Origin: Clytia hemisphaerica
Lineage: Eukaryota > Cnidaria > Hydrozoa > Leptothecata > Clytiidae
Reading direction: 5' to 3'
DNA length: 64,000 bases
Assembly (NCBI GenBank): GCA_902728285.1
Contig: CACVBU010000534.1
Coordinates: 1,313,939 to 1,377,938, forward strand
The notes beneath the pieces were generated by a model. The model was not told the DNA's origin, did not search any database, and worked only from the letters and a program-made list of their open reading frames with translations. Position numbers and translations under genes: made by a program. This document shows, in pieces, positions 1 through 64,000 of the stretch (its first letter is position 1; every line of letters starts with the position of its first letter).

Positions 1-737
1 ATCGTTCTTTTATAGTTCGAAATTGGGCAAAAAATTAAAAAAAAATTTAATTTGAAGGCTATGACATACTTAAACCGATAATCCGGTTTTTAGAAATAGG
101 AAAATCCCGAATTCAGGAAAATTTTTCCGCCAAATTCGATAAATATTTTTTGGAAAATCAGAAAATGGGGAAAATATTCTGATTTTACTTTCAAAATGCC
201 GAAAAACCCAAAAATTCCGAAAAAAATAGAAATATATAGCTGATACAGATGTGACTAGCTCTCGATCCTGATTACTTTTTGGGAATTAATTTATTACCCA
301 TCTGCCTGGCCTAGCTTGAAAACAACCTTAGGCATAAACATTAAATGTTAGATAAATCATATTCCTTACTCGTATTGTGTTTTCTTGGCTCCAGAAGGCG
401 ATAACTTGTACCCAAATCAACAATTTGACATTAGAGTTCTCAAAAAACGAGTCTTTTCGAACAGAGTAAGTGTTGGTGCATTCATGACATCTCCTGAGGT
501 AAAGAAGGAGAATTCTTCACATTATATCCCATTGTACCGGGTGACTCAGAAAAAAGTATAGGGGTTTGACAGTGTAATACACTGGATTAACATTATAGTA
601 ACTAGCAATTAGCTGACCCTACGAATGCTCCTCGCAACATTGAATTCAATGATTATAGACACTTTAAAAAGCCAATTGACGATTCAAATCAACAAATTAG
701 ATCGAAGGACAACCTTTGAAAGCAAATGGATTGTATA
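1..737. other. Intergenic DNA without a gene
   Basis: AT-rich sequence with no convincing coding exon on either strand. At about 535 there is a TACCGGGTGAC word matching the termini of the elements at 4,732 and 7,484. I found no partner end, so it may be a solo terminus or chance. Confidence 0.5.
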
Positions 738-1045
738 CTTTAATCGTAGAAATTTTAGCGAGACTAATTTTAGCGTTTTAGCGAGTTTTCCCTATTTTCG
801 CTAAAATGAATCTCGCTAAAACACGTCGAATCGACAGATCGCTAAAATTTATCCCTGCGAAATTTCTGAAAATATTGTCTTGATACATTGTTATCAATAG
901 GAAGGGTTTCAGTGCAAAGAAATACTAGAACGAATATAGTCAATAATGTAATACAAGTATTCGCTAAAATTTGTCCACGCAAAATCTTTTGAAATCGTGA
1001 TTCGCTAAAAAAAAATTAGTCTCGCTAAAATTTCTACGATTAAAG
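738..1045. mobile_element. MITE with CGCTAAAA terminal and internal repeats, TA-flanked
   Basis: The ends are inverted repeats: CTTTAATCGTAGAAATTTTA at the left, and its complement, ending CGATTAAAG, at the right. TA dinucleotides flank both ends (736-737 and 1,046-1,047), as expected for Tc1/mariner-type TA target duplication. The word TTTTAGCG/CGCTAAAA recurs many times inside, in both orientations, well beyond the terminal repeat. There is no coding capacity. Confidence 0.8.
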
Positions 1046-1800
1046 TATTCGATTATCACATACGTATAATCGAAAGACTATGCTCATTCTCGAACCGAAT
1101 TGCCGAAAGCCAATTTCCCTTGGATCGCAAGTTATCGATTAGTTTCTTAAGAGTATAGATTTGATGCTTATAAGAAAAAAAGGCCATTGGGCAGTTTGTT
1201 ATAAAGTTGAAAAATACGGTCCTTATTAAAAGGTATGCTTCTGTGCTAGGTATCTAGCGCCGTCGATAACTGAAGAAACATATCAACATCTTCTGACCAC
1301 CACCGCCGCCGCAGAAAAACTATCGTAATAATATCGAAATTAATAATAAATCCACTACTTACCAACGCTTTTGATTATTTGAAAGCTCCATATCCACGTC
1401 ATATTCGTGTTTATTTCTATTTTTACATCTTCGTGACCTCGCCAAAACACCACGCTGCATTAGTTCGTACGTTAAAATTCCTTCGTCGTCGATTTGTGTA
1501 ATCAATGCAAAATTCATCTTGAAATTATTTTTGTTCTAAGTGAAGTGAAGTTCTCGTGTGTTTTTTATCCTTATATAAAAAGTTTTGGGGAATCACCTTT
1601 TCGTATGAAATCTTTTTAACCAATCAAATATACTTTTTGTCGGCCCATTCTTTTTATCTACCACCACCTGCGTGTATATTGTTGTATTAATTATCTCCCA
1701 ATTATCTGTAGATTATATACTGTAGAAACAATTTTTTCTGAACACTGTCAAAATACTACAATTACATAACAAGATAATTGCTGTCAAATAATGTCGGTCC
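1046..1800. other. Intergenic DNA without a gene
   Basis: No exon, RNA gene or clear repeat is visible in this stretch. It is ordinary AT-rich sequence with scattered homopolymers. Confidence 0.4.
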
Positions 1801-1940
1801 TTCAAAAAGCTCCAGAAGTGTGAAACTTGAATTTAGAAAGAAAGATAGAAAATTATGGAATATAATTGGTTGGAATTAGAGACACTTAGTCACCTGCCTG
1901 TCAAAGAAAAAGTTAAGCGGTTATTAATATGCTATGTAAT
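1801..1940 (+). repeat. Dispersed direct repeat, copy 1 of 2
   Basis: About 140 bp that reappears at 6,161-6,294 in the same orientation. Both copies start TTCAAAAAGCTCCAGAAGTG and end ATTAATATGCTATGTAAT, with small internal indels. The two copies bracket about 4.2 kb of transposon-rich DNA. The sequence has no coding potential. It could be an old interspersed repeat or the ends of a degraded larger element. Confidence 0.75.
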
Positions 1941-2184
1941 ATGTGGGCGTACAAGGATCTGTGTCACCGAAATACCGACGATTTTTTTTGAATTCACCGA
2001 AAAACCAACAATTATTTAGCCAAACACCGACACACCGACATAAATTTTTTCGAAACAAATGAATTCTTTTGCCGTTTTCGTGTTGTATTTTATCACCTTC
2101 TTCAACTTTCATTTGAATATTTGGCCAAAGTATTTTTTACTATATCTCTGTTCTACAGGTCTCATGACGGATATTTTCCTTTAA

Positions 2185-2547
2185 AGGCCTGTTTCCATCG
2201 ATCGCGCGAGCGTGCACGCTAGGCCAAAATTCTTAAAATAGATTTGGCCGCACACTCCGCGCGATCAATGTTTGATTTCCATAAAAAACATACACAATCT
2301 GTATGTTTACATTTTTTTGTTTACTCAGCAGTTTTTCGCTTTCTTGATTGGTTAAAAAATTGTCAATTGAGATGTGCGCTCCTGTACGCTCAAAAAAGTT
2401 GAACATTTTCAGCGTAGAAAAGAGCACAAAAGCGTACAAGAGCGTACACTTTTTGTGTACAAGAAAATTTAATTCGTGACGTCAATAGGCTATTTTAGGA
2501 AATTTTGCCCTAGCGTGCACGCTCGCGCGATCGATGGAAACAGGCCT
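2185..2547. mobile_element. 363-bp MITE with AGGCCTGTTTCC ends and TAA duplication
   Basis: Terminal inverted repeats of about 38 bp begin AGGCCTGTTTCCATCGATCG and continue through a CGCGAGCGTGCACGC stretch. The same sequence occurs inverted at the right end. A 3-bp TAA flanks each side (2,182-2,184 and 2,548-2,550), which fits the TWA duplications of PIF/Harbinger elements. No ORF of note. Confidence 0.85.
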
Positions 2548-3143
2548 TAAGTATGTATTACATCAGGCCATGCATGGGGTGATCATACGAACATGCTGAC
2601 GCATGCAACTCACTAGCAAGTGCGAAAATATCCCCGGTGGTTATTTATAAAAACTTACCCTTAAAAACGTCACAACCCGTAAGTTGGATTATATGAAAAT
2701 CTAATGTTTTGCAAGAATTTTTCAAAATATCAACTGCAGCGGGAGAATTTTTCGATTAGTTCGATTGTATGTATGTGACGTTTGAGCACCCAGGCGTAAT
2801 GCCAATTTTAATGAATGTCTGTACTTTCTGATCTGTAATAGACGTCTCCCCCTGCTAATTAAATTTTTCGAAATTTTTTTACCCAGGACATTCTCATTCC
2901 AATTCCCCCCCCCCGCTTATTATTTTTTGGGAAAATGTTTTTGAAAGTTCCTTCTTTTGCACTAATTCTTCTGTATGTAAGTTTTACATTTTTTTCCAAC
3001 CCCCCCCCCCCAGCAATTACAACTAATACTTTTTTCCATTGAGTAAATTAATCTTTTTGTGATGTTTTGATGTGATTATTTTAAATTTTCATCCTTAAGG
3101 TAAAATTTTCCTGGATCTTTAGAAAACATCGGTAACATAGGCA

Positions 3144-3430
3144 AACGGCGGCCACCCAAGGGTAATCGCGGCCACTTATTTTAGAGGCTAAATTTCACAC
3201 GTTTTTAAGTGGAAAAAAGGAAAGATTTTTTATAGCTTTGGAAAGCTCAGGATTTCTAATTTCCAAAATTACTATACCTACATACAAAAAGTCTGAGACA
3301 AAACTCAATTATTCTCAGCCCAAAATCTTTTTAAACTTTTCAAAAAGTGAAATGCAAGGGCATCTTTCTATTTTTTCCAAGGGTGGCCGCGATTTTCCTA
3401 CGAATTTTGCAACCATACATGTTGCCGTTC
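3144..3430. mobile_element. Probable MITE with GCGGCCAC repeats
   Basis: AATCGCGGCCAC near the left edge (about 3,164) is mirrored by GTGGCCGCGATT at about 3,384. CCAAGGG words sit beside both, and a second GCGGCCAC lies at about 3,149. The outer limits and target duplication are unclear. Confidence 0.45.
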
Positions 3431-3837
3431 AATGACTTTTAAAACTTATAAATTGCTTGGTTTTAAAAACAATTGAACCATTCGATTACTGATGTATTTT
3501 ACTATACTCAGCCGAATTTTCTAACGAAACAAACAAAGAGTCTTGGAGAAATCCTGACGTTTGTACAAAAATCCAATGGAGGCAGTTATTTCACTTTTTT
3601 GCATTTTTTCAACATACCCCAAAGAAATCTCGCCTAACCGCCTCTAAATCTTCTTCTTTTAGAAAATCAAAACAGAATTGAAAAATCTTTACTCGTTATC
3701 CTGGGATTACGTTTTTAGTGACCCTTATTTTTTGACTGGTCAGCGGTTGATAAAAGGTTTGCGCGATACGTCACCGCCTGTACGGTGACGTCATCAATTC
3801 CAAATTTTTCCTGTGAGGTCCTTTCAAGGTACAGTAT

Positions 3838-4236
3838 ATGGCCCGCCCAAAACGGAGACGGCCCCCAAAACGAAGGTTTTCATTAAAATGAAAATTCTGA
3901 CTTGTAGATTTATCAGAATCAAACGATTTTTGTTTATTTTGAAAGAATGATGGTTATACTTAAAAATGAGCATGTTTTTGCTGGTTTGAGACAGATTCAA
4001 AATAACATATTTGCGTCTAAAGGAAATATTTTAACACCTAAATTAGATAAAAATTGCATATAACTCACTCTAGCTCCTTGGATATTGAAAATAAGTTATG
4101 AAAACGTGGTATAGGAAACTTTCTACATCTAATGACGTTCAGAAAATGCAAAAACTATGTTCAAAATTTTGTATTCATATCTTAAAGATATCTCGAGAAA
4201 TCGCTAAAGTTTCAAACCTCCGTTTTGGGGGCCATT
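3838..4236. mobile_element. MITE-like inverted repeat with GGCCCCCAAAACGGAG words
   Basis: The left end carries two tandem versions of GGCCC(C/G)CCAAAACGGAG. The right end carries the complement CTCCGTTTTGGGGGCC. The roughly 350 bp between them are AT-rich and non-coding. No secure target duplication was found. Confidence 0.55.
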
Positions 4237-4731
4237 AGAAAAAAGCTACCTATCTTTAAGCGATTGAAAAATATTGTTGAAATTGAAAATTTTGAAAAAG
4301 AACTTCCAGGAAATAAAGTAGAGATGTAAAAGATTTTCATGCAGCAAAAATTTTTGTAAAATCTCTTTTCCTCTAGATTTGAGAGAAATTTCAAATTTGA
4401 TCGCCGTTTTTGGGAACACATACTGTAAGGCCCATTCCTGCAAAGTTTCACGATTAAAACCCAACTAGATCATAAGTTATTAAAGCCTGGTGGAAAACAC
4501 CCTCCCTCCCCCTTAGGGATACTACTCTCAAAAAAGCTTAGGGTAAATAGGGTTAAAGTTATGTATATACCTGTACAATAAAATATAAATTCACAGATTG
4601 CTAAAGAAAGAAATCGAGCGAAAATAGGAATTTTGAAATAATAAACTAACTTATTGCTACACGGTGTTTCATGCTATGCAATCGTCAGGCAATTGGTTGC
4701 GGTTTTTTTTTTGCAACCATATATACCTGTA
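4237..4731. other. Intergenic DNA without a gene
   Basis: No exon or clear repeat is visible here. Confidence 0.35.
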
Positions 4732-5579
4732 CCGGGTGACCCACGAAAAAGTTCGGACAGTTTTCGGCGTCTCGAGGCCGAAAAAATGTCTCAAAGTGCT
4801 TGAAATTTTAATATGTAGAAAGTAGATATTCTAACTTAAAGTTTGAGCTATTACTTTTTAAATTTGACCCACAAGTTCCCTACTTATGAGCTTTTAAAGT
4901 CAAAATTCACTTTTCGGAAAGAGCGAAATTACGTCAAAAAAGAGGTATCAAATTGTTTTATTATCAATCAATCAAGCAATGTCGTTAAAAGAGCATGTTA
5001 GATATTTTTATTCAATTTTAAAACTTTTTTTAGATTCTTTACTTTCACAAAGTTTATTAACAAGTTATTCGTTTAGAAAAGAACCACCACCATGCACTCT
5101 CTAGCATATTCCAGGCAAACCCACACTTTCTGTTCTTTCATTTCATAAGACGCGACATTTTCATGAAGAGGCAAATTTTGCCTATTTGCAAAATATTTTT
5201 GATAAAAATATTTACAATAAATTTATATAAATCTACTTCGTTGTTAATTTATTACTTTCCAAACTTTAATTACCTACAACACTAATTAACGACGTCGTAA
5301 AACATCAGCCCCACATCAGCACACTCGAAAAACACAATGTTAAAGAAAACAATTATAATTTGATACTTCATTTTTGACGTGTTTTTTCACTTTCCAATAA
5401 TTGAATTTTGACTTTAAAAGCTCATAAATGAAGAACCGCTGAACCAAATTTAAAAAGTAATAGCTCAAAGTTTAAGTTAGAGCATCCTCTATCTTTTAAA
5501 AAAAAGATTGAGTTTATATTACTTTTATTTCAGACCCTAGCCAACGAAAACCGTCCGAACTTTTTCGTGGGTCACCCGG
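4732..5579. mobile_element. 848-bp element with long TIRs ending CCGGGTGACCCACG
   Basis: The terminal inverted repeat starts CCGGGTGACCCACGAAAAAG and stays recognisable for about 190 bp on each side. TA flanks both ends (4,730-4,731 and 5,580-5,581), consistent with TA target-site use. No transposase is encoded, so this is a nonautonomous Tc1/mariner-like MITE. Related termini occur at about 535 and at 7,484-7,679. Confidence 0.85.
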
Positions 5580-6160
5580 TATATAAACAACAAAAAGATG
5601 AAAATGACTCGCTCAAAAATGAAAATATTATTTATAAACACATATTATTATCCATAAAGCGGTCATTAAGTAAGCCATTAAATATTCGAACGGTGGGCGG
5701 TATTGAAAGGTTCTATGACTCAAATAGTCATACCCGCGCTGAGAAAAGGCGTCGCGCTTCAGAGGGCTAAAATATCAATAACCGCCCTGGTTATAGGGCG
5801 ATAACGTCATTTGCAGCCCGCTCAGAACTTTATTGAAGTCGTTGCATTGAAGCGAAAAGACTAAACTAACTCCGCTTCGCGTCGGGCCCAAATGACACTC
5901 TCGGGCTAATAATCAAACTGCGCGGGCAGAAAATAACAACAACGACCTCAAACCGAATGCTATTGTTATATTATTCCGAAGGAATTCAGCTTTGAAGGGG
6001 TTATTTAACAATTTTTATGGGGGGAACATGGATTTATCGGACTTTATCGTGCCAAAATTTCAAGTTTTATTTTACACACGCGCGAACAAGGAATGGTGTG
6101 AGTTGTTTCAAAGTATAACATTAAGAATAACACTCTCCCTTTGAAACGGCTCTTCACATT
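5580..6160. other. GC-richer intergenic stretch
   Basis: The 5,690-5,940 part is richer in G+C than its surroundings (CGCGC, GGGCGG, GCCCGCTC words), which suggests an old inserted repeat. No ORF or inverted ends could be supported. Confidence 0.35.
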
Positions 6161-6294
6161 TTCAAAAAGCTCCAGAAGTGTGAAATAACTTGAATTCCAA
6201 TTCCAATTATGGAATATAATTGGTTGGAATTAGAGACACTTAGTCACCTGCATGTCAAAGAAAAAGTTAAGCGGTTATTAATATGCTATGTAAT
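6161..6294 (+). repeat. Dispersed direct repeat, copy 2 of 2
   Basis: Second copy of the repeat at 1,801-1,940, same orientation, with a few substitutions and indels. It lies about 200 bp upstream of the ISXO2-like gene and could fall within its promoter region. Confidence 0.75.
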
Positions 6295-6496
6295 TGCACC
6301 CCAATAAAAAAACTTCCCTTTCTTCCCTGCCCAACTTATTTACACGATAAACAATAGTAAACGATTTTACTAGTTACCAGGCTTAATGATTTGAGGATTC
6401 CCAGGATTCGAAAATTACTATTTATTTGCATGTAGTGGATTTTTGAACTAGTAATTGGGATCTAGTAATTTGTTCAAGTAGTATCACGGTAACATA

Positions 6497-8891
6497 ATGG
6501 CAGCGAATGCAGTACATCGGGGATTCATGCAAAGATGGGGTGCCCTACTTTTTGGTCGTGATAAGGCAGCAATTATTCACTTTCTGCAAGCTAGAAGTTT
6601 GATTTCTGTGCGAAAAGATTGTCCAAATTGCCAAAATCCAATGCACATGGAAAGAGATGCAAGATGCACTGATGGTTACCGCTGGTAAGACTATTTAATT
6701 TTTTTGTTAAACAGTTTTTGTTTTTTTTTTGGTTTATTTTATTGGTCTATTTTAGCCATTTCAGACCGTTTTAGCCCCTCTTCGGGGACTGTAACTTCTG
6801 ATACAAGAAAGATATGAAAAATCTGACTGAGCACAGATTTGAAATCACCAAAGTTTAAATATATTCTAAAAAGTATTACAGTACTTCATGATTTCTAAAT
6901 CAGTAGAAAAAATCTTCATTTTTTCTTCTTCACTTTTCATCTCCATTTTTCAAATTTCAAAAAATTTTAAATCTATTAAAATATTCTGCAAAAAATTATC
7001 TTTCCAACGGTGTATAACTTTTTAATATAGAATGAATGGGTGCTGAGATAATATCAAAAAAAATAAAGTGTCCACATAATTTTGAGACAGACTATACAAG
7101 GATTTTAAGATTTTGATTAGAATTGGAAAATTTTATGGTACATTTTCAGGAGATGCAACCGACCATGTCGGAAAGCACTGCGAATCAGGGATGGTACAAT
7201 CTTCTCAGACTGGAAAAGAAAATCGCTACCGGACCTTTTTTTAATTATATATTTGTGGTCGAAGAAGATAAGCTGCGTGAAAGTAGTCAATATTGTGCGA
7301 ATCAACAAGGACCATGTAATTCAAATGTTTCAAAAGTTAAGAAGAGTGTGTCAAAATGATCTTCAAAGGAACCCCATCCGGGTTGGTGGTGGTGGCGCAA
7401 ATTTTGTCGTTCAAATTGACGAAAGCCAGTTTCATCACAGACGAAGGGTATAATTTGATCAATTGATTTTGAGCTGTAAGGTACCGGGTGTTAAAAAAAC
7501 GGAACAAGTTTGAAAAGTTGTGAAAAAATTTTACAAATGCTATCGACTTAATTTGTTAGGCTAACTTAAATTTTGAGTTTTTAAATTTGCTTTATTCGTT
7601 CAAAAGTTATGAAGAAAAACGACAAATTTTCTTTTAAAATAACATCAAAAAGTTTTTCCGTTTTTTTTAAACACCCGTGTAGTTCATAAAATTTTAAAAT
7701 TTTAAGGATATCAGAAGATTTAGATATCCAACGTTGTTTGGAATTTTATTATTCTCGATGATTTGAAAATTTGAGAAGATTTCTAAAAGTCTCGAAAAGT
7801 CAAGAACAGCGCCGAGTCTCGACCAAATTTTATCCGTTCTTATAAAATAGTGTGCGCCTTGAGAGTCTTTAAACATGCATAAACAAGTATTATTTTCATT
7901 TTTAGGCTGGAGTAGGACGCGTTGCCCAAAATCCGGTATGGGTTTTTGGCTTGGCCGATACGAGGTTTGTACCCGCCAAAGGATATATGGAAATTGTACC
8001 AAGGAGGAATCGCGCTGTTTTGACTGGGGTGATCAATCGTGTCCTAAATGCCAACAGCATTATCCATAGCGACGAATGGAGGGCATACATCAATCTCCCA
8101 CAATTCGTTCCAAATTGTATTGGCCATGACACGGTTAACCATACGTACCACTTTGTAGATCCTCAAACAGGGGCTCACACGCAGGTAAGCGATAATTACT
8201 ACTCTTTAGAAGTTTGAAATTTGTCTTCAAATTTCTCATATATTTCTGAACGGATCAAAAGTTACAGACCAACAAGCTAGAGTTAAAATGGCAAAGATGG
8301 GCGAAACGGGCCAGCTTTTTGGAGCTATAACTTTACATAAATCAAGTTAAGATTATTTCGTTAGAAACCTATTTCTTATATTTTTAGAATATAGAGTCAT
8401 ATTGGAACCGCTTCAAATTGAAAATCAAGGCTATGAAAGGGATCAGGCGTGTTGATCTTCAAAGTTACATGGACGAGTTCATGTGGAGGTAACTAAAAAT
8501 TTAATAGTTTTTAGAAATTATGTTTAAAGGTTTTGTTTTTGTTATGTAAAGTTTTCGTTTGCTAACTCAGCTTTTTTTAAATTACAAGCTATTTTGTATT
8601 GAATAGACACAGATGTTTAGCAATTTTCGATCGAAAACCAAGAAAATTCAAAATATTTGTTTATCTCAGCGAAAAAAGACAATATGCCGACTCTGGTCTA
8701 ATATGAAATATATGCCCAATCTGAGACAGAGTTACTTAAGCTAATACAAAGCCTTTATTTTATCCAAAAATAATTTAAATAAACTCTGTTAACTATTGAC
8801 TGTCTTGTTTTATTACAGAGATTGGTACGGACTTGACCAGCCATTCGACAACATCATCGCTTGTATTAATATCGACTACCCCCAAACATGA
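6497..8891 (+). CDS. ISXO2/IS1016-like (Merlin-type) DDE transposase protein, five exons, intact
   Basis: Predicted exons: 6,497-6,684, 7,150-7,447, 7,906-8,184, 8,388-8,488 and 8,819-8,891. All junctions are GT-AG, the phases agree, and the total is 939 nt, or 312 residues. An N-terminal zinc ribbon is visible (C42-P-N-C45 and C65-N-R-P-C69). Next comes the DDE/RNase H-like domain of the ISXO2 family. Candidate catalytic acids are D153 (VQIDESQF), D218 (IIHSDEWRAY) and E258 (NIESYWNRFK). The start is set by the first ATG before the zinc ribbon. The length matches full-length IS1595/Merlin transposases. There are no stops or frameshifts. I found no terminal inverted repeats around it, and the introns are unusual for an active DNA transposon. 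It could be a domesticated host gene or a recently captured autonomous copy. Family membership is clear; the present function is inferred. Confidence 0.88.
7484..7679. mobile_element. 196-bp MITE inside intron 2 of the ISXO2-like gene
   Basis: The ends CCGGGTGTTAAAAAAACGGA and the near-complement CCGTTTTTTTTAAACACCCG are flanked by TA (7,482-7,483 and 7,680-7,681). It is related by its CCGGGTG start to the 848-bp element at 4,732. It begins 37 nt into the intron. Confidence 0.8.
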
Positions 8892-9327
8892 TTTTGATGT
8901 TGCTCCAGCTATTTTGTTTATTCCCTTGTATATATATTTTTATAGTACTTTTTCAACATGTGAAAAAAAAGTTGAAAGTTGAACATCTTTGTCCATCTTC
9001 TTATTGAAATAACCATAAAACTTCAAAGTGGCCTAAATACTTGTAGCTTGAGAGTTAGACAATCGTTTTGGTACCATTAGAAGGCTATTTTTATTCTCTT
9101 TCTAAAAGCTTCCAGTATATGCCCCCTTTAAATTAAGCGGTCAGGAGTTATCACCAAAAGTCTGTGGTTGGTATTTTGCATTATTCTGGACACATAAACT
9201 AAACACGTCTTCCGATTTTAAAGGGTTAACATTGTCAGAGCTCCGGATAGATTTTAGGTATACACGGGGTAGATGATATTTACTTGTGGTTTTGGACCTT
9301 AGAAAGGTTATTTCCTTAACATTGGAC
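8892..9327. other. 3' flank of the ISXO2-like gene
   Basis: No exon is visible after the stop codon. The 3' untranslated region of the gene should lie here, but I see no canonical AATAAA close to the stop. Confidence 0.4.
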
Positions 9328-9512
9328 ATTGGGGGACATTGTTAAACTGAGTCAAGGGGGCATTTTTAAACCGAGTTAAGGGGACATTGTTAGGGAACAT
9401 TCTTGAACTGAGTCAAGGGGATATTCTTAAACCGAGTTAGGGGACATTGTTAAATTGAGTTAGGGGACATTGTTAAACTGATTTAGGGGAGATTCTTGAA
9501 CTCAGAGTTAAC
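9328..9512. repeat. Degenerate minisatellite of GGGGACATTGTTAAACTGAG units
   Basis: Six to seven imperfect tandem units of about 22-30 bp built on GGGGACATT(G/C)TTAAACTGAGT, with variants. It immediately precedes the larger 22-bp array and shares the word GTTAAAC with it. Confidence 0.75.
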
Positions 9513-9589
9513 TTTTTTCTATTGTTTAAATCCGCTAATTTCGCCATTTTTTATCCGTTGGCATGAGATTTTCAGTAACGAGATACTCT

Positions 9590-10248
9590 ACAGTCTTGGT
9601 TGAATCGTTAAACAGTTTCGGGTGAATCGTTAAACAGTTTCGGGTGAATCGTTATACAGTCTTGGGTCAATTGTTAAACAGTCTTGGGTGAATTGTTAAA
9701 CAGTCTTGGGTGAATTGTTAAACAGTCTTGGGTGAATTGTTAAACAGTCTTGGGTCAATTGTTAAACAGTTTCGGGTCAATTGTTGAACAGTTTCGGGTG
9801 AATTGTTAAACAGTCTTGGGTCAATTGTTAAATAGTCTTGGGTCAATTGTTAAACAGTTTCGGGTGAATTGTTAAACAGTCTTGGGTCAATTGTTAAACA
9901 GTCTTGGGTCAATTGTTAAACAGTCTTGGGTCAATTGTTGAACAGTTTCGGGTGAATTGTTAAACAGTCTTGGGTCAATCGTTAAACAGTTTCGGGTAAA
10001 TTGTTAAACAGTCTTGGGTCAATTGTTAAACAGTCTTGGGTCAATTGTTGAACAGTTTCGGGTGAATTGTTAAACAGTCTTGGGTCAATTGTTAAACAGT
10101 CTTGGGTCAATTGTTGAACAGTTTCGGGTGAATTGTTAAACAGTCTTGGGTCAATTGTTAAACAGTCTTGGGTCAATTGTTGAACAGTTTCGGGTGAATT
10201 GTTAAACAGTCTTGGGTCAATTGTTAAACAGTCTTGGGTCAATTCTTA
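9590..10248. repeat. 22-bp minisatellite with 66-bp higher-order structure
   Basis: About 30 tandem units of GTCTTGGGTCAATTGTTAAA plus CA. Variant units (GTTTCGGGTGAATT, GTTGAACA) alternate so that the right part repeats every three units (66 bp). Because 66 is divisible by three, the minus strand is open through 9,982-10,242 as a repeating 22-residue peptide. This is a by-product of the repeat rather than a gene. Degenerate units continue to about 10,405. Confidence 0.9.
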
Positions 10249-10261
10249 ATCTGGTGGAGGG

Positions 10262-10405
10262 CAGATCGTTGAACAGGTGGGCAGATTCTTTATCTGGAGG
10301 GGAGTACATTCTTTATCAGGTTTGGGGCAGATGCTTTATCAGAAAGGCAGATTCTTTAACAGTCTTGGGTCAATTGTTAAACAGTCTTGGGAGAATTCTT
10401 TAACA
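10262..10405. repeat. Degenerate tail of the minisatellite
   Basis: Imperfect units with ATTCTTTATCTGG and ATTCTTTAACAG words, ending in three recognisable CAGTCTTGGG units. Next to it, at 10,455-10,500, lies a small inverted pair of GAATTCTTTATC and GATAAAGAATTC. Confidence 0.6.
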
Positions 10406-10639
10406 GTTTTAAGTGCTTTTTTTCAATAAATCTGGTCAGTAAAATCATCGTTGGGCGAATTCTTTATCTGGCTCGAAAACTGATAAAGAATTCAACCAGC
10501 GCCCACGGAAACCTTACCTGATCCCAAAAATCAAATGTACAGAGATATTTATATTTACAACATGATAAACCATCGGGTTTGTTTCACACCTTCAAATAAA
10601 CAGTATAGATATGTATAAAAACAATGGGCTTTTATAGAA

Positions 10640-10855
10640 ATTGCCCGTGCCCACCCCTGTTGAGGATATCGGACATCCAGGGGGGTTTAATGCTATCGGC
10701 AGATATCCATGAGGTAGGACCTTATTAGAGGGAGAGGATATCTGGATATCCAGGGTGTAGAGGACAAAATCCATGGATATCCTCAGGTCGGGTTATCCAG
10801 AGGTGTCTTTATTTCCAAGCCAGACATCCAGGGGGTTGTGGGACTAGAAAAAAGG
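10640..10855. repeat. GGATATC/ATCCAGGG word-rich repeat
   Basis: GATATCC/GGATATC and ACATCCAGGGGG occur repeatedly in both orientations. CCTGTTGAGGATATCGGACA near the left edge partly mirrors GGATATCCTCAGGTC at the right. It is probably a short palindromic element, with no coding potential. Confidence 0.5.
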
Positions 10856-11266
10856 AATTCTACAAGTTGGTCAAAAGCGATCTCCGCAAAACCTTTGACA
10901 TCTGTTGAAGAAGATTGAACAAATTGAAGTCGTAACGAGCATGTTATTACTGTATTTTTTATGAATTTCAGATTGAAACATTCTCGCTTATCTCTCAAAT
11001 AGACTAAAATGCAAAACAAGGCAAAAATTAATTGGGTTTCACTCAGTACAGGCTTCTTATGAAATGGAAAAATCAAAACTCTTTCGAATGAAACTTAATA
11101 ACCTTCGACTGGCAATTTTTCTTTTACTGGGTTCTGTTTAAAATAAATAAAAATGGGAAACTTGACGAACTTGATGGTGTTTTTTAGAAATTTCCACTAT
11201 CCCGCCATAGATACCGAGACTAATTAATTTTACATATCTCTTGGTAAAAATCTGAAAGCCTTTGTT
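10856..11266. other. Intergenic DNA without a gene
   Basis: Only short spurious reading frames are present. It lies downstream of the minus-strand gene ending at 11,267 and probably includes that gene's 3' untranslated region. Confidence 0.35.
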
Positions 11267-14200
11267 TCAAACCAGTTCTGGTCCAATTTTTCTTCTTCTT
11301 CTCTGATCATGATCTCCTGGATCACCAGCCATTTCCACTAAAGGGATATCCATTGGATTTTCATCGTCATTTCTTGAAGATGAGTAACGTGAATGGCGAG
11401 AATATGGATTAGTATTTTGAATAGCATTCGAGAATCTATTGAAGCCAGAGCTAACCATTGATTTGACGGAACTTGTCGATGAGGAGACTGATCTAGAACC
11501 ACTACTGCCATCTGATTGTTGGTTGATAGGTTGTTCACTTGGTGTAGGATTGAAAGCTCGGTATTCCTTTAAGTTGTTTGAGCCAACGTTTCCCTCCTGT
11601 TCTCCAATGGAAATCACGCTGTGACGTGAACGACTTTCTTTTGGCGATTTTTCTGCGAGTGCAAAGAATGAAGATAAAATCAGGTCAGTGAATGGCACAC
11701 CCATGTGTCACAGACCTGCTGCGACCCCAGCTCCACTGGAAAATTTTCCAAAAATTTACCCACGGTGGAAAAAAATACGTAGGGTATTTTCAGCCCCACT
11801 GGGAAATTATTTTTGATTTCATCTCCACTTAAAATTCAATGGAAAAGCTTGCATTTACAAAACTTGACTTTTTGGACTTGGAACAATAGAATTTCTATCC
11901 CCATTGGAATTTCGATAGAAATTTTTATCACCACTGAGGCAAAACATCTACTGGGGCTGTGAGAAAGGGGTGTCGGGTAATTTTGAGAAAAGCCAGTAAT
12001 TTACAAATAAAACTCTCTAAAAATTGTAATCTTTTAGATTCAGTTGTAAAATTCTGATGATAATATATTGGCATATTTTTGGTGAATTTCACCATGAAGA
12101 TTTTTAAGAGTATTTTTCCTGGACTATACTTTCTTGTTAAAGTGTAGTATTCGCATATTTGAATACCATTGTGCTGATCGGCCCAATATGTCATTACCTG
12201 CAATACTGGAACCAGAGTAGCTAAGTCTTATCTTCCTGTTGCTAGCTGCTGGTCTTTGTTTGGTTCCATTATTGAACAACTTATCGTAGGCTTCTTTCGC
12301 GGAATCAGAAGCACCAGAAGTGGGAGTGGTTGTGGAAGCTCGTCTCGTTTTCTTTTCTTCTTGTTGAACTGATTGTGAAACATTTTTCCTCTGTCGAAAA
12401 AGAAATTCTAATGTATCTATTTTATCTGAAACAGATCAATTTATAATTTTTTCTCAGAAATTTTCAACGCCCTTTCATAAGTAGAAATTAAAAAAAAATC
12501 ACCCGGGGTGAAATTCACTCCGGTCTATAAAGAACTGTTTCTGTATACACATGTTTAGGCGGGGTGAAATCGTTTTTAGGCGGGTTGAACTCACCCCGGG
12601 GTTGATTTCACCCCGGTCCTGAGGACCGGAGTGAAAATTTTTTTGAGAATTTTTTTTTGCAAATTTTTGCAGATTTTTACATGTATATAGTCTAGCAAGC
12701 TAGACGACTAATTCAGACATAGTAGAAATAAAGCAAAAAAGTAAATTTTAGTCGTCTAGAAACCTTTGTGCACTAACTCCAAACAAAAAAAAAGTGTCAA
12801 TATCGCTATTAAAATTTTTCCCGCTCAAAAAAAATTTAAATGTGTGTGGATTTGTGTGTTAAAAGTTTTTTCATTTGAGTTGATTTTATTTTGAATGTTT
12901 GTTGTTGCTTGATAAATTGTTTTCTCGCTACGCAAGTTTCTGCGTAGCTAGCCCCGGTATCTATAAGGCTGGAACACCGGATTCTTCCAGTCGTTTATAC
13001 AAACTAAATCCCGTATCATTATTTGTGTTTATTAGGGAGGTTAAGTATCTAAGATAAATCAACGCGACGAACGAACGGGTTTGGACCCGCAACCTGCAGT
13101 AAACATGTGGACCTGCATTTTCTTGAATCCAGGCTAAAACAGCTTAAGAACGAAAAACCGTCAAAATCTTCATTGTTGAACAAAGAAGATATAACATCTA
13201 CTTTGCTACCCTTAAAAACTTTCAGAGAAAAGGTCCGTTCGTCGCGTAGATTTATCTTTGATACTTAACCTCCCTATTATTAGTATTACATCCATTATAA
13301 ACGACTCCAGTCTAACATGTATACACAATTTCTTTTTCACCCCGGGTTGAATCTAAAAGTTATGCGTGATTAAAGTCTGTTCACGATAAGTATGCACTCT
13401 TTTTTCTTTTACCTATAGTTTTTGAAGGAATTCCTCAATCTTTACAAATTTGGTATCATTGGAAAGATATTAGTGAGTGGAAAAATTTGAAATAAAAAAA
13501 TCTTTAAAAAAATTCTAAAAATGAAGATCTACAATCAGGGTCATAATATATTGGCACTTTTGGCTAATTTACAATTTTTCGAAAATTGAAGTTCGAGCGA
13601 GAATGTCAATTTTTAGGCCTTCAACTTGATTTCATCAAGTATTTTGATCTGGGAGGGATTTATGGGTTTCTAGGCTATATTTCAAGCCCTACTAGACCAT
13701 TTTTGAACTTTTAGATCCTCAGATCCTAAGGTCCTAAGTCTTAAGTCTAGCGTTAAAACTCAGAGTTAAAACTCTACCCTTCGAACCTACTTTAGAGCAC
13801 TTACAAATCGATTGTGGTTTCAAAACACCCCGGTGAATTTCCCTTTTGTGCCAAATATTTTGTCCCTGATTGTAAATGAAGAAGAAAAAAATGAAGATCT
13901 TGTAGAATTAATAGTAGGGGGAATTTTGTTCGATTTTTTGGAATCGCTCGACTGTTTTGTTAGAAGCACTTGTTATACATTTTTGGAAAGCTAAGGGGTA
14001 GGGGAATCGAAATTACTATGTTTCCAATTTTTTTTCGGACACTTTGGTGTGATTTTCGGACAAATATGACGGTCTCAGGCAAAAATCATAGGGTTAAAAA
14101 TTAATGAAAATTTTAGCTCGAGAAAACGGAGACCTGTTGTATATTTTTGGAAAAGCTCTCAAAAAATTAGGATTAGAGATATATTGCAAGTATAGGTGAT

Positions 14201-15453
14201 TTCAGTACCTAACTCGAGATATTGAGCTTCAAAAAGCGCAAAAACTGGACAAAATAGCTGTTTCTGGCTGAAAAACACGGTTTTCAAGGGTTAATATCTC
14301 GAGTTAGGTACAGAAATCACCTATACTTGCAATATATCTCTAATCTTAATTTTTTGAGAGCTTTCCAAAAATATACAACAGGTCTCCGTTTTCTCGAGCT
14401 AAAATTTTCATTAATTTTTAACCCTATGATTTTTGCCTGAGACCGTCATATTTGTCCGAAAATCACACCAAAGTGTCCGAAAAAAAATTGGAAACATAGT
14501 AATTTCGATTCCCCTACCCCTTAGCTTTCCAAAAATGTATAACAAGTGCTTCTAATAAAACAGTCAAGCGATTTTACAAAATGACCTCTACTATAAGTGC
14601 TATAACTAACATTTTACAAATACATTATACAAATTTAATAAACAGGGGATTGGAATAAATGAGGGGGTGAGAAAAATCGTCAAATTTTAATAATAAATGG
14701 GGAGAGGGGTAGCTAATTACCTTGGGGTTTGGAAATGTACCTCCAAAATAAGTAACTATAGTATAGTTACTTAAAACAAGTAACTATAGTATAGTTACTT
14801 ATTATAGGCTAAAAACCTGGCCGTCAGCTGAAAAAAGTTCTTCAAAAATTAATAAACAGTTGATGGGGGGTGGTTGGAAAAAATCGACTAGCGGGTGGTA
14901 CCCGGTAGGATTTTTTCTGCCAGTGGGGGTAAAAATAGCGGACTGACACTCTATGGTATTAATATTCCCCATATGTTTTTTATGGCTGGGTATTTGAATC
15001 CAATTGCTTTCAAGTCAGAAAATTCGAGAGGATGGAAAAAATAGCTCTGTACAGTTAGGATATTCTTATTTGAAAATTTCATGAAAAAAGACTGTCATCT
15101 CCACCTTTCCTTGTCACAAACAATTAATTTTCAACAGTATGCAAGCATTAGAATCTGCCCCCAAAGGATGCCCTCAGAAAGTGAATATATACCTGACGTA
15201 GTTGAGAAGAGGGTCGTTCTCTGGGCTGCAAAAAGTTCATTTTCTTCTCATCACTCTTTTCAGAATCTGAACAGTTATTGCTCAAATCTTCTGGTAAATA
15301 TGAAGTACCCCTATACAAAGAGTTAGAATTGACTCTGCAAATAGTTTCTTGTGCAGGTTTAACATCAATTTTAGTTACATTCTTTGGCTTAAACTCTACG
15401 TAGTTTATTTCCACTGGCTGAACACTGTCAACATTGCATGTTCCCAGCCACAT
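11267..15453 (-). CDS. Unrecognised Ser/Arg-rich protein, three exons
   Basis: On the minus strand I predict exons 15,453-15,193, 12,390-12,198 and 11,652-11,267. The donors and acceptors are CAG|GTATAT, GACAG|AGG, GCAG|GTAATG and CGCAG|AA. The phases agree and give 840 nt, or 279 residues. The start is the ATG at 15,453 (MWLGTCNVDSVQ). I do not recognise the family. Residues 1-87 carry acidic and Ser clusters. The middle is basic (EEKKTRRAS). Residues 152-279 are rich in Ser, Asn and Arg (SGSRSVSSSTSSVKS) and end RRRRKIGPELV. There is no signal peptide or membrane segment. It is probably intrinsically disordered. Intron 1 (2.8 kb) is full of transposons, including a long foldback. Additional upstream exons are possible. 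The consistent phases and the coding-like composition of all three exons are the main support. Confidence 0.5.
11705..11975 (+). mobile_element. CCACTGG-word element, copy 1 (intronic)
   Basis: The left end GTGTCACAGAC and right end CTGTGAGAAAGGGGTGTC form an imperfect inverted repeat. The words CCACTGG, CCCACTGGGAAA and CCATTGGAA recur internally. Related elements lie at 56,841-57,082 (opposite orientation) and 63,713-63,992. It sits in the last intron of the unrecognised minus-strand gene. Confidence 0.65.
12499..13352. mobile_element. GGGGTGAAAT-word inverted-repeat element with a nested MITE
   Basis: CACCCGGGGTGAAATTCAC at the left is mirrored by TTTTCACCCCGGGTTGAAT at the right, and a TGTATACACATGTT-like word lies just inside both. 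The word GGGGTGAAAT and its complement recur four or more times in the first 120 bp. A smaller MITE at 13,033-13,276 is inserted in it. Exact ends are uncertain. Confidence 0.5.
13033..13276. mobile_element. 244-bp MITE with TAGGGAGGTTAAGTATC ends
   Basis: Terminal inverted repeats of about 40 bp begin TAGGGAGGTTAAGTATC and run to GCGACGAACG. The flanks are TTAT on both sides (13,029-13,032 and 13,277-13,280), a possible short target duplication. No coding capacity. Confidence 0.8.
13911..14594. mobile_element. 684-bp foldback element with arms of over 300 bp
   Basis: The left arm 13,911-14,223 and right arm 14,291-14,594 are nearly perfect reverse complements, separated by about 67 nt. Matched landmarks include CTCGAGATATT/AATATCTCGAG, CTTAGCTTTCCAAAAATGTA on the right arm, and TTGGAAACATAG with its complement. 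If transcribed with the minus-strand gene whose intron contains it, it would form a hairpin of about 300 bp. No protein is encoded. It looks like a palindromic MITE. Confidence 0.85.
14750..14800. repeat. Two tandem 23-bp palindromes AAGTAACTATA-G-TATAGTTACTT
   Basis: A perfect 11-bp-arm palindrome with a single central G occurs at 14,750-14,772 and again at 14,778-14,800. Such paired dyads can be a protein-binding site or a DNA structure-forming repeat. They lie about 400 bp downstream, on the minus strand, of the first predicted exon of the unrecognised gene, inside its intron. Confidence 0.8.
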
Positions 15454-15882
15454 CTTTTTGTTTGATTTTAAAGTTTGAAATTTCGAATGTTTTGAAGTTT
15501 TCAACTTTCGAACTTTGGCGAGATTCGAATTTCGAACGTTTTTTGTAGTTCGAAAAGTATTCTTATTATGCACCCATATTGAGCAAGTTGCGATTTTGAA
15601 AACGACCGTACGTTCGGCCAAAAATCAGGTCTCTAATGGCTGAAAATCGACCCTTATAGTGCAATTTTTCGAAATTGTATGCCCTTTTCAGGGCAAATCT
15701 TTTTTAAATTTCTCAAATTTTACCTCAAATTTTACACCCTTACAGTGCACTTTTTCCGACTTGCTCACAAATCAACCCTTGTTACAGTGCAGACAGTGCA
15801 CTTTCCAAAGTTCAAAAAACCTACCCTTAAGGGCCGCACGTCTGGTAGGTCACTTACCTGGAGTGCCCCCCCCCGGGTTACT
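15454..15882. other. Upstream flank of the unrecognised minus-strand gene
   Basis: The stretch 15,480-15,560 is rich in TTCGAA/TTCGAAT words, resembling TTCGAA repeats seen elsewhere in the window. There is no supported exon. The promoter of the minus-strand gene, if the start is right, should lie here. Confidence 0.4.
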
Positions 15883-16130
15883 TACATGTTTTTTTTATAA
15901 GCAAGTCAGGCTTATATACGCTTACAGACGCTTAAGCTTTCAAAACATCAAGGTATAGCATTTGCTCATTATGCTTATGAATTACAATGCTTATAATCGA
16001 GCTTATAATTCACCCGAGTCAAGTTTTTGAGAGCTGTGGAATATGGCTAGATCGTGGAATGTCGATGGGGGCGACTATAAGGTACCCGAGAGTATGTAAA
16101 CTGCCTTCATATGCTTATAAGCGTTATGCC
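15883..16130. mobile_element. Degenerate TACATG-end element with ATAAGC words
   Basis: The left end CATGTTTTTTTTATAAGC after a TA matches the 152-bp element at 49,185-49,336. Inside, GCTTATA/ATAAGC recurs about ten times. I could not find an intact right terminus, so the right boundary is only the limit of the word cluster. Confidence 0.55.
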
Positions 16131-16576
16131 CGGTGGTGGAAAGATTACAACTTACTGTACTAAACTGACTGAATGTAAATGGGACAAAATAATAAAAAAA
16201 ATTATTGAATATATCCTTTTGATAACATATTATTTCAAAGCTAAAAAATTTGTTTGATGTTTTTTTTTTCGTTCGCCTTTTCAACAATATCCTATTTAAT
16301 TGAACCAGTCAGAATTTCTTTTGTTTTTCCCCAATTAACAAATCTATTGCTATTCTAAGTATACGGTCACTGGAGTCTGTGGCATGATTGGTGTATTTAA
16401 TTTTACAGTTCTTTTTACGTGTCAAACGGTTAAAATAAATACTCTAAAATCTAAAGATATTTGCTATGATAAAGCATGAATGAAGAACTCAAAAACCGAA
16501 GATTTGAGAACTAATATCAACCAACCAATTACATAAGTAAAATTGTCGTGAAAATAAAGATGAACGTGAAGATATA

Positions 16577-16748
16577 GCCGATTCTCTCTAATTCGATCCT
16601 CAAGGGACCACGGATTTTCTTCGAATTAAAGAAAGATACGATTTACAGAGAATATTGTATACTAATTTCTAGAAGAGGGAAATATTCTAGTTCGAATTAT
16701 TATAGAAACATTCGAATAATAGAGGTTCGAATTAGAGAGAGTTGCCTG
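16577..16748. mobile_element. 172-bp pogo/Tigger-like MITE with TTCGAATTA words
   Basis: The right end read inward is CAGGCAACTCTCTCTAATTC, and the left end carries ATTCTCTCTAATTCGA. TA flanks both sides (16,575-16,576 and 16,749-16,750). TTCGAA recurs internally. A related element is at 43,023-43,197. It lies just downstream of the CARF-like gene. Confidence 0.65.
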
Positions 16749-16775
16749 TAAAAGTATAAGATTTATATAAAGGCA

Positions 16776-19700
16776 TTATGAAGTAGAAGAAATCGCAGCA
16801 TCATGAAGTAAGGTTTTCATTTCCAGAATAGTGTCTTCAGTTAAGGGTGGATCATCACCATCAAAAGGCCCAAGAGAATGGTTCTGGTGAACTTCTGGTA
16901 AAGGAACACGAATCCAAAAGCCTTGTTCACCATGAACCTGATCATTAACAATGTCCTCCCGTAATTTCGCTAAAATCATACCACGTTGACATTTATTGAC
17001 ATATGTTGTTCGAGATTCTGATTTCACTGGTTGAATGTTATTGATGCAATTATATGTTGGGAAACGATGTACAGTTCGTATGTGAATTTGTGCTGGGCAA
17101 TCCTTTTTCTTTGATTCTCGAATAGATTTCCGTCTCTTGCTTGGTGTATCCAAATCACAGACCTTGTAAAAATATACAAATATTTATTGTGATTACAAAT
17201 TAGTCTAAATCGCCGACCTCTACAAAACAGGTAAAATATAAGGAAAAGGCGAATCCGGTACATAGTGGATGCCAGCAGCCTGATTACAAATGAAAACAAA
17301 TGGAACGTCTAAATCGCAAAGAAACAGTTGTTAGAAAAATAAGGATTGTGACTGTAAACTTATACCATTTGTGACTAATGTAATTTCGAGAGCTGTTTAG
17401 CTGCTTCCCCGTTCAAATTTATGAAAGAGAGGAAATAGAGTTTAATTAAAAACTGTTCACTTGTTCCAAGTACAAATACCATTACGCCAAAATTTTTGAC
17501 AGGAATTTAAACATAAAAACTGTTTTCAGGCCTGAAATATCACACATTTTAGGAAATGAATAAAATAATTTAAATTTGGCGGGAATTTACTTTGGCGGAT
17601 TTCCGAAAAAATTAATTACAGCGGGAACGAAATTAGCCAAACTTTCTTCCCACCAAAACTTACATCATCTTCTTCAACATCGTTGTTCTCCTTCGACATT
17701 TTAGCTCTTTTAGGTCCAAATACACATTGATAAGTGGTACTGCCTTCAGTTGTGAAAGGAACACCGGTAAATGGGATCGGAGGTACCCCAATATTCTTTT
17801 CCCATTTGATTTGACCTGGTTGTTAGAAATGAAAAAAAGTGTGTGATCCAATAGCAGTGTTCAAAGCAAAGTTCTTCTCCTGTGAAGGAATTTATGGGTT
17901 TTACACAGCAAATTAGCACATATTTATCCTTGGAATTTTAGTGAATTATACAGAAGAAAAAAACCTTTTTCTGAGACGGGAATCAGTTTGAGACGGAAGA
18001 ACTTTTAACACTGACATAAATCATGTTTTGGAAATTCTTGTTTTTTTTCACATTTCTAACATTCTAAGCCATCACCTCAGAAGCAATCACCAAGATTTAT
18101 TTGTTTGAATCAGAGGGAGAGGAGAAATTTGGTCAAACTACTACACTACTACTAAAACTGGCACATACCTTTTCCAAGATAACCTGGCTTGTATTTACGA
18201 AGAGGCTTATCCTCTGGTTCTGGGTCATCATTAATTTTGGACTTTGACCTACGAATCGAAAATGCCGACCCTGTGATGATTCGAAAGAACTTCAGAAATT
18301 CATCCAATTTATCAGTACCATCTATGAAGCCAGAAATGTAATATCCTTCCTTTACAATGTGTTCGAGATATTTCTTAGACAATTGAATGGTTTTGACATT
18401 CAGTGCAGTCAAGCCTAACAACTCTGTCATGTCGTTTGATGCATTCCTTTCTGGAACAGGCTCACTAAAATATATCAAATATAATAAGTTTATTATTTTT
18501 TGAATAAAGGGCAACAAGATGCAGATTTAAATTCTCTTAGCTTCAAAATCTAAGGTGATAAAAACACACAATGAGTCAATTTCGAAAGGAAATCAGCCTT
18601 AACATAGACTTTTCACTGGTTAGGGTTTCTTGTTGAATAATTAAATTAATTAATTCCAGCATTAAAACAATCACACATTAATGCAAAATTATTTCAAGTG
18701 TGCATTAATTTTTTCTTATCATTGCTTCAAAGCTGGAGTTCTAAATTATTCAACATGACATCTAGCAAAAGGTTTTTTGCTGTGTTAGCTATGTTGATTT
18801 ACAAATAGAATAGATTTTTATTGCTGAACAATGTTGAAATGACTATTCAATCATCAAACGATATAGGGCTGTTTTATGCTTAGTATCTTAATCAGTTATT
18901 TATCATGTAAGCACATTTAGCAAAAATTTATATTCCTTCTTACTTCATTATATTAATTGTGACTTCTTCATTTCTTATGCCTGATGGTTCCATCGTATCA
19001 CTGCCATGCAGCTCATCTGTTGCTAACCGTGGTGTTATTATCTCATTATCCAATGTTTTTGTTTGATGATGGTCAGTGGCTGCTGACGACGTCGACAGAA
19101 GTTGCAAAATAGCCTTTGTATTTTTGTTGCCATCGTCAACAATGCACTCAGTAGTAACAACAGTGGAATTTAAGTATTTCTTTTCAAGCTTCAGCATATG
19201 TTTTAGCATGTCTAAATTTGTTTTGATCTGAAGGCGTTCTTTAAGAGCATCAAATTCATTGATTACTTGAGTTGCTTCAGGTGAACATCCAATAAACAAG
19301 GAACTTTTAGGTCGTTTTCTTTTAGTTCCAATAATATTCTGATGATTTGGTATTTTTATACCAAGTGGCAGCAACATATCCTTCAAATTCCCAGCTACAT
19401 TTTCATTGTTACCTTGTAGTTGTTCACGCTCAACAACCATTCTTGCAATAATTTCAGCATCCGATGGAACTGATTCTACCCCTTCATCCTGTTCAACATT
19501 TTCAATAGTCTCTTCCTGAGCAATCACTTCTTCATTAGAATCAGCCTCTTTTATTCCTTCACCGTTTTGTCTCTTTAATTCGTTAATTCCTGCATCAGCG
19601 GATTCAAAATTCAACTCGACAGGTACTGCTTGTCCTATTGTCTCATAATATTCATCTGTATTTATAGCAACTACCTCACCTTTTTCATTCACGACTTGCT

Positions 19701-19839
19701 CCATAGGCTCGCATGCATTTCCATCTTGGACAACAGCTATAAATTGGTATTCTGACATTTTTGAGATGATTTCAGCAGCTGAAGCTTCACTGCTAGAAAG
19801 GTCATCGATACTTTTGGTTAGTTTTCTTGCCGTCGCCAT
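16776..19839 (-). CDS. CARF-like protein with ALS2CR8 domain, four exons
   Basis: Minus-strand exons: 19,839-18,944, 18,464-18,169, 17,815-17,664 and 17,162-16,776. All introns are GT-AG and all phases agree, giving 1,731 nt, or 576 residues. The start ATG at 19,839 has a good context (AACATGG). Residues 1-298 are acidic and carry no domain I recognise. Residues from about 300 to 550 match the ALS2CR8 domain of calcium-responsive transcription factor. Support comes from GVPFTTEG before YQCVFGPKR (C428), followed by KDCPAQIHIR (C470) and RFPTYNC (C487). In vertebrates CARF is a nuclear DNA-binding activator; for this protein, DNA binding is inferred from the family. It is shorter than human CARF and stops soon after the domain. 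It could be one paralogue of an expanded invertebrate family, so I give no symbol. Confidence 0.85.
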
Positions 19840-20304
19840 GTTCTTTTCTTTTCTGTGTTTATGCACCGATATTGAGACACCCTTCTTCTTTTGAATTCGA
19901 ATTTATAGAATTTAAAATGGTAGCCTGAGCTGTGGAAAACAATTATTACAGTCGACTCCTCAGTCAGTCTGCGTAGGTGTTTTCGTAAGTATAGTTTTCT
20001 TTACAAAATGTTTTATTTCAAACTTTCAAAATGTTAAATTTTATACTTTCTAAGTTTTTTGAAGTCAATAAAGCAGTCTAGTATTGATTTGAGTATGAAT
20101 ATTTTTCGGAAATCTACTTTCAAATAAAGTGGTTGTTGGTCAGAAGTGCAGACAGACCCTCCTGGTTTTAATATTTTTCAATCACAAATGCTAAGGTAGA
20201 CGTCTTCATATTAAAATCCGATATACTTAACAGATGAGTTATTTGTTGAATCCTATTCTTATTTTGGTTTTGGCCATTGCGAGGAGAAACGGGCTATGCC
20301 CCCT
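19840..20304. other. 5' flank of the CARF-like gene
   Basis: This presumably holds the minus-strand promoter and 5' untranslated region of the CARF-like gene. No TATA box stands out. It ends at the 8-bp duplication TGCCCCCT (20,297-20,304) of the adjacent hAT-like element. Confidence 0.4.
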
Positions 20305-23300
20305 AGGACCCTCCCGGCGCTCCGGAAACGTCCGGTGCAAAAAGTGCCGTTTTTTCCGTGCACCGGAACACCGGAACGTTCCGGTGCACTTCCGGTGCTT
20401 CCGGTGAACGATTTTTCCGAATCGAGCTGCACCGGAACACCGGAAGAACGTTCCGGTGCTTCCGGTGCATGATTTCCGCGATATAAATGCGATAGCGTTC
20501 GCTGCGCTAATCATGTAAAAAGTAACTACGCACGCGCGAATTATCCAAATTCTAAAACCAAAATAAACATGTTTTAGCAGATTTTTTTAGAAGAGAAATC
20601 AGATTCTTGGTGATAAAAGTGTGATAAATTGGATAAATTAAATGACAGTCACGGAAATCCTTGCATTTGCACGGGGTCGGCTACGCGTATTTTTTTTACG
20701 TCAGCGGTCTAAACCCAACTTTAGGGTGCGCACTCGTCGGGATTTTTTGCGCGGAACGAGGAAGAATTTACAAAAATGAACTTCAATGCATTAGTACTTA
20801 CCTTTAAATAATCCAAATCTGTTCATTCTTTTTTTAAATCAATCAGGAATTATCAGGGAAACAAGTAATAAAAACTGCATCCAGGTATCTATTTTCTTTC
20901 CAAAGATATTCATGTTTTTCGACGTCAAGGTGAAAACGCGATTTAGCGCTGACCACGGCACCGGAAAATTCTCGACCCACATTGAAACAAATGGCTGTCG
21001 CTATTGAGCTGGTTCATCTTTTCAATCGCGGTTTTTTTAGTAAACCCAGGGTAAGATTAGGCTACAATCTATCACAAAGTGCTTTATTTGAAAATCTACA
21101 GGCCGTCTGGAATTTTGAAAAACAAGAAGAAATTGCGATTTTTGAACAAGATTGCAGATTTTTTCATTTAAGCACCATACACCATCTGAAAGCTGAGGAT
21201 TTCAGCTTTCTAGTGGTGAAATTTGTTTTTAGCTATCATTTCCAGCTCATTAGCGATAAGCTAAAGTTTAACAGTCATCGGGCCGATTTTCAGACCGCGC
21301 CAGCAAAACTCCTCACGCCCCGCCACGCGGAAGGCTAGAATTCACCCGCCATCTTTTTAATGTTTTTCGGTGCTGTCCAAAGGTCATTTCTTGGTTGCGA
21401 GTGGTAGGGAGACGATTCCTTGAAAAGGTGTTTTTTTTGTGGTTTGAAAATGGAATAACTTTGGAACTACTTAACCAATTTTAACAAATGACCCCTCATT
21501 TTTCTTACAAAGGTAAGGACTTTCAAATGAAATTAGTTTGGTTTTCAAAATTTGAGGGGAAAATTTTGGCCTGACCACCCTACCAACTTCAGCGGTCGAA
21601 ACCCAGCTTAGCGGTCGAAGCCCAACCTAACGGCCGAAACCCATTTTACCGGTCGAAACCCATGTTGGAAATGGAAGGGGGAATTTTTAGCGACCGAAAC
21701 CCAACGCAGGTGAGTAAACAAACTCACAGTTGAATGATTCTTTTGTTTTGATAGCCCACGAACAAAACAAGATATTCTAGCGTTCGAAACCCAAGAATTT
21801 TCTCTTTTATTTGCTTGAAAAACTTTCGCGTATGGAACATTAAACTTGAGAGAAGTTTTGGGTTGATACCATGAGTTTGAGTTTGATTTTTTTACTTGAA
21901 AACTTGGATAATATATATTATTTAAAAGTAATTATCAATCTAATTATCACCTAGCCTAATTGTCAGAATATTCCTATAGATAAATCCCGACGAAAAAGCT
22001 TGAGATTGACTTCTTTCGCTCGTGGGCTATCAAAACAAAAGAATCATTCAACTGTGAGTTTGTTTACTCACCTGCGTTGGGTTTCGTTCGCTAAAAAATC
22101 CCCTTCCATTTCCAACATGGGTTTCGACTGGTAAAATGGGTTTCGGCCGTTAGGTTGGGCTTCGACCGCTAAGCTGGGTTTAGACCGCTGAAGTTGGGTT
22201 TAGACCGCTGACGGAAAAAAAATACGCGTCGGCTACGTTGCATTTGCAACGGGTCGAAATCGAAAGTAGCGCGAAAACCCGGTGCAAATACACTGGTTTT
22301 TGGAACTCTGTGCATTTGCATGGGGACCAACGAAGTTACAGTCTATATTCTATTAATTTGATTGTAATGATCAATGGCCTCATTTTTAATTTGGGCCACT
22401 TTTTTTAATGTTGTATGTATTTCGTAACGTATATTGTTTTATAAATTGTTAACTTTAAAATAAAAAAGGTGCGTTCTTATTTTCTTCTTCACGACTCTCG
22501 AGCAACACGCTCTCCCTGAACAGCTCATAATGGTAACAATCGGTAACATTGGTGGCGGCACTCTAAATAAAGAATGAAAATTAAAGTTATGACTGTGGAA
22601 GATCCGTGGTACGGTAGATTTTGTTAAGCTTGAAACTAGACAAAGTGACCGTCGCTCAAGTCTGTGGATAAACTGCCGAAGTTACGGTAACAAGTAACGC
22701 ACACTAATTGATGGGAAGCAAAAAAATTGATCTAGATTTCAACATAGATCTAGATGAGATAATTGTTTCATACATACAACAATGTAACTTACGCTGCCTA
22801 AGGCTCTCAGGCACTTCTTGAGTTTAGTGAAAGCAGTCCGTAATGATTGTGATATTGACGAATCGTCTCTGCTTCGGTTGATCCATTTTTCCTGAATAAA
22901 AAGAAAGTAAAAACATTATTTGAACTTGAACTTATTATTTACTTTAAAGGTATACTAATTTAAATATAAGATCATATAAAGATCAGATGCGTACTTCTTT
23001 GTTCTTTATTTATCGATGATGTTCCCATGTGTGATGCGCGTGATAATTTTTTATAATTGAGCAAAGTCCGCCATATCGTATATTCCCGACTAACTCTATC
23101 GCTGGATAGCCCTGTATCTAACGATCATACCTTTTATTGCGCAGTGATCAAATAAAAAGTTTGGTTGGTACTGGCTAATCACTTTTTTTTTTTCATGACC
23201 CTGTCTAAACGGCTTTTTAGAGAGTGCGAAAATCCCTTATACCGGAAGAGCACCGGAATTTTCCGGTGTGAAAAATGGCGTTTTTTTAGCTGCACCGGAA

Positions 23301-23335
23301 AACACCGGAGATTTCCGGAGCGCCGGGAGGGTCCT
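20305..23335. mobile_element. hAT-like element, 3.03 kb, with CCGGTG arrays and an 8-bp TSD
   Basis: Terminal inverted repeats AGGACCCTCCCGGCGCTCCG and their complement end the element. An exact 8-bp direct repeat TGCCCCCT flanks it (20,297-20,304 and 23,336-23,343), as expected for hAT elements. The left 190 bp contain about ten CCGGTG/CACCGG words, and the right 100 bp contain several more. About half of its length is a second element nested at 20,685-22,227. No transposase ORF remains, so it is nonautonomous. Confidence 0.88.
20685..22227. mobile_element. Nested 1.54-kb element with GCGTATTTTTTTT ends and a 9-bp TSD
   Basis: The ends GCGTATTTTTTTT(A/C)CGTCAG and their complement are flanked by an exact 9-bp repeat GTCGGCTAC (20,676-20,684 and 22,228-22,236), which suits Mutator-like or Merlin-type insertion. 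The word GCGGTC(T/G)AAACCCA, with variants, recurs in tandem near the right end and at an internal inverted pair (about 21,588-21,775 and 22,015-22,205). The interior (20,982-21,338) has a 118-codon frame with no recognisable domain. I treat that frame as chance. Confidence 0.85.
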
Positions 23336-23435
23336 TGCCCCCTGCCCATTATTTAGTTTTTGAATAGCAGACCTTTTATTATTATAGACCGATTCCGCTG
23401 TGTTATGTATGTCATTACATTTTCACCCACAATTC

Positions 23436-24441
23436 CAGGGGGGGGGGCACTTAGGCAAAAATGGGTGCTGGGTACGTGCGGACAGTAAGGGTCGGTTTTC
23501 CGCCTTTCAAAGTCTCTCTAAGGGTCGGAAAAATCATAAAGTTTTAAATTTTTAGTCTCTCTTCTAAAGGTCAGAAAATTCTCAATTTTTATAAGGAAAT
23601 CTTTTTGGTTTCAAGAGAAAAAATTGGCATACTTTAAAAGTCGGACCCGGACCTTGGACCCTGACGAGCCCTATTTCGGACCGAGGATTGAGCCGAGAAC
23701 TCTCGCAGAGCGCCTGAGCTCCCGCGCGGCGCGCACCGCGGGGATGAAAAACTTCAATCTGTCAATCATTTTCTCAAGCGAAGAGTACGCAAAGCGATTC
23801 TAGCTTTACGATAGTGCCGCGGATCGTTAATGGATAGTATTTAATTATCATTACCCCTTTATTTTCATTCCTAGAACCTTTGCAAAAAAAAGGAAAAATA
23901 GAAAAGTTGTATTTTTTACTGGCTCTATTCACATACTGAATTTGAAAGATCTTCTATGTGGCGTTTTTTTTGCAAACTTCAAAAAACTGATTTTTGTCCC
24001 GCCTTTGCGGGATTTTGGCTCAAGTGCTTGAGTGAAGCATAGGGTACAAAGTCCAAAATATGCGTTTCCCGTAATTTTTGTATGAAGAGTTAGGTGTACA
24101 CTGTCAAAAGTTATTTTCCAGCCCCTTTTTTTTTAATTTTCACTTTCCAGAAGAGGGGTCCGACTTTTGTAGATAGGGGTCCGAATTAGGGTCCGATTTG
24201 AGGTTCAAACTTGGGTCCGAAATAGGGTCCAAGGTCCAGGTCCAACTTTTAAAGTATGCCGAAAAAATTTGTAAAAAAGTCTCTCTTAGGGTAGGATTTT
24301 TTTCTAAAATGGAGTAAAATTTTTCAAACAAGTCTCTCTAAGAGTTACCTTTTCAGCAAAAATCAGTCTCTCTAAGGGTGGGTTTTCGGAGGTCCTGTCC
24401 GGACATACCCCTCATCCGCCAACCCTAGTACCCCCCCCCGG
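23436..24441. mobile_element. 1-kb element with GTCTCTCTAAGGGT words
   Basis: The left end has a G-run, then ACTTAGG and GGGTGCTGGGTACGTGCGGA. The right end has TGTCCGGACATACCCCTCAT, then CCTAGTACCCCCCCCC. GTCTCTCTAAGGGT or close variants recur at both ends. GGGTCCGA-type words cluster at 23,640 and at 24,160-24,230. It is the longer relative of the element at 26,196-26,541. No secure target duplication. Confidence 0.65.
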
Positions 24442-24740
24442 CCCACGACCAGCCATTTTTTCTAAGAAATGGTATAAAGAATATCTACAGGATGTTTAGT
24501 AACACCTCTATTATAGCTCAAAATCTTCAAATATTTCCTGTTTAGACCTGCGCATAGTCTTTTGTTTTGTGGGTAAAATTTTTGTCACTAAAGGAACAGG
24601 CAGTTTGCTTGAGGTTTGCTTGAAGATAGTCCCTAACTGGATTTTGTTGAATCAGACTATACTTTAGATGCTATGTGCTAGATATGGCAATGGCAATGAT
24701 AGTCGTTTTTAGGAGAACGTGGCCCAGTGTTTTGAATATA

Positions 24741-25490
24741 CTGTAGATTTGTCTATTATTGACATTCCTCCTTTTAAACTTAACACCGGATCTGTAAAAT
24801 AATCAAAACAAACCTTGAATAAAATTCTTGGTATTATTCTTATCAAACACAAGCTCATACATCAAACTAGAAGTTCAGTAAACATTGCAAAATTCTTTCC
24901 ATAAAAAAAACAACCAAATGAGAAGTAATTTTACACAACACATGAAAAATGAAATGCATGCAAATTTTGTTGTGTCCATGCATTATTAAAATTTTACAAC
25001 TCTATTACACTTCAAGTCATGTGATCAAAACAATTTGCACGCTTAGGGCCTGGTTTTCCTGTCCTTACTACTAATCCTTTTAAATACAGGCTCATACAAC
25101 CCCCTATTTTCATTTCGATCGCCCAGACAGCCGGGCAGAGTTGTTGGCGGTATGGCAGTCATATTAAATTCAAAATGAAACCAGGTTCCTTTTTATTAGT
25201 TTCGGTTCACAAAATGCCTGCTAAAAAATTCATTGCGTGCCAAAAGTTGTTCTGATTTGGATATCTAATTTAGTTTTTTAGTGATGACTACAGTGTTAAA
25301 GTTTTCTTTTCAAAAATGACACTTCACATTTCTCATATATCAACAATCTGTGACGTGATTAGAGTACAATTTACTGATTGATTGGTAACTTTGGTATGTA
25401 TTTGTTTATGTTTGATTTTTTATTTCGAAGACCAGCCTACAGTTATGTTGAGTATAAAAGGAGGGGTGTCAATAATAGACAAATCTACGG
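24741..25490. mobile_element. 750-bp MITE with GTAGATTTGTCTATTATTGA ends
   Basis: Terminal inverted repeats of about 35 bp start C(T/C)GTAGATTTGTCTATTATT and extend to a CCTCCTTTTA word. TA flanks both sides (24,739-24,740 and 25,491-25,492). No ORF; the interior is AT-rich. Confidence 0.82.
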
Positions 25491-25706
25491 TACCTTTTGC
25501 TAATCAGAATGACAGCTTGCCATTTTGCTAATACCTAATCAACCAACCAAAATTTGCCATTCTTATTCCAGAGATAGTGCTTCAATTAGTTAGGCCTTGA
25601 TTATTATTACACGCTAAAGTAAAAATAATTGAGGTTCGGCCAAATTTCTGTGATATCATGTTGAATAATCAAATATTCCAGCATCAGAACACATATAGTG
25701 TGGAAA
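25491..25706. other. Spacer between mobile elements
   Basis: Nothing recognisable. Confidence 0.3.
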
Positions 25707-26062
25707 GGAGTCTGATCCCCCCTTCTTAAATGACCCCCCTTCTTGCAATTCCTCCAACCTTTAAAAATCCCCCATGAAGACCAAATTTCTGAATACTTGA
25801 AAAAGATCTACAATATATATGTAAGCTAGCTCCCCCCCCCTTCTTAAAAATGACCCCCCCCCTTCTTGCCATTTCACCAACCTTTAGAAATCTCCCATGA
25901 AGACCAAATTTCTGAATAGTGCTTGAAAAAAATCTACAATATATATGTAAGCCCCCCCTTCCTTGCTAACCCCCCCCCCCCTTTTCATGAAAATTTCTGA
26001 TACCCCTTTTTCATTTTTTCCTAAAGTGTAACCCCCCCTTATTAAGAAAGGGGGGAGATAAG
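25707..26062. repeat. C-run-rich element with a ~115-bp internal duplication
   Basis: Two tandem copies of about 115 bp (from about 25,721 and 25,836) each contain GAAGACCAAATTTCTGAATA and ATCTACAATATATATGTAAG, separated by long C runs. The outer edges GATCCCCCCTTCTTAA and TTAAGAAAGGGGGGAGATAA are inverted, so it is probably one inverted-repeat element. Confidence 0.6.
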
Positions 26063-26195
26063 AAACAAAAACACTTGTTATAATAGAAATTGATTTTTAT
26101 TGATTTTGCTAAACCAGTGTCTGCCCGTCAGACTAAAAATTACATACACAGTTGCTAGGCTATTTGACATTTTAAAATTTTGAAACCTAAGCAAC

Positions 26196-26541
26196 CCGGA
26201 GGTACTAGGTTTGCAAGGTGACAAGTATGTCAGAGTCAAAAAATGAAAATCGACCCTCAGAGAGAGGAACAATTGGCGTTTTTGGGACCCTTAGAGAGAT
26301 TCCTCTCAAAATTTTTGTCGATTTTAACTCGACTTTTGTCCAGCTGGTCCAAATTTTAGAAAATCATGACCCTTTTGAGAGAGGAAATTTCTATTTTTGT
26401 GAATTTTGGAATCTTACAAAGACTAAATTTGCTTTTTATTGGTTTTTGTACCCCTTTGAGAGACTTTCCAGAGTGTCAAAAAGGGGCCCCTATGGCTCGC
26501 ACATACCCAGCACCCATTTTGCCTTAGTACCACCCCCTGGG
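26196..26541. mobile_element. 346-bp MITE with exact 9-bp TSD CTAAGCAAC
   Basis: The left end has GGTACTAGGTTTG and the right end CAAAATGGGTGC-type sequence inverted before CTTAGTACCACCCCCTGGG. The exact 9-bp repeat CTAAGCAAC lies at 26,187-26,195 and 26,542-26,550. Internal AGAGAGG/CTCTCTAAGGG words link it to the 1-kb element at 23,436-24,441. Frames inside it are not genes. Confidence 0.8.
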
Positions 26542-27885
26542 CTAAGCAACTAGACAAAAATGAAGGAAAACTTCCAGACATTTTTATAACTGCAGATTTT
26601 AATCACATGTTAATTGGGAATATAAAAGCTTTACTCCTGGTGCCTAGACAGAGTAACAAAAAATGGAGGGACAAATCTTAGGTCTTAGGCCAAAAAATGA
26701 TTTGTCTCCGAAAATCGACTGGGTGAACTTTTTTTTGAACACCCATCTGCAAAAAAAAAATTTTTTTCTGGTGCTGTTGAAAAAAATAATTTTTTTTACT
26801 GGATATTCCAGACAAATGCGCGCAAAAAAGCAAAACATTGTCTCAAGAAAACACAATTCAAGTTTTGTAACAGAGAAAATACTAAATAACTATAAAGTAT
26901 GATTTCTCCTTTCGCTTTTTCTTCCATGCTCATGTTTATTATATTTTATTTGTTTGCCAAAGTTAGGATGGAAGGAGGTCACTAACCCCCTTTCAAAATT
27001 TTCATTGAACCCCCTTTAAAATCGGGGTGTCATCAAGGCTTTTTTTCCCACTTTCCAGACATTGCACCACACATGTTAACTAAAAGAGGTGCTTTGGATT
27101 GGATTTGATTTTCTTCTGAAAATTGTTAAAATAGATGGTGAGCTAAGTAAGCAAGAAAGTTTTTAGGATTTTTACCCAGTCCAAGACTAAAAACCTAGAA
27201 AATTAGGATGATAGGTTCAAAGAACTTTGCTAACCCTTTAACCCCCCCTTTCTAGATGCATTTCCTCCTTTTTTTGAAAACTTCCCCCTTTCTACAAGAA
27301 ATTCTCTTACCCTCCCTTTCTACGATTTTTACGACTTTATAAGGGGGCGGAGTGGTTGGAAACTATGTTCACTTTAACCTAATTGCTTTGCAAAATTCAT
27401 ATTACATTCATGTAGAACAGGAATGATTATATTTTATTGATGTCAAGTGAGATTACAGTCACTTGTTTTGGTAATTGATTAAAATTGCACCTATTAACAT
27501 CCCACAACTCCCTTATTCTCGATTTTTACTTGAGACAAATTGAAGTACTAACTGAAACAAGTAGTTTGTTTTGTAAAATGAATGGTTTGCCAGTAAATCA
27601 GAAACTATATATTTATGAGAATACGAAATTTACTTCCAATAAAGGATAATTCATTGTCTGAAATCTTGGTTTTGTAAAAAAGTAGGGTTGACTCCCCACA
27701 ACCAGGAATTATTATTTGTAGTCTATTGAAATAATATTAAGTTTTATAACATATCTAATCCTCATCTGTTGTCTGAATTTCTAGGCTTATGTTGATATTG
27801 TTCTTGTTATGTTCAGGATTTCATTTGTAACTCGCATGGACACCTTTTTACAAGAGGCTTTTCTAGAAAATATTTGAATATGGGG
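26542..27885. other. Intergenic stretch, repeat-rich
   Basis: No exon was found. Around 26,720-26,800 there are A- and T-runs that could pair. At 26,970-27,030 and 27,235-27,325, AACCCCCTTT and CCCCCTTTCTA words recur, probably degraded relatives of the C-run elements nearby. Confidence 0.4.
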
Positions 27886-27888
27886 GGG

Positions 27889-28152
27889 GGGGTGTGGAGG
27901 ATATAACATTTTTTGGAAATTTACCTTCCTCCCCCAGACATTGTGACTTTTAACATCCCCCCCCCCGAACAGCAGGTCTAACCCTCTGCATTAGTTGAGC
28001 CCCTGGACATTCAAGATTACCCTCAAACAGAGCAAAACTACCCCCAAACAGAGTAAGTTTACCCCCCCCCCATACAGAGTAAGTTTACCCCCCATACAAG
28101 GCAAATTTTGTAGATTTTTCACTACCCCCCGGACACTATATCCTCCACCACC
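27889..28152. mobile_element. 264-bp element with GGTGTGGAGGATATA ends
   Basis: GGTGTGGAGGATATA at the left is mirrored by TATATCCTCCACCACC at the right. Inside are three to four tandem CAAACAGAGTAAGTTTACCC-like units. No coding capacity. Confidence 0.7.
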
Positions 28153-29086
28153 TATGTATGAACATTTTCTGGAAGAGCTCAATTGGGGAAAGATTTTTAG
28201 TCAGCCAAAAGCAAAGGCTTGTTCACGTTGAAATCATATATTTTTTAATACGGAATAAAACCAATCATGGGAAATGACAAGTATTTCTTGAACACTCAAA
28301 ATATTTCATCTTAAAATCAAATAAATGATTAATAGGAATAGGTGGTTCTTTTAGTTAATGAAATTCCAGCATGTCTTAATACTATACATTGCATGGCCAC
28401 TTGCTTTTTTTCCATTGTGAAACATTACAATAAACTTCATCTTCAACTGAAAACACTCTACAATTCTTTTTTTGTAAGAATCCACAAATTCGTGACCCTA
28501 GCTTAAATGTATTTGTTGTAAGATTAAGATATGTATGGGGAAATGAGTATTATGGTTTACCCTTAAAAAATATTTAGGGTAACACAATAGAGGATGTTTG
28601 AATGAAGTTGTACCATATATATTGAAGCATTTTTTGTAATAATTTTCAGTTTTAGATTAAGTTAAGTTAACACCAAGTGAGCTTTAGTTTTTGATAGGAG
28701 TTGATGTTTTGATTACAATGCAAAAAATACAGATTTCTTGTAAACTGAGTTTTGAAATAATGGCAAGCTGTTTATTTGATAAAAGATGTACGACAGAATC
28801 TCTTTTCCTCTGATAACGAGCTCTAGGAGAGCTATTTTATTTTTTTGTATCTAAGATAACGTATCTCTTTATGGAGGCTTCATCGATGATTTAAAGCAAG
28901 AAACTTAGTTTAAGATATGTTTACTATCTAGATTCTTGTCTGGCAAAGGAACATTTCTGATCCTTTTTGTCAAGTTTTTGATCAGTTAGTCGGTATGTTG
29001 CTTTGCATTTTAGATAAAGTCTGACTCAATATAATCCACAACAGAGACGAAAAAATATATAAATGGTACTATGATCACTGTTTATA
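28153..29086. other. Upstream region of GPSM2
   Basis: AT-rich DNA that may include the promoter and an untranslated first exon of GPSM2. No canonical TATA box or recognisable regulatory motif can be supported. Confidence 0.4.
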
Positions 29087-29240
29087 ATTCATGATATGCA
29101 CCATTGCAATGTCTTCCAAGGACCCAACAGTCAATTGGTTGAAAGTGACGTATTGACTGATTTTATGTCACTTACAACCAATCAGCTGTTGGGTCCGTGA
29201 TGTAATGTCTGAAGACATTGCAATGGTGCATATCATGAAT
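29087..29240. mobile_element. 154-bp MITE just upstream of GPSM2
   Basis: ATTCATGATATGCACCATTG followed by CAATGTCTTC is mirrored at the right by GAAGACATTG and CAATGGTGCATATCATGAAT. A second internal pair is GGACCCAACAG and CTGTTGGGTCC. It is a near-perfect hairpin. A relative is at 42,795-42,928. It ends 130 bp before the chosen GPSM2 start, and an in-frame open stretch runs from within it into the coding exon. Confidence 0.82.
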
Positions 29241-29369
29241 TCTGATTCCATCAAAGGATATAAATTTGTTGTCTCCTTTGCAGATTATGTTGAAACAGAC
29301 TGTAGTCAACCATTGGTAATTATTTTTTTTGATAAATCAAAAAAAATCACAGGTTTAAGAATATTACAG

Positions 29370-32300
29370 ATGGCAGCCTCTCTATCAGCACAAGATGTCA
29401 AATCATGTATGGACCTTGCATTAAAAGGTGAACAACTCTGCAAGAATGGTGACTGTAGATCAGGCGTTCAATACTTCGAAGCTGCCATTCAAGTAGGAAC
29501 TGAAGATTTAAAAACATTAAGCGCTGTCTACAGTCAGTTGGGAAATGCATATTTTTATCTACAAGAATACGAGAAAGCACTCGAATTTCATAAGCATGAT
29601 TTGACGTTGGCACGAACTCTAGGTGATAAGCTTGGCGAAGCAAAAGCCAGTGGTAACCTTGGAAACACATTAAAAGTATTGGGTAAATTTGATGAAGCCA
29701 TATTTTGTTGTACAAGACATTTGGATACTTCAAGAGACCTTAAGGATAAGGTTAGTATTGTTCATTATTCTGCTTTTCTATAATTTAACGGTCCCTGTAT
29801 GGTCTAAAAGATTACAAAAGTATATTATAACATTTTGATGTTGGAAACCTATAAGGAAAGGTCTGCATACACTACATAAGATATTGTCAGGTAATGATAT
29901 TATATGCATGAGTAGTGGCAATATATTGTAAAAAGTGCTCAAAGTATATTGAAAAAGTTTCCGTAATATACTTACCAATATCGAGGGTTTGTTTACAGAA
30001 AGTGAATTTCCTTCTGGTTGTCATTACGGTCTGCAAGCCGAATTGCGAAGTCTAAGGATCCCTTAAGGATTCGTCTATCGATCGTTTTAGTTTCTATTTT
30101 TGCCCAAAAAGGAACAAACTGTTTTCAGACTTTTTATCTGTTAAATTTTGTTGAAGATTGATAGATAAAAACTACTGCTTCAAAAAATCGTTTCCTTTAG
30201 TTTTATAATTCCATTTTTGGTTTCTTATTTTTGATTTTATAGATTGGAGAGGCTCGTGCATTGTATAACTTAGGAAATGTTTATCATGCCAAAGGAAAAC
30301 ATTTAGGTAGAAGCAGACATCGTGATCCTGGCGATTTTCCGTTCGAAGTTCAACAAGCGCTTAGTAGGGCTGTCGAATTCTATGAGTAAGTTTTTAAAAG
30401 TTCAATGGTACATTTATTCAAGCGAAAGCCCTATTGTCTACTCATCGTTTCGCTATTTCCCCCATTACTTTCAAAATATCTTCTTGTGGTTTATTCGATT
30501 GAGAAAAAAAATTTCACTCGTTTTCTTTTCATTTCATTTTCTTCTATTATTTTTGCTTGATGGCTGACAGATAACTATCGCTTCGAAATTTTCAAGAATC
30601 ATTGAGGACCATTAGACTGTTCCATTTAAAATCCATACATGGGGTGGACGAAACCTTTTCAAGTAAAAAAAAATTCTAAAATGTGTGATGACGAAATTTC
30701 CAAAAAAAAAACCTTGGAAAATTTTTCTTAATGCTTTAAAGTGAGGCTGGATAAACTAAAACTAGTCTTTTGCCCCTCCTCTTATAAGCTAGAGAATAAC
30801 CTTTTGCCCCCTGGAAAAACAAAAAAAACTTTTCTAAACCCTTGGAAATTCCTCTCGGATTACCCCCTGGAAAAGTTCCTCCACTCTCTGTATAGGTATA
30901 AAATGGAATGGACCATTGTCGGTTCTTAATGAGATTTTTTACCTAGTGGAAGATGGAATTAAAAAAGCTCAATACAAATGGTGAACTACTCGGGGAAAAA
31001 CTTTTAATGCAATTCCCAATATGGACAAGAGATCGGTGTAGCTAGGATAAAATTTTAGGAAATTGTCTAGTTCCATAAATTATTTTGGTGTGCAACGACT
31101 GTCTCGTTTTAAAACCATTTCAAAGGTAATTAAATCCTATGAATCTTCAAGTTTTACCTTTATAAATATAGAAAATTTTTTAGAAACTCCTCTCTGGTGA
31201 CGTAATTTTATGGTATTATCTCAAGATCTTTTGGCTAGTTTTTTTTCCAGTGGGTCTCGCCGGTCTTCTTGACACGGGGGTATTTTTAAATTATTTCCTG
31301 CTAATAACGTTTCTCTTTCACCAGGGCCAACCTTATACTAGTCCATGAACTGAACGACCGTGCTGCAGAAGGAAGAGCTTACGGAAACTTGGGAAATACA
31401 CATTATTTGTTGGGAAATTTTGAAAAAGCTGTGCAGTACCATGAAGAGGTAACTTTACTTTTGTAGATGAAATTTTGTTCTATTTGTATCACAGATGAAG
31501 CTTAAACAATGTTTTGATGTTACGCGGTGCCAACTGAAACTGTTTGAACGTTTTGGAGCCTTAAAGTAATGCATATCTGTAAGGGTAGTAACCCTCCTAT
31601 CGTCAGAGTGACATTTTCAAGTGGGATGAACAATTTTCAGGTGAGCACGAATTTTTTTCAGGTAGTTGCGGAGAGCTGCAAGCCTTTTGAACTAGAGCCC
31701 AGTGCAATACGAAGGCACGACCATCTACATTTGACCTGACCTAAAATCACCTAAAAATCTTAAGAAAGCCTCAGTTGAAATGGACACCACATAACTTTAG
31801 CTTTTCCTAAACCCACAATATGTTTTTGTAACGGAGGGGGAACCTTTAACCGCAAGTTCATTTATTCCCTCAAATTTCCCTTGATAACGTTTTTTAGTAA
31901 GTAGTTGCAAAAAGGAAGCAACTCAACCTTATGCTTTCTCCCCTCCTGTTTCCTCCAAACTACGGCCTTTCAAAAAAACTAGACGTACACTTCTTTTCAT
32001 AAGCGAAACCGAAATTTTTGAAGCCTTCAGATGTTCTTAATTATTTTGAGTTTTAAGGGCCTAAAAATGTTCTTAACGTGTTCTTATTTTCGCCATTCTT
32101 TAGTATTGTTGTCCATTTCCCTAAGAAATCGGGTGTTTTAGAGTCCACAAAGCTTTCAAATGTTCTTAACTTCTTCTAACATTTTGGTCTTATGTTTTTC
32201 TTATGCTTTTTTAGCCTTATGTTATCTTTTGTAGTTTATTCTTATAAAAAACGTGTAATTTTGATTCTAAGGTATCTGATAGCTCACTGATAGTCTTTCA

Positions 32301-35300
32301 ATTGCAACATAACATTTTTTCAGTTTGCTGGTTTTTACCAAAAAAAGTTTATTGATTGAGTGAGATTTAGAAGTGAAACAAAGAAACTAATAGAACATAC
32401 TATTAAAGGTTTTGTTTTTAAGTAAGAGTGATATCGTTTGCTTACTCATCAATTTTAATTTTCAAGCTTTTTCACACTGAATTGACATAGATGTGGAGCA
32501 AGATTGGTCAGAAAAAGGAAAAGAAAAACATTTTTTGTTTATATCAGCACAATATAACAATAGGCAGACACTGTCCTGATATGAAACATGTGGCTGATTC
32601 AGACATGTGTCTGAACATTTTTTTATCAAAATGAAACATAAATAAACCAGCCGAGGCTGGAAGGTCAGCCAAAAAAGGGATAGAAAGGGATAATTCTGAT
32701 GAGATGCGAGCAAATGTTAGATCAGCGTTCGATACAATGGCAATTAGCTGCCGGTTGAAAAGTCCAGGAACTCCGCTCGTTTGGGATGTTAGTTAGTCTA
32801 CATAGTGTAATTAAACTTTTTGTTCATTTTAGTCAGTTATAATACATTTTTTCTGTTGGGTGTAGACAATATCCATATCTGACCAAAGTGTTATACTACA
32901 AATACCGTAAATAAGAAAATGGACAAAAAGTCAAACCCAAAATAAAGATACATGCCATAGTTTTAGTGCAGAACCATTATTAGTTTTCATTACATAGAAA
33001 CTGTACTTTTTTTGTTTACTTGATAAAACTCCAATAACACTTTGTCGTAACTCTCTGCAGCTTCTTCTAAAAATTGTAACTGATTGCCATTAAGCTACAA
33101 ACTTTTTGTTATGGCTGTGCAAGTTGTGACAAGAGTGGCCATGTTGTGTGACTTGATGGTATATATACTTCATTAAAAAATCTATAGAAACCATTTCTCG
33201 TAACTTTCCGCAGTCCGCTTTCTGCAAGTCCGATAAAAGATATGTAAAAACTGTTGTCGCCATTCATTCCATATCAACCATTTAGTTAAAGCCAAAAAAG
33301 TGCGCAAAGATCAGAAAAATCTGCTGTTCCGAACTGCGTGAAAAATAATTTGATCAATTTCAACAAAAACTGTATATTATATATCAATAATTGATCAAAT
33401 TCCAAAGACCATTTGTCATAATTTTGAAAGTCCAATAATAGGAGATCGTCATCATTTGGTTCCCGTCATCTGACCGACCCTGATTTACGGTCAACAGGTA
33501 GAGTCTGTAAGTCTGAAAGCTTTTCCGCTGCTTTGCTGGATTCCCACTGTCAACCTCTGCACGCTCTGTGTTTACACGTTTTCAAATCGAAGTAGCGAGC
33601 TGCGTGCTAATGGAGAGTAAACTGAAAACTAGTTTATCCACGGTTGACGGTTTCTCAATTTTTCAATTCGGACCAGTCAACGCGGATTTCCTTTCAACAA
33701 GATGTAGCTGCTTCTTAAACAGAAAAATATTTTCGAACGACCCACCTTTTTAAAGTAGAAATGATGGGAACCAAACAATTTTTTGTGATCCGCCTTATAT
33801 AATATGACTGAAGCCACAACCTTGCCGATACACAGGACATTCCGGTGCAGTTTGTCAGGTGCGCAAATATATGGATAAATCACTGGACAAAAGTCCACAA
33901 TTTCACCGAACCTCCAAAGTCATTTGCATTGAGTTTAATGAACTGCGTATTAAAAATTACACAATTTCTCTTTCGCACCAAATAGGCTTTTAAACTGTTT
34001 TAAATCGAAATATGAAAAAAATCCGTAGTGGAACACGCGTGAATGTGATCTATTTGTTATAGACAGGCAGCTGAGGTCACAAAAAAATTGAACGGGGTGC
34101 GAACAACCCCAAACCACTTTTAATTGAAAATATACAACCTAAATATCTAGAAACCATCAACGGGGATACTTATTATCTCATCGGGCGGTTAGGCGGCGGG
34201 AATTCTCTAATTCTCCTTTCGGCGTCCGGTCATTTGAAATGAAAACAAAAGTTAAAAAGGGCGCGCTATCAGTAAAAGTTATCGTGACATGTTATGACAG
34301 AAAGTATGATTGATAAACTTGGTGGAATTATCAAAACAAATTTGTTGTCAAAGAGATTTAACAGTAAGTGAAAATACAGGCCAGATATCAACAAGTCCCA
34401 TGTTGCGTACTCGTCCCAAGTTGGAGCAGTTGATGGTACTAGACAGTCCGGTGTAGTCCGGTGTGCACTTTTGAAAATTGAATGAAGAAAACACCAGACA
34501 AAAAATAACACCGGAATGTCCGGTGTATCGGCAGGGTCGTCTGAAGCCAAACACGTCCAAGTCCAAAAAAACACGATTGCATCCAGCCTTTATCAAATTT
34601 AGACAGTAGCTGTATGCACTTTTGTATACTTTATCAAATTCCAATAACATTATAACACCATCAATCCCCCCTCTAGAGGCAAACAAGAAAAATATGTTTT
34701 TATTTCAAAAACTACTGTAATAAAAAGCAAAAATAAAAAGAAAAATCAAAATCAGAAAATTCAACATAAACAAAAACTTCAGCAAACAGATTTAAACCTT
34801 CATAAGATGTAGAAAAAGAATCCCCTTGATGAAAATCATGTGTTCGATTTGCCAAGTTAAAAAAATAAATGACAGATATTGAAGCTTGCAACAGATTCAC
34901 ACTGGAAATACTTTGGAACAACACTTTATCGACTTTATCGCTTGAGCCGCCATCTTGAAACACCACATTATGATCTGTAAAAACAACACACGCTAAAAGT
35001 ACCCAAAAAGTTAACCCGATCGGAAGAAAGTTTAGAAATCAAAGTGAGATCGGGAGATCGGATTTTTTTTTTGGCGTCTCATGGAACTGGAAAATTTTAC
35101 CTATTTGAATGCTCAGCTTAGGCTGACCAAAAAGCTGGATTTTAACTTTGTTTCAAGTGGCCCACGTTCTGTCTAGACAGAAGCTGTTGATTAATTTTCC
35201 GAAACAATTTTTGTTTCAGAAATCGATTTGTTTACGATTTCTTTTCATCTTTTGAGGTTGGCCCACTAGCATCTTTTTCATAAATGTTAAACTTTTTACA

Positions 35301-38300
35301 TGTTTTAGTTGTCAACTTCAGTTGAGCTACAATCTGACAATGTCTGTCTGTGTGAGTGTGTGTCTGTCTGTCTGTCTGTCATAAAAACTTTAGGGCAGCC
35401 TGGAGACTTCAAAAATGGTCGGATTTGGCTGAAATTTGGCACACTTGTTCCTTGGGTGAATATCCGGGGTTTTTTTTTTCATTTTTTGAAAATATTGACT
35501 TTTGGGGCCTGGGGACGAGTTTTTCGCCAAAACGAGGCTAAAACTTTGGGACCGCCTGGAGACTTAAAAAATGGTCGGATTTTTCTGAAATTTGGCACAC
35601 TTGTTCCTTAGGTGAATATCTGGGGTGTTTTTTACATTGAGTTTCAAGCCCGAAGGGCTAGAGGTCAATCTCTAACCTTTCTCAGGCAAGAAAAATTGAA
35701 GCCTTAAAATATGCGCCATATTTTTGATAACGGATTGAATCTAGCAATTCCTTTGTTTTCGAGTGATATATTTTTCGAAATTAAGCGGTAAATTTTAGTT
35801 TCAATCTGTCATTTGTGTAAAAACCTGGCGGGTCGCTCAAGGCCGCGCAACTTTGGTAGGATTTGTTGGCTTCAAATCCTACCAAAGAGATTGACCTCTA
35901 GCCCTTCGGGCTTGAAACTCAATGGTTTTTTATCATTTTTTGAAAATTTTGATTTTTGGGGCCTGGGGAAGAGTTTTTCGTCAAAACGAGGCTAGGGGCA
36001 GCCTGGAGACTTCAAAAATGGTCGGATTTGGCTGAAATTTTGCACACTTGTTCCTTGGGTGAATATCTGGTGAATATTTTGATTTTTGGGGCCTGGGCTG
36101 CCTGGGGACGAGTTTTTCGCCAAAACGAGACTAAAACTTTGGGGCAGCCTGGAGACTTCAAAAATTGTTTGATTTGGCTGAACTTTTGCACACTTGTTCC
36201 TTGGGTGAATATCTGGTCTACAATTGGACCTATGAATAATTTGAAGCCACTGAAGTTGAGCCCAGTGCGTTGCGCACTTTCGACTATTTTCAAATGATCT
36301 TTAGGTCAAATAGAAAAGGGATTGATATCCACGAAATGAGCCAAGATTTTTTTTCATTGTCTTTAAACTAATTGAGTATCAATACCAAGGCAAGATTACC
36401 TAATATTACCATGATATTCAAGCTCACTGCATTTTGGTTCAATTATAAATAATCAATATATAGTGTTAGATTTTACAACAATCCATAAGACCCTCACATT
36501 TTTTTTATTTTCTTTCTTTAGCGTTTGCTGATAGCCAGAGAATTCAACGACAAAGCAGCCGAACGACGTGCCTTCAGCAATCTTGGTAACGCACACGTGT
36601 TCTTAGGGGAGTTTGAAATCGCTGTCGAATATTATAAGTAAGTAGTGTCTTTTTCATTATAGAATTCACACTTCTGCTTCCGACTTTAAGGGAAGAAATT
36701 TTCGCGGAATTTAATTTCGCGGTTGAGAGGATTTTTTGTTTAAAATATGGCCTATTTTGCCCTAAAAAGACCAATTTTATAGGTGATTTTTTAAATCATG
36801 AGAATATTTCTGTTTCGCGGAATTTAATTTCGAGGATTTGTTGAAAAACCGCGAAAATTTGTTCCCTTGGATGGGTGTTTTTCATATCTCTGGGACCAGC
36901 GGAATACATAAAATGACTTTTCTTTTCTTGTTCGCCTAGTTAAGAAGTCGCCCGAAATTTATATTTCTCCATCATTGATGGTGTTTTGAAATTAACCAAA
37001 AAGTCTAGGGCAGAATTTCAAAATTCTTTTTGTATTCCCTCTGGTATTGGTTATCGGAACGTGAAAACGATTTCAGGACATCTACCTTCGCTTTGCACAA
37101 GATTCCACTTCCCAAACTAAGATTCTACTGTCACTTTTCCGGGATAACTGACATTAAGATTCTACTGTCACTTCTCTATCGGAAACAAAAACTCCGGGTA
37201 GTTGAAAAATGAGCTTCGGAAAGTTAGGCAGTTTCGTAATTAGACCTGAGTAAACACATGATTTTTCGTACCTCTAGAAAAAAAACCATTTCTTATCTCA
37301 TGCTGGTTAACCCGAGAAAAATAGCGGGAAAAAATCCCGAAAAAAACTTAGTGAGTGAGCTGGAGTCTTTTGTGAAACGACTGTACCAGCTGCTAGTCTA
37401 ATGATTAAAATTAAAGGGATGATCTTGCAACGGATTCATGTTTTGACTTGATCAATGTACAATTTCAATGATTCGTTCCCTTTTTTTATAGAAAAACAAG
37501 AGATCTTGCAAAGGAGCTGAACGACAAAGCAATAGAAGCACAGGTACCGTCATACACGCTTTTTGTTATAAGAATGGTGTAAATCCATTTCATCATGGTC
37601 TTAATTTTTTTGGGAAAATCATCCTAAAATATTCTTACAGCATTCTTAGGTTAGGATCCTAATTCAGACTAGATTTAACATTTAGTACATACGTCTCAAG
37701 CATAAAATGGTATTTTTATGAAAAGGAGTGAGCCTTACTTGGGGGCAATTAGCAATTTATAATTGAAAATGGCATTCTTAGCTTGTTCTTAGCTTGAGTA
37801 GCAAAATTCCATGATGGTGATGTTCTTAGCATTATTCTTAATTTTTTGGCCATTTTCATCATGGACATATTCTTATAGAAAAAAAGCGTGTACACGCTTT
37901 TTTTTTTATAAGAATGGTGTTTTTTCATTTCATCATGAATATTCTTAACTTTTTGGCGAAAATCATCCAAAAATATTCTTACGGTATTCTTAGGTTAAGA
38001 TCGAAATTGGCAATCTACAGGTTAAAATGCATTAAAAATGGCATTCTTAAATTCAGTTGTTAAATTCCATGGTGGTGATATTCTTACAATATTCTTAATT
38101 TTTTGGCCATTTTCATCATAGACATTCTTATAAAGTGTATTCTTATAAAAAAAAAGCGTGTAGTCCGTATAAAAAACCCTTGCCTGGAAGCTTATTGTTT
38201 TAACTTTTTGTTGGCTTTTTCCTTTGTTAATATCAAAAGATAAAAATCGATTTGCTCAGTTTTTTTATCACGTTACCAAGTAATCCTTTTGGGATTGGTT

Positions 38301-41300
38301 TAAGATTTAATCACGTGATCAAAAAGTGAACAAAACAAACTAATTTCTCAACGCAAGTTCAAAAGTTTAAATAAGAAAGAAAAGAAACAAAAGACTTCCA
38401 GGAAGCCTATGATAACGCTACTCTTCTTAAGTTTAAAAAACAACTTGATTATTGTTGACATTATACTCTCCATCCAATCCCTCAAAATATAAACAGATTA
38501 ATGAGAGAAGGCTATATGTATTGGAACAACATATTTTCGTCATTAATAAAGAATGGCTAAACTTTTCAGCTTAAAGAGGGGAAAGGTGAAATTTACGTAA
38601 GGGAGCAACGACATTATCTCACATTAAAATCTAATTGTTTTTTTCAATCACCATACAGGGGGGTGGACGAACATTTCCAGTAGGTAATCCAAGAAAAATT
38701 TCCAGGAGGTATTTTCTCATTTTTCCAAGGGGTTAAAAAGTTGTTCAAAATTTGCAAGGGGTAAAAGACTAGTCTAGTTCGTCCGCCCTCACTTTAAGGG
38801 ATGAAAAGGTTCGGCCACCCCCCCCCCCTGTATGGTTTTTTAATGGAATAGCCCATTATCATCAAGCTAGTTTCTTTAAGATGTTGTCACCAATAGCCAA
38901 TACTTATCATCTCACGTTTACAGGCATGTTACAGTCTTGGCAATACATACACCTTACTGAAGAAATACAGCTCAGCAGTTGAATATCATAAAGAACATTT
39001 ATCCTTTGCACAAGAACTAGAAGACAGGTATTGATTTATATACACTTTTTTGACCGTAGTCGCGCGGACAGGCGCGTGTCATTTTATTATTTACTGTGAT
39101 TATCCCCTTAAACTAGATCCAGTCTTTTTGATACCTTTTTCTTTTGTACTTATATGTGTGGGAAAAAAGACTGATAAGAGTTTAGGGTGGTACACAGACC
39201 AAAAAGTGCCCGCGCGACAATCGGCGGCTACGGTCGAAAGCATAATGTCTTGAACATAAACAAACTTTATCCCTACTCTATTACAAAAACATCAATAATA
39301 TAATTAAAAGTTAATAAAACGAAATAATTTCTTGAGTATTTTTTACCAATTTCATAAGAAATCTGTTGAGTCCGTAAAGCCTTAAACTGTTCTTAGCTTG
39401 TTCTCAATATTTTTGCTTTCGCCTTAGCTTTATGTTCTTAGATAGTTTGTTTTTATAAAATAAACGTGTAGTGAGGGATGCAGGAGATTATCTAAGATTC
39501 AGACGTGTTAATCTGAATGACCTATGTCACTATCAAAAGCTTTTCTCACAACAAAATTATGATATGTTATGTCTTTAGGGATTATTGAAAACAAATATGT
39601 TTGTTTTACTGAGATTAACAGTTTGATGTGATATGTCGTGTAGACAGGTTTTTTATGAGAAAAGATTATATTAGAACAATAGGCTTCGTTTGCCAAAATA
39701 TTAAGAACAAGTTAAGAACATTTTAAGGTTTGGCTGACTTTAAAACACCTGATTCCTAAGGAATACTCATAAAATGGTGAAAATAAAATCGTGTTAAGAA
39801 AATTTCTAGGCTTAAAACTCAATAAGTTTTGGATGTTCTTATAAAAAACGTGTACCGTGGTGTAGCCTCTGACGTTTTGAATTTTTGAAATGTCCTAATT
39901 AAGGTTTATATCCTTCCTAACCTTTCAACTAACTTATTTGCAAACAAGATAAAGTCTGTTTTGATGTTTGTAATTTTTTCTAAATCACGGAAAGCTGTAC
40001 AACTTGATGAGACCAAGTAGGGATATTTTCAAAATAATCTCAAATCACTTTTGACAGTTTTTGACAGAAAAGGAGTGAGCCTTACTTGGGGGCAATTAGC
40101 AATTTATAATTGAAAATGGCATTCTTAGCTTGAGTAGCAAAATTCCATGATGGTGATGTTCTTAGCATTATTCTTAATTTTTTGGCCATTTTCATCATGG
40201 ACATATTCTTATATAAAAAAACCCTTGCCTGGAAGCTTATTGTTTTAACTTTTTGTTGGCTTTTTCCTTTGTTAATATCAAAAGATAAAAATCGATTTGC
40301 TCAGTTTTTTGATCACGTTACCAAGTACTCCTCTTGAGATTGATATAAGATTTAATCACATGATCAATAAGTGAACAAAACAAATTAATTTCTCAACGCA
40401 AGTTCAAAAGTTTAAATAATAAAGAAAAGAAAGAAAAGACTTCCAGGAAGCCGCCTATGATAACGCTACTCTTCTTAAGTTTAAAAAACAACTTGATTAT
40501 TGTTGATGTTATACTCTCCATCCAATCCCTCAAAATATAAACAGATTAATGAGAGAAGGCTATATGTATTGGAACAACATATTTTCGTCATTAATAAAGA
40601 ATGGCTAAACTTTTCAGCTTAAAGATAAAGTCTGTTTTGATGTTTGTAATTTTTTCTAAATCACGGAAAGCTGTACAACTTGATGAGACCAAGTAGGGAT
40701 ATTTTCAAAATAATCTCAAATCACTTCTGACAGTTTTGTTTTGGTGTTTGCTCCAGAATTTAGGGTGTTAAATCGCTTTCTTATTAGTAGGGGGGGGGGA
40801 GATCCCTTATGATCCTTAGCATCTCTCGTTGGATGTAACTGCATGTGATTGACTCGAACGTGGATATGATTTTTTTCTCTTTTTTTTTTTTGGGGGGGGG
40901 GGTGCGAATAAGGCCTCTCAAAAGTTTTTGTGGCTAAATAAGGCAGTAGCCAAATCTCCTAACCCCCAAAATGAATAAAAATTCACGATTTTCAAAAGTC
41001 GAATTCAAGAAAAGTGATTGGTACCATCGGCTAGAGCATGAAATTCTGAGCAAAAAAGTATACTGCAACAAGTCTTATACTCAAACACACCGTTACGTTT
41101 AAGACAAGTTTGACATCAATCGTACTATAACTGACAGAATTTTGAACTGTAAAAGCCTGTATTTATTAATGTGTTCGATTAGACTTAGTATACCATTTGT
41201 TTTGGAGTCCGCCGCATTGCCTTGTTCTTCATATTGTGGCCACGGAAGCCTTACGTTCTTATATATACTGCTAATGCTTTAAATAAAGATTAATTAACTT

Positions 41301-44300
41301 CAAAGTCTAAAATTTAATTTTACAAAGTAGGTGTTTTAGCAATTATGGTTGCTCATTTAAAGTTCATACACCCTGATGTGTAATACAGTATTAGGCATCA
41401 TCTGAATTTAAATGCACATCGGTAAACAAACAAGTTATAGACATTATTCAGGGTATGGAAAGGTGTGTAGGTGGAGAATGTTGATTGTCAACATACAGCT
41501 TTTTTAAAGGACGTCCAAAGCTTCGAATGTTTTAAACTTTCTTAGTTTTAAGCCTAAAAATTTCTGTCTATTCAGAAGCAGCCACCGACCTAAAATTCGC
41601 AAATATCTGTTCTGATTTGCCAGCTGGAAGGATTTCCACGAAATTAAGAACAGTTCCTCGTTTTCCAGGGGAGAAATTTTTACTTCAGAACAGTTATATT
41701 TTTCCAGCTAGGAGGTAAAAAAACTTTCAGAACAGATACGAAATTACCAGGCGATTGATTTTACGCGAGTTAACTGTTCTTATCTACCAGGGCTGACAAA
41801 ATCTTATAATAAATCTAATAAATCCAGATGTTTTGTAGAACAGATGGAGAATTTTCAGCTGCCACTCCAGGCAACCACATTCAGGACTTTTTGGAAATTC
41901 CCTCAGAACAGATAGGAAATTCTTAGACACCTTATTTATAAATATAAGATATCAAACTATTTTTCTCATAAGAACAGATCATATTTTTCCATCTGGTCCA
42001 AATCTTCAGTAGAACAGACCACTTTTTTTCAGCAGACTTTTTTCTTTAGTTCACTAAGAACAGACCGCCATATCCAGCTGGAACGTGCCTTCAGAACAGA
42101 TATTTTGAAGTCCCCCTTCGGTGGATGCTTTCGTCTATTTATGTTTGTCTATTTTCCTAGGGGTTGGGTTTTAGAGTCCGTAAAGCCTCAAAACGTTCTT
42201 AATTTGTTCTTAATGTCTTGCCCATATCGAAGCCCTATGTTCTTAAATAGTTTGTTCTTATAAAAGACAATTCAAAGTCAGGTTATGGGAAGTTATGTGG
42301 GTGGAGAGAGTTGATTTTGTACCTATAACTCGGTTATATAGCTCTTTCTACCAAAGGTTCTGATTCCTTTATATCCATCTTTCTATAATTTTTAAGTATT
42401 GAAGTTGGTATTTCTTAAAGACAAAAATAGAAATTTATTACAATGGATGTGGGTGGTTTTAATATTGGCCCATTTATATATTTGTAGAACCTTTATTGCA
42501 TGAATTTGTTTTTCTCACGGGAACTTATAATACATCTTATTTAAATGAGGATCAAATTTAGATTGTTGTGCTCTGTCCGTGTTGTTGGAACCTTCAATGC
42601 CTTGATTTATTTTCACTTTGCTTTATAGGATAACTTACATTGGCCTTGATTATCTTTTTAGGGTTGGTGAAGGTCGAGCTTACTGGAGCTTGGGAAACGC
42701 ATTGACAGCAATCGGTCAACACAAGGAAGCTTTATCATTTGCAATGCAACATCTTCTCATATCCAAAGAGGTTCGTTGTCACTGAGATTTTTATATTCAT
42801 GAGTGCAATATCTTCTAACATTACATCACGGACCCAACATTATATTTTATTTTACGTTAACTACAACCAATCAGCTGTTGGATCTATAGTGTGATTTCGA
42901 AGAAATTGCAGTGATGCATATCATGAATGAAACACTAGATAAAGCTACAACTCTGTATTTTTATTATTGGATCTTGGATCAGTTTTCTTGAATATTTTAA
43001 CAAGGGGTCAACAACTATACTATGTGCTCCCGCTAGTTCAAACTTCTATTGTTCGAATCTTTCTATAATTTGAATTTTAGATTTTTAGTTCCCGTCAAGA
43101 ATAAACCTTCCTAAAATACTTTATGTAATTCGAATCTTACTGTAGTTCGAACAAATTAAAATTCCACATTCGAGCTAGAATTAGCGAGAGTCAACTGTAG
43201 TTAAGAAATAATATATTTTACGGAGAGATCTGTTATGAAAACATGGATTTTACAAATGAATTTGTACTTGCCGGTAACTTTAAACTTTCATAACTTTACC
43301 GAATTAAGTTTGTTGTCGAAATAAAATTATCAACAATGATGTTATCTTCGTCTTCGGAGGTTTAGAAAAATGTCTGGTTTTATAGTCTTATCAATATTAT
43401 TTGTAATACTCTTTTCTTTAAAAAATTACGGGTGGGGTTTGAAAAATTGCCTAAGCTACAGGATGTCAGAGTGTCTTTCTCCCTTTTTTAGTGGTAGGCT
43501 AGTAGGGGCTAGAGATTGCAGAAATTCCCGCAACAAAATATTAAATGTTTTAGTGATGTGGTTGAAATAAATGATATAATTGACCCTAAAAACAACGAAG
43601 TTTTCATATGTTAAACGCCATAACAACAACAGATTTTGATGAGTTGGTCTACTCGTAGCTCTCCTACATTCCCGAAAGTGGAGGGGAGTTTAGATAATCT
43701 AGGCTGGATTGTAAGGAATGCGGTGAGGTTTTTTCTGGCGATGGCTGAAATCCTTTAAAAAGTTAAAAAGTTAATTTTTTCTCCCCCTACCCCAAGGTTC
43801 TTTTTTAACCAAAGACATCAATTTGTTTTAAGGACTCTGAAATCTATCTAATTCATGAAAGTTCGAGTTGTCGATAAAACTATTTTTGCTACGAGGATTT
43901 GACAGATCATTAACAAAGTGTTAGAGATTGGAATTAACTTTATTTTAATTCGAGTATTACTTTGGGAGATGTGAAATATATGCGTTGAGTGTTTATTAAA
44001 GAACTGCTTCGTCAATTTTTTTTGAAATTTGTTTACATACCAGTGCCGAAAGAAGCATTTTGATATTAGGAAGAATAAAGTCATGTGACACCGGGGGCTA
44101 ATGAGACTGAAAATCACTCCAATCTATTCTTTCCAGAACTGTCAAATGTTTAGAATAATAATTTTTGTATTATTTTGTAGGTTGGTGACAGAACAGGTGA
44201 ATTGACAGCTGAAATGAACATCTCTGACCTTCGTGCTGTGCTCGGCGTTGACCGAAGGTACAAAGAATACACAGGTTGCAAAATAAAAAGTCTGAAGACA

Positions 44301-47300
44301 AATCACGCTTTTACTTGAAACTTTTATGTGATTGTTACATGAGATTTATTTATGATTGGTTCGAACAGGTTCGAATTTATTGACACTTATAAAGTTATCA
44401 GCTGTAGGTTGTAAAGCAAGTAACATGGAAACAAAATCACGTGAACTTTTTCGAGTAAACACATGTTTTGACTGCACCTGATATAATTTTGCAGCCCATG
44501 TATTGACTGTCTTTCATTGAACTATTCCATTCTGTGCAAAGCACGCTCTATAAAGCGATATGGTGAATGAACGATCTGACCTATTTGTTCAGCTAAAACA
44601 GTCAAAACTTCGTTGCCCTTTTGTTTGAAAGTGAAAGCGACTGGGTTCTAATGTTTAATTTATAGTTAGCGGTTTATTTTATTTTGGTGTTTCGCTTTAG
44701 CCAGAATAGACGATATCGGCTTAACATGAAAACTCAGATTTGATCCCCGAGAATTCCCCACAATGCTTTGCGTGGAAAAAAGTTCGCAGTGAAATATTTT
44801 CCGCGCAAAGCATTGTGGGGAATTCTCGGGGATCAAATCTGAGTTTTCATGTTAAGCCGATGTCGTCTATTACCGCACTAAAAACCTCATTTTACATTTA
44901 CTCTTCATCTGGATGATAAAGATCAAAGTGGTGATCCAACCTGGGCAGATTCTCTTAGGGGTAACCTTTAGAGTTTATACGTGTCATGCTCTCATGCACA
45001 GAGTAATCAGAATCTACTTGGAGATTCATCTTTAAAACAATTACAAACTAAAAGCCAACCTCCCTGCATATTAGTATCCATAGTAAAGTAGTAAATCCTC
45101 TGCGTTCATCTTCGTCAAAAAAAATTGTAAAAGCATTGAAGTAAGGATTAAAGAAGAAAGGCATCAGCTGGTTGATTGAAGGTTGATTCTGTTTTTTCTT
45201 TAATTACGAAACACCGTGTTGCTCTTTTGGTATACTATAGTTAGAGATTTTTTAAAAAGAATTGCGAGAAGATAGAAAAAAATAAATTTATTATAATTTA
45301 CTATAAATTAATTCTTTGCAGGTGATTGCCCTTTTCATTACCTTTAAATTATATAGACTACGTGGAAAATTTCTTTAAAAAAATCCAAGTGACCTGTCTT
45401 TTAGGTCAATCAGTTGGTTGGTTTTTTTATTCTTCATTTTGGATATATTTCCTTTCTTTTTTTAGCGCTGAAGCATCAAATGCGATGAGCTCTGGAGAAG
45501 TCCAAAAGTTGTTTGGATCACGTAAGCTAATATATTATACTTCATTTATACAATAATTTCCTGGGAATGTAAGGTCAGACAGGCTTTTGATTTATTGAGA
45601 TCTGATTCTTAGATTTTTAAGATCCTATAATCTGTTGATCAAAATTCAATCAATTTCATTTTTCGTAGAATCTGTATAAGCTTATATACATAACACTCAC
45701 CCATAACGACATTTACATAAATGTTTTTTTCTCGGAACGTAAAAAGTCTCTATAATAATATTTAGTTCATGGAAAATTTGTTCCTTCTAAGTCAGGTGCT
45801 CTACCTCTGTTCAGGACTTTCCAGAGGCCTCGCTCTTCTCCGTCAAAGTTAGTCATGGTAGTAATAAAAAACTTGTCTCTTATGAGAACAGAACTGGGAT
45901 TGTTTGATATTGAACAAAATAAGAATACGTTAAAGTGGATTCATTTTGGCCGGGATTAAATTTGGCGGGATTAAATTTGGCGAATTTGGCGAATTTAACA
46001 AAACAAATTACAACTTTTTAGTATGTTTTATAGTAATTTTCACTCATTTCAGTGTCTCAAAATTTCCAATTCACCAAATTAAATACCCGCCAAGTTTTAC
46101 GAATTTGCTCTATCACCAGATTAAATCCCCACCAAAAATTGTATTTTCGCCAGCCAAAATTAATCCACTTAAGGTAGTACCCAAAGCCCAAAGTTATTGG
46201 TGATTATTTTTAGTCATCATAATCAATCTTAAATGAATCTGTTTTATTTTTATCTAAATTTTCAATTATAAATTGATACACCCAACCCACAGTTTCCATG
46301 TAAATGGTAACCGAAAACACACGGAGCCTCATTGCTACTGCTCCTTTTCCTTTCTCCTCTCGTGTTGCGAAATGACCTTTTTTCTTTCCCAACCAACCTT
46401 CTTTCAACATGTTTAGTAACGAAGGATCTCAGCTTGGGAAAGTGGGAACTATAGAATCCCAGAAGCCTATTAATAAACTTCTTTTTCTGTTGTTTCTGTG
46501 GGGGAGGTTATGCAAGCGATTTGTTAACTGAGAAAAAAAGCGAAAGAGATATTCTCTTGAAACCATGTTTTTGTTTTTGTGGGATTCTCTGATTGCTTGC
46601 TTGTAAATATGCGGCCTACACCCTTAAAAGTGATACGAGAATGATTGTCAACTTTCGACCAAATCAAAAGCACATTAACCTCCTTAAACCTGGAAGGCTT
46701 AGATGCCCTTAGATGAGTAATTTCTTCTACGTGAGTAGTAAGTTTTTATCTTTAAATCAAAAGATGTTCAGGTCAGCTTTTCTTAGAATCAAATTCTAAT
46801 AAAAAAGATACAAATCTTTTGTCTGATCCATCGAATCAATTATTCAGTAGTTTTTAACCCTATGTTTCGAAAAACCGCAATTTATCTATGTCTCTCATCT
46901 TCTTTTTCTTCTTCATTCTTCATTCTTCATTCTTCTATACAAGTGTTGTTTGAGGGGAAAATAACGTTTATATACTTAATTGAAACAACCAAAGTTTAAC
47001 AGTTATAAACAGACTTGATTGAGTGCGGAGTTCAAGGAGAAACTATTCCTTTATCTTCATCACACAGTCTGAAATCGAATTACCGTCAGAACTGGTCTAA
47101 TTGATAAGATTTAGAATCGTTACCTAAATACAATCGTAAAAACACAAACTTGGTAAACAATGGGTGTGTTATTGCAAGCTAAACATAAAAACAAAGTGAG
47201 TTTTTATTTCAAATTTTCTTCTTTTTTTTTTCTTTTAGGACCTGGAAATGTGGTAAGTTGGATGCTTCAGTTTTTTTTCTCTTGATATCTGTAATATCCC

Positions 47301-50234
47301 CTTGTCTCGCTCAACAAAGCTTAAAAAGGCTTGACGAAAGCTTTTCATCGGTGTGTCTATATCTCTAAAAAGTTTTTTTTGGCGTAAATGGGCCATCCAT
47401 ACAGGAGGAGTCTAAAAAGAATGTTTTTTTCATTTTTCCAGTGGGTAAAAGACTGATTTTAGTCCGTCCAGCGTCGTATTAAGATATGAAAAGAACCTTT
47501 TCATTGTTGCAAAATTTTGTCATTTTCCAGGGGGGTATCCATACATTTTTATGAATCTTTTTTTTTTTACTTGAAAGGGTTCGTCCACCCCTCTGTATGG
47601 AAATTTAATGTAATGGCCCAATGATCATAACACATAACAGCCTGACCTTTATTATATTTTGTATTTTTTTTTTTGCTGAAATTAATACTGTTTTCTTCTT
47701 CTTTTTTCAGCCTGTTACCGATTCAAATGATATCACCTTGAATGTCAATGGGCATAAAGTAAGTTTAACCAGCCAATATGTATATGTCACTTTATACTTT
47801 GTGCTAGCCAAAACCAATAACAGTGCTCATGTTAATGATAACAGAGCTTTATACTAATTTGAGTAAGGAAAACGATTTAGTTTAATTTCACACTCAAAGT
47901 TTCATTTCCATCCAAGATGGCAATCTTCAGTGATTCAGTGATTCGAACTAATATGTCATTTTATACCAAACTGTTGCCGCTATCCATCATTAAGTCATTG
48001 TAAAGGAAATACAATTTGTTATAACTTTTCAAAGATTTTAATCTTATCAAATCTTTACTTCTAGCGTCGAAACAGTTACGAGGGACGAGGTGACGGCCCT
48101 GGAGAAGACTTTTTGGATATGTTATTGAAATCCCAGGGTTCACGACTCGACGACCAGCGAGTAGACTTCCCCAAACAACGTGTATCAAGCACCAATGGCA
48201 CAAGGCCATCAAAAACAAAATCATCTACCAAAAACTCTAAAAAGAATTCCAGTAAAAAACAATCGGCCAAACCCGAACACAGTAAGGAGGGTTTTATGGA
48301 TCTAGTTGCTAGGCTACAAGGCGATCGTATGGATGAGCAAAGATGCTCGTTACCAGAGCTACCAGGACTTGTAACAGAAGGTATTTTATTAAATTATTCT
48401 ATTTTGGGATCCTAAAAAAGTTCCGCAAAATATTAAATTATTTAAAATGAATTTCAATGACCAAGACCGTTAGTCGAAATTATTTATGAGATTAAAAGTA
48501 AATAAATTTATTAACCTAGTAACTTAGGCAACATCACCTTTTACTTAGGACAAAAATAAGATGTTTCCTGTGCCACACTTAAGTAGTTCTAGGGTCATTC
48601 GAAAACCTGACCTACTTCTGTGGCCCGATCTTATGGCCTTCCCTATGGCCTACCTTATGGCCCACTTCCGAAAATGTGGAAACAATTCTAAGGTTGGCCT
48701 TTGTTTTGAGACTAAAATAAGTTTGAGTCTGCATTTTATACACCTGATTTTGCGTGCTTTTGAATCCTTGTAATTTGATTGACATAATGAAGAGATGTCA
48801 GTAATTTGATTGACATAATGAAGAAATGTCAGTAATTTGATTGACATAATAAAGAGATGTCAGTAATTTGATTGACATAATAAAGAGATTTTAGTAATTT
48901 GATTGACATAATGAAGAGAGAATCATAACACAATGAGAACACCCGTTGCCGTCAGATGCTAAAGGTCGCTGTTAAGCATCTTCGGGTCGTGATAGTACTT
49001 GGATTGGGGACCGCCTGGGATCTCCCGGTGTTATGGGAGCATTAAGATTGATTGAATTGATTGAGCAGAAAGTTTTAATCTTATTTCAATGATTCTACGC
49101 CCAGTTTAGGTAATGAGTTTTAAGGATTTCACCTCAAATAAAAATTTGTAGCTTTTTTTTTTGGGACACACTGTATTTTCTATACATGTTTTTTTTATAA
49201 GCAAATGTCTGTCCCTATATAATGTAATAATATGATTAGCCTTCTCTTGTTCTCAAAAAATAGAGCTATTGTTTCGGTACCAAAAAGTGAGCCTGCATAT
49301 GCTTTTAAACGTTATGCTTGTGAAAGAAAAAACATGTATAATTCTTACATTTTGTTATTAATTTTAGCAAAAAAGAAGCTAATTGAGAACCAGAAACAAC
49401 AACAACAGCAAAAACCGAACCAAGAAGTTCCTGATGATGCTTTCCTTGACATGCTCATGAGGTGTCAGGTAAGTTCATTGTTACACGTTTTTTATATAAG
49501 AACAAACTATATAAGAACATAAGGCTTCGATTGCCAAAATGTTAAGAACAAGTTAAGAACATTTTAAGGCTTTGGAGACTCAAAAAGACCTATCTACTTA
49601 GGAAATCGCATAAAAATACTCACAAAATGGTGAAAATGACAACATGTTAAGAACATTTTTAGGCTTAAAACTCAAAAAGTTAAGAACATCCGAGGGCTTC
49701 AAAAGTTTTGAATGTTCTTAAAAAAAACATGTAATGTTATAAAAATTTTCCAGTTAATTTCTTTACGTAGCCTAACATGTCTCATTCAACAGTTATGCAA
49801 ACCAAATTTGCTACAAATTTTTTCTAAATATGTGAGTCAGTTCAAGTCCAGTTGAAGACAGTTCCCCTTCCCCAAAAACAATGTTGTTCAAGAGAACGAG
49901 CTGTTGTTGCATCTGGCATTGTGTATTGGGGGAGGGTGATCGGATTTTTTTGGTAGATATTTTGACTGTCGATATTTTGCAAAAGATGTCAGCCTTCTTT
50001 CTTCTTCGCAGTTTGCAAAGATTATCAGACAACCTTTTAACACAGATATGTTAACCGATATAACCTCTCCTTGTTTAGGCATCTCGTATCAACGATCAAC
50101 GAGTAGAATTCCCTCCTATCCCGCGCGGTCCGACCGTTCCCGATGAAGATTTCTTCAACTTGATCGCACGACTTCAATCGAAGAGAATCGATACACAACG
50201 AGTGAGCTTTGATACGAGGAAATATAGTTGCTGA
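29370..50234 (+). CDS. GPSM2/LGN/Pins: TPR-GoLoco spindle-orientation protein, 14 exons
   Basis: Exons: 29,370-29,750; 30,243-30,385; 31,325-31,448; 36,522-36,637; 37,492-37,543; 38,924-39,027; 42,662-42,770; 44,181-44,257; 45,466-45,521; 47,239-47,252; 47,711-47,758; 48,065-48,380; 49,368-49,468; 50,079-50,234. All phases agree over 1,797 nt, or 598 residues, close to known Pins/LGN lengths. Residues 1 to about 370 form eight TPRs with the LGN signatures (QLGNAYFYL, NLGNTLKVLG, NLGNVYHAKG, NLGNTHYLLG, SLGNTYTLL). A linker follows with RRNS at 409-412, resembling the phosphorylated RRxS site of Pins/LGN. Four GoLoco motifs bind Galpha(i)-GDP (about 422-441, 483-502, 537-556, 569-589), ending DDQR, DEQR, NDQR and DTQR. 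In animals the protein links cortical Galpha(i) to NuMA/Mud and dynein at mitotic spindle poles. The start MAASLSAQDV follows an ACAG, so a 5' untranslated exon is possible. The introns are full of MITEs. Confidence 0.95.
30618..30917. mobile_element. Intronic MITE, CCATACAGGGGGTGGACGAA family
   Basis: TCCATTTAAAATCCATACAT followed by GGGGTGGACGAA at the left is mirrored by a degenerate TCCTCCACTCTCTGTATAGG and AAATGGAATGG at the right. CCCCTGGAAAA words recur inside. Relatives are at 38,651-38,855 and 47,388-47,614. It lies in GPSM2 intron 2. Confidence 0.6.
31987..32257 (+). mobile_element. GTTCTTA-word element with a TACACG end (intron 3)
   Basis: The right end TTCTTATAAAAAACGTGTA is intact and the left TACACTTCTTTTCATAAG is degenerate. 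GTTCTTA recurs about eight times between them. The body shares GAGTCC(G/A)(T/C)AAAG and TTATGTT(C/A)T words with the copies at 39,043-39,471 and 49,484-49,731 (inverted). Confidence 0.65.
32474..32660. repeat. Old interspersed repeat shared with the ISXO2-like gene intron
   Basis: Roughly 150 bp resembling 8,598-8,760: GA(A)TTGACATAGATGT, AGCAA, TTTGTTTATATCAGC and a following GCAGACACTG..CTGATATGAAA align with spaced matches. It is too diverged to classify and lies in GPSM2 intron 3. Confidence 0.45.
33835..34545. repeat. CCGGTG word cluster in GPSM2 intron 3
   Basis: ATTCCGGTGCAG at about 33,839, two TCCGGTGT at about 34,448, and ACACCGGAATGTCCGGTGTA at about 34,510 resemble the arrays in the hAT-like element at 20,305-23,335. 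I found no clear ends, so a decayed relative is only suggested. Confidence 0.35.
35340..35380 (+). repeat. TCTG microsatellite
   Basis: Interrupted (GTCT)n/(TG)n run, directly preceding the longer tandem repeat. Confidence 0.85.
35384..36215 (+). repeat. Tandem repeat of ~155-bp units, interrupted by a MITE
   Basis: Four units contain CAGCCTGGAGACTTCAAAAA, CACACTTGTTCCTTGGGTGA, GGGGCCTGGGGACGAG and TTTTTCGCCAAAACGAGGCT. The second is split by the 290-bp MITE at 35,635-35,924, and the last is partial. Open frames through it arise from the repeat and have no recognisable protein. It lies in GPSM2 intron 3. Confidence 0.85.
35635..35924. mobile_element. 290-bp MITE (AAGCCCGAAGGGCTAGA family), copy 1, 8-bp TSD
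   Basis: Terminal inverted repeat CATTGAGTTTCAAGCCCGAA continues through GGGCTAGAGGTCAATCTCT. An exact 8-bp duplication GTTTTTTA flanks it (35,627-35,634 and 35,925-35,932), typical of hAT-derived MITEs. The insertion split a tandem repeat unit. The same family is at 58,904-59,193 and 58,381-58,602. Confidence 0.92.
36688..36868. mobile_element. TTCGCGG-word MITE in GPSM2 intron 4
   Basis: AAGGGAAGAAATTTTCGCGG at the left is mirrored by CCGCGAAAATTTGTTCCCTT at the right. TTTCGCGG(A/T) and GGAATTTAATTTCG recur inside. It starts about 50 nt after the exon 4 donor. Confidence 0.75.
37555..37890. mobile_element. TACACGC element A, 12 nt into GPSM2 intron 5
   Basis: Left CACGCTTTTTGTTATAAGAA and right TTCTTATAGAAAAAAAGCGTG are inverted, with TA outside each (37,553-37,554 and 37,891-37,892). 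ATTCTTA words recur inside. The right TA is shared with the next element. The left end lies only 11 nt after the exon 5 donor. Confidence 0.8.
37893..38160. mobile_element. TACACGC element B, abutting element A
   Basis: CACGCTTTTTTTTTTATAAG and its complement end the element. TA at 37,891-37,892 (shared with element A) and 38,161-38,162. GGTATTCTTA, CATTCTTA and AATTTTTTGGCCATTTTCAT are also in element A, so the two are sisters. Confidence 0.82.
38651..38855. mobile_element. CCATACAGGGGGGTGGACGA MITE in GPSM2 intron 5
   Basis: CCATACAGGGGGGTGGACGA at the left; GGCCACCCCCCCCCCTGTATGG and TTAATGGAATAGCCC at the right. AAGGGGTAAAAGACTAGT is shared with the copies at 30,618 and 47,388. The left outer end is degenerate. 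Confidence 0.65.
39043..39471 (+). mobile_element. GTTCTTA-word element, 16 nt into GPSM2 intron 6
   Basis: The right end TTTTTATAAAATAAACGTG is followed by TA. The left end CACTTTTTTGACCG after TA is a diverged terminus. The right 120 bp match the family (GAGTCCGTAAAGCCTTAAAC, TTATGTTCTTAGATAGTTTG). The left 300 bp are unlike other copies and may be a separate insertion, so the left end is uncertain. Confidence 0.5.
39640..39854 (-). mobile_element. GTTCTTA-word element in GPSM2 intron 6
   Basis: The right terminus TTCTTATAAAAAACGTGTA is intact and the left TGTAGACAGGTTTTTTATGAG is degenerate. AAGAACA/GTTCTTA words and CTTCGTTTGCCAAAATATTA link it to the 49,484 element. Confidence 0.6.
39946..40738 (+). 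repeat. Intron 5 segment copied into intron 6 between direct repeats
   Basis: 40,069-40,624 is a close copy of intron 5 sequence 37,721-38,577, lacking 37,877-38,166 (which holds element B) and an 11-bp piece. It is bracketed by a direct repeat of about 116 bp (39,946-40,061 and 40,622-40,737). This looks like a recent duplicative insertion within one gene. Confidence 0.88.
41571..42132. mobile_element. TCAGAACAGA-word element in GPSM2 intron 6
   Basis: TTCAGAAGCAGCCACCGA and AATATCTGTTCTGA at the left are mirrored by TCAGAACAGATATT and CGGTGGATGCTTTCG at the right. The word AGAACAG/CTGTTCT occurs about a dozen times in 560 bp. A GTCTA repeat flanks both ends and may be the target duplication. 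Confidence 0.75.
42140..42262 (+). mobile_element. Fragment of a GTTCTTA-word element
   Basis: GAGTCCGTAAAGCCTCAAAA, GTTCTTAATTTGTTCTTAAT and GTTTGTTCTTATAAAAGAC match the right half of the copies at 39,043 and 31,987. The end is degenerate. Confidence 0.55.
42795..42928. mobile_element. Relative of the 29,087 MITE, GPSM2 intron 7
   Basis: ATTCATGAGTGCAATATCTT at the left and GCAGTGATGCATATCATGAAT at the right, with CGGACCCAACA and CAATCAGCTGTTGGAT inside, match the MITE upstream of the gene. It begins 25 nt into the intron. Confidence 0.75.
43023..43197. mobile_element. pogo/Tigger-like MITE with TTCGAA words, GPSM2 intron 7
   Basis: The right end read inward is CAGTTGACTCTCGCTAATTC, followed outside by TA. 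The left end CTCCCGCTAGTTC is a diverged partner. TTCGAA(T/C) recurs five times. The CAGTTGA start and TA target are typical of pogo/Tigger elements. Confidence 0.65.
44705..44871. mobile_element. 167-bp near-perfect hairpin in GPSM2 intron 8
   Basis: Arms of about 68 bp (from AATAGACGATATCGGCTTAA to GCTTTGCG) pair with one visible mismatch around a 31-nt loop. No target duplication can be assigned beyond a possible single base. It is probably a palindromic MITE. Confidence 0.85.
45934..46169. mobile_element. 236-bp MITE with AATTTGGCG words and TAA duplication, GPSM2 intron 9
   Basis: AGTGGATTCATTTTGGC and GCCAAAATTAATCCACT end the element. TAA flanks both sides (45,931-45,933 and 46,170-46,172), fitting PIF/Harbinger. 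GGGATTAAATTTGGCG recurs at the left and TAAAT(A/C)CCC(G/A)CCAA at the right. Confidence 0.8.
46906..46937 (+). repeat. CTTCATT microsatellite
   Basis: Short run of TTCTTCATTC units in GPSM2 intron 9. Confidence 0.8.
47388..47614. mobile_element. CCATACAG MITE in GPSM2 intron 10
   Basis: AATGGGCCATCCATACAG at the left is mirrored by CTGTATGGAAATTTAATGTA and ATGGCCCAA at the right. TTTTCCAGTGGGTAAAAGAC and TCCAGGGGGGTATCC are shared with the copies at 30,618 and 38,651. Confidence 0.7.
48770..48920 (+). repeat. 31-bp minisatellite, five units
   Basis: Units of GTAATTTGATTGACATAATG plus AAGAGATGTCA, starting at 48,770, 48,801, 48,832, 48,863 and 48,894, with few substitutions. It lies in GPSM2 intron 12. 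Confidence 0.92.
49185..49336. mobile_element. 152-bp TACATG-end element, 31 nt before GPSM2 exon 13
   Basis: CATGTTTTTTTTATAAGCAA and TGCTTGTGAAAGAAAAAACATG form the ends, with TA outside both (49,183-49,184 and 49,337-49,338). It belongs with 15,883-16,130 by its ATAAGC words. It must lie very close to the branch-point region of the next acceptor. Confidence 0.75.
49484..49731 (-). mobile_element. AAGAAC-word element, 16 nt into GPSM2 intron 13
   Basis: CACGTTTTTTATATAAGAAC and GTTCTTAAAAAAAACATG end the element, with TA outside both (49,482-49,483 and 49,732-49,733). AAGAAC occurs about seven times. The body is the reverse complement of the 31,987 and 39,043 copies. Confidence 0.82.
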
Positions 50235-50778
50235 AGTTGGTGATTTTATGTTTATCAGGATGGGAAGTAACATTGCCCACATATAACTGAATCAGTATTG
50301 AGGGTATGATGACTTGGAGTAACCTTGTATTTTTTGGGTATCTGGCTTCATCTTCGAGCCTCGCCATCTGGTAAAAGCTATGGAATGCTATTAACCTTGA
50401 ACCATATTTTGGATTTGGGGAATGGATAACGGATTATAATGATGTATTGATGAAGTAAAGCCCGTTTTTCAAGCATAAAATGCGACTTTCTTCACGAACA
50501 TATTCATTGAGCAAGAGATTAGATGTTTTAGAACGTTTTCTCTGTGTTTAGGTGTTTTAGAAAGTACATACAATTTAATTCAATTTTAATACTTTTAAAA
50601 ACTATTTAACGGTCAAAATTATTTTATTTTATAGTTAGCCTTTTTTCGGTTTTCTGATTATTTATCATTTTCAAGGAAGTGGACAAATTCATCGGTATTT
50701 TCAGCTTCTTTTCATTTATGAGTGAAAGTAGAGAGTCTATCACCATTAGTGTTAGTCTTATCTAGATGGTAAGTGAAT
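50235..50778. other. 3' flank of GPSM2
   Basis: No further exon. The 3' untranslated region of GPSM2 lies here. No clear AATAAA signal near the stop was found. Confidence 0.4.
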
Positions 50779-50981
50779 GTATACCGAGTTTATCCTTCTA
50801 CACCTACAATTGGTAGTGTGAAGGTTTCGATTGCAGACTTGCACTGCACTGCAATGGACTGTGTTCGAATGCAAAGCATTTCCAGGCAGAGTGTTAGGGA
50901 AATATGGTTATAGACTCTCTGCAATCACTCTTTTCTCAATCTGGCTGCATGAGCAGATGTAGAACGATAAACTCGGTATAC
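50779..50981. mobile_element. 203-bp MITE with GTATACCGAGTTTATC ends
   Basis: GTATACCGAGTTTATCCTTC and GTAGAACGATAAACTCGGTATAC are inverted at the edges. Non-coding, and no secure target duplication. Confidence 0.7.
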
Positions 50982-51111
50982 ATCTTTCCATTTGAAAGAG
51001 GCTAGATTGATTTATTGTTGCGAATCTTAAAGCGTTCTTTCCCAATACATAGTTAACTCTTGTGATTAGTTAGATTTTCTGAACAGTTTTCATTGGTAAT
51101 GCCAACATGCT

Positions 51112-51264
51112 CAGTAGCGTAGCCAAGAGAGGCGCAAAATTTGTGTAGGAGGGCAGTTTTTATGACACTGAAAATATCTATTCACGGTATTATAATAATA
51201 ATTACAGTGATATAAAAATCTGCTCTCCTACACCAATTTTGCGCTCCTCTTGGCTACGCTACTG
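51112..51264. mobile_element. 153-bp hAT-type MITE with CAGTAGCGTAGCCAAG ends
   Basis: CAGTAGCGTAGCCAAGAG is mirrored by CTCTTGGCTACGCTACTG, and the inverted match continues through GCGCAAAATTTGTGTAGGAG with a few changes. CAGTAGCGTAGCCA is a common hAT terminal sequence in animals. An 8-bp duplication could not be verified by eye. Confidence 0.75.
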
Positions 51265-51520
51265 GCTGAAGGAATCTCAAGTTTGAGCTAGAGCCTAATT
51301 TAAGTCCAACAAATTGCTTATATCTAATTTGTAGTTATTTCTTTGTAATTATTATTCTATTGTTCATTTTTCATGTCGGTTTTTTTAAATTATTATTCTG
51401 AACCTTTTAATTATAACAATTTTAGAAAAATTATCATTGTCAATTATTATTTTTATACCATTGTATCATAGTGTTGAAGCAGAGTATTTTTTTTTTGTTC
51501 TTTTTCCTTCCCTCTCAGAA
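51265..51520. other. Spacer without a gene
   Basis: AT-rich DNA with nothing recognisable. Confidence 0.3.
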
Positions 51521-51795
51521 TGGGCTATTCCAGAAAAAGTTTGTACCCCCTTTATTGGGGAGGTCTTTTTTATTTTTCAGGAGCCCCTTGGATTTTTTTA
51601 TCCCATTGTTTTGGACCACCCTGGATTTTTGACCTAGTTATGCTAACCACCCTGGATTTTCAACCCGATTTTACTGACCAACCTGGATTTTTTCATTCAA
51701 AAAACCAATCCAACCTGGATTTTTTATTTTCCAAACCACCTTGTACGTCACACATCCTTCACATAGGGGTTACAGACTATTTCTGGAATAGCCCA
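51521..51795. mobile_element. MITE with TGGGCTATTCCAGAAA ends and CCTGGATTTT tandem units
   Basis: TGGGCTATTCCAGAAA and TTTCTGGAATAGCCCA are the inverted ends. About five units of CCA(C/A)CCTGGATTTTT lie in tandem inside. The ends resemble the TGGGC(C/T)ATT termini of the CCATACAG family. The open frame through it is repeat-derived. Confidence 0.78.
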
Positions 51796-52689
51796 ATCCT
51801 CTCGCATACATAGGTATATGTTTTTATTATTTTGTAGCTAGTTTTTAATAACTTCGCCATATCTTTCCTATGTTTTTGCTTGTATATATTCCAAATTTCT
51901 CGTGTCAGTATATAAAATACTTGTGAAAATGGAAAAATTCAGAAGTGCCTTTGAATTTTACGAGTTTTCTCGGTGTGCTAAGGCACTCACAAAAAACTCG
52001 AAAAAAACAAAATACCTCATGCGGTCATTTGTGAGTGCCTTATATTTTGTGGGGTAGTACCCTGAGTAGGTTAATTACCTTCCCAAAAAGTATCAGTTAT
52101 CAATGTTTTATACTTCAAGAGATACGATGATGAAAAAGTCCCACTTTCATCTTCACTGAGAAAGACTCAGTTTTGTATTTTATTTATTCTATTTGAACTT
52201 GACTATTGACACATTGTTGCCACTTGTTCCAGGTTATGATTACTTAGATCAGTTAGATCGTTAGATATGATCATTTCTTTCTGGTATGTTTCAATTTTCT
52301 GGTCATATCCTTTAGCTTTATATTCGCTGTGATTTTTTATTTTTCAGTGATTTTTTCCACCATTTATGCTTTGATTTTTAGATAACTATAAAATAAAACA
52401 AAAAAATATGGAACTAACAACATTCAAAAAGATAAAACTTTATTTTGACGCATGGAGATTCAGAGATATTGAAGAATGAAGATATTAATAAAACATCAAT
52501 CAAATAATTAGTCAAAGCTATAGCCTGAAGTCTGTGTTATCATGCTGTCATGGTACAGTTGACGCACGTGGTAGGCTATGTATTTTTATCATTAATCACA
52601 ATCAATCAAACTTCTTTTTTGATAACAATAAATGAGTAGAAAATAGTTGTTCGCTTTCTTGTATTGTATTCTTTGCAGTGCAGAAAATT
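51796..52689. other. Intergenic DNA without a gene
   Basis: Only a small inverted pair is visible: AAGGCACTCACAAA at about 51,980 and TTTGTGAGTGCCTT at about 52,029. There are no exons. Confidence 0.4.
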
Positions 52690-55285
52690 TAAATTGCTGA
52701 AGGCCAATTGCATTGACACTTATTGATAATATCTTTTCCTCAATTTCTGAAAAACACAGTTTTTCAGGTAATCTGCTTTATTCCATCTCTGATCATCTTC
52801 CCCAATTTCACCTTATCTGTGGTTCTTCTAACAAACCAAAGCCTGGTAAATCTTCTAGGAAAGATTGGAAAAATTTTGACCAAAATAATTTTATTCTAGA
52901 CTTTCTTGGCACTGATTGGGCAAACAAATTATATCACATAACAGATGTTGATCAAGCTTTCAAAACATTCTATGATCTAATTCAAAACCTAATTGATCAA
53001 CATGTTCCAACTGTAATTGTGACAAAACGCCAACAAAAAACCAGAGCTAAACCATGGATCACCCCTGGGATTATCAAATCAATTTCTCAACGTCAATTTT
53101 ACTCAAGGAAATATATCAAAACCAAAGACCCAATTATGAAAACTTTTTATTATCAACGATACAAAACTTACAAAAACCTCATAGTTACTCTTACACGTAA
53201 GAGCAAAAATAATCATTATTCCAGGTTTTTTCTCTGTCCATGCTACTAATATTTTGAAAGTCTGGGAAGGTATCAGAGAGATCATTGGCTCAAATTCTAA
53301 TCATCATCTCCCTCGTCTATTCGTGTTAATGGTCATCTTACCTCAGATCCAAAGTTGTTGCCAATGGCTTCAATAACTTTTTTACATCATTGCAGAGGGA
53401 CTGCGCCGTCCAAAATTGGTCCAACCAACCATCACTTTTCCCATTATCTTAAGAACCGCATCAGAAATTCTATTTTTCTTGACCGTGTCAACCCAGCTGA
53501 AGTTTTATTAATTATTAAATCCCTTCCCCTAAATAAATCATCTGGTCCCAATAGCATCCCCCAAAAAATCCTTCGCCTTTTAAAATTTGACCTTTCTGGA
53601 CCGCTATCTTTTCTTTTTAACCTTTCTTTTGAATGTGGTTCTTTCCCCACAATGCTTAAACTTTGCAAAGTAATTCCTGTTTTCAAAAACAAAGGCTCCC
53701 CTCTTGAGATCTCTAATTACCGCCCGATTTCTTTACTTTCCAACATCGAAAAAATTCGTGAAAACTTATGTACTCTCGTATCATTACTTTTCTAGATTCT
53801 CATCGCGTATTTTTTGAACGTCAATTTGGTTTTCGTAGATCTCACTCAACAATCCACACTTTGCTTAACATTGTTGAACGTATTCGTAAATCTCTTGATA
53901 GTGGTGACTTTGCATGCGGTGTGTTTGTTGATTTGCAAAAGGCTTTTGACACTGTTGATCACTCTATTCTGATTTCAAAATTAAATCATTATGGAATCAG
54001 AGGCAAAGCTAATGAATGGTTTAGATCGTATCTATCCAATAGATCTCAGTTTGTTTCCATCTCCTCCACTGAGTCTTCTATTAAAATAATTCCTCATGGA
54101 GTTCCACAAGGCTCTGTTCTTGGACCCCTTTTATTTTTTAATTTATAGAAACGATCTTCACAATGCCATCTTTCAGTGAAAACTTTTCATTTTGCTGATG
54201 ATACCCACCTCTTACATTTTAACCCTGATCTGCTTTCATTATGCAACAGAGTCAATCGTGACTTGAGATCCCTCCAAACATGGTTGAAAGCGAATAAAAA
54301 TTTCCCTTAATGCGGGGAAAACAGAATTTTTAATCTTTAGACATTGTCGCAAACCTCTTCCTTCATCCCTTTTTCTTAAAATCGGAGGTAAGAAAATCTT
54401 TCAAAGCTCCCATAGCAAATATCTTGGTATTTTTGATTGATTCGCATCTCAATTGGAAAGCTCACACTACTTTTTTGTCAGCCAAACTTGCTCGAGCAAA
54501 TGGTATCTTATCTAAGCTCAGGCACTACGTTCCAACAAAAACTCTAGTTAACATCATCTACTTCGCTCTATTTCACTCTCATCTCCAATATGGTTGTCAG
54601 CTCTGGGGCCTCACTGAAAACACCACATCCAAACCTATATTTATTCTTCAAAAGAAAGCCTTACGTCTCATGACTTTTTAATTCCTTTCAATGTCCTTCT
54701 TCTCCGCTCTTTTCTGATCTTAAAATTCTTAAAATCTTTGACCTAGTCAAATCTCTTAATATTTCATTTGTTCACAAATTCTTGAACAATAGATTACCCC
54801 AAGATCTTCTTAATTTTTTTGAATTTGTTCAGCTTGAAGCTGAAGGTGACGATAATCAAGGTACCAGAGGAGCAAGATTGAAGCTCCTTTTTGTTCCTTC
54901 CTACAATACCATTACTTTTGGTAACAAATCTTTTTCTAAAATCTGCATAATACAATGGAATAGTATTCAGCGATCTTATCCAAATATTACTCTGAGCTCA
55001 TCTGATTCTAGCTTTGTCAAATCTCTTGCCTTTACTCACTGTCTTAGGGAATACTGAGCACACTCCCTACCCACAGCTTATCTTTAATCCGTAAATAAAC
55101 AAAAATTTTCAAATTAATCTACTGAAATAATTTATGTATTTTACAATTGTTACTTGCACTTAGGTGGCCGCATCTTTATGATTAGTCCAGGCTATAAGGC
55201 GGTCTCCATCCTTTTTTATTTTGTGGATACCGTCTCTCATGTATTTTAAGTGTTCAAATGGTAAATAAATAGTTACTTACTTACT
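52690..55285 (+). pseudogene. Decayed, 5'-truncated non-LTR retrotransposon (CR1/L2/Jockey-like)
   Basis: Broken frames run from the end of an APE-type endonuclease (IDNIFSS and ISDHLPQF at about 52,716-52,810) through a reverse transcriptase. RT landmarks are NYRPISLL (about 53,717), FVDLQKAFDTVDH (about 53,923), HGVPQGSVLGPLLF (about 54,096) and the FADD catalytic box (about 54,191). The C-terminal region ends with a stop at 55,057. At least four frameshifts or stops break it (near 53,230, 53,760, 54,147 and 54,310). A short 3' untranslated tail ends in TTACTTAC repeats near 55,280, as in CR1/L2-type elements. ORF1 and most of the endonuclease are missing, so it is a dead-on-arrival copy. 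It sits between GPSM2 and ASS1. Confidence 0.9.
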
Positions 55286-55995
55286 TGCATTTATTTCAAC
55301 CCCCCCCCAATTGAAAATCACTGCAATCTACGTCATTATGAGTCAGCTTAATTTTCGAGGGCATCATTGTACAAGCTGATTAAAGGTTTGATACAAGGTG
55401 AATATTCAAGGTTCTGAGGCAAGTTTTATTTTGAGTTGAACAGGTTAATTCAAACTTTTCTCAGCTTGACTCCAAATATACAAATAATTGACTGAAAAAG
55501 TTCCTATTTTCAAATTTTTCCATTTTTCATTTTTTTCTTTAGCTTAGAAATAGCCCACACTTTTCGCAGATGAAAATTTCTGATAAGATATAAATTTTTC
55601 AAAATAAGAGGGACAGATTTCTTTTTATTTATCGAAGTCCCAGCATGATGTTTTAGAATTCTTTTATTTGCCACATGTCAAAAAGCGATAAATTTTGGGT
55701 GAACAGTTTTTAAGACTTTTTGAAACTTTTTCGTCTATTTTTCCACCCAGTGTTCATTCTCTATTCGTCCTATTATAAGGCTTTATTTTTTCATGATAAA
55801 AAATTCATGTTTCTAGAGTAGAGGGCTTATCGAACTCAATCAGACTTCTGGATTAGTTTTTTAATTATTGTGACTTGTTTTATAAGGAGTGGTCTCTGTT
55901 TTGACTTCAATTATTTTTATCTTGTCTTGGAATCTAATCCTCCACGGCTCGAGGAAAAGAGATTATGCTGCTTCCAAATGCATTTGTCTGACCTA
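55286..55995. other. Intergenic DNA without a gene
   Basis: No exon or clear repeat before the TACACA-end element. Confidence 0.35.
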
Positions 55996-56379
55996 CACAT
56001 TTTTTATAAGGAACACGTTTATAAGGAACTAGAGGTTGAAAATGATCCGAAAAATAAGGAATTGTTAAGTAACTGCTCAGGCCTGCTCAGGCTGAGAATA
56101 AGAAAAACAAGTTAAGGAACAGCGAGTTCTTGAACTTGCAAACATTTACAAAAGCCTAAACAAAAAGATGACAAAATATTATTGATGAAACAACATTACA
56201 TCTTATCATTTCATAAACATCTTTGTCTGTGCTTTAGTCCATTTTAATACTTAGCAAATCGAATCTTAGCAGCTAAGTATATAAGGAACTCGATAAGGAA
56301 CTTTGAGACTGAAATTCTCTGGAAAAATAAGGAACTCTCCAGGCTCGGAGCCAAGTTAAGGTTCCTTATTAAAAACGTG
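55996..56379. mobile_element. 384-bp TACACA/TACACG element with AAGGAAC words
   Basis: CACATTTTTTATAAGGAAC at the left and GTTCCTTATTAAAAACGTG at the right are inverted, with TA outside both (55,994-55,995 and 56,380-56,381). AAGGAAC or AAGGAA occurs about nine times. It is built like the AAGAAC elements, but the repeated word has one extra G. Confidence 0.78.
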
Positions 56380-56840
56380 TATTCCCTTTCTTTGCTCTGG
56401 TAAAAGAAGAATTAAACAAAACTCTGCTCGACTCTTCTTTGCGGGAACCCTAGGCAGTGTTACGTTACGTTGTCATTTTTTTGCTTCCGCATTCCATTCG
56501 CTTTCGAATGTTGTCACTTTAAATTTATTCGAAAAGTAGCACAAATTCGAATTTTTTGCAATTCGAATGTTTTGGGAAAATTTTTCGAATTTTTCGTCAA
56601 AACAAGATCGTGGTGCCAGCCACGTGCATTCTCGAGATGAGTACAGATATAATTGGATGCATTTAGCCTCTAGCAAACTTTTCGAAATCTATTCACAACT
56701 GATGGGCTACTGGACTTAAACTACAGGGGGGACCCATCGAAGCATAAACTAAAGAAATAAAAGTTTGATAACTTTGATACATCTGGGCGAATTGCTAACC
56801 TCCTTTGTTGTTTTCAAACACATGATTTTGATTTCAATAT
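56380..56840. other. Intergenic DNA without a gene
   Basis: TTCGAAT words cluster at 56,505-56,600. Otherwise nothing is recognisable. Confidence 0.35.
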
Positions 56841-57082
56841 TACACCCCTGTCTCACAGCCCGGTGGAATTTTTCTAAATGTGGATAGAAGTTCTTTTGTT
56901 CCAAGGTTAAAAATCTAGTGGGAATGGTTTTGGAGTGCAATAATAAACATTGGATTTCTAGTGGAGATGAAACCAAAGTCAATTTTCCCAGTGGGGCTGA
57001 AATTCCAGTGAATTTTCCCACTGGGGGCGAGATTTTTGCCAAATTTTCCAGTGGGACTGGGGTTCAAATGGGTCTGTGACAC
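56841..57082 (-). mobile_element. CCACTGG-word element, copy 2
   Basis: The TACACCCCTGTCTCACAG start and GGTCTGTGACAC end are the reverse complement of the copy at 11,705-11,975. TTTTCCCAGTGGG, CTAGTGG and CCAGTGGGACTGGGG words recur. Confidence 0.7.
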
Positions 57083-57442
57083 AAGAGTGTGATATTACTG
57101 TTGATGCCTTTGTGATGAGGTAAAGTGAGCTTTAGTATTGAAGTTGTCACACGTTTGGATAAACTACCCTCCCACTAGAAAGTAGAATTCTGCTTAGTAA
57201 TTTAAGATTGCTTCATCACAATCACGTAAACTTCGTTGCATCTTCATTTTAATTAAGTTTTGTTAATTTGATAGTCATGTGCTTATTACTACTATGCAAC
57301 AACTTTGAACTTTGCATCATAACTTCCTCGTATAGTTTATTTATTTCTTACAACTTGCATTTTTCTGTACCAGAGTTCATTTTTTTGCTGAGTCTACAAT
57401 GATATAGAGGTTTGGTGTATTGACGATTATTGATTTGTCACG
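57083..57442. other. Intergenic DNA upstream of ASS1
   Basis: No exon or repeat recognised. Confidence 0.35.
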
Positions 57443-57550
57443 CAGCTGACACATAATGTTGTTTCTACCAGAATGAAGTTTGTTTTAATGTTTATTTAAT
57501 GTTAACAACGTCCATATAAAAATGTTCGTTGAAACAACAATGTCAGACAG
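57443..57550. mobile_element. Small AACGTTG hairpin MITE, diverged copy
   Basis: CAGCTGACACATAATGTTGT at the left and ACAACAATGTCAGACAG at the right, with TAACAACGTCCATATAAAAA inside, match the 58,103 element. It lies about 320 bp upstream of the ASS1 start codon. Confidence 0.6.
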
Positions 57551-57837
57551 ATGAGAAGTAAAAGAGAAGAGGAGTATAAAGAAACTTTTCCGTTTCAAAA
57601 TTCAGCAAACTTTGCAAGAATTTTGGCTTATTTGTTGTGTACAGTACAGTAAAGCCAATTTTCTCACCTGAGACAAGAAACTTTATTTTGGCGACTGGCT
57701 ATTAATACGTTTTTGGAGTTAGTACTACCAGGAAAAATAGTAACATCAAGTTCTTCTAGAGGCGCATTCTGAGACGATTCTTTATATTTGAAATTCAATC
57801 AATTAGATTCATTTTTCTTACATTCTATGTCATCTAG

Positions 57838-63150
<5,313 letters not shown>

Positions 63151-63157
63151 GTTAGTA

Positions 63158-63531
63158 CACGCTTTTTTTTTTATAAGAATAGTGTACTTTGACTGAGGGT
63201 CAAGTATTCTTAAGAAATTGCCAAAATTGAGGGTGAAATATTCTTAACGTATTCTTATTATTTCAGAGAAAAATTTCTTTCCTGGACAGCTTATCTTTCA
63301 TCCATGTTTATTTTCACACGAAACGTAACACACACGAAAGAAAGTACAAAATCTCTTTTGTTAAAATTATCTGTGTCACTTTTGTTTTACCATTTTCTGA
63401 AAAATGACAGTCTTATTCTTATCAATTGACTAAAACTCACCCTGGAGGGTATTCTTAGGGTATTCTTACGATTTGGCCAATTTTCACCCTAATATTCTTA
63501 TAAAAGGTATTCTTATAAAAAAAAAAGCGTG
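63158..63531. mobile_element. 374-bp TACACGC element, 8 nt into ASS1 intron 10
   Basis: CACGCTTTTTTTTTTATAAG and its complement TTCTTATAAAAAAAAAAGCGTG end it, with TA outside both (63,156-63,157 and 63,532-63,533). TATTCTTA words recur inside. It is the best preserved member of the family and begins directly after the 5' splice site of exon 10. Confidence 0.88.
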
Positions 63532-63712
63532 TAGCTCAGTTGTTCAACACTTAATTTTACTTAATTTACAATTGCATTATTTTATTGCAACACCATCGAG
63601 AAACGAAAGGAAACGAAAATATTCTAGGCCTGAAGAAATCTGCTAATTTTCTAAATCCGAGACTGTATTTTTTGAAGGCTTAAATCCCGGACCATACTTC
63701 AATACACCCTCT

Positions 63713-63992
63713 TCTCATAGACCCACTGGAACCTCTTCCAACTGGAATAATCGGTCAAAATATCATCCTCAGAGGAAAGTTATACCCTAATTTTTGTCAT
63801 CGCTGAAAATAATCCGATAAGCAAATTCTCACTGTAAGATATTGTGCTGTTTTTCTATACCATATGAGTTGTCTGGCTCGAAAACAACGGAGTCCAATTC
63901 CCCAGTCAAAGAAATATAGGAATCCCCATCGAGTTGCCATTTTTACCCCCACTGGCTAAAAAATTCCCACCGGGTCGGTGAGAAGATGTGTT
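63713..63992. mobile_element. CCACTGG-word element, copy 3, at the window edge
   Basis: TACACCCTCTTCTCATAGAC and GGTCGGTGAGAAGATGTGTTT are inverted. CCCACTGGAA, CAACTGGAAT and CCCCACTGGCTAAAAAATTC recur inside. Same family as 11,705 and 56,841. Confidence 0.7.
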
Positions 63993-64000
63993 TCAATGAC

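What the first reader, a model, noticed from the sequence alone, without database searches (positions are those of the whole stretch)
37544..63533. One transposon family starts 8-16 nt downstream of four 5' splice sites
Elements with TACACG(C)-T-run-ATAAGAA ends begin at intron nucleotide 12 (37,555, GPSM2 intron 5), 16 (39,043, intron 6, diverged end), 16 (49,484, intron 13) and 8 (63,158, ASS1 intron 10). A fifth relative (49,185-49,336) ends 31 nt before an acceptor. Introns here average over 1 kb, so repeated landing next to donors in two genes is hard to explain by chance. Possibilities are a preference for TA near GTA(A/C) donor contexts, targeting of splice-site chromatin or R-loops, or a role in intron creation or expansion like introners.
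Basis: partly seen in the sequence, partly recalled or inferred. Interest (0 to 1): 0.75.

Follow-up and report, generated by a model that had tools for sequence, protein, structure and literature searches.

The report
Common mobile DNA beside splice donors
A very common short mobile DNA element in this genome sits just after the start of three introns here, and genome-wide it lies in that kind of place roughly two to four times more often than expected, probably through a mild insertion bias and not because it makes introns.

Summary
The elements are real MITEs: median 273 nt over 37 pairs, ends TACACGYTTTTT..TAAGAA, inserted at TA; 18,285 such ends in a 417-Mb genome. All four donors are supported by protein homology. 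Three of four element starts are solid (37,553; 49,482; 63,156); the fourth (39,041) is not recognised by a model of the ends. Genome-wide, GGTAAGT lies 0-30 nt before an end 59 times, against 33, 32 and 27 in equal windows further away (p about 1e-4), 19 for the opposite-strand motif and 36 for a same-composition motif. Where sequence before GGTAAGT also looks coding, the counts are 13 of 55, against 6 of 31, 1 of 32 and 4 of 27. So ends are enriched in the first ~37 intron nucleotides, about 2-fold raw and 3-4-fold for coding-supported donors; TA density may explain part. Spacing inside that zone is flat, so 8-16 nt is not special, and by rough estimate 98-99% of ends lie elsewhere. No sign of intron creation was found. 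Best reading: an ordinary TA-inserting MITE with a mild bias for exon-flanking DNA, plus selection against insertions in exons and at acceptors; the tight cluster in this window is partly luck.

The parts
37553..37892 (.). MITE, 340 nt, in GPSM2-like intron; TA at intron nt 10-11 after donor 37,544
   Evidence: exact termini, pair, end-model 37.7 and 34.1 bits
37891..38162 (.). second MITE, 272 nt, head to tail with the first and sharing its TA
37544..37552 (+). 5' splice site (GTACCG) and the intron bases before the element
   Evidence: frame restored by splicing to 38,924
39028..39052 (+). 5' splice site (GTATTG) followed by TACACTTTTTT; claimed element start, not supported by the end model
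   Evidence: donor; element end: no hit
49183..49338 (.). possible diverged relative with TACATG ends, 30 nt before the acceptor of the exon at 49,369
   Evidence: pair; weak (6.5 and 4.3 bits)
49482..49733 (.). MITE, 252 nt, in a 610-nt GPSM2-like intron; TA at intron nt 14-15 after donor 49,469
63156..63533 (.). MITE, 378 nt, in ASS1-like intron; TA at intron nt 6-7 after donor 63,151
   Evidence: following exon
31986..32257 (.). MITE of the same group, about 540 nt from the nearest upstream donor
   Evidence: end-model 19.1 and 19.2 bits
39643..39854 (.). MITE of the same group with a diverged left end, far from donors
   Evidence: right end exact, left 14.4 bits
55994..56382 (.). MITE of the same group (TAAGGAAC type), outside the two coding regions
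   Evidence: end-model 14.8 and 26.6 bits

Best explanation
These are copies of a very abundant group of MITEs: short, probably non-autonomous, cut-and-paste elements that insert at TA. Shown: shared short inverted ends, TA at both junctions, thousands of copies, and a genome-wide excess of ends in the first ~37 intron nucleotides (about 2-fold raw, 3-4-fold for motifs preceded by coding-like sequence) without fixed spacing. Inferred: a transposase supplied by another element integrates somewhat more readily into TA-rich, accessible DNA flanking the 3' edge of exons. Selection then removes insertions in exons and in the ~30-40 nt that define acceptors, so the donor side is the exon-adjacent place where copies persist. 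The three solid cases in this window are that bias plus the luck of the window that was noticed.
For: Ends, TA junctions and length. Copy number 18,285 ends (backwards-pattern control 1,168). GGTAAGT before the end: 59 at 0-30 nt versus 33, 32, 27 further off (p = 9.6e-5, or 3.9e-4 for 55 versus 31, 32, 27 after removing near-identical loci). Opposite-strand motif: 19 at 0-30 nt, 32 at 100-130 nt, fitting loss from exons. Coding-like sequence up to the motif in 13 of 55 near versus 6 of 31, 1 of 32, 4 of 27 far and 0 of 18 opposite-strand loci. GGTGAGT: 23 near versus 14 far, coding-like 4 of 21 versus 0 of 12. TA is denser just after the 22 window donors (3.2 per 31 nt versus 2.2-2.7). Mammalian TEs within 20 bp of exons sit mainly at donors (PMC3088655, passages).
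Against: A same-composition motif gives 36 at 0-30 nt, which leaves 59 only 1.6-fold higher (p = 0.012). The GGTGAGT count alone is not significant (p = 0.08-0.09). A rank test of coding scores, near against two far windows, gave p = 0.10. Coding-supported 13 versus the adjacent window's 6 gives p = 0.08. In mammals TEs near exons are depleted overall (PMC3088655). No chromatin data, annotation, acceptor-side count or well-powered control repeat family was available; the one control family gave 5 cases.
Confidence: 0.5

Rival explanations
1. Coincidence and composition only. MITEs hit TA sites at random, the first intron nucleotides are richer in TA, and one window with several cases was picked out.
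For: The limits were set post hoc. TA density just after window donors is 1.2-1.5 times that further in (22 donors). Spacing is flat. The same-composition motif gives 36 against 59.
Against: 59 versus 33, 32, 27 genome-wide (p about 1e-4) and coding-supported 13 versus 6, 1, 4 (p = 0.002) exceed a 1.2-1.5-fold density effect, though with wide error.
Confidence: 0.3
2. Active targeting of 5' splice sites. The transposase or its partner recognises donor-associated chromatin, R-loops or splicing factors.
For: The excess is on the donor side and strongest within ~37 nt.
Against: By rough estimate 1-2% of ends are at donors; no preferred spacing; the acceptor side was not measured; no chromatin or R-loop data.
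Confidence: 0.15
3. Introner-like behaviour. The elements create or enlarge introns and supply splice sites.
For: Many introner families carry TIRs and favour nucleosome linkers (PMC9860276, passages), and element starts lie near donors.
Against: The donors lie 5-13 nt outside the element. The introns exceed the elements: 610 nt against 252 at 49,469, and 1,380 nt against 610 for two elements at 37,544. In 30 near-donor loci the only detected coding-supported acceptors (3 loci) lie 345-1,013 nt beyond the far end (low sensitivity).
Confidence: 0.03

Closest known systems
TA-inserting MITEs (Stowaway-like, Tc1/mariner type; recalled)
   Same: Short, TIRs, TA junctions, very high copy number
   Different: Ends read CACGYTTTTT; no autonomous partner was sought by model, so the superfamily is unassigned
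Introners (PMC9860276, passages seen)
   Same: DNA elements with TIRs lying in genes
   Different: Introners recruit or carry splice sites and make up the intron; here donors lie outside and introns are longer
Coral CMITEs (PMC2872659, abstract and passages seen)
   Same: Small MITEs that can form tandem arrays
   Different: CMITEs duplicate TTAA with CC[C/T]T ends; these have TA and CACG ends
Donor-side bias of TEs within 20 bp of mammalian exons (PMC3088655, passages seen)
   Same: Elements closest to exons sit at donors more than at acceptors
   Different: Mammalian TEs are depleted near exons overall; here an excess over distant positions is seen

Membership tests
MITE | Terminal inverted repeats and short length | tested here: met
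   37 pairs, median 273 nt, range 121-1,071
MITE | Very high copy number | tested here: met
   18,285 ends, backwards control 1,168
MITE | No transposase gene; mobilised in trans | not tested
   Length makes a gene unlikely; no reading-frame or partner search was made
Tc1/mariner-type element | TA target duplication | tested here: met
   TA at both junctions; outside flanks agree no further (0 of 37 at 3 nt or more). TA is also read as part of the ends, so no empty site was shown
Tc1/mariner-type element | DDE/D transposase of that superfamily | not tested
   No autonomous copy was searched for by model
Introner | Element supplies or abuts the splice sites and makes up the intron | tested here: not met
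   Three solid window cases: donors 5-13 nt outside and introns longer; 30 loci (low sensitivity)
Introner | Intron absent from relatives that lack the element | not testable with these tools
   The genome has no relatives here
Coral CMITE | TTAA duplication and CC[C/T]T ends | tested here: not met
   Ends are TA-CACG

The most novel reading that the evidence does not exclude
A MITE group whose transposase prefers the donor edge of exons (exon-edge chromatin, R-loops or splicing factors), giving it a safe harbour just downstream of 5' splice sites and a possible first step from MITE to introner.
Probability: 0.15. Interest if true: 0.7.

Novelty: new member of a known kind. Interest (0 to 1): 0.35.

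Why it matters
If the donor-side excess holds in a full annotation, this high-copy group becomes a good system for separating insertion bias from selection in where transposons survive inside genes, and for asking whether MITEs near donors can become introners. It also shows that several near-donor cases in one window do not by themselves prove targeting.

Tried and rejected
Rejected: a special spacing of 8-16 nt. The 59 gaps over 0-30 nt are flat (11, 9, 11, 9, 11, 8 per bin; KS p = 0.88).

Rejected: intron creation.

Tried, little or no result: a second repeat end as control gave 5 cases, too few. The GGTGAGT replicate points the same way but is not significant as a count. A 32-nt element stretch had no exact match in the viral or prokaryote collections, as expected for an animal repeat. 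The GACCGTAG-type sequence beside 39,041 had no exact match in 174 loci. The IS1595-like transposase fragment at 7,906-8,217 was looked at as a possible partner. Inverted repeats around it are weak and none shows TACACG ends. One diverged end of this group does lie beside it, at about 7,786-7,853 (15.4 bits); I take it for a separate remnant.

Counting notes: the end C904:265878 has two GGTAAGT upstream and is counted in both the 0-30 and 31-61 windows. The first codon-model script stopped with an error after saving the model (875 codons from the two window genes); searches used it. In that score 17 of 22 window donors reach 5.5, but most of their exons trained the model, so sensitivity is optimistic. 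The estimate that 1-2% of ends lie at donors is my arithmetic and the share of GGTAAGT among window donors (2 of 22).

Full report
What was checked. Two genes on the + strand carry the finding. One is GPSM2-like (TPR and GoLoco domains), with exons from about 29.4 to 50.2 kb. The other is ASS1-like (argininosuccinate synthase domains), from about 57.9 kb past the window end. The exon after 63,150 was found just past the window. The donors are therefore supported by homology; there is no RNA-seq.

The elements. Nine exact termini TACACG-N-ATAAGAA lie in the window, where shuffles give 0.07 on average. A model built from 124 ends in the window and 79 loci finds paired ends at 37,553/37,892, 37,891/38,162, 49,482/49,733 and 63,156/63,533. 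Weaker pairs lie near 31,986/32,257, 39,643/39,854 and 55,994/56,382. At 39,041 it finds nothing, so the fourth case rests on TACACTTTTTT alone. Over the window and the 79 loci, 37 pairs have a median length of 273 nt, and the flanks agree no further than the TA. Many interiors differ among the ends printed. This is a group of MITE families with shared ends and repeated TAAGAA-like motifs, not one uniform family.

Chance in the window. With nine insertions in 29.4-63.5 kb, at least three starts at intron nucleotides 5-16 have probability 1.6e-4 under random TA sites, or 4.1e-4 with twelve insertions. The limit came from the observation itself and the window was one of many that could have been noticed, so this is a lead and not proof. 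Three other copies (31,986, 39,643 and 55,994) lie far from the donors that I modelled.

Genome-wide counts. TACACGYTTTTT occurs 18,285 times, its backwards control 1,168 times. GGTAAGT lies 0-30 nt before such an end 59 times. Equal windows give 33 (31-61 nt), 32 (100-130 nt) and 27 (300-330 nt). The opposite-strand motif gives 19 at 0-30 nt and 32 at 100-130 nt. A same-composition motif gives 36 at 0-30 nt. The excess at 0-30 nt over the three further windows has p = 9.6e-5, or 3.9e-4 after removing near-identical loci (55 against 31, 32, 27). Against the same-composition motif p is 0.012. GGTGAGT gives 23 near and 14 at 100-130 nt, p = 0.08-0.09.

Are these true donors? I scored 150 nt before each motif with a codon model from the two window genes. 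After removing near-identical loci, coding-like sequence runs up to the motif in 13 of 55 near cases, 6 of 31 at 31-61 nt, 1 of 32 at 100-130 nt, 4 of 27 at 300-330 nt and 0 of 18 opposite-strand cases (p = 0.002 for 13 against 6, 1, 4; p = 0.08 against the adjacent window's 6 alone). For GGTGAGT it is 4 of 21 near and 0 of 12 far. A rank test of near against two far windows gave p = 0.10. On the other strand of the same stretches 3 of 55, 3 of 31, 1 of 32 and 1 of 27 reach that score, so a few supported cases will be false.

Reading. The excess is real at the level of counts but modest: about 2-fold raw and 3- to 4-fold for coding-supported motifs, fading over some tens of nucleotides, with no preferred spacing within 0-30 nt. 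TA is 1.2-1.5 times denser just after the 22 window donors (this count includes the TA of the insertions themselves), so composition explains part. By rough estimate 1-2% of ends lie at donors. The low opposite-strand count at 0-30 nt (19 against 32 further off) fits loss of insertions from exons. In mammals TEs within 20 bp of exons sit mainly at donors, although TEs near exons are depleted overall (PMC3088655, passages). I favour a mild bias for accessible, TA-rich exon-flanking DNA, filtered by selection; the bias step is inferred.

Not introners. Introners recruit or carry splice sites (PMC9860276, passages). Here the donor lies 5-13 nt outside the element and the introns are longer than the elements (610 against 252 nt, and 1,380 against 610 nt). 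In 30 near-donor loci the only detected coding-supported acceptors, in 3 loci, lie 345, 938 and 1,013 nt beyond the far end.

What is open. The superfamily is unassigned; TA suggests Tc1/mariner but no autonomous partner was sought by model. The acceptor side was not measured genome-wide, and the one control repeat had too few cases. Literature searches (several lists were capped) showed no title or abstract start about MITE enrichment at donors. I saw passages of PMC9860276 and PMC3088655 and the abstract and passages of PMC2872659 only.

Noticed in passing
window 9,458-10,395: About 31 head-to-tail copies of a 22-nt repeat.
   Followed up: no
window 13,933-14,582: Large inverted repeat: 221-nt arms 98% complementary, 208 nt apart.
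   Followed up: no
window 7,906-8,217: IS1595-like transposase domain (PF12762, E = 1.2e-7) in what looks like a split gene; a diverged end of the MITE group lies at about 7,786-7,853 (15.4 bits), about 50 nt before the frame begins.
   Followed up: partly
window 37,891-37,892: Two MITEs lie head to tail sharing one TA, as if one had inserted at the other's target duplication.
   Followed up: partly
window 38,171-38,577 and 40,216-40,625: Local duplication, 95-99% identical, that also carries part of the first MITE (37,720-37,885 and 40,067-40,221).
   Followed up: no
window 52,800-55,080: Decayed LINE-like reverse transcriptase, recognised by eye from recalled motifs, not searched.
   Followed up: no
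window 16,776-17,183 (-): ALS2CR8 domain match (PF15299, E = 7.3e-11), so a minus-strand gene probably lies in the first 20 kb.
   Followed up: no
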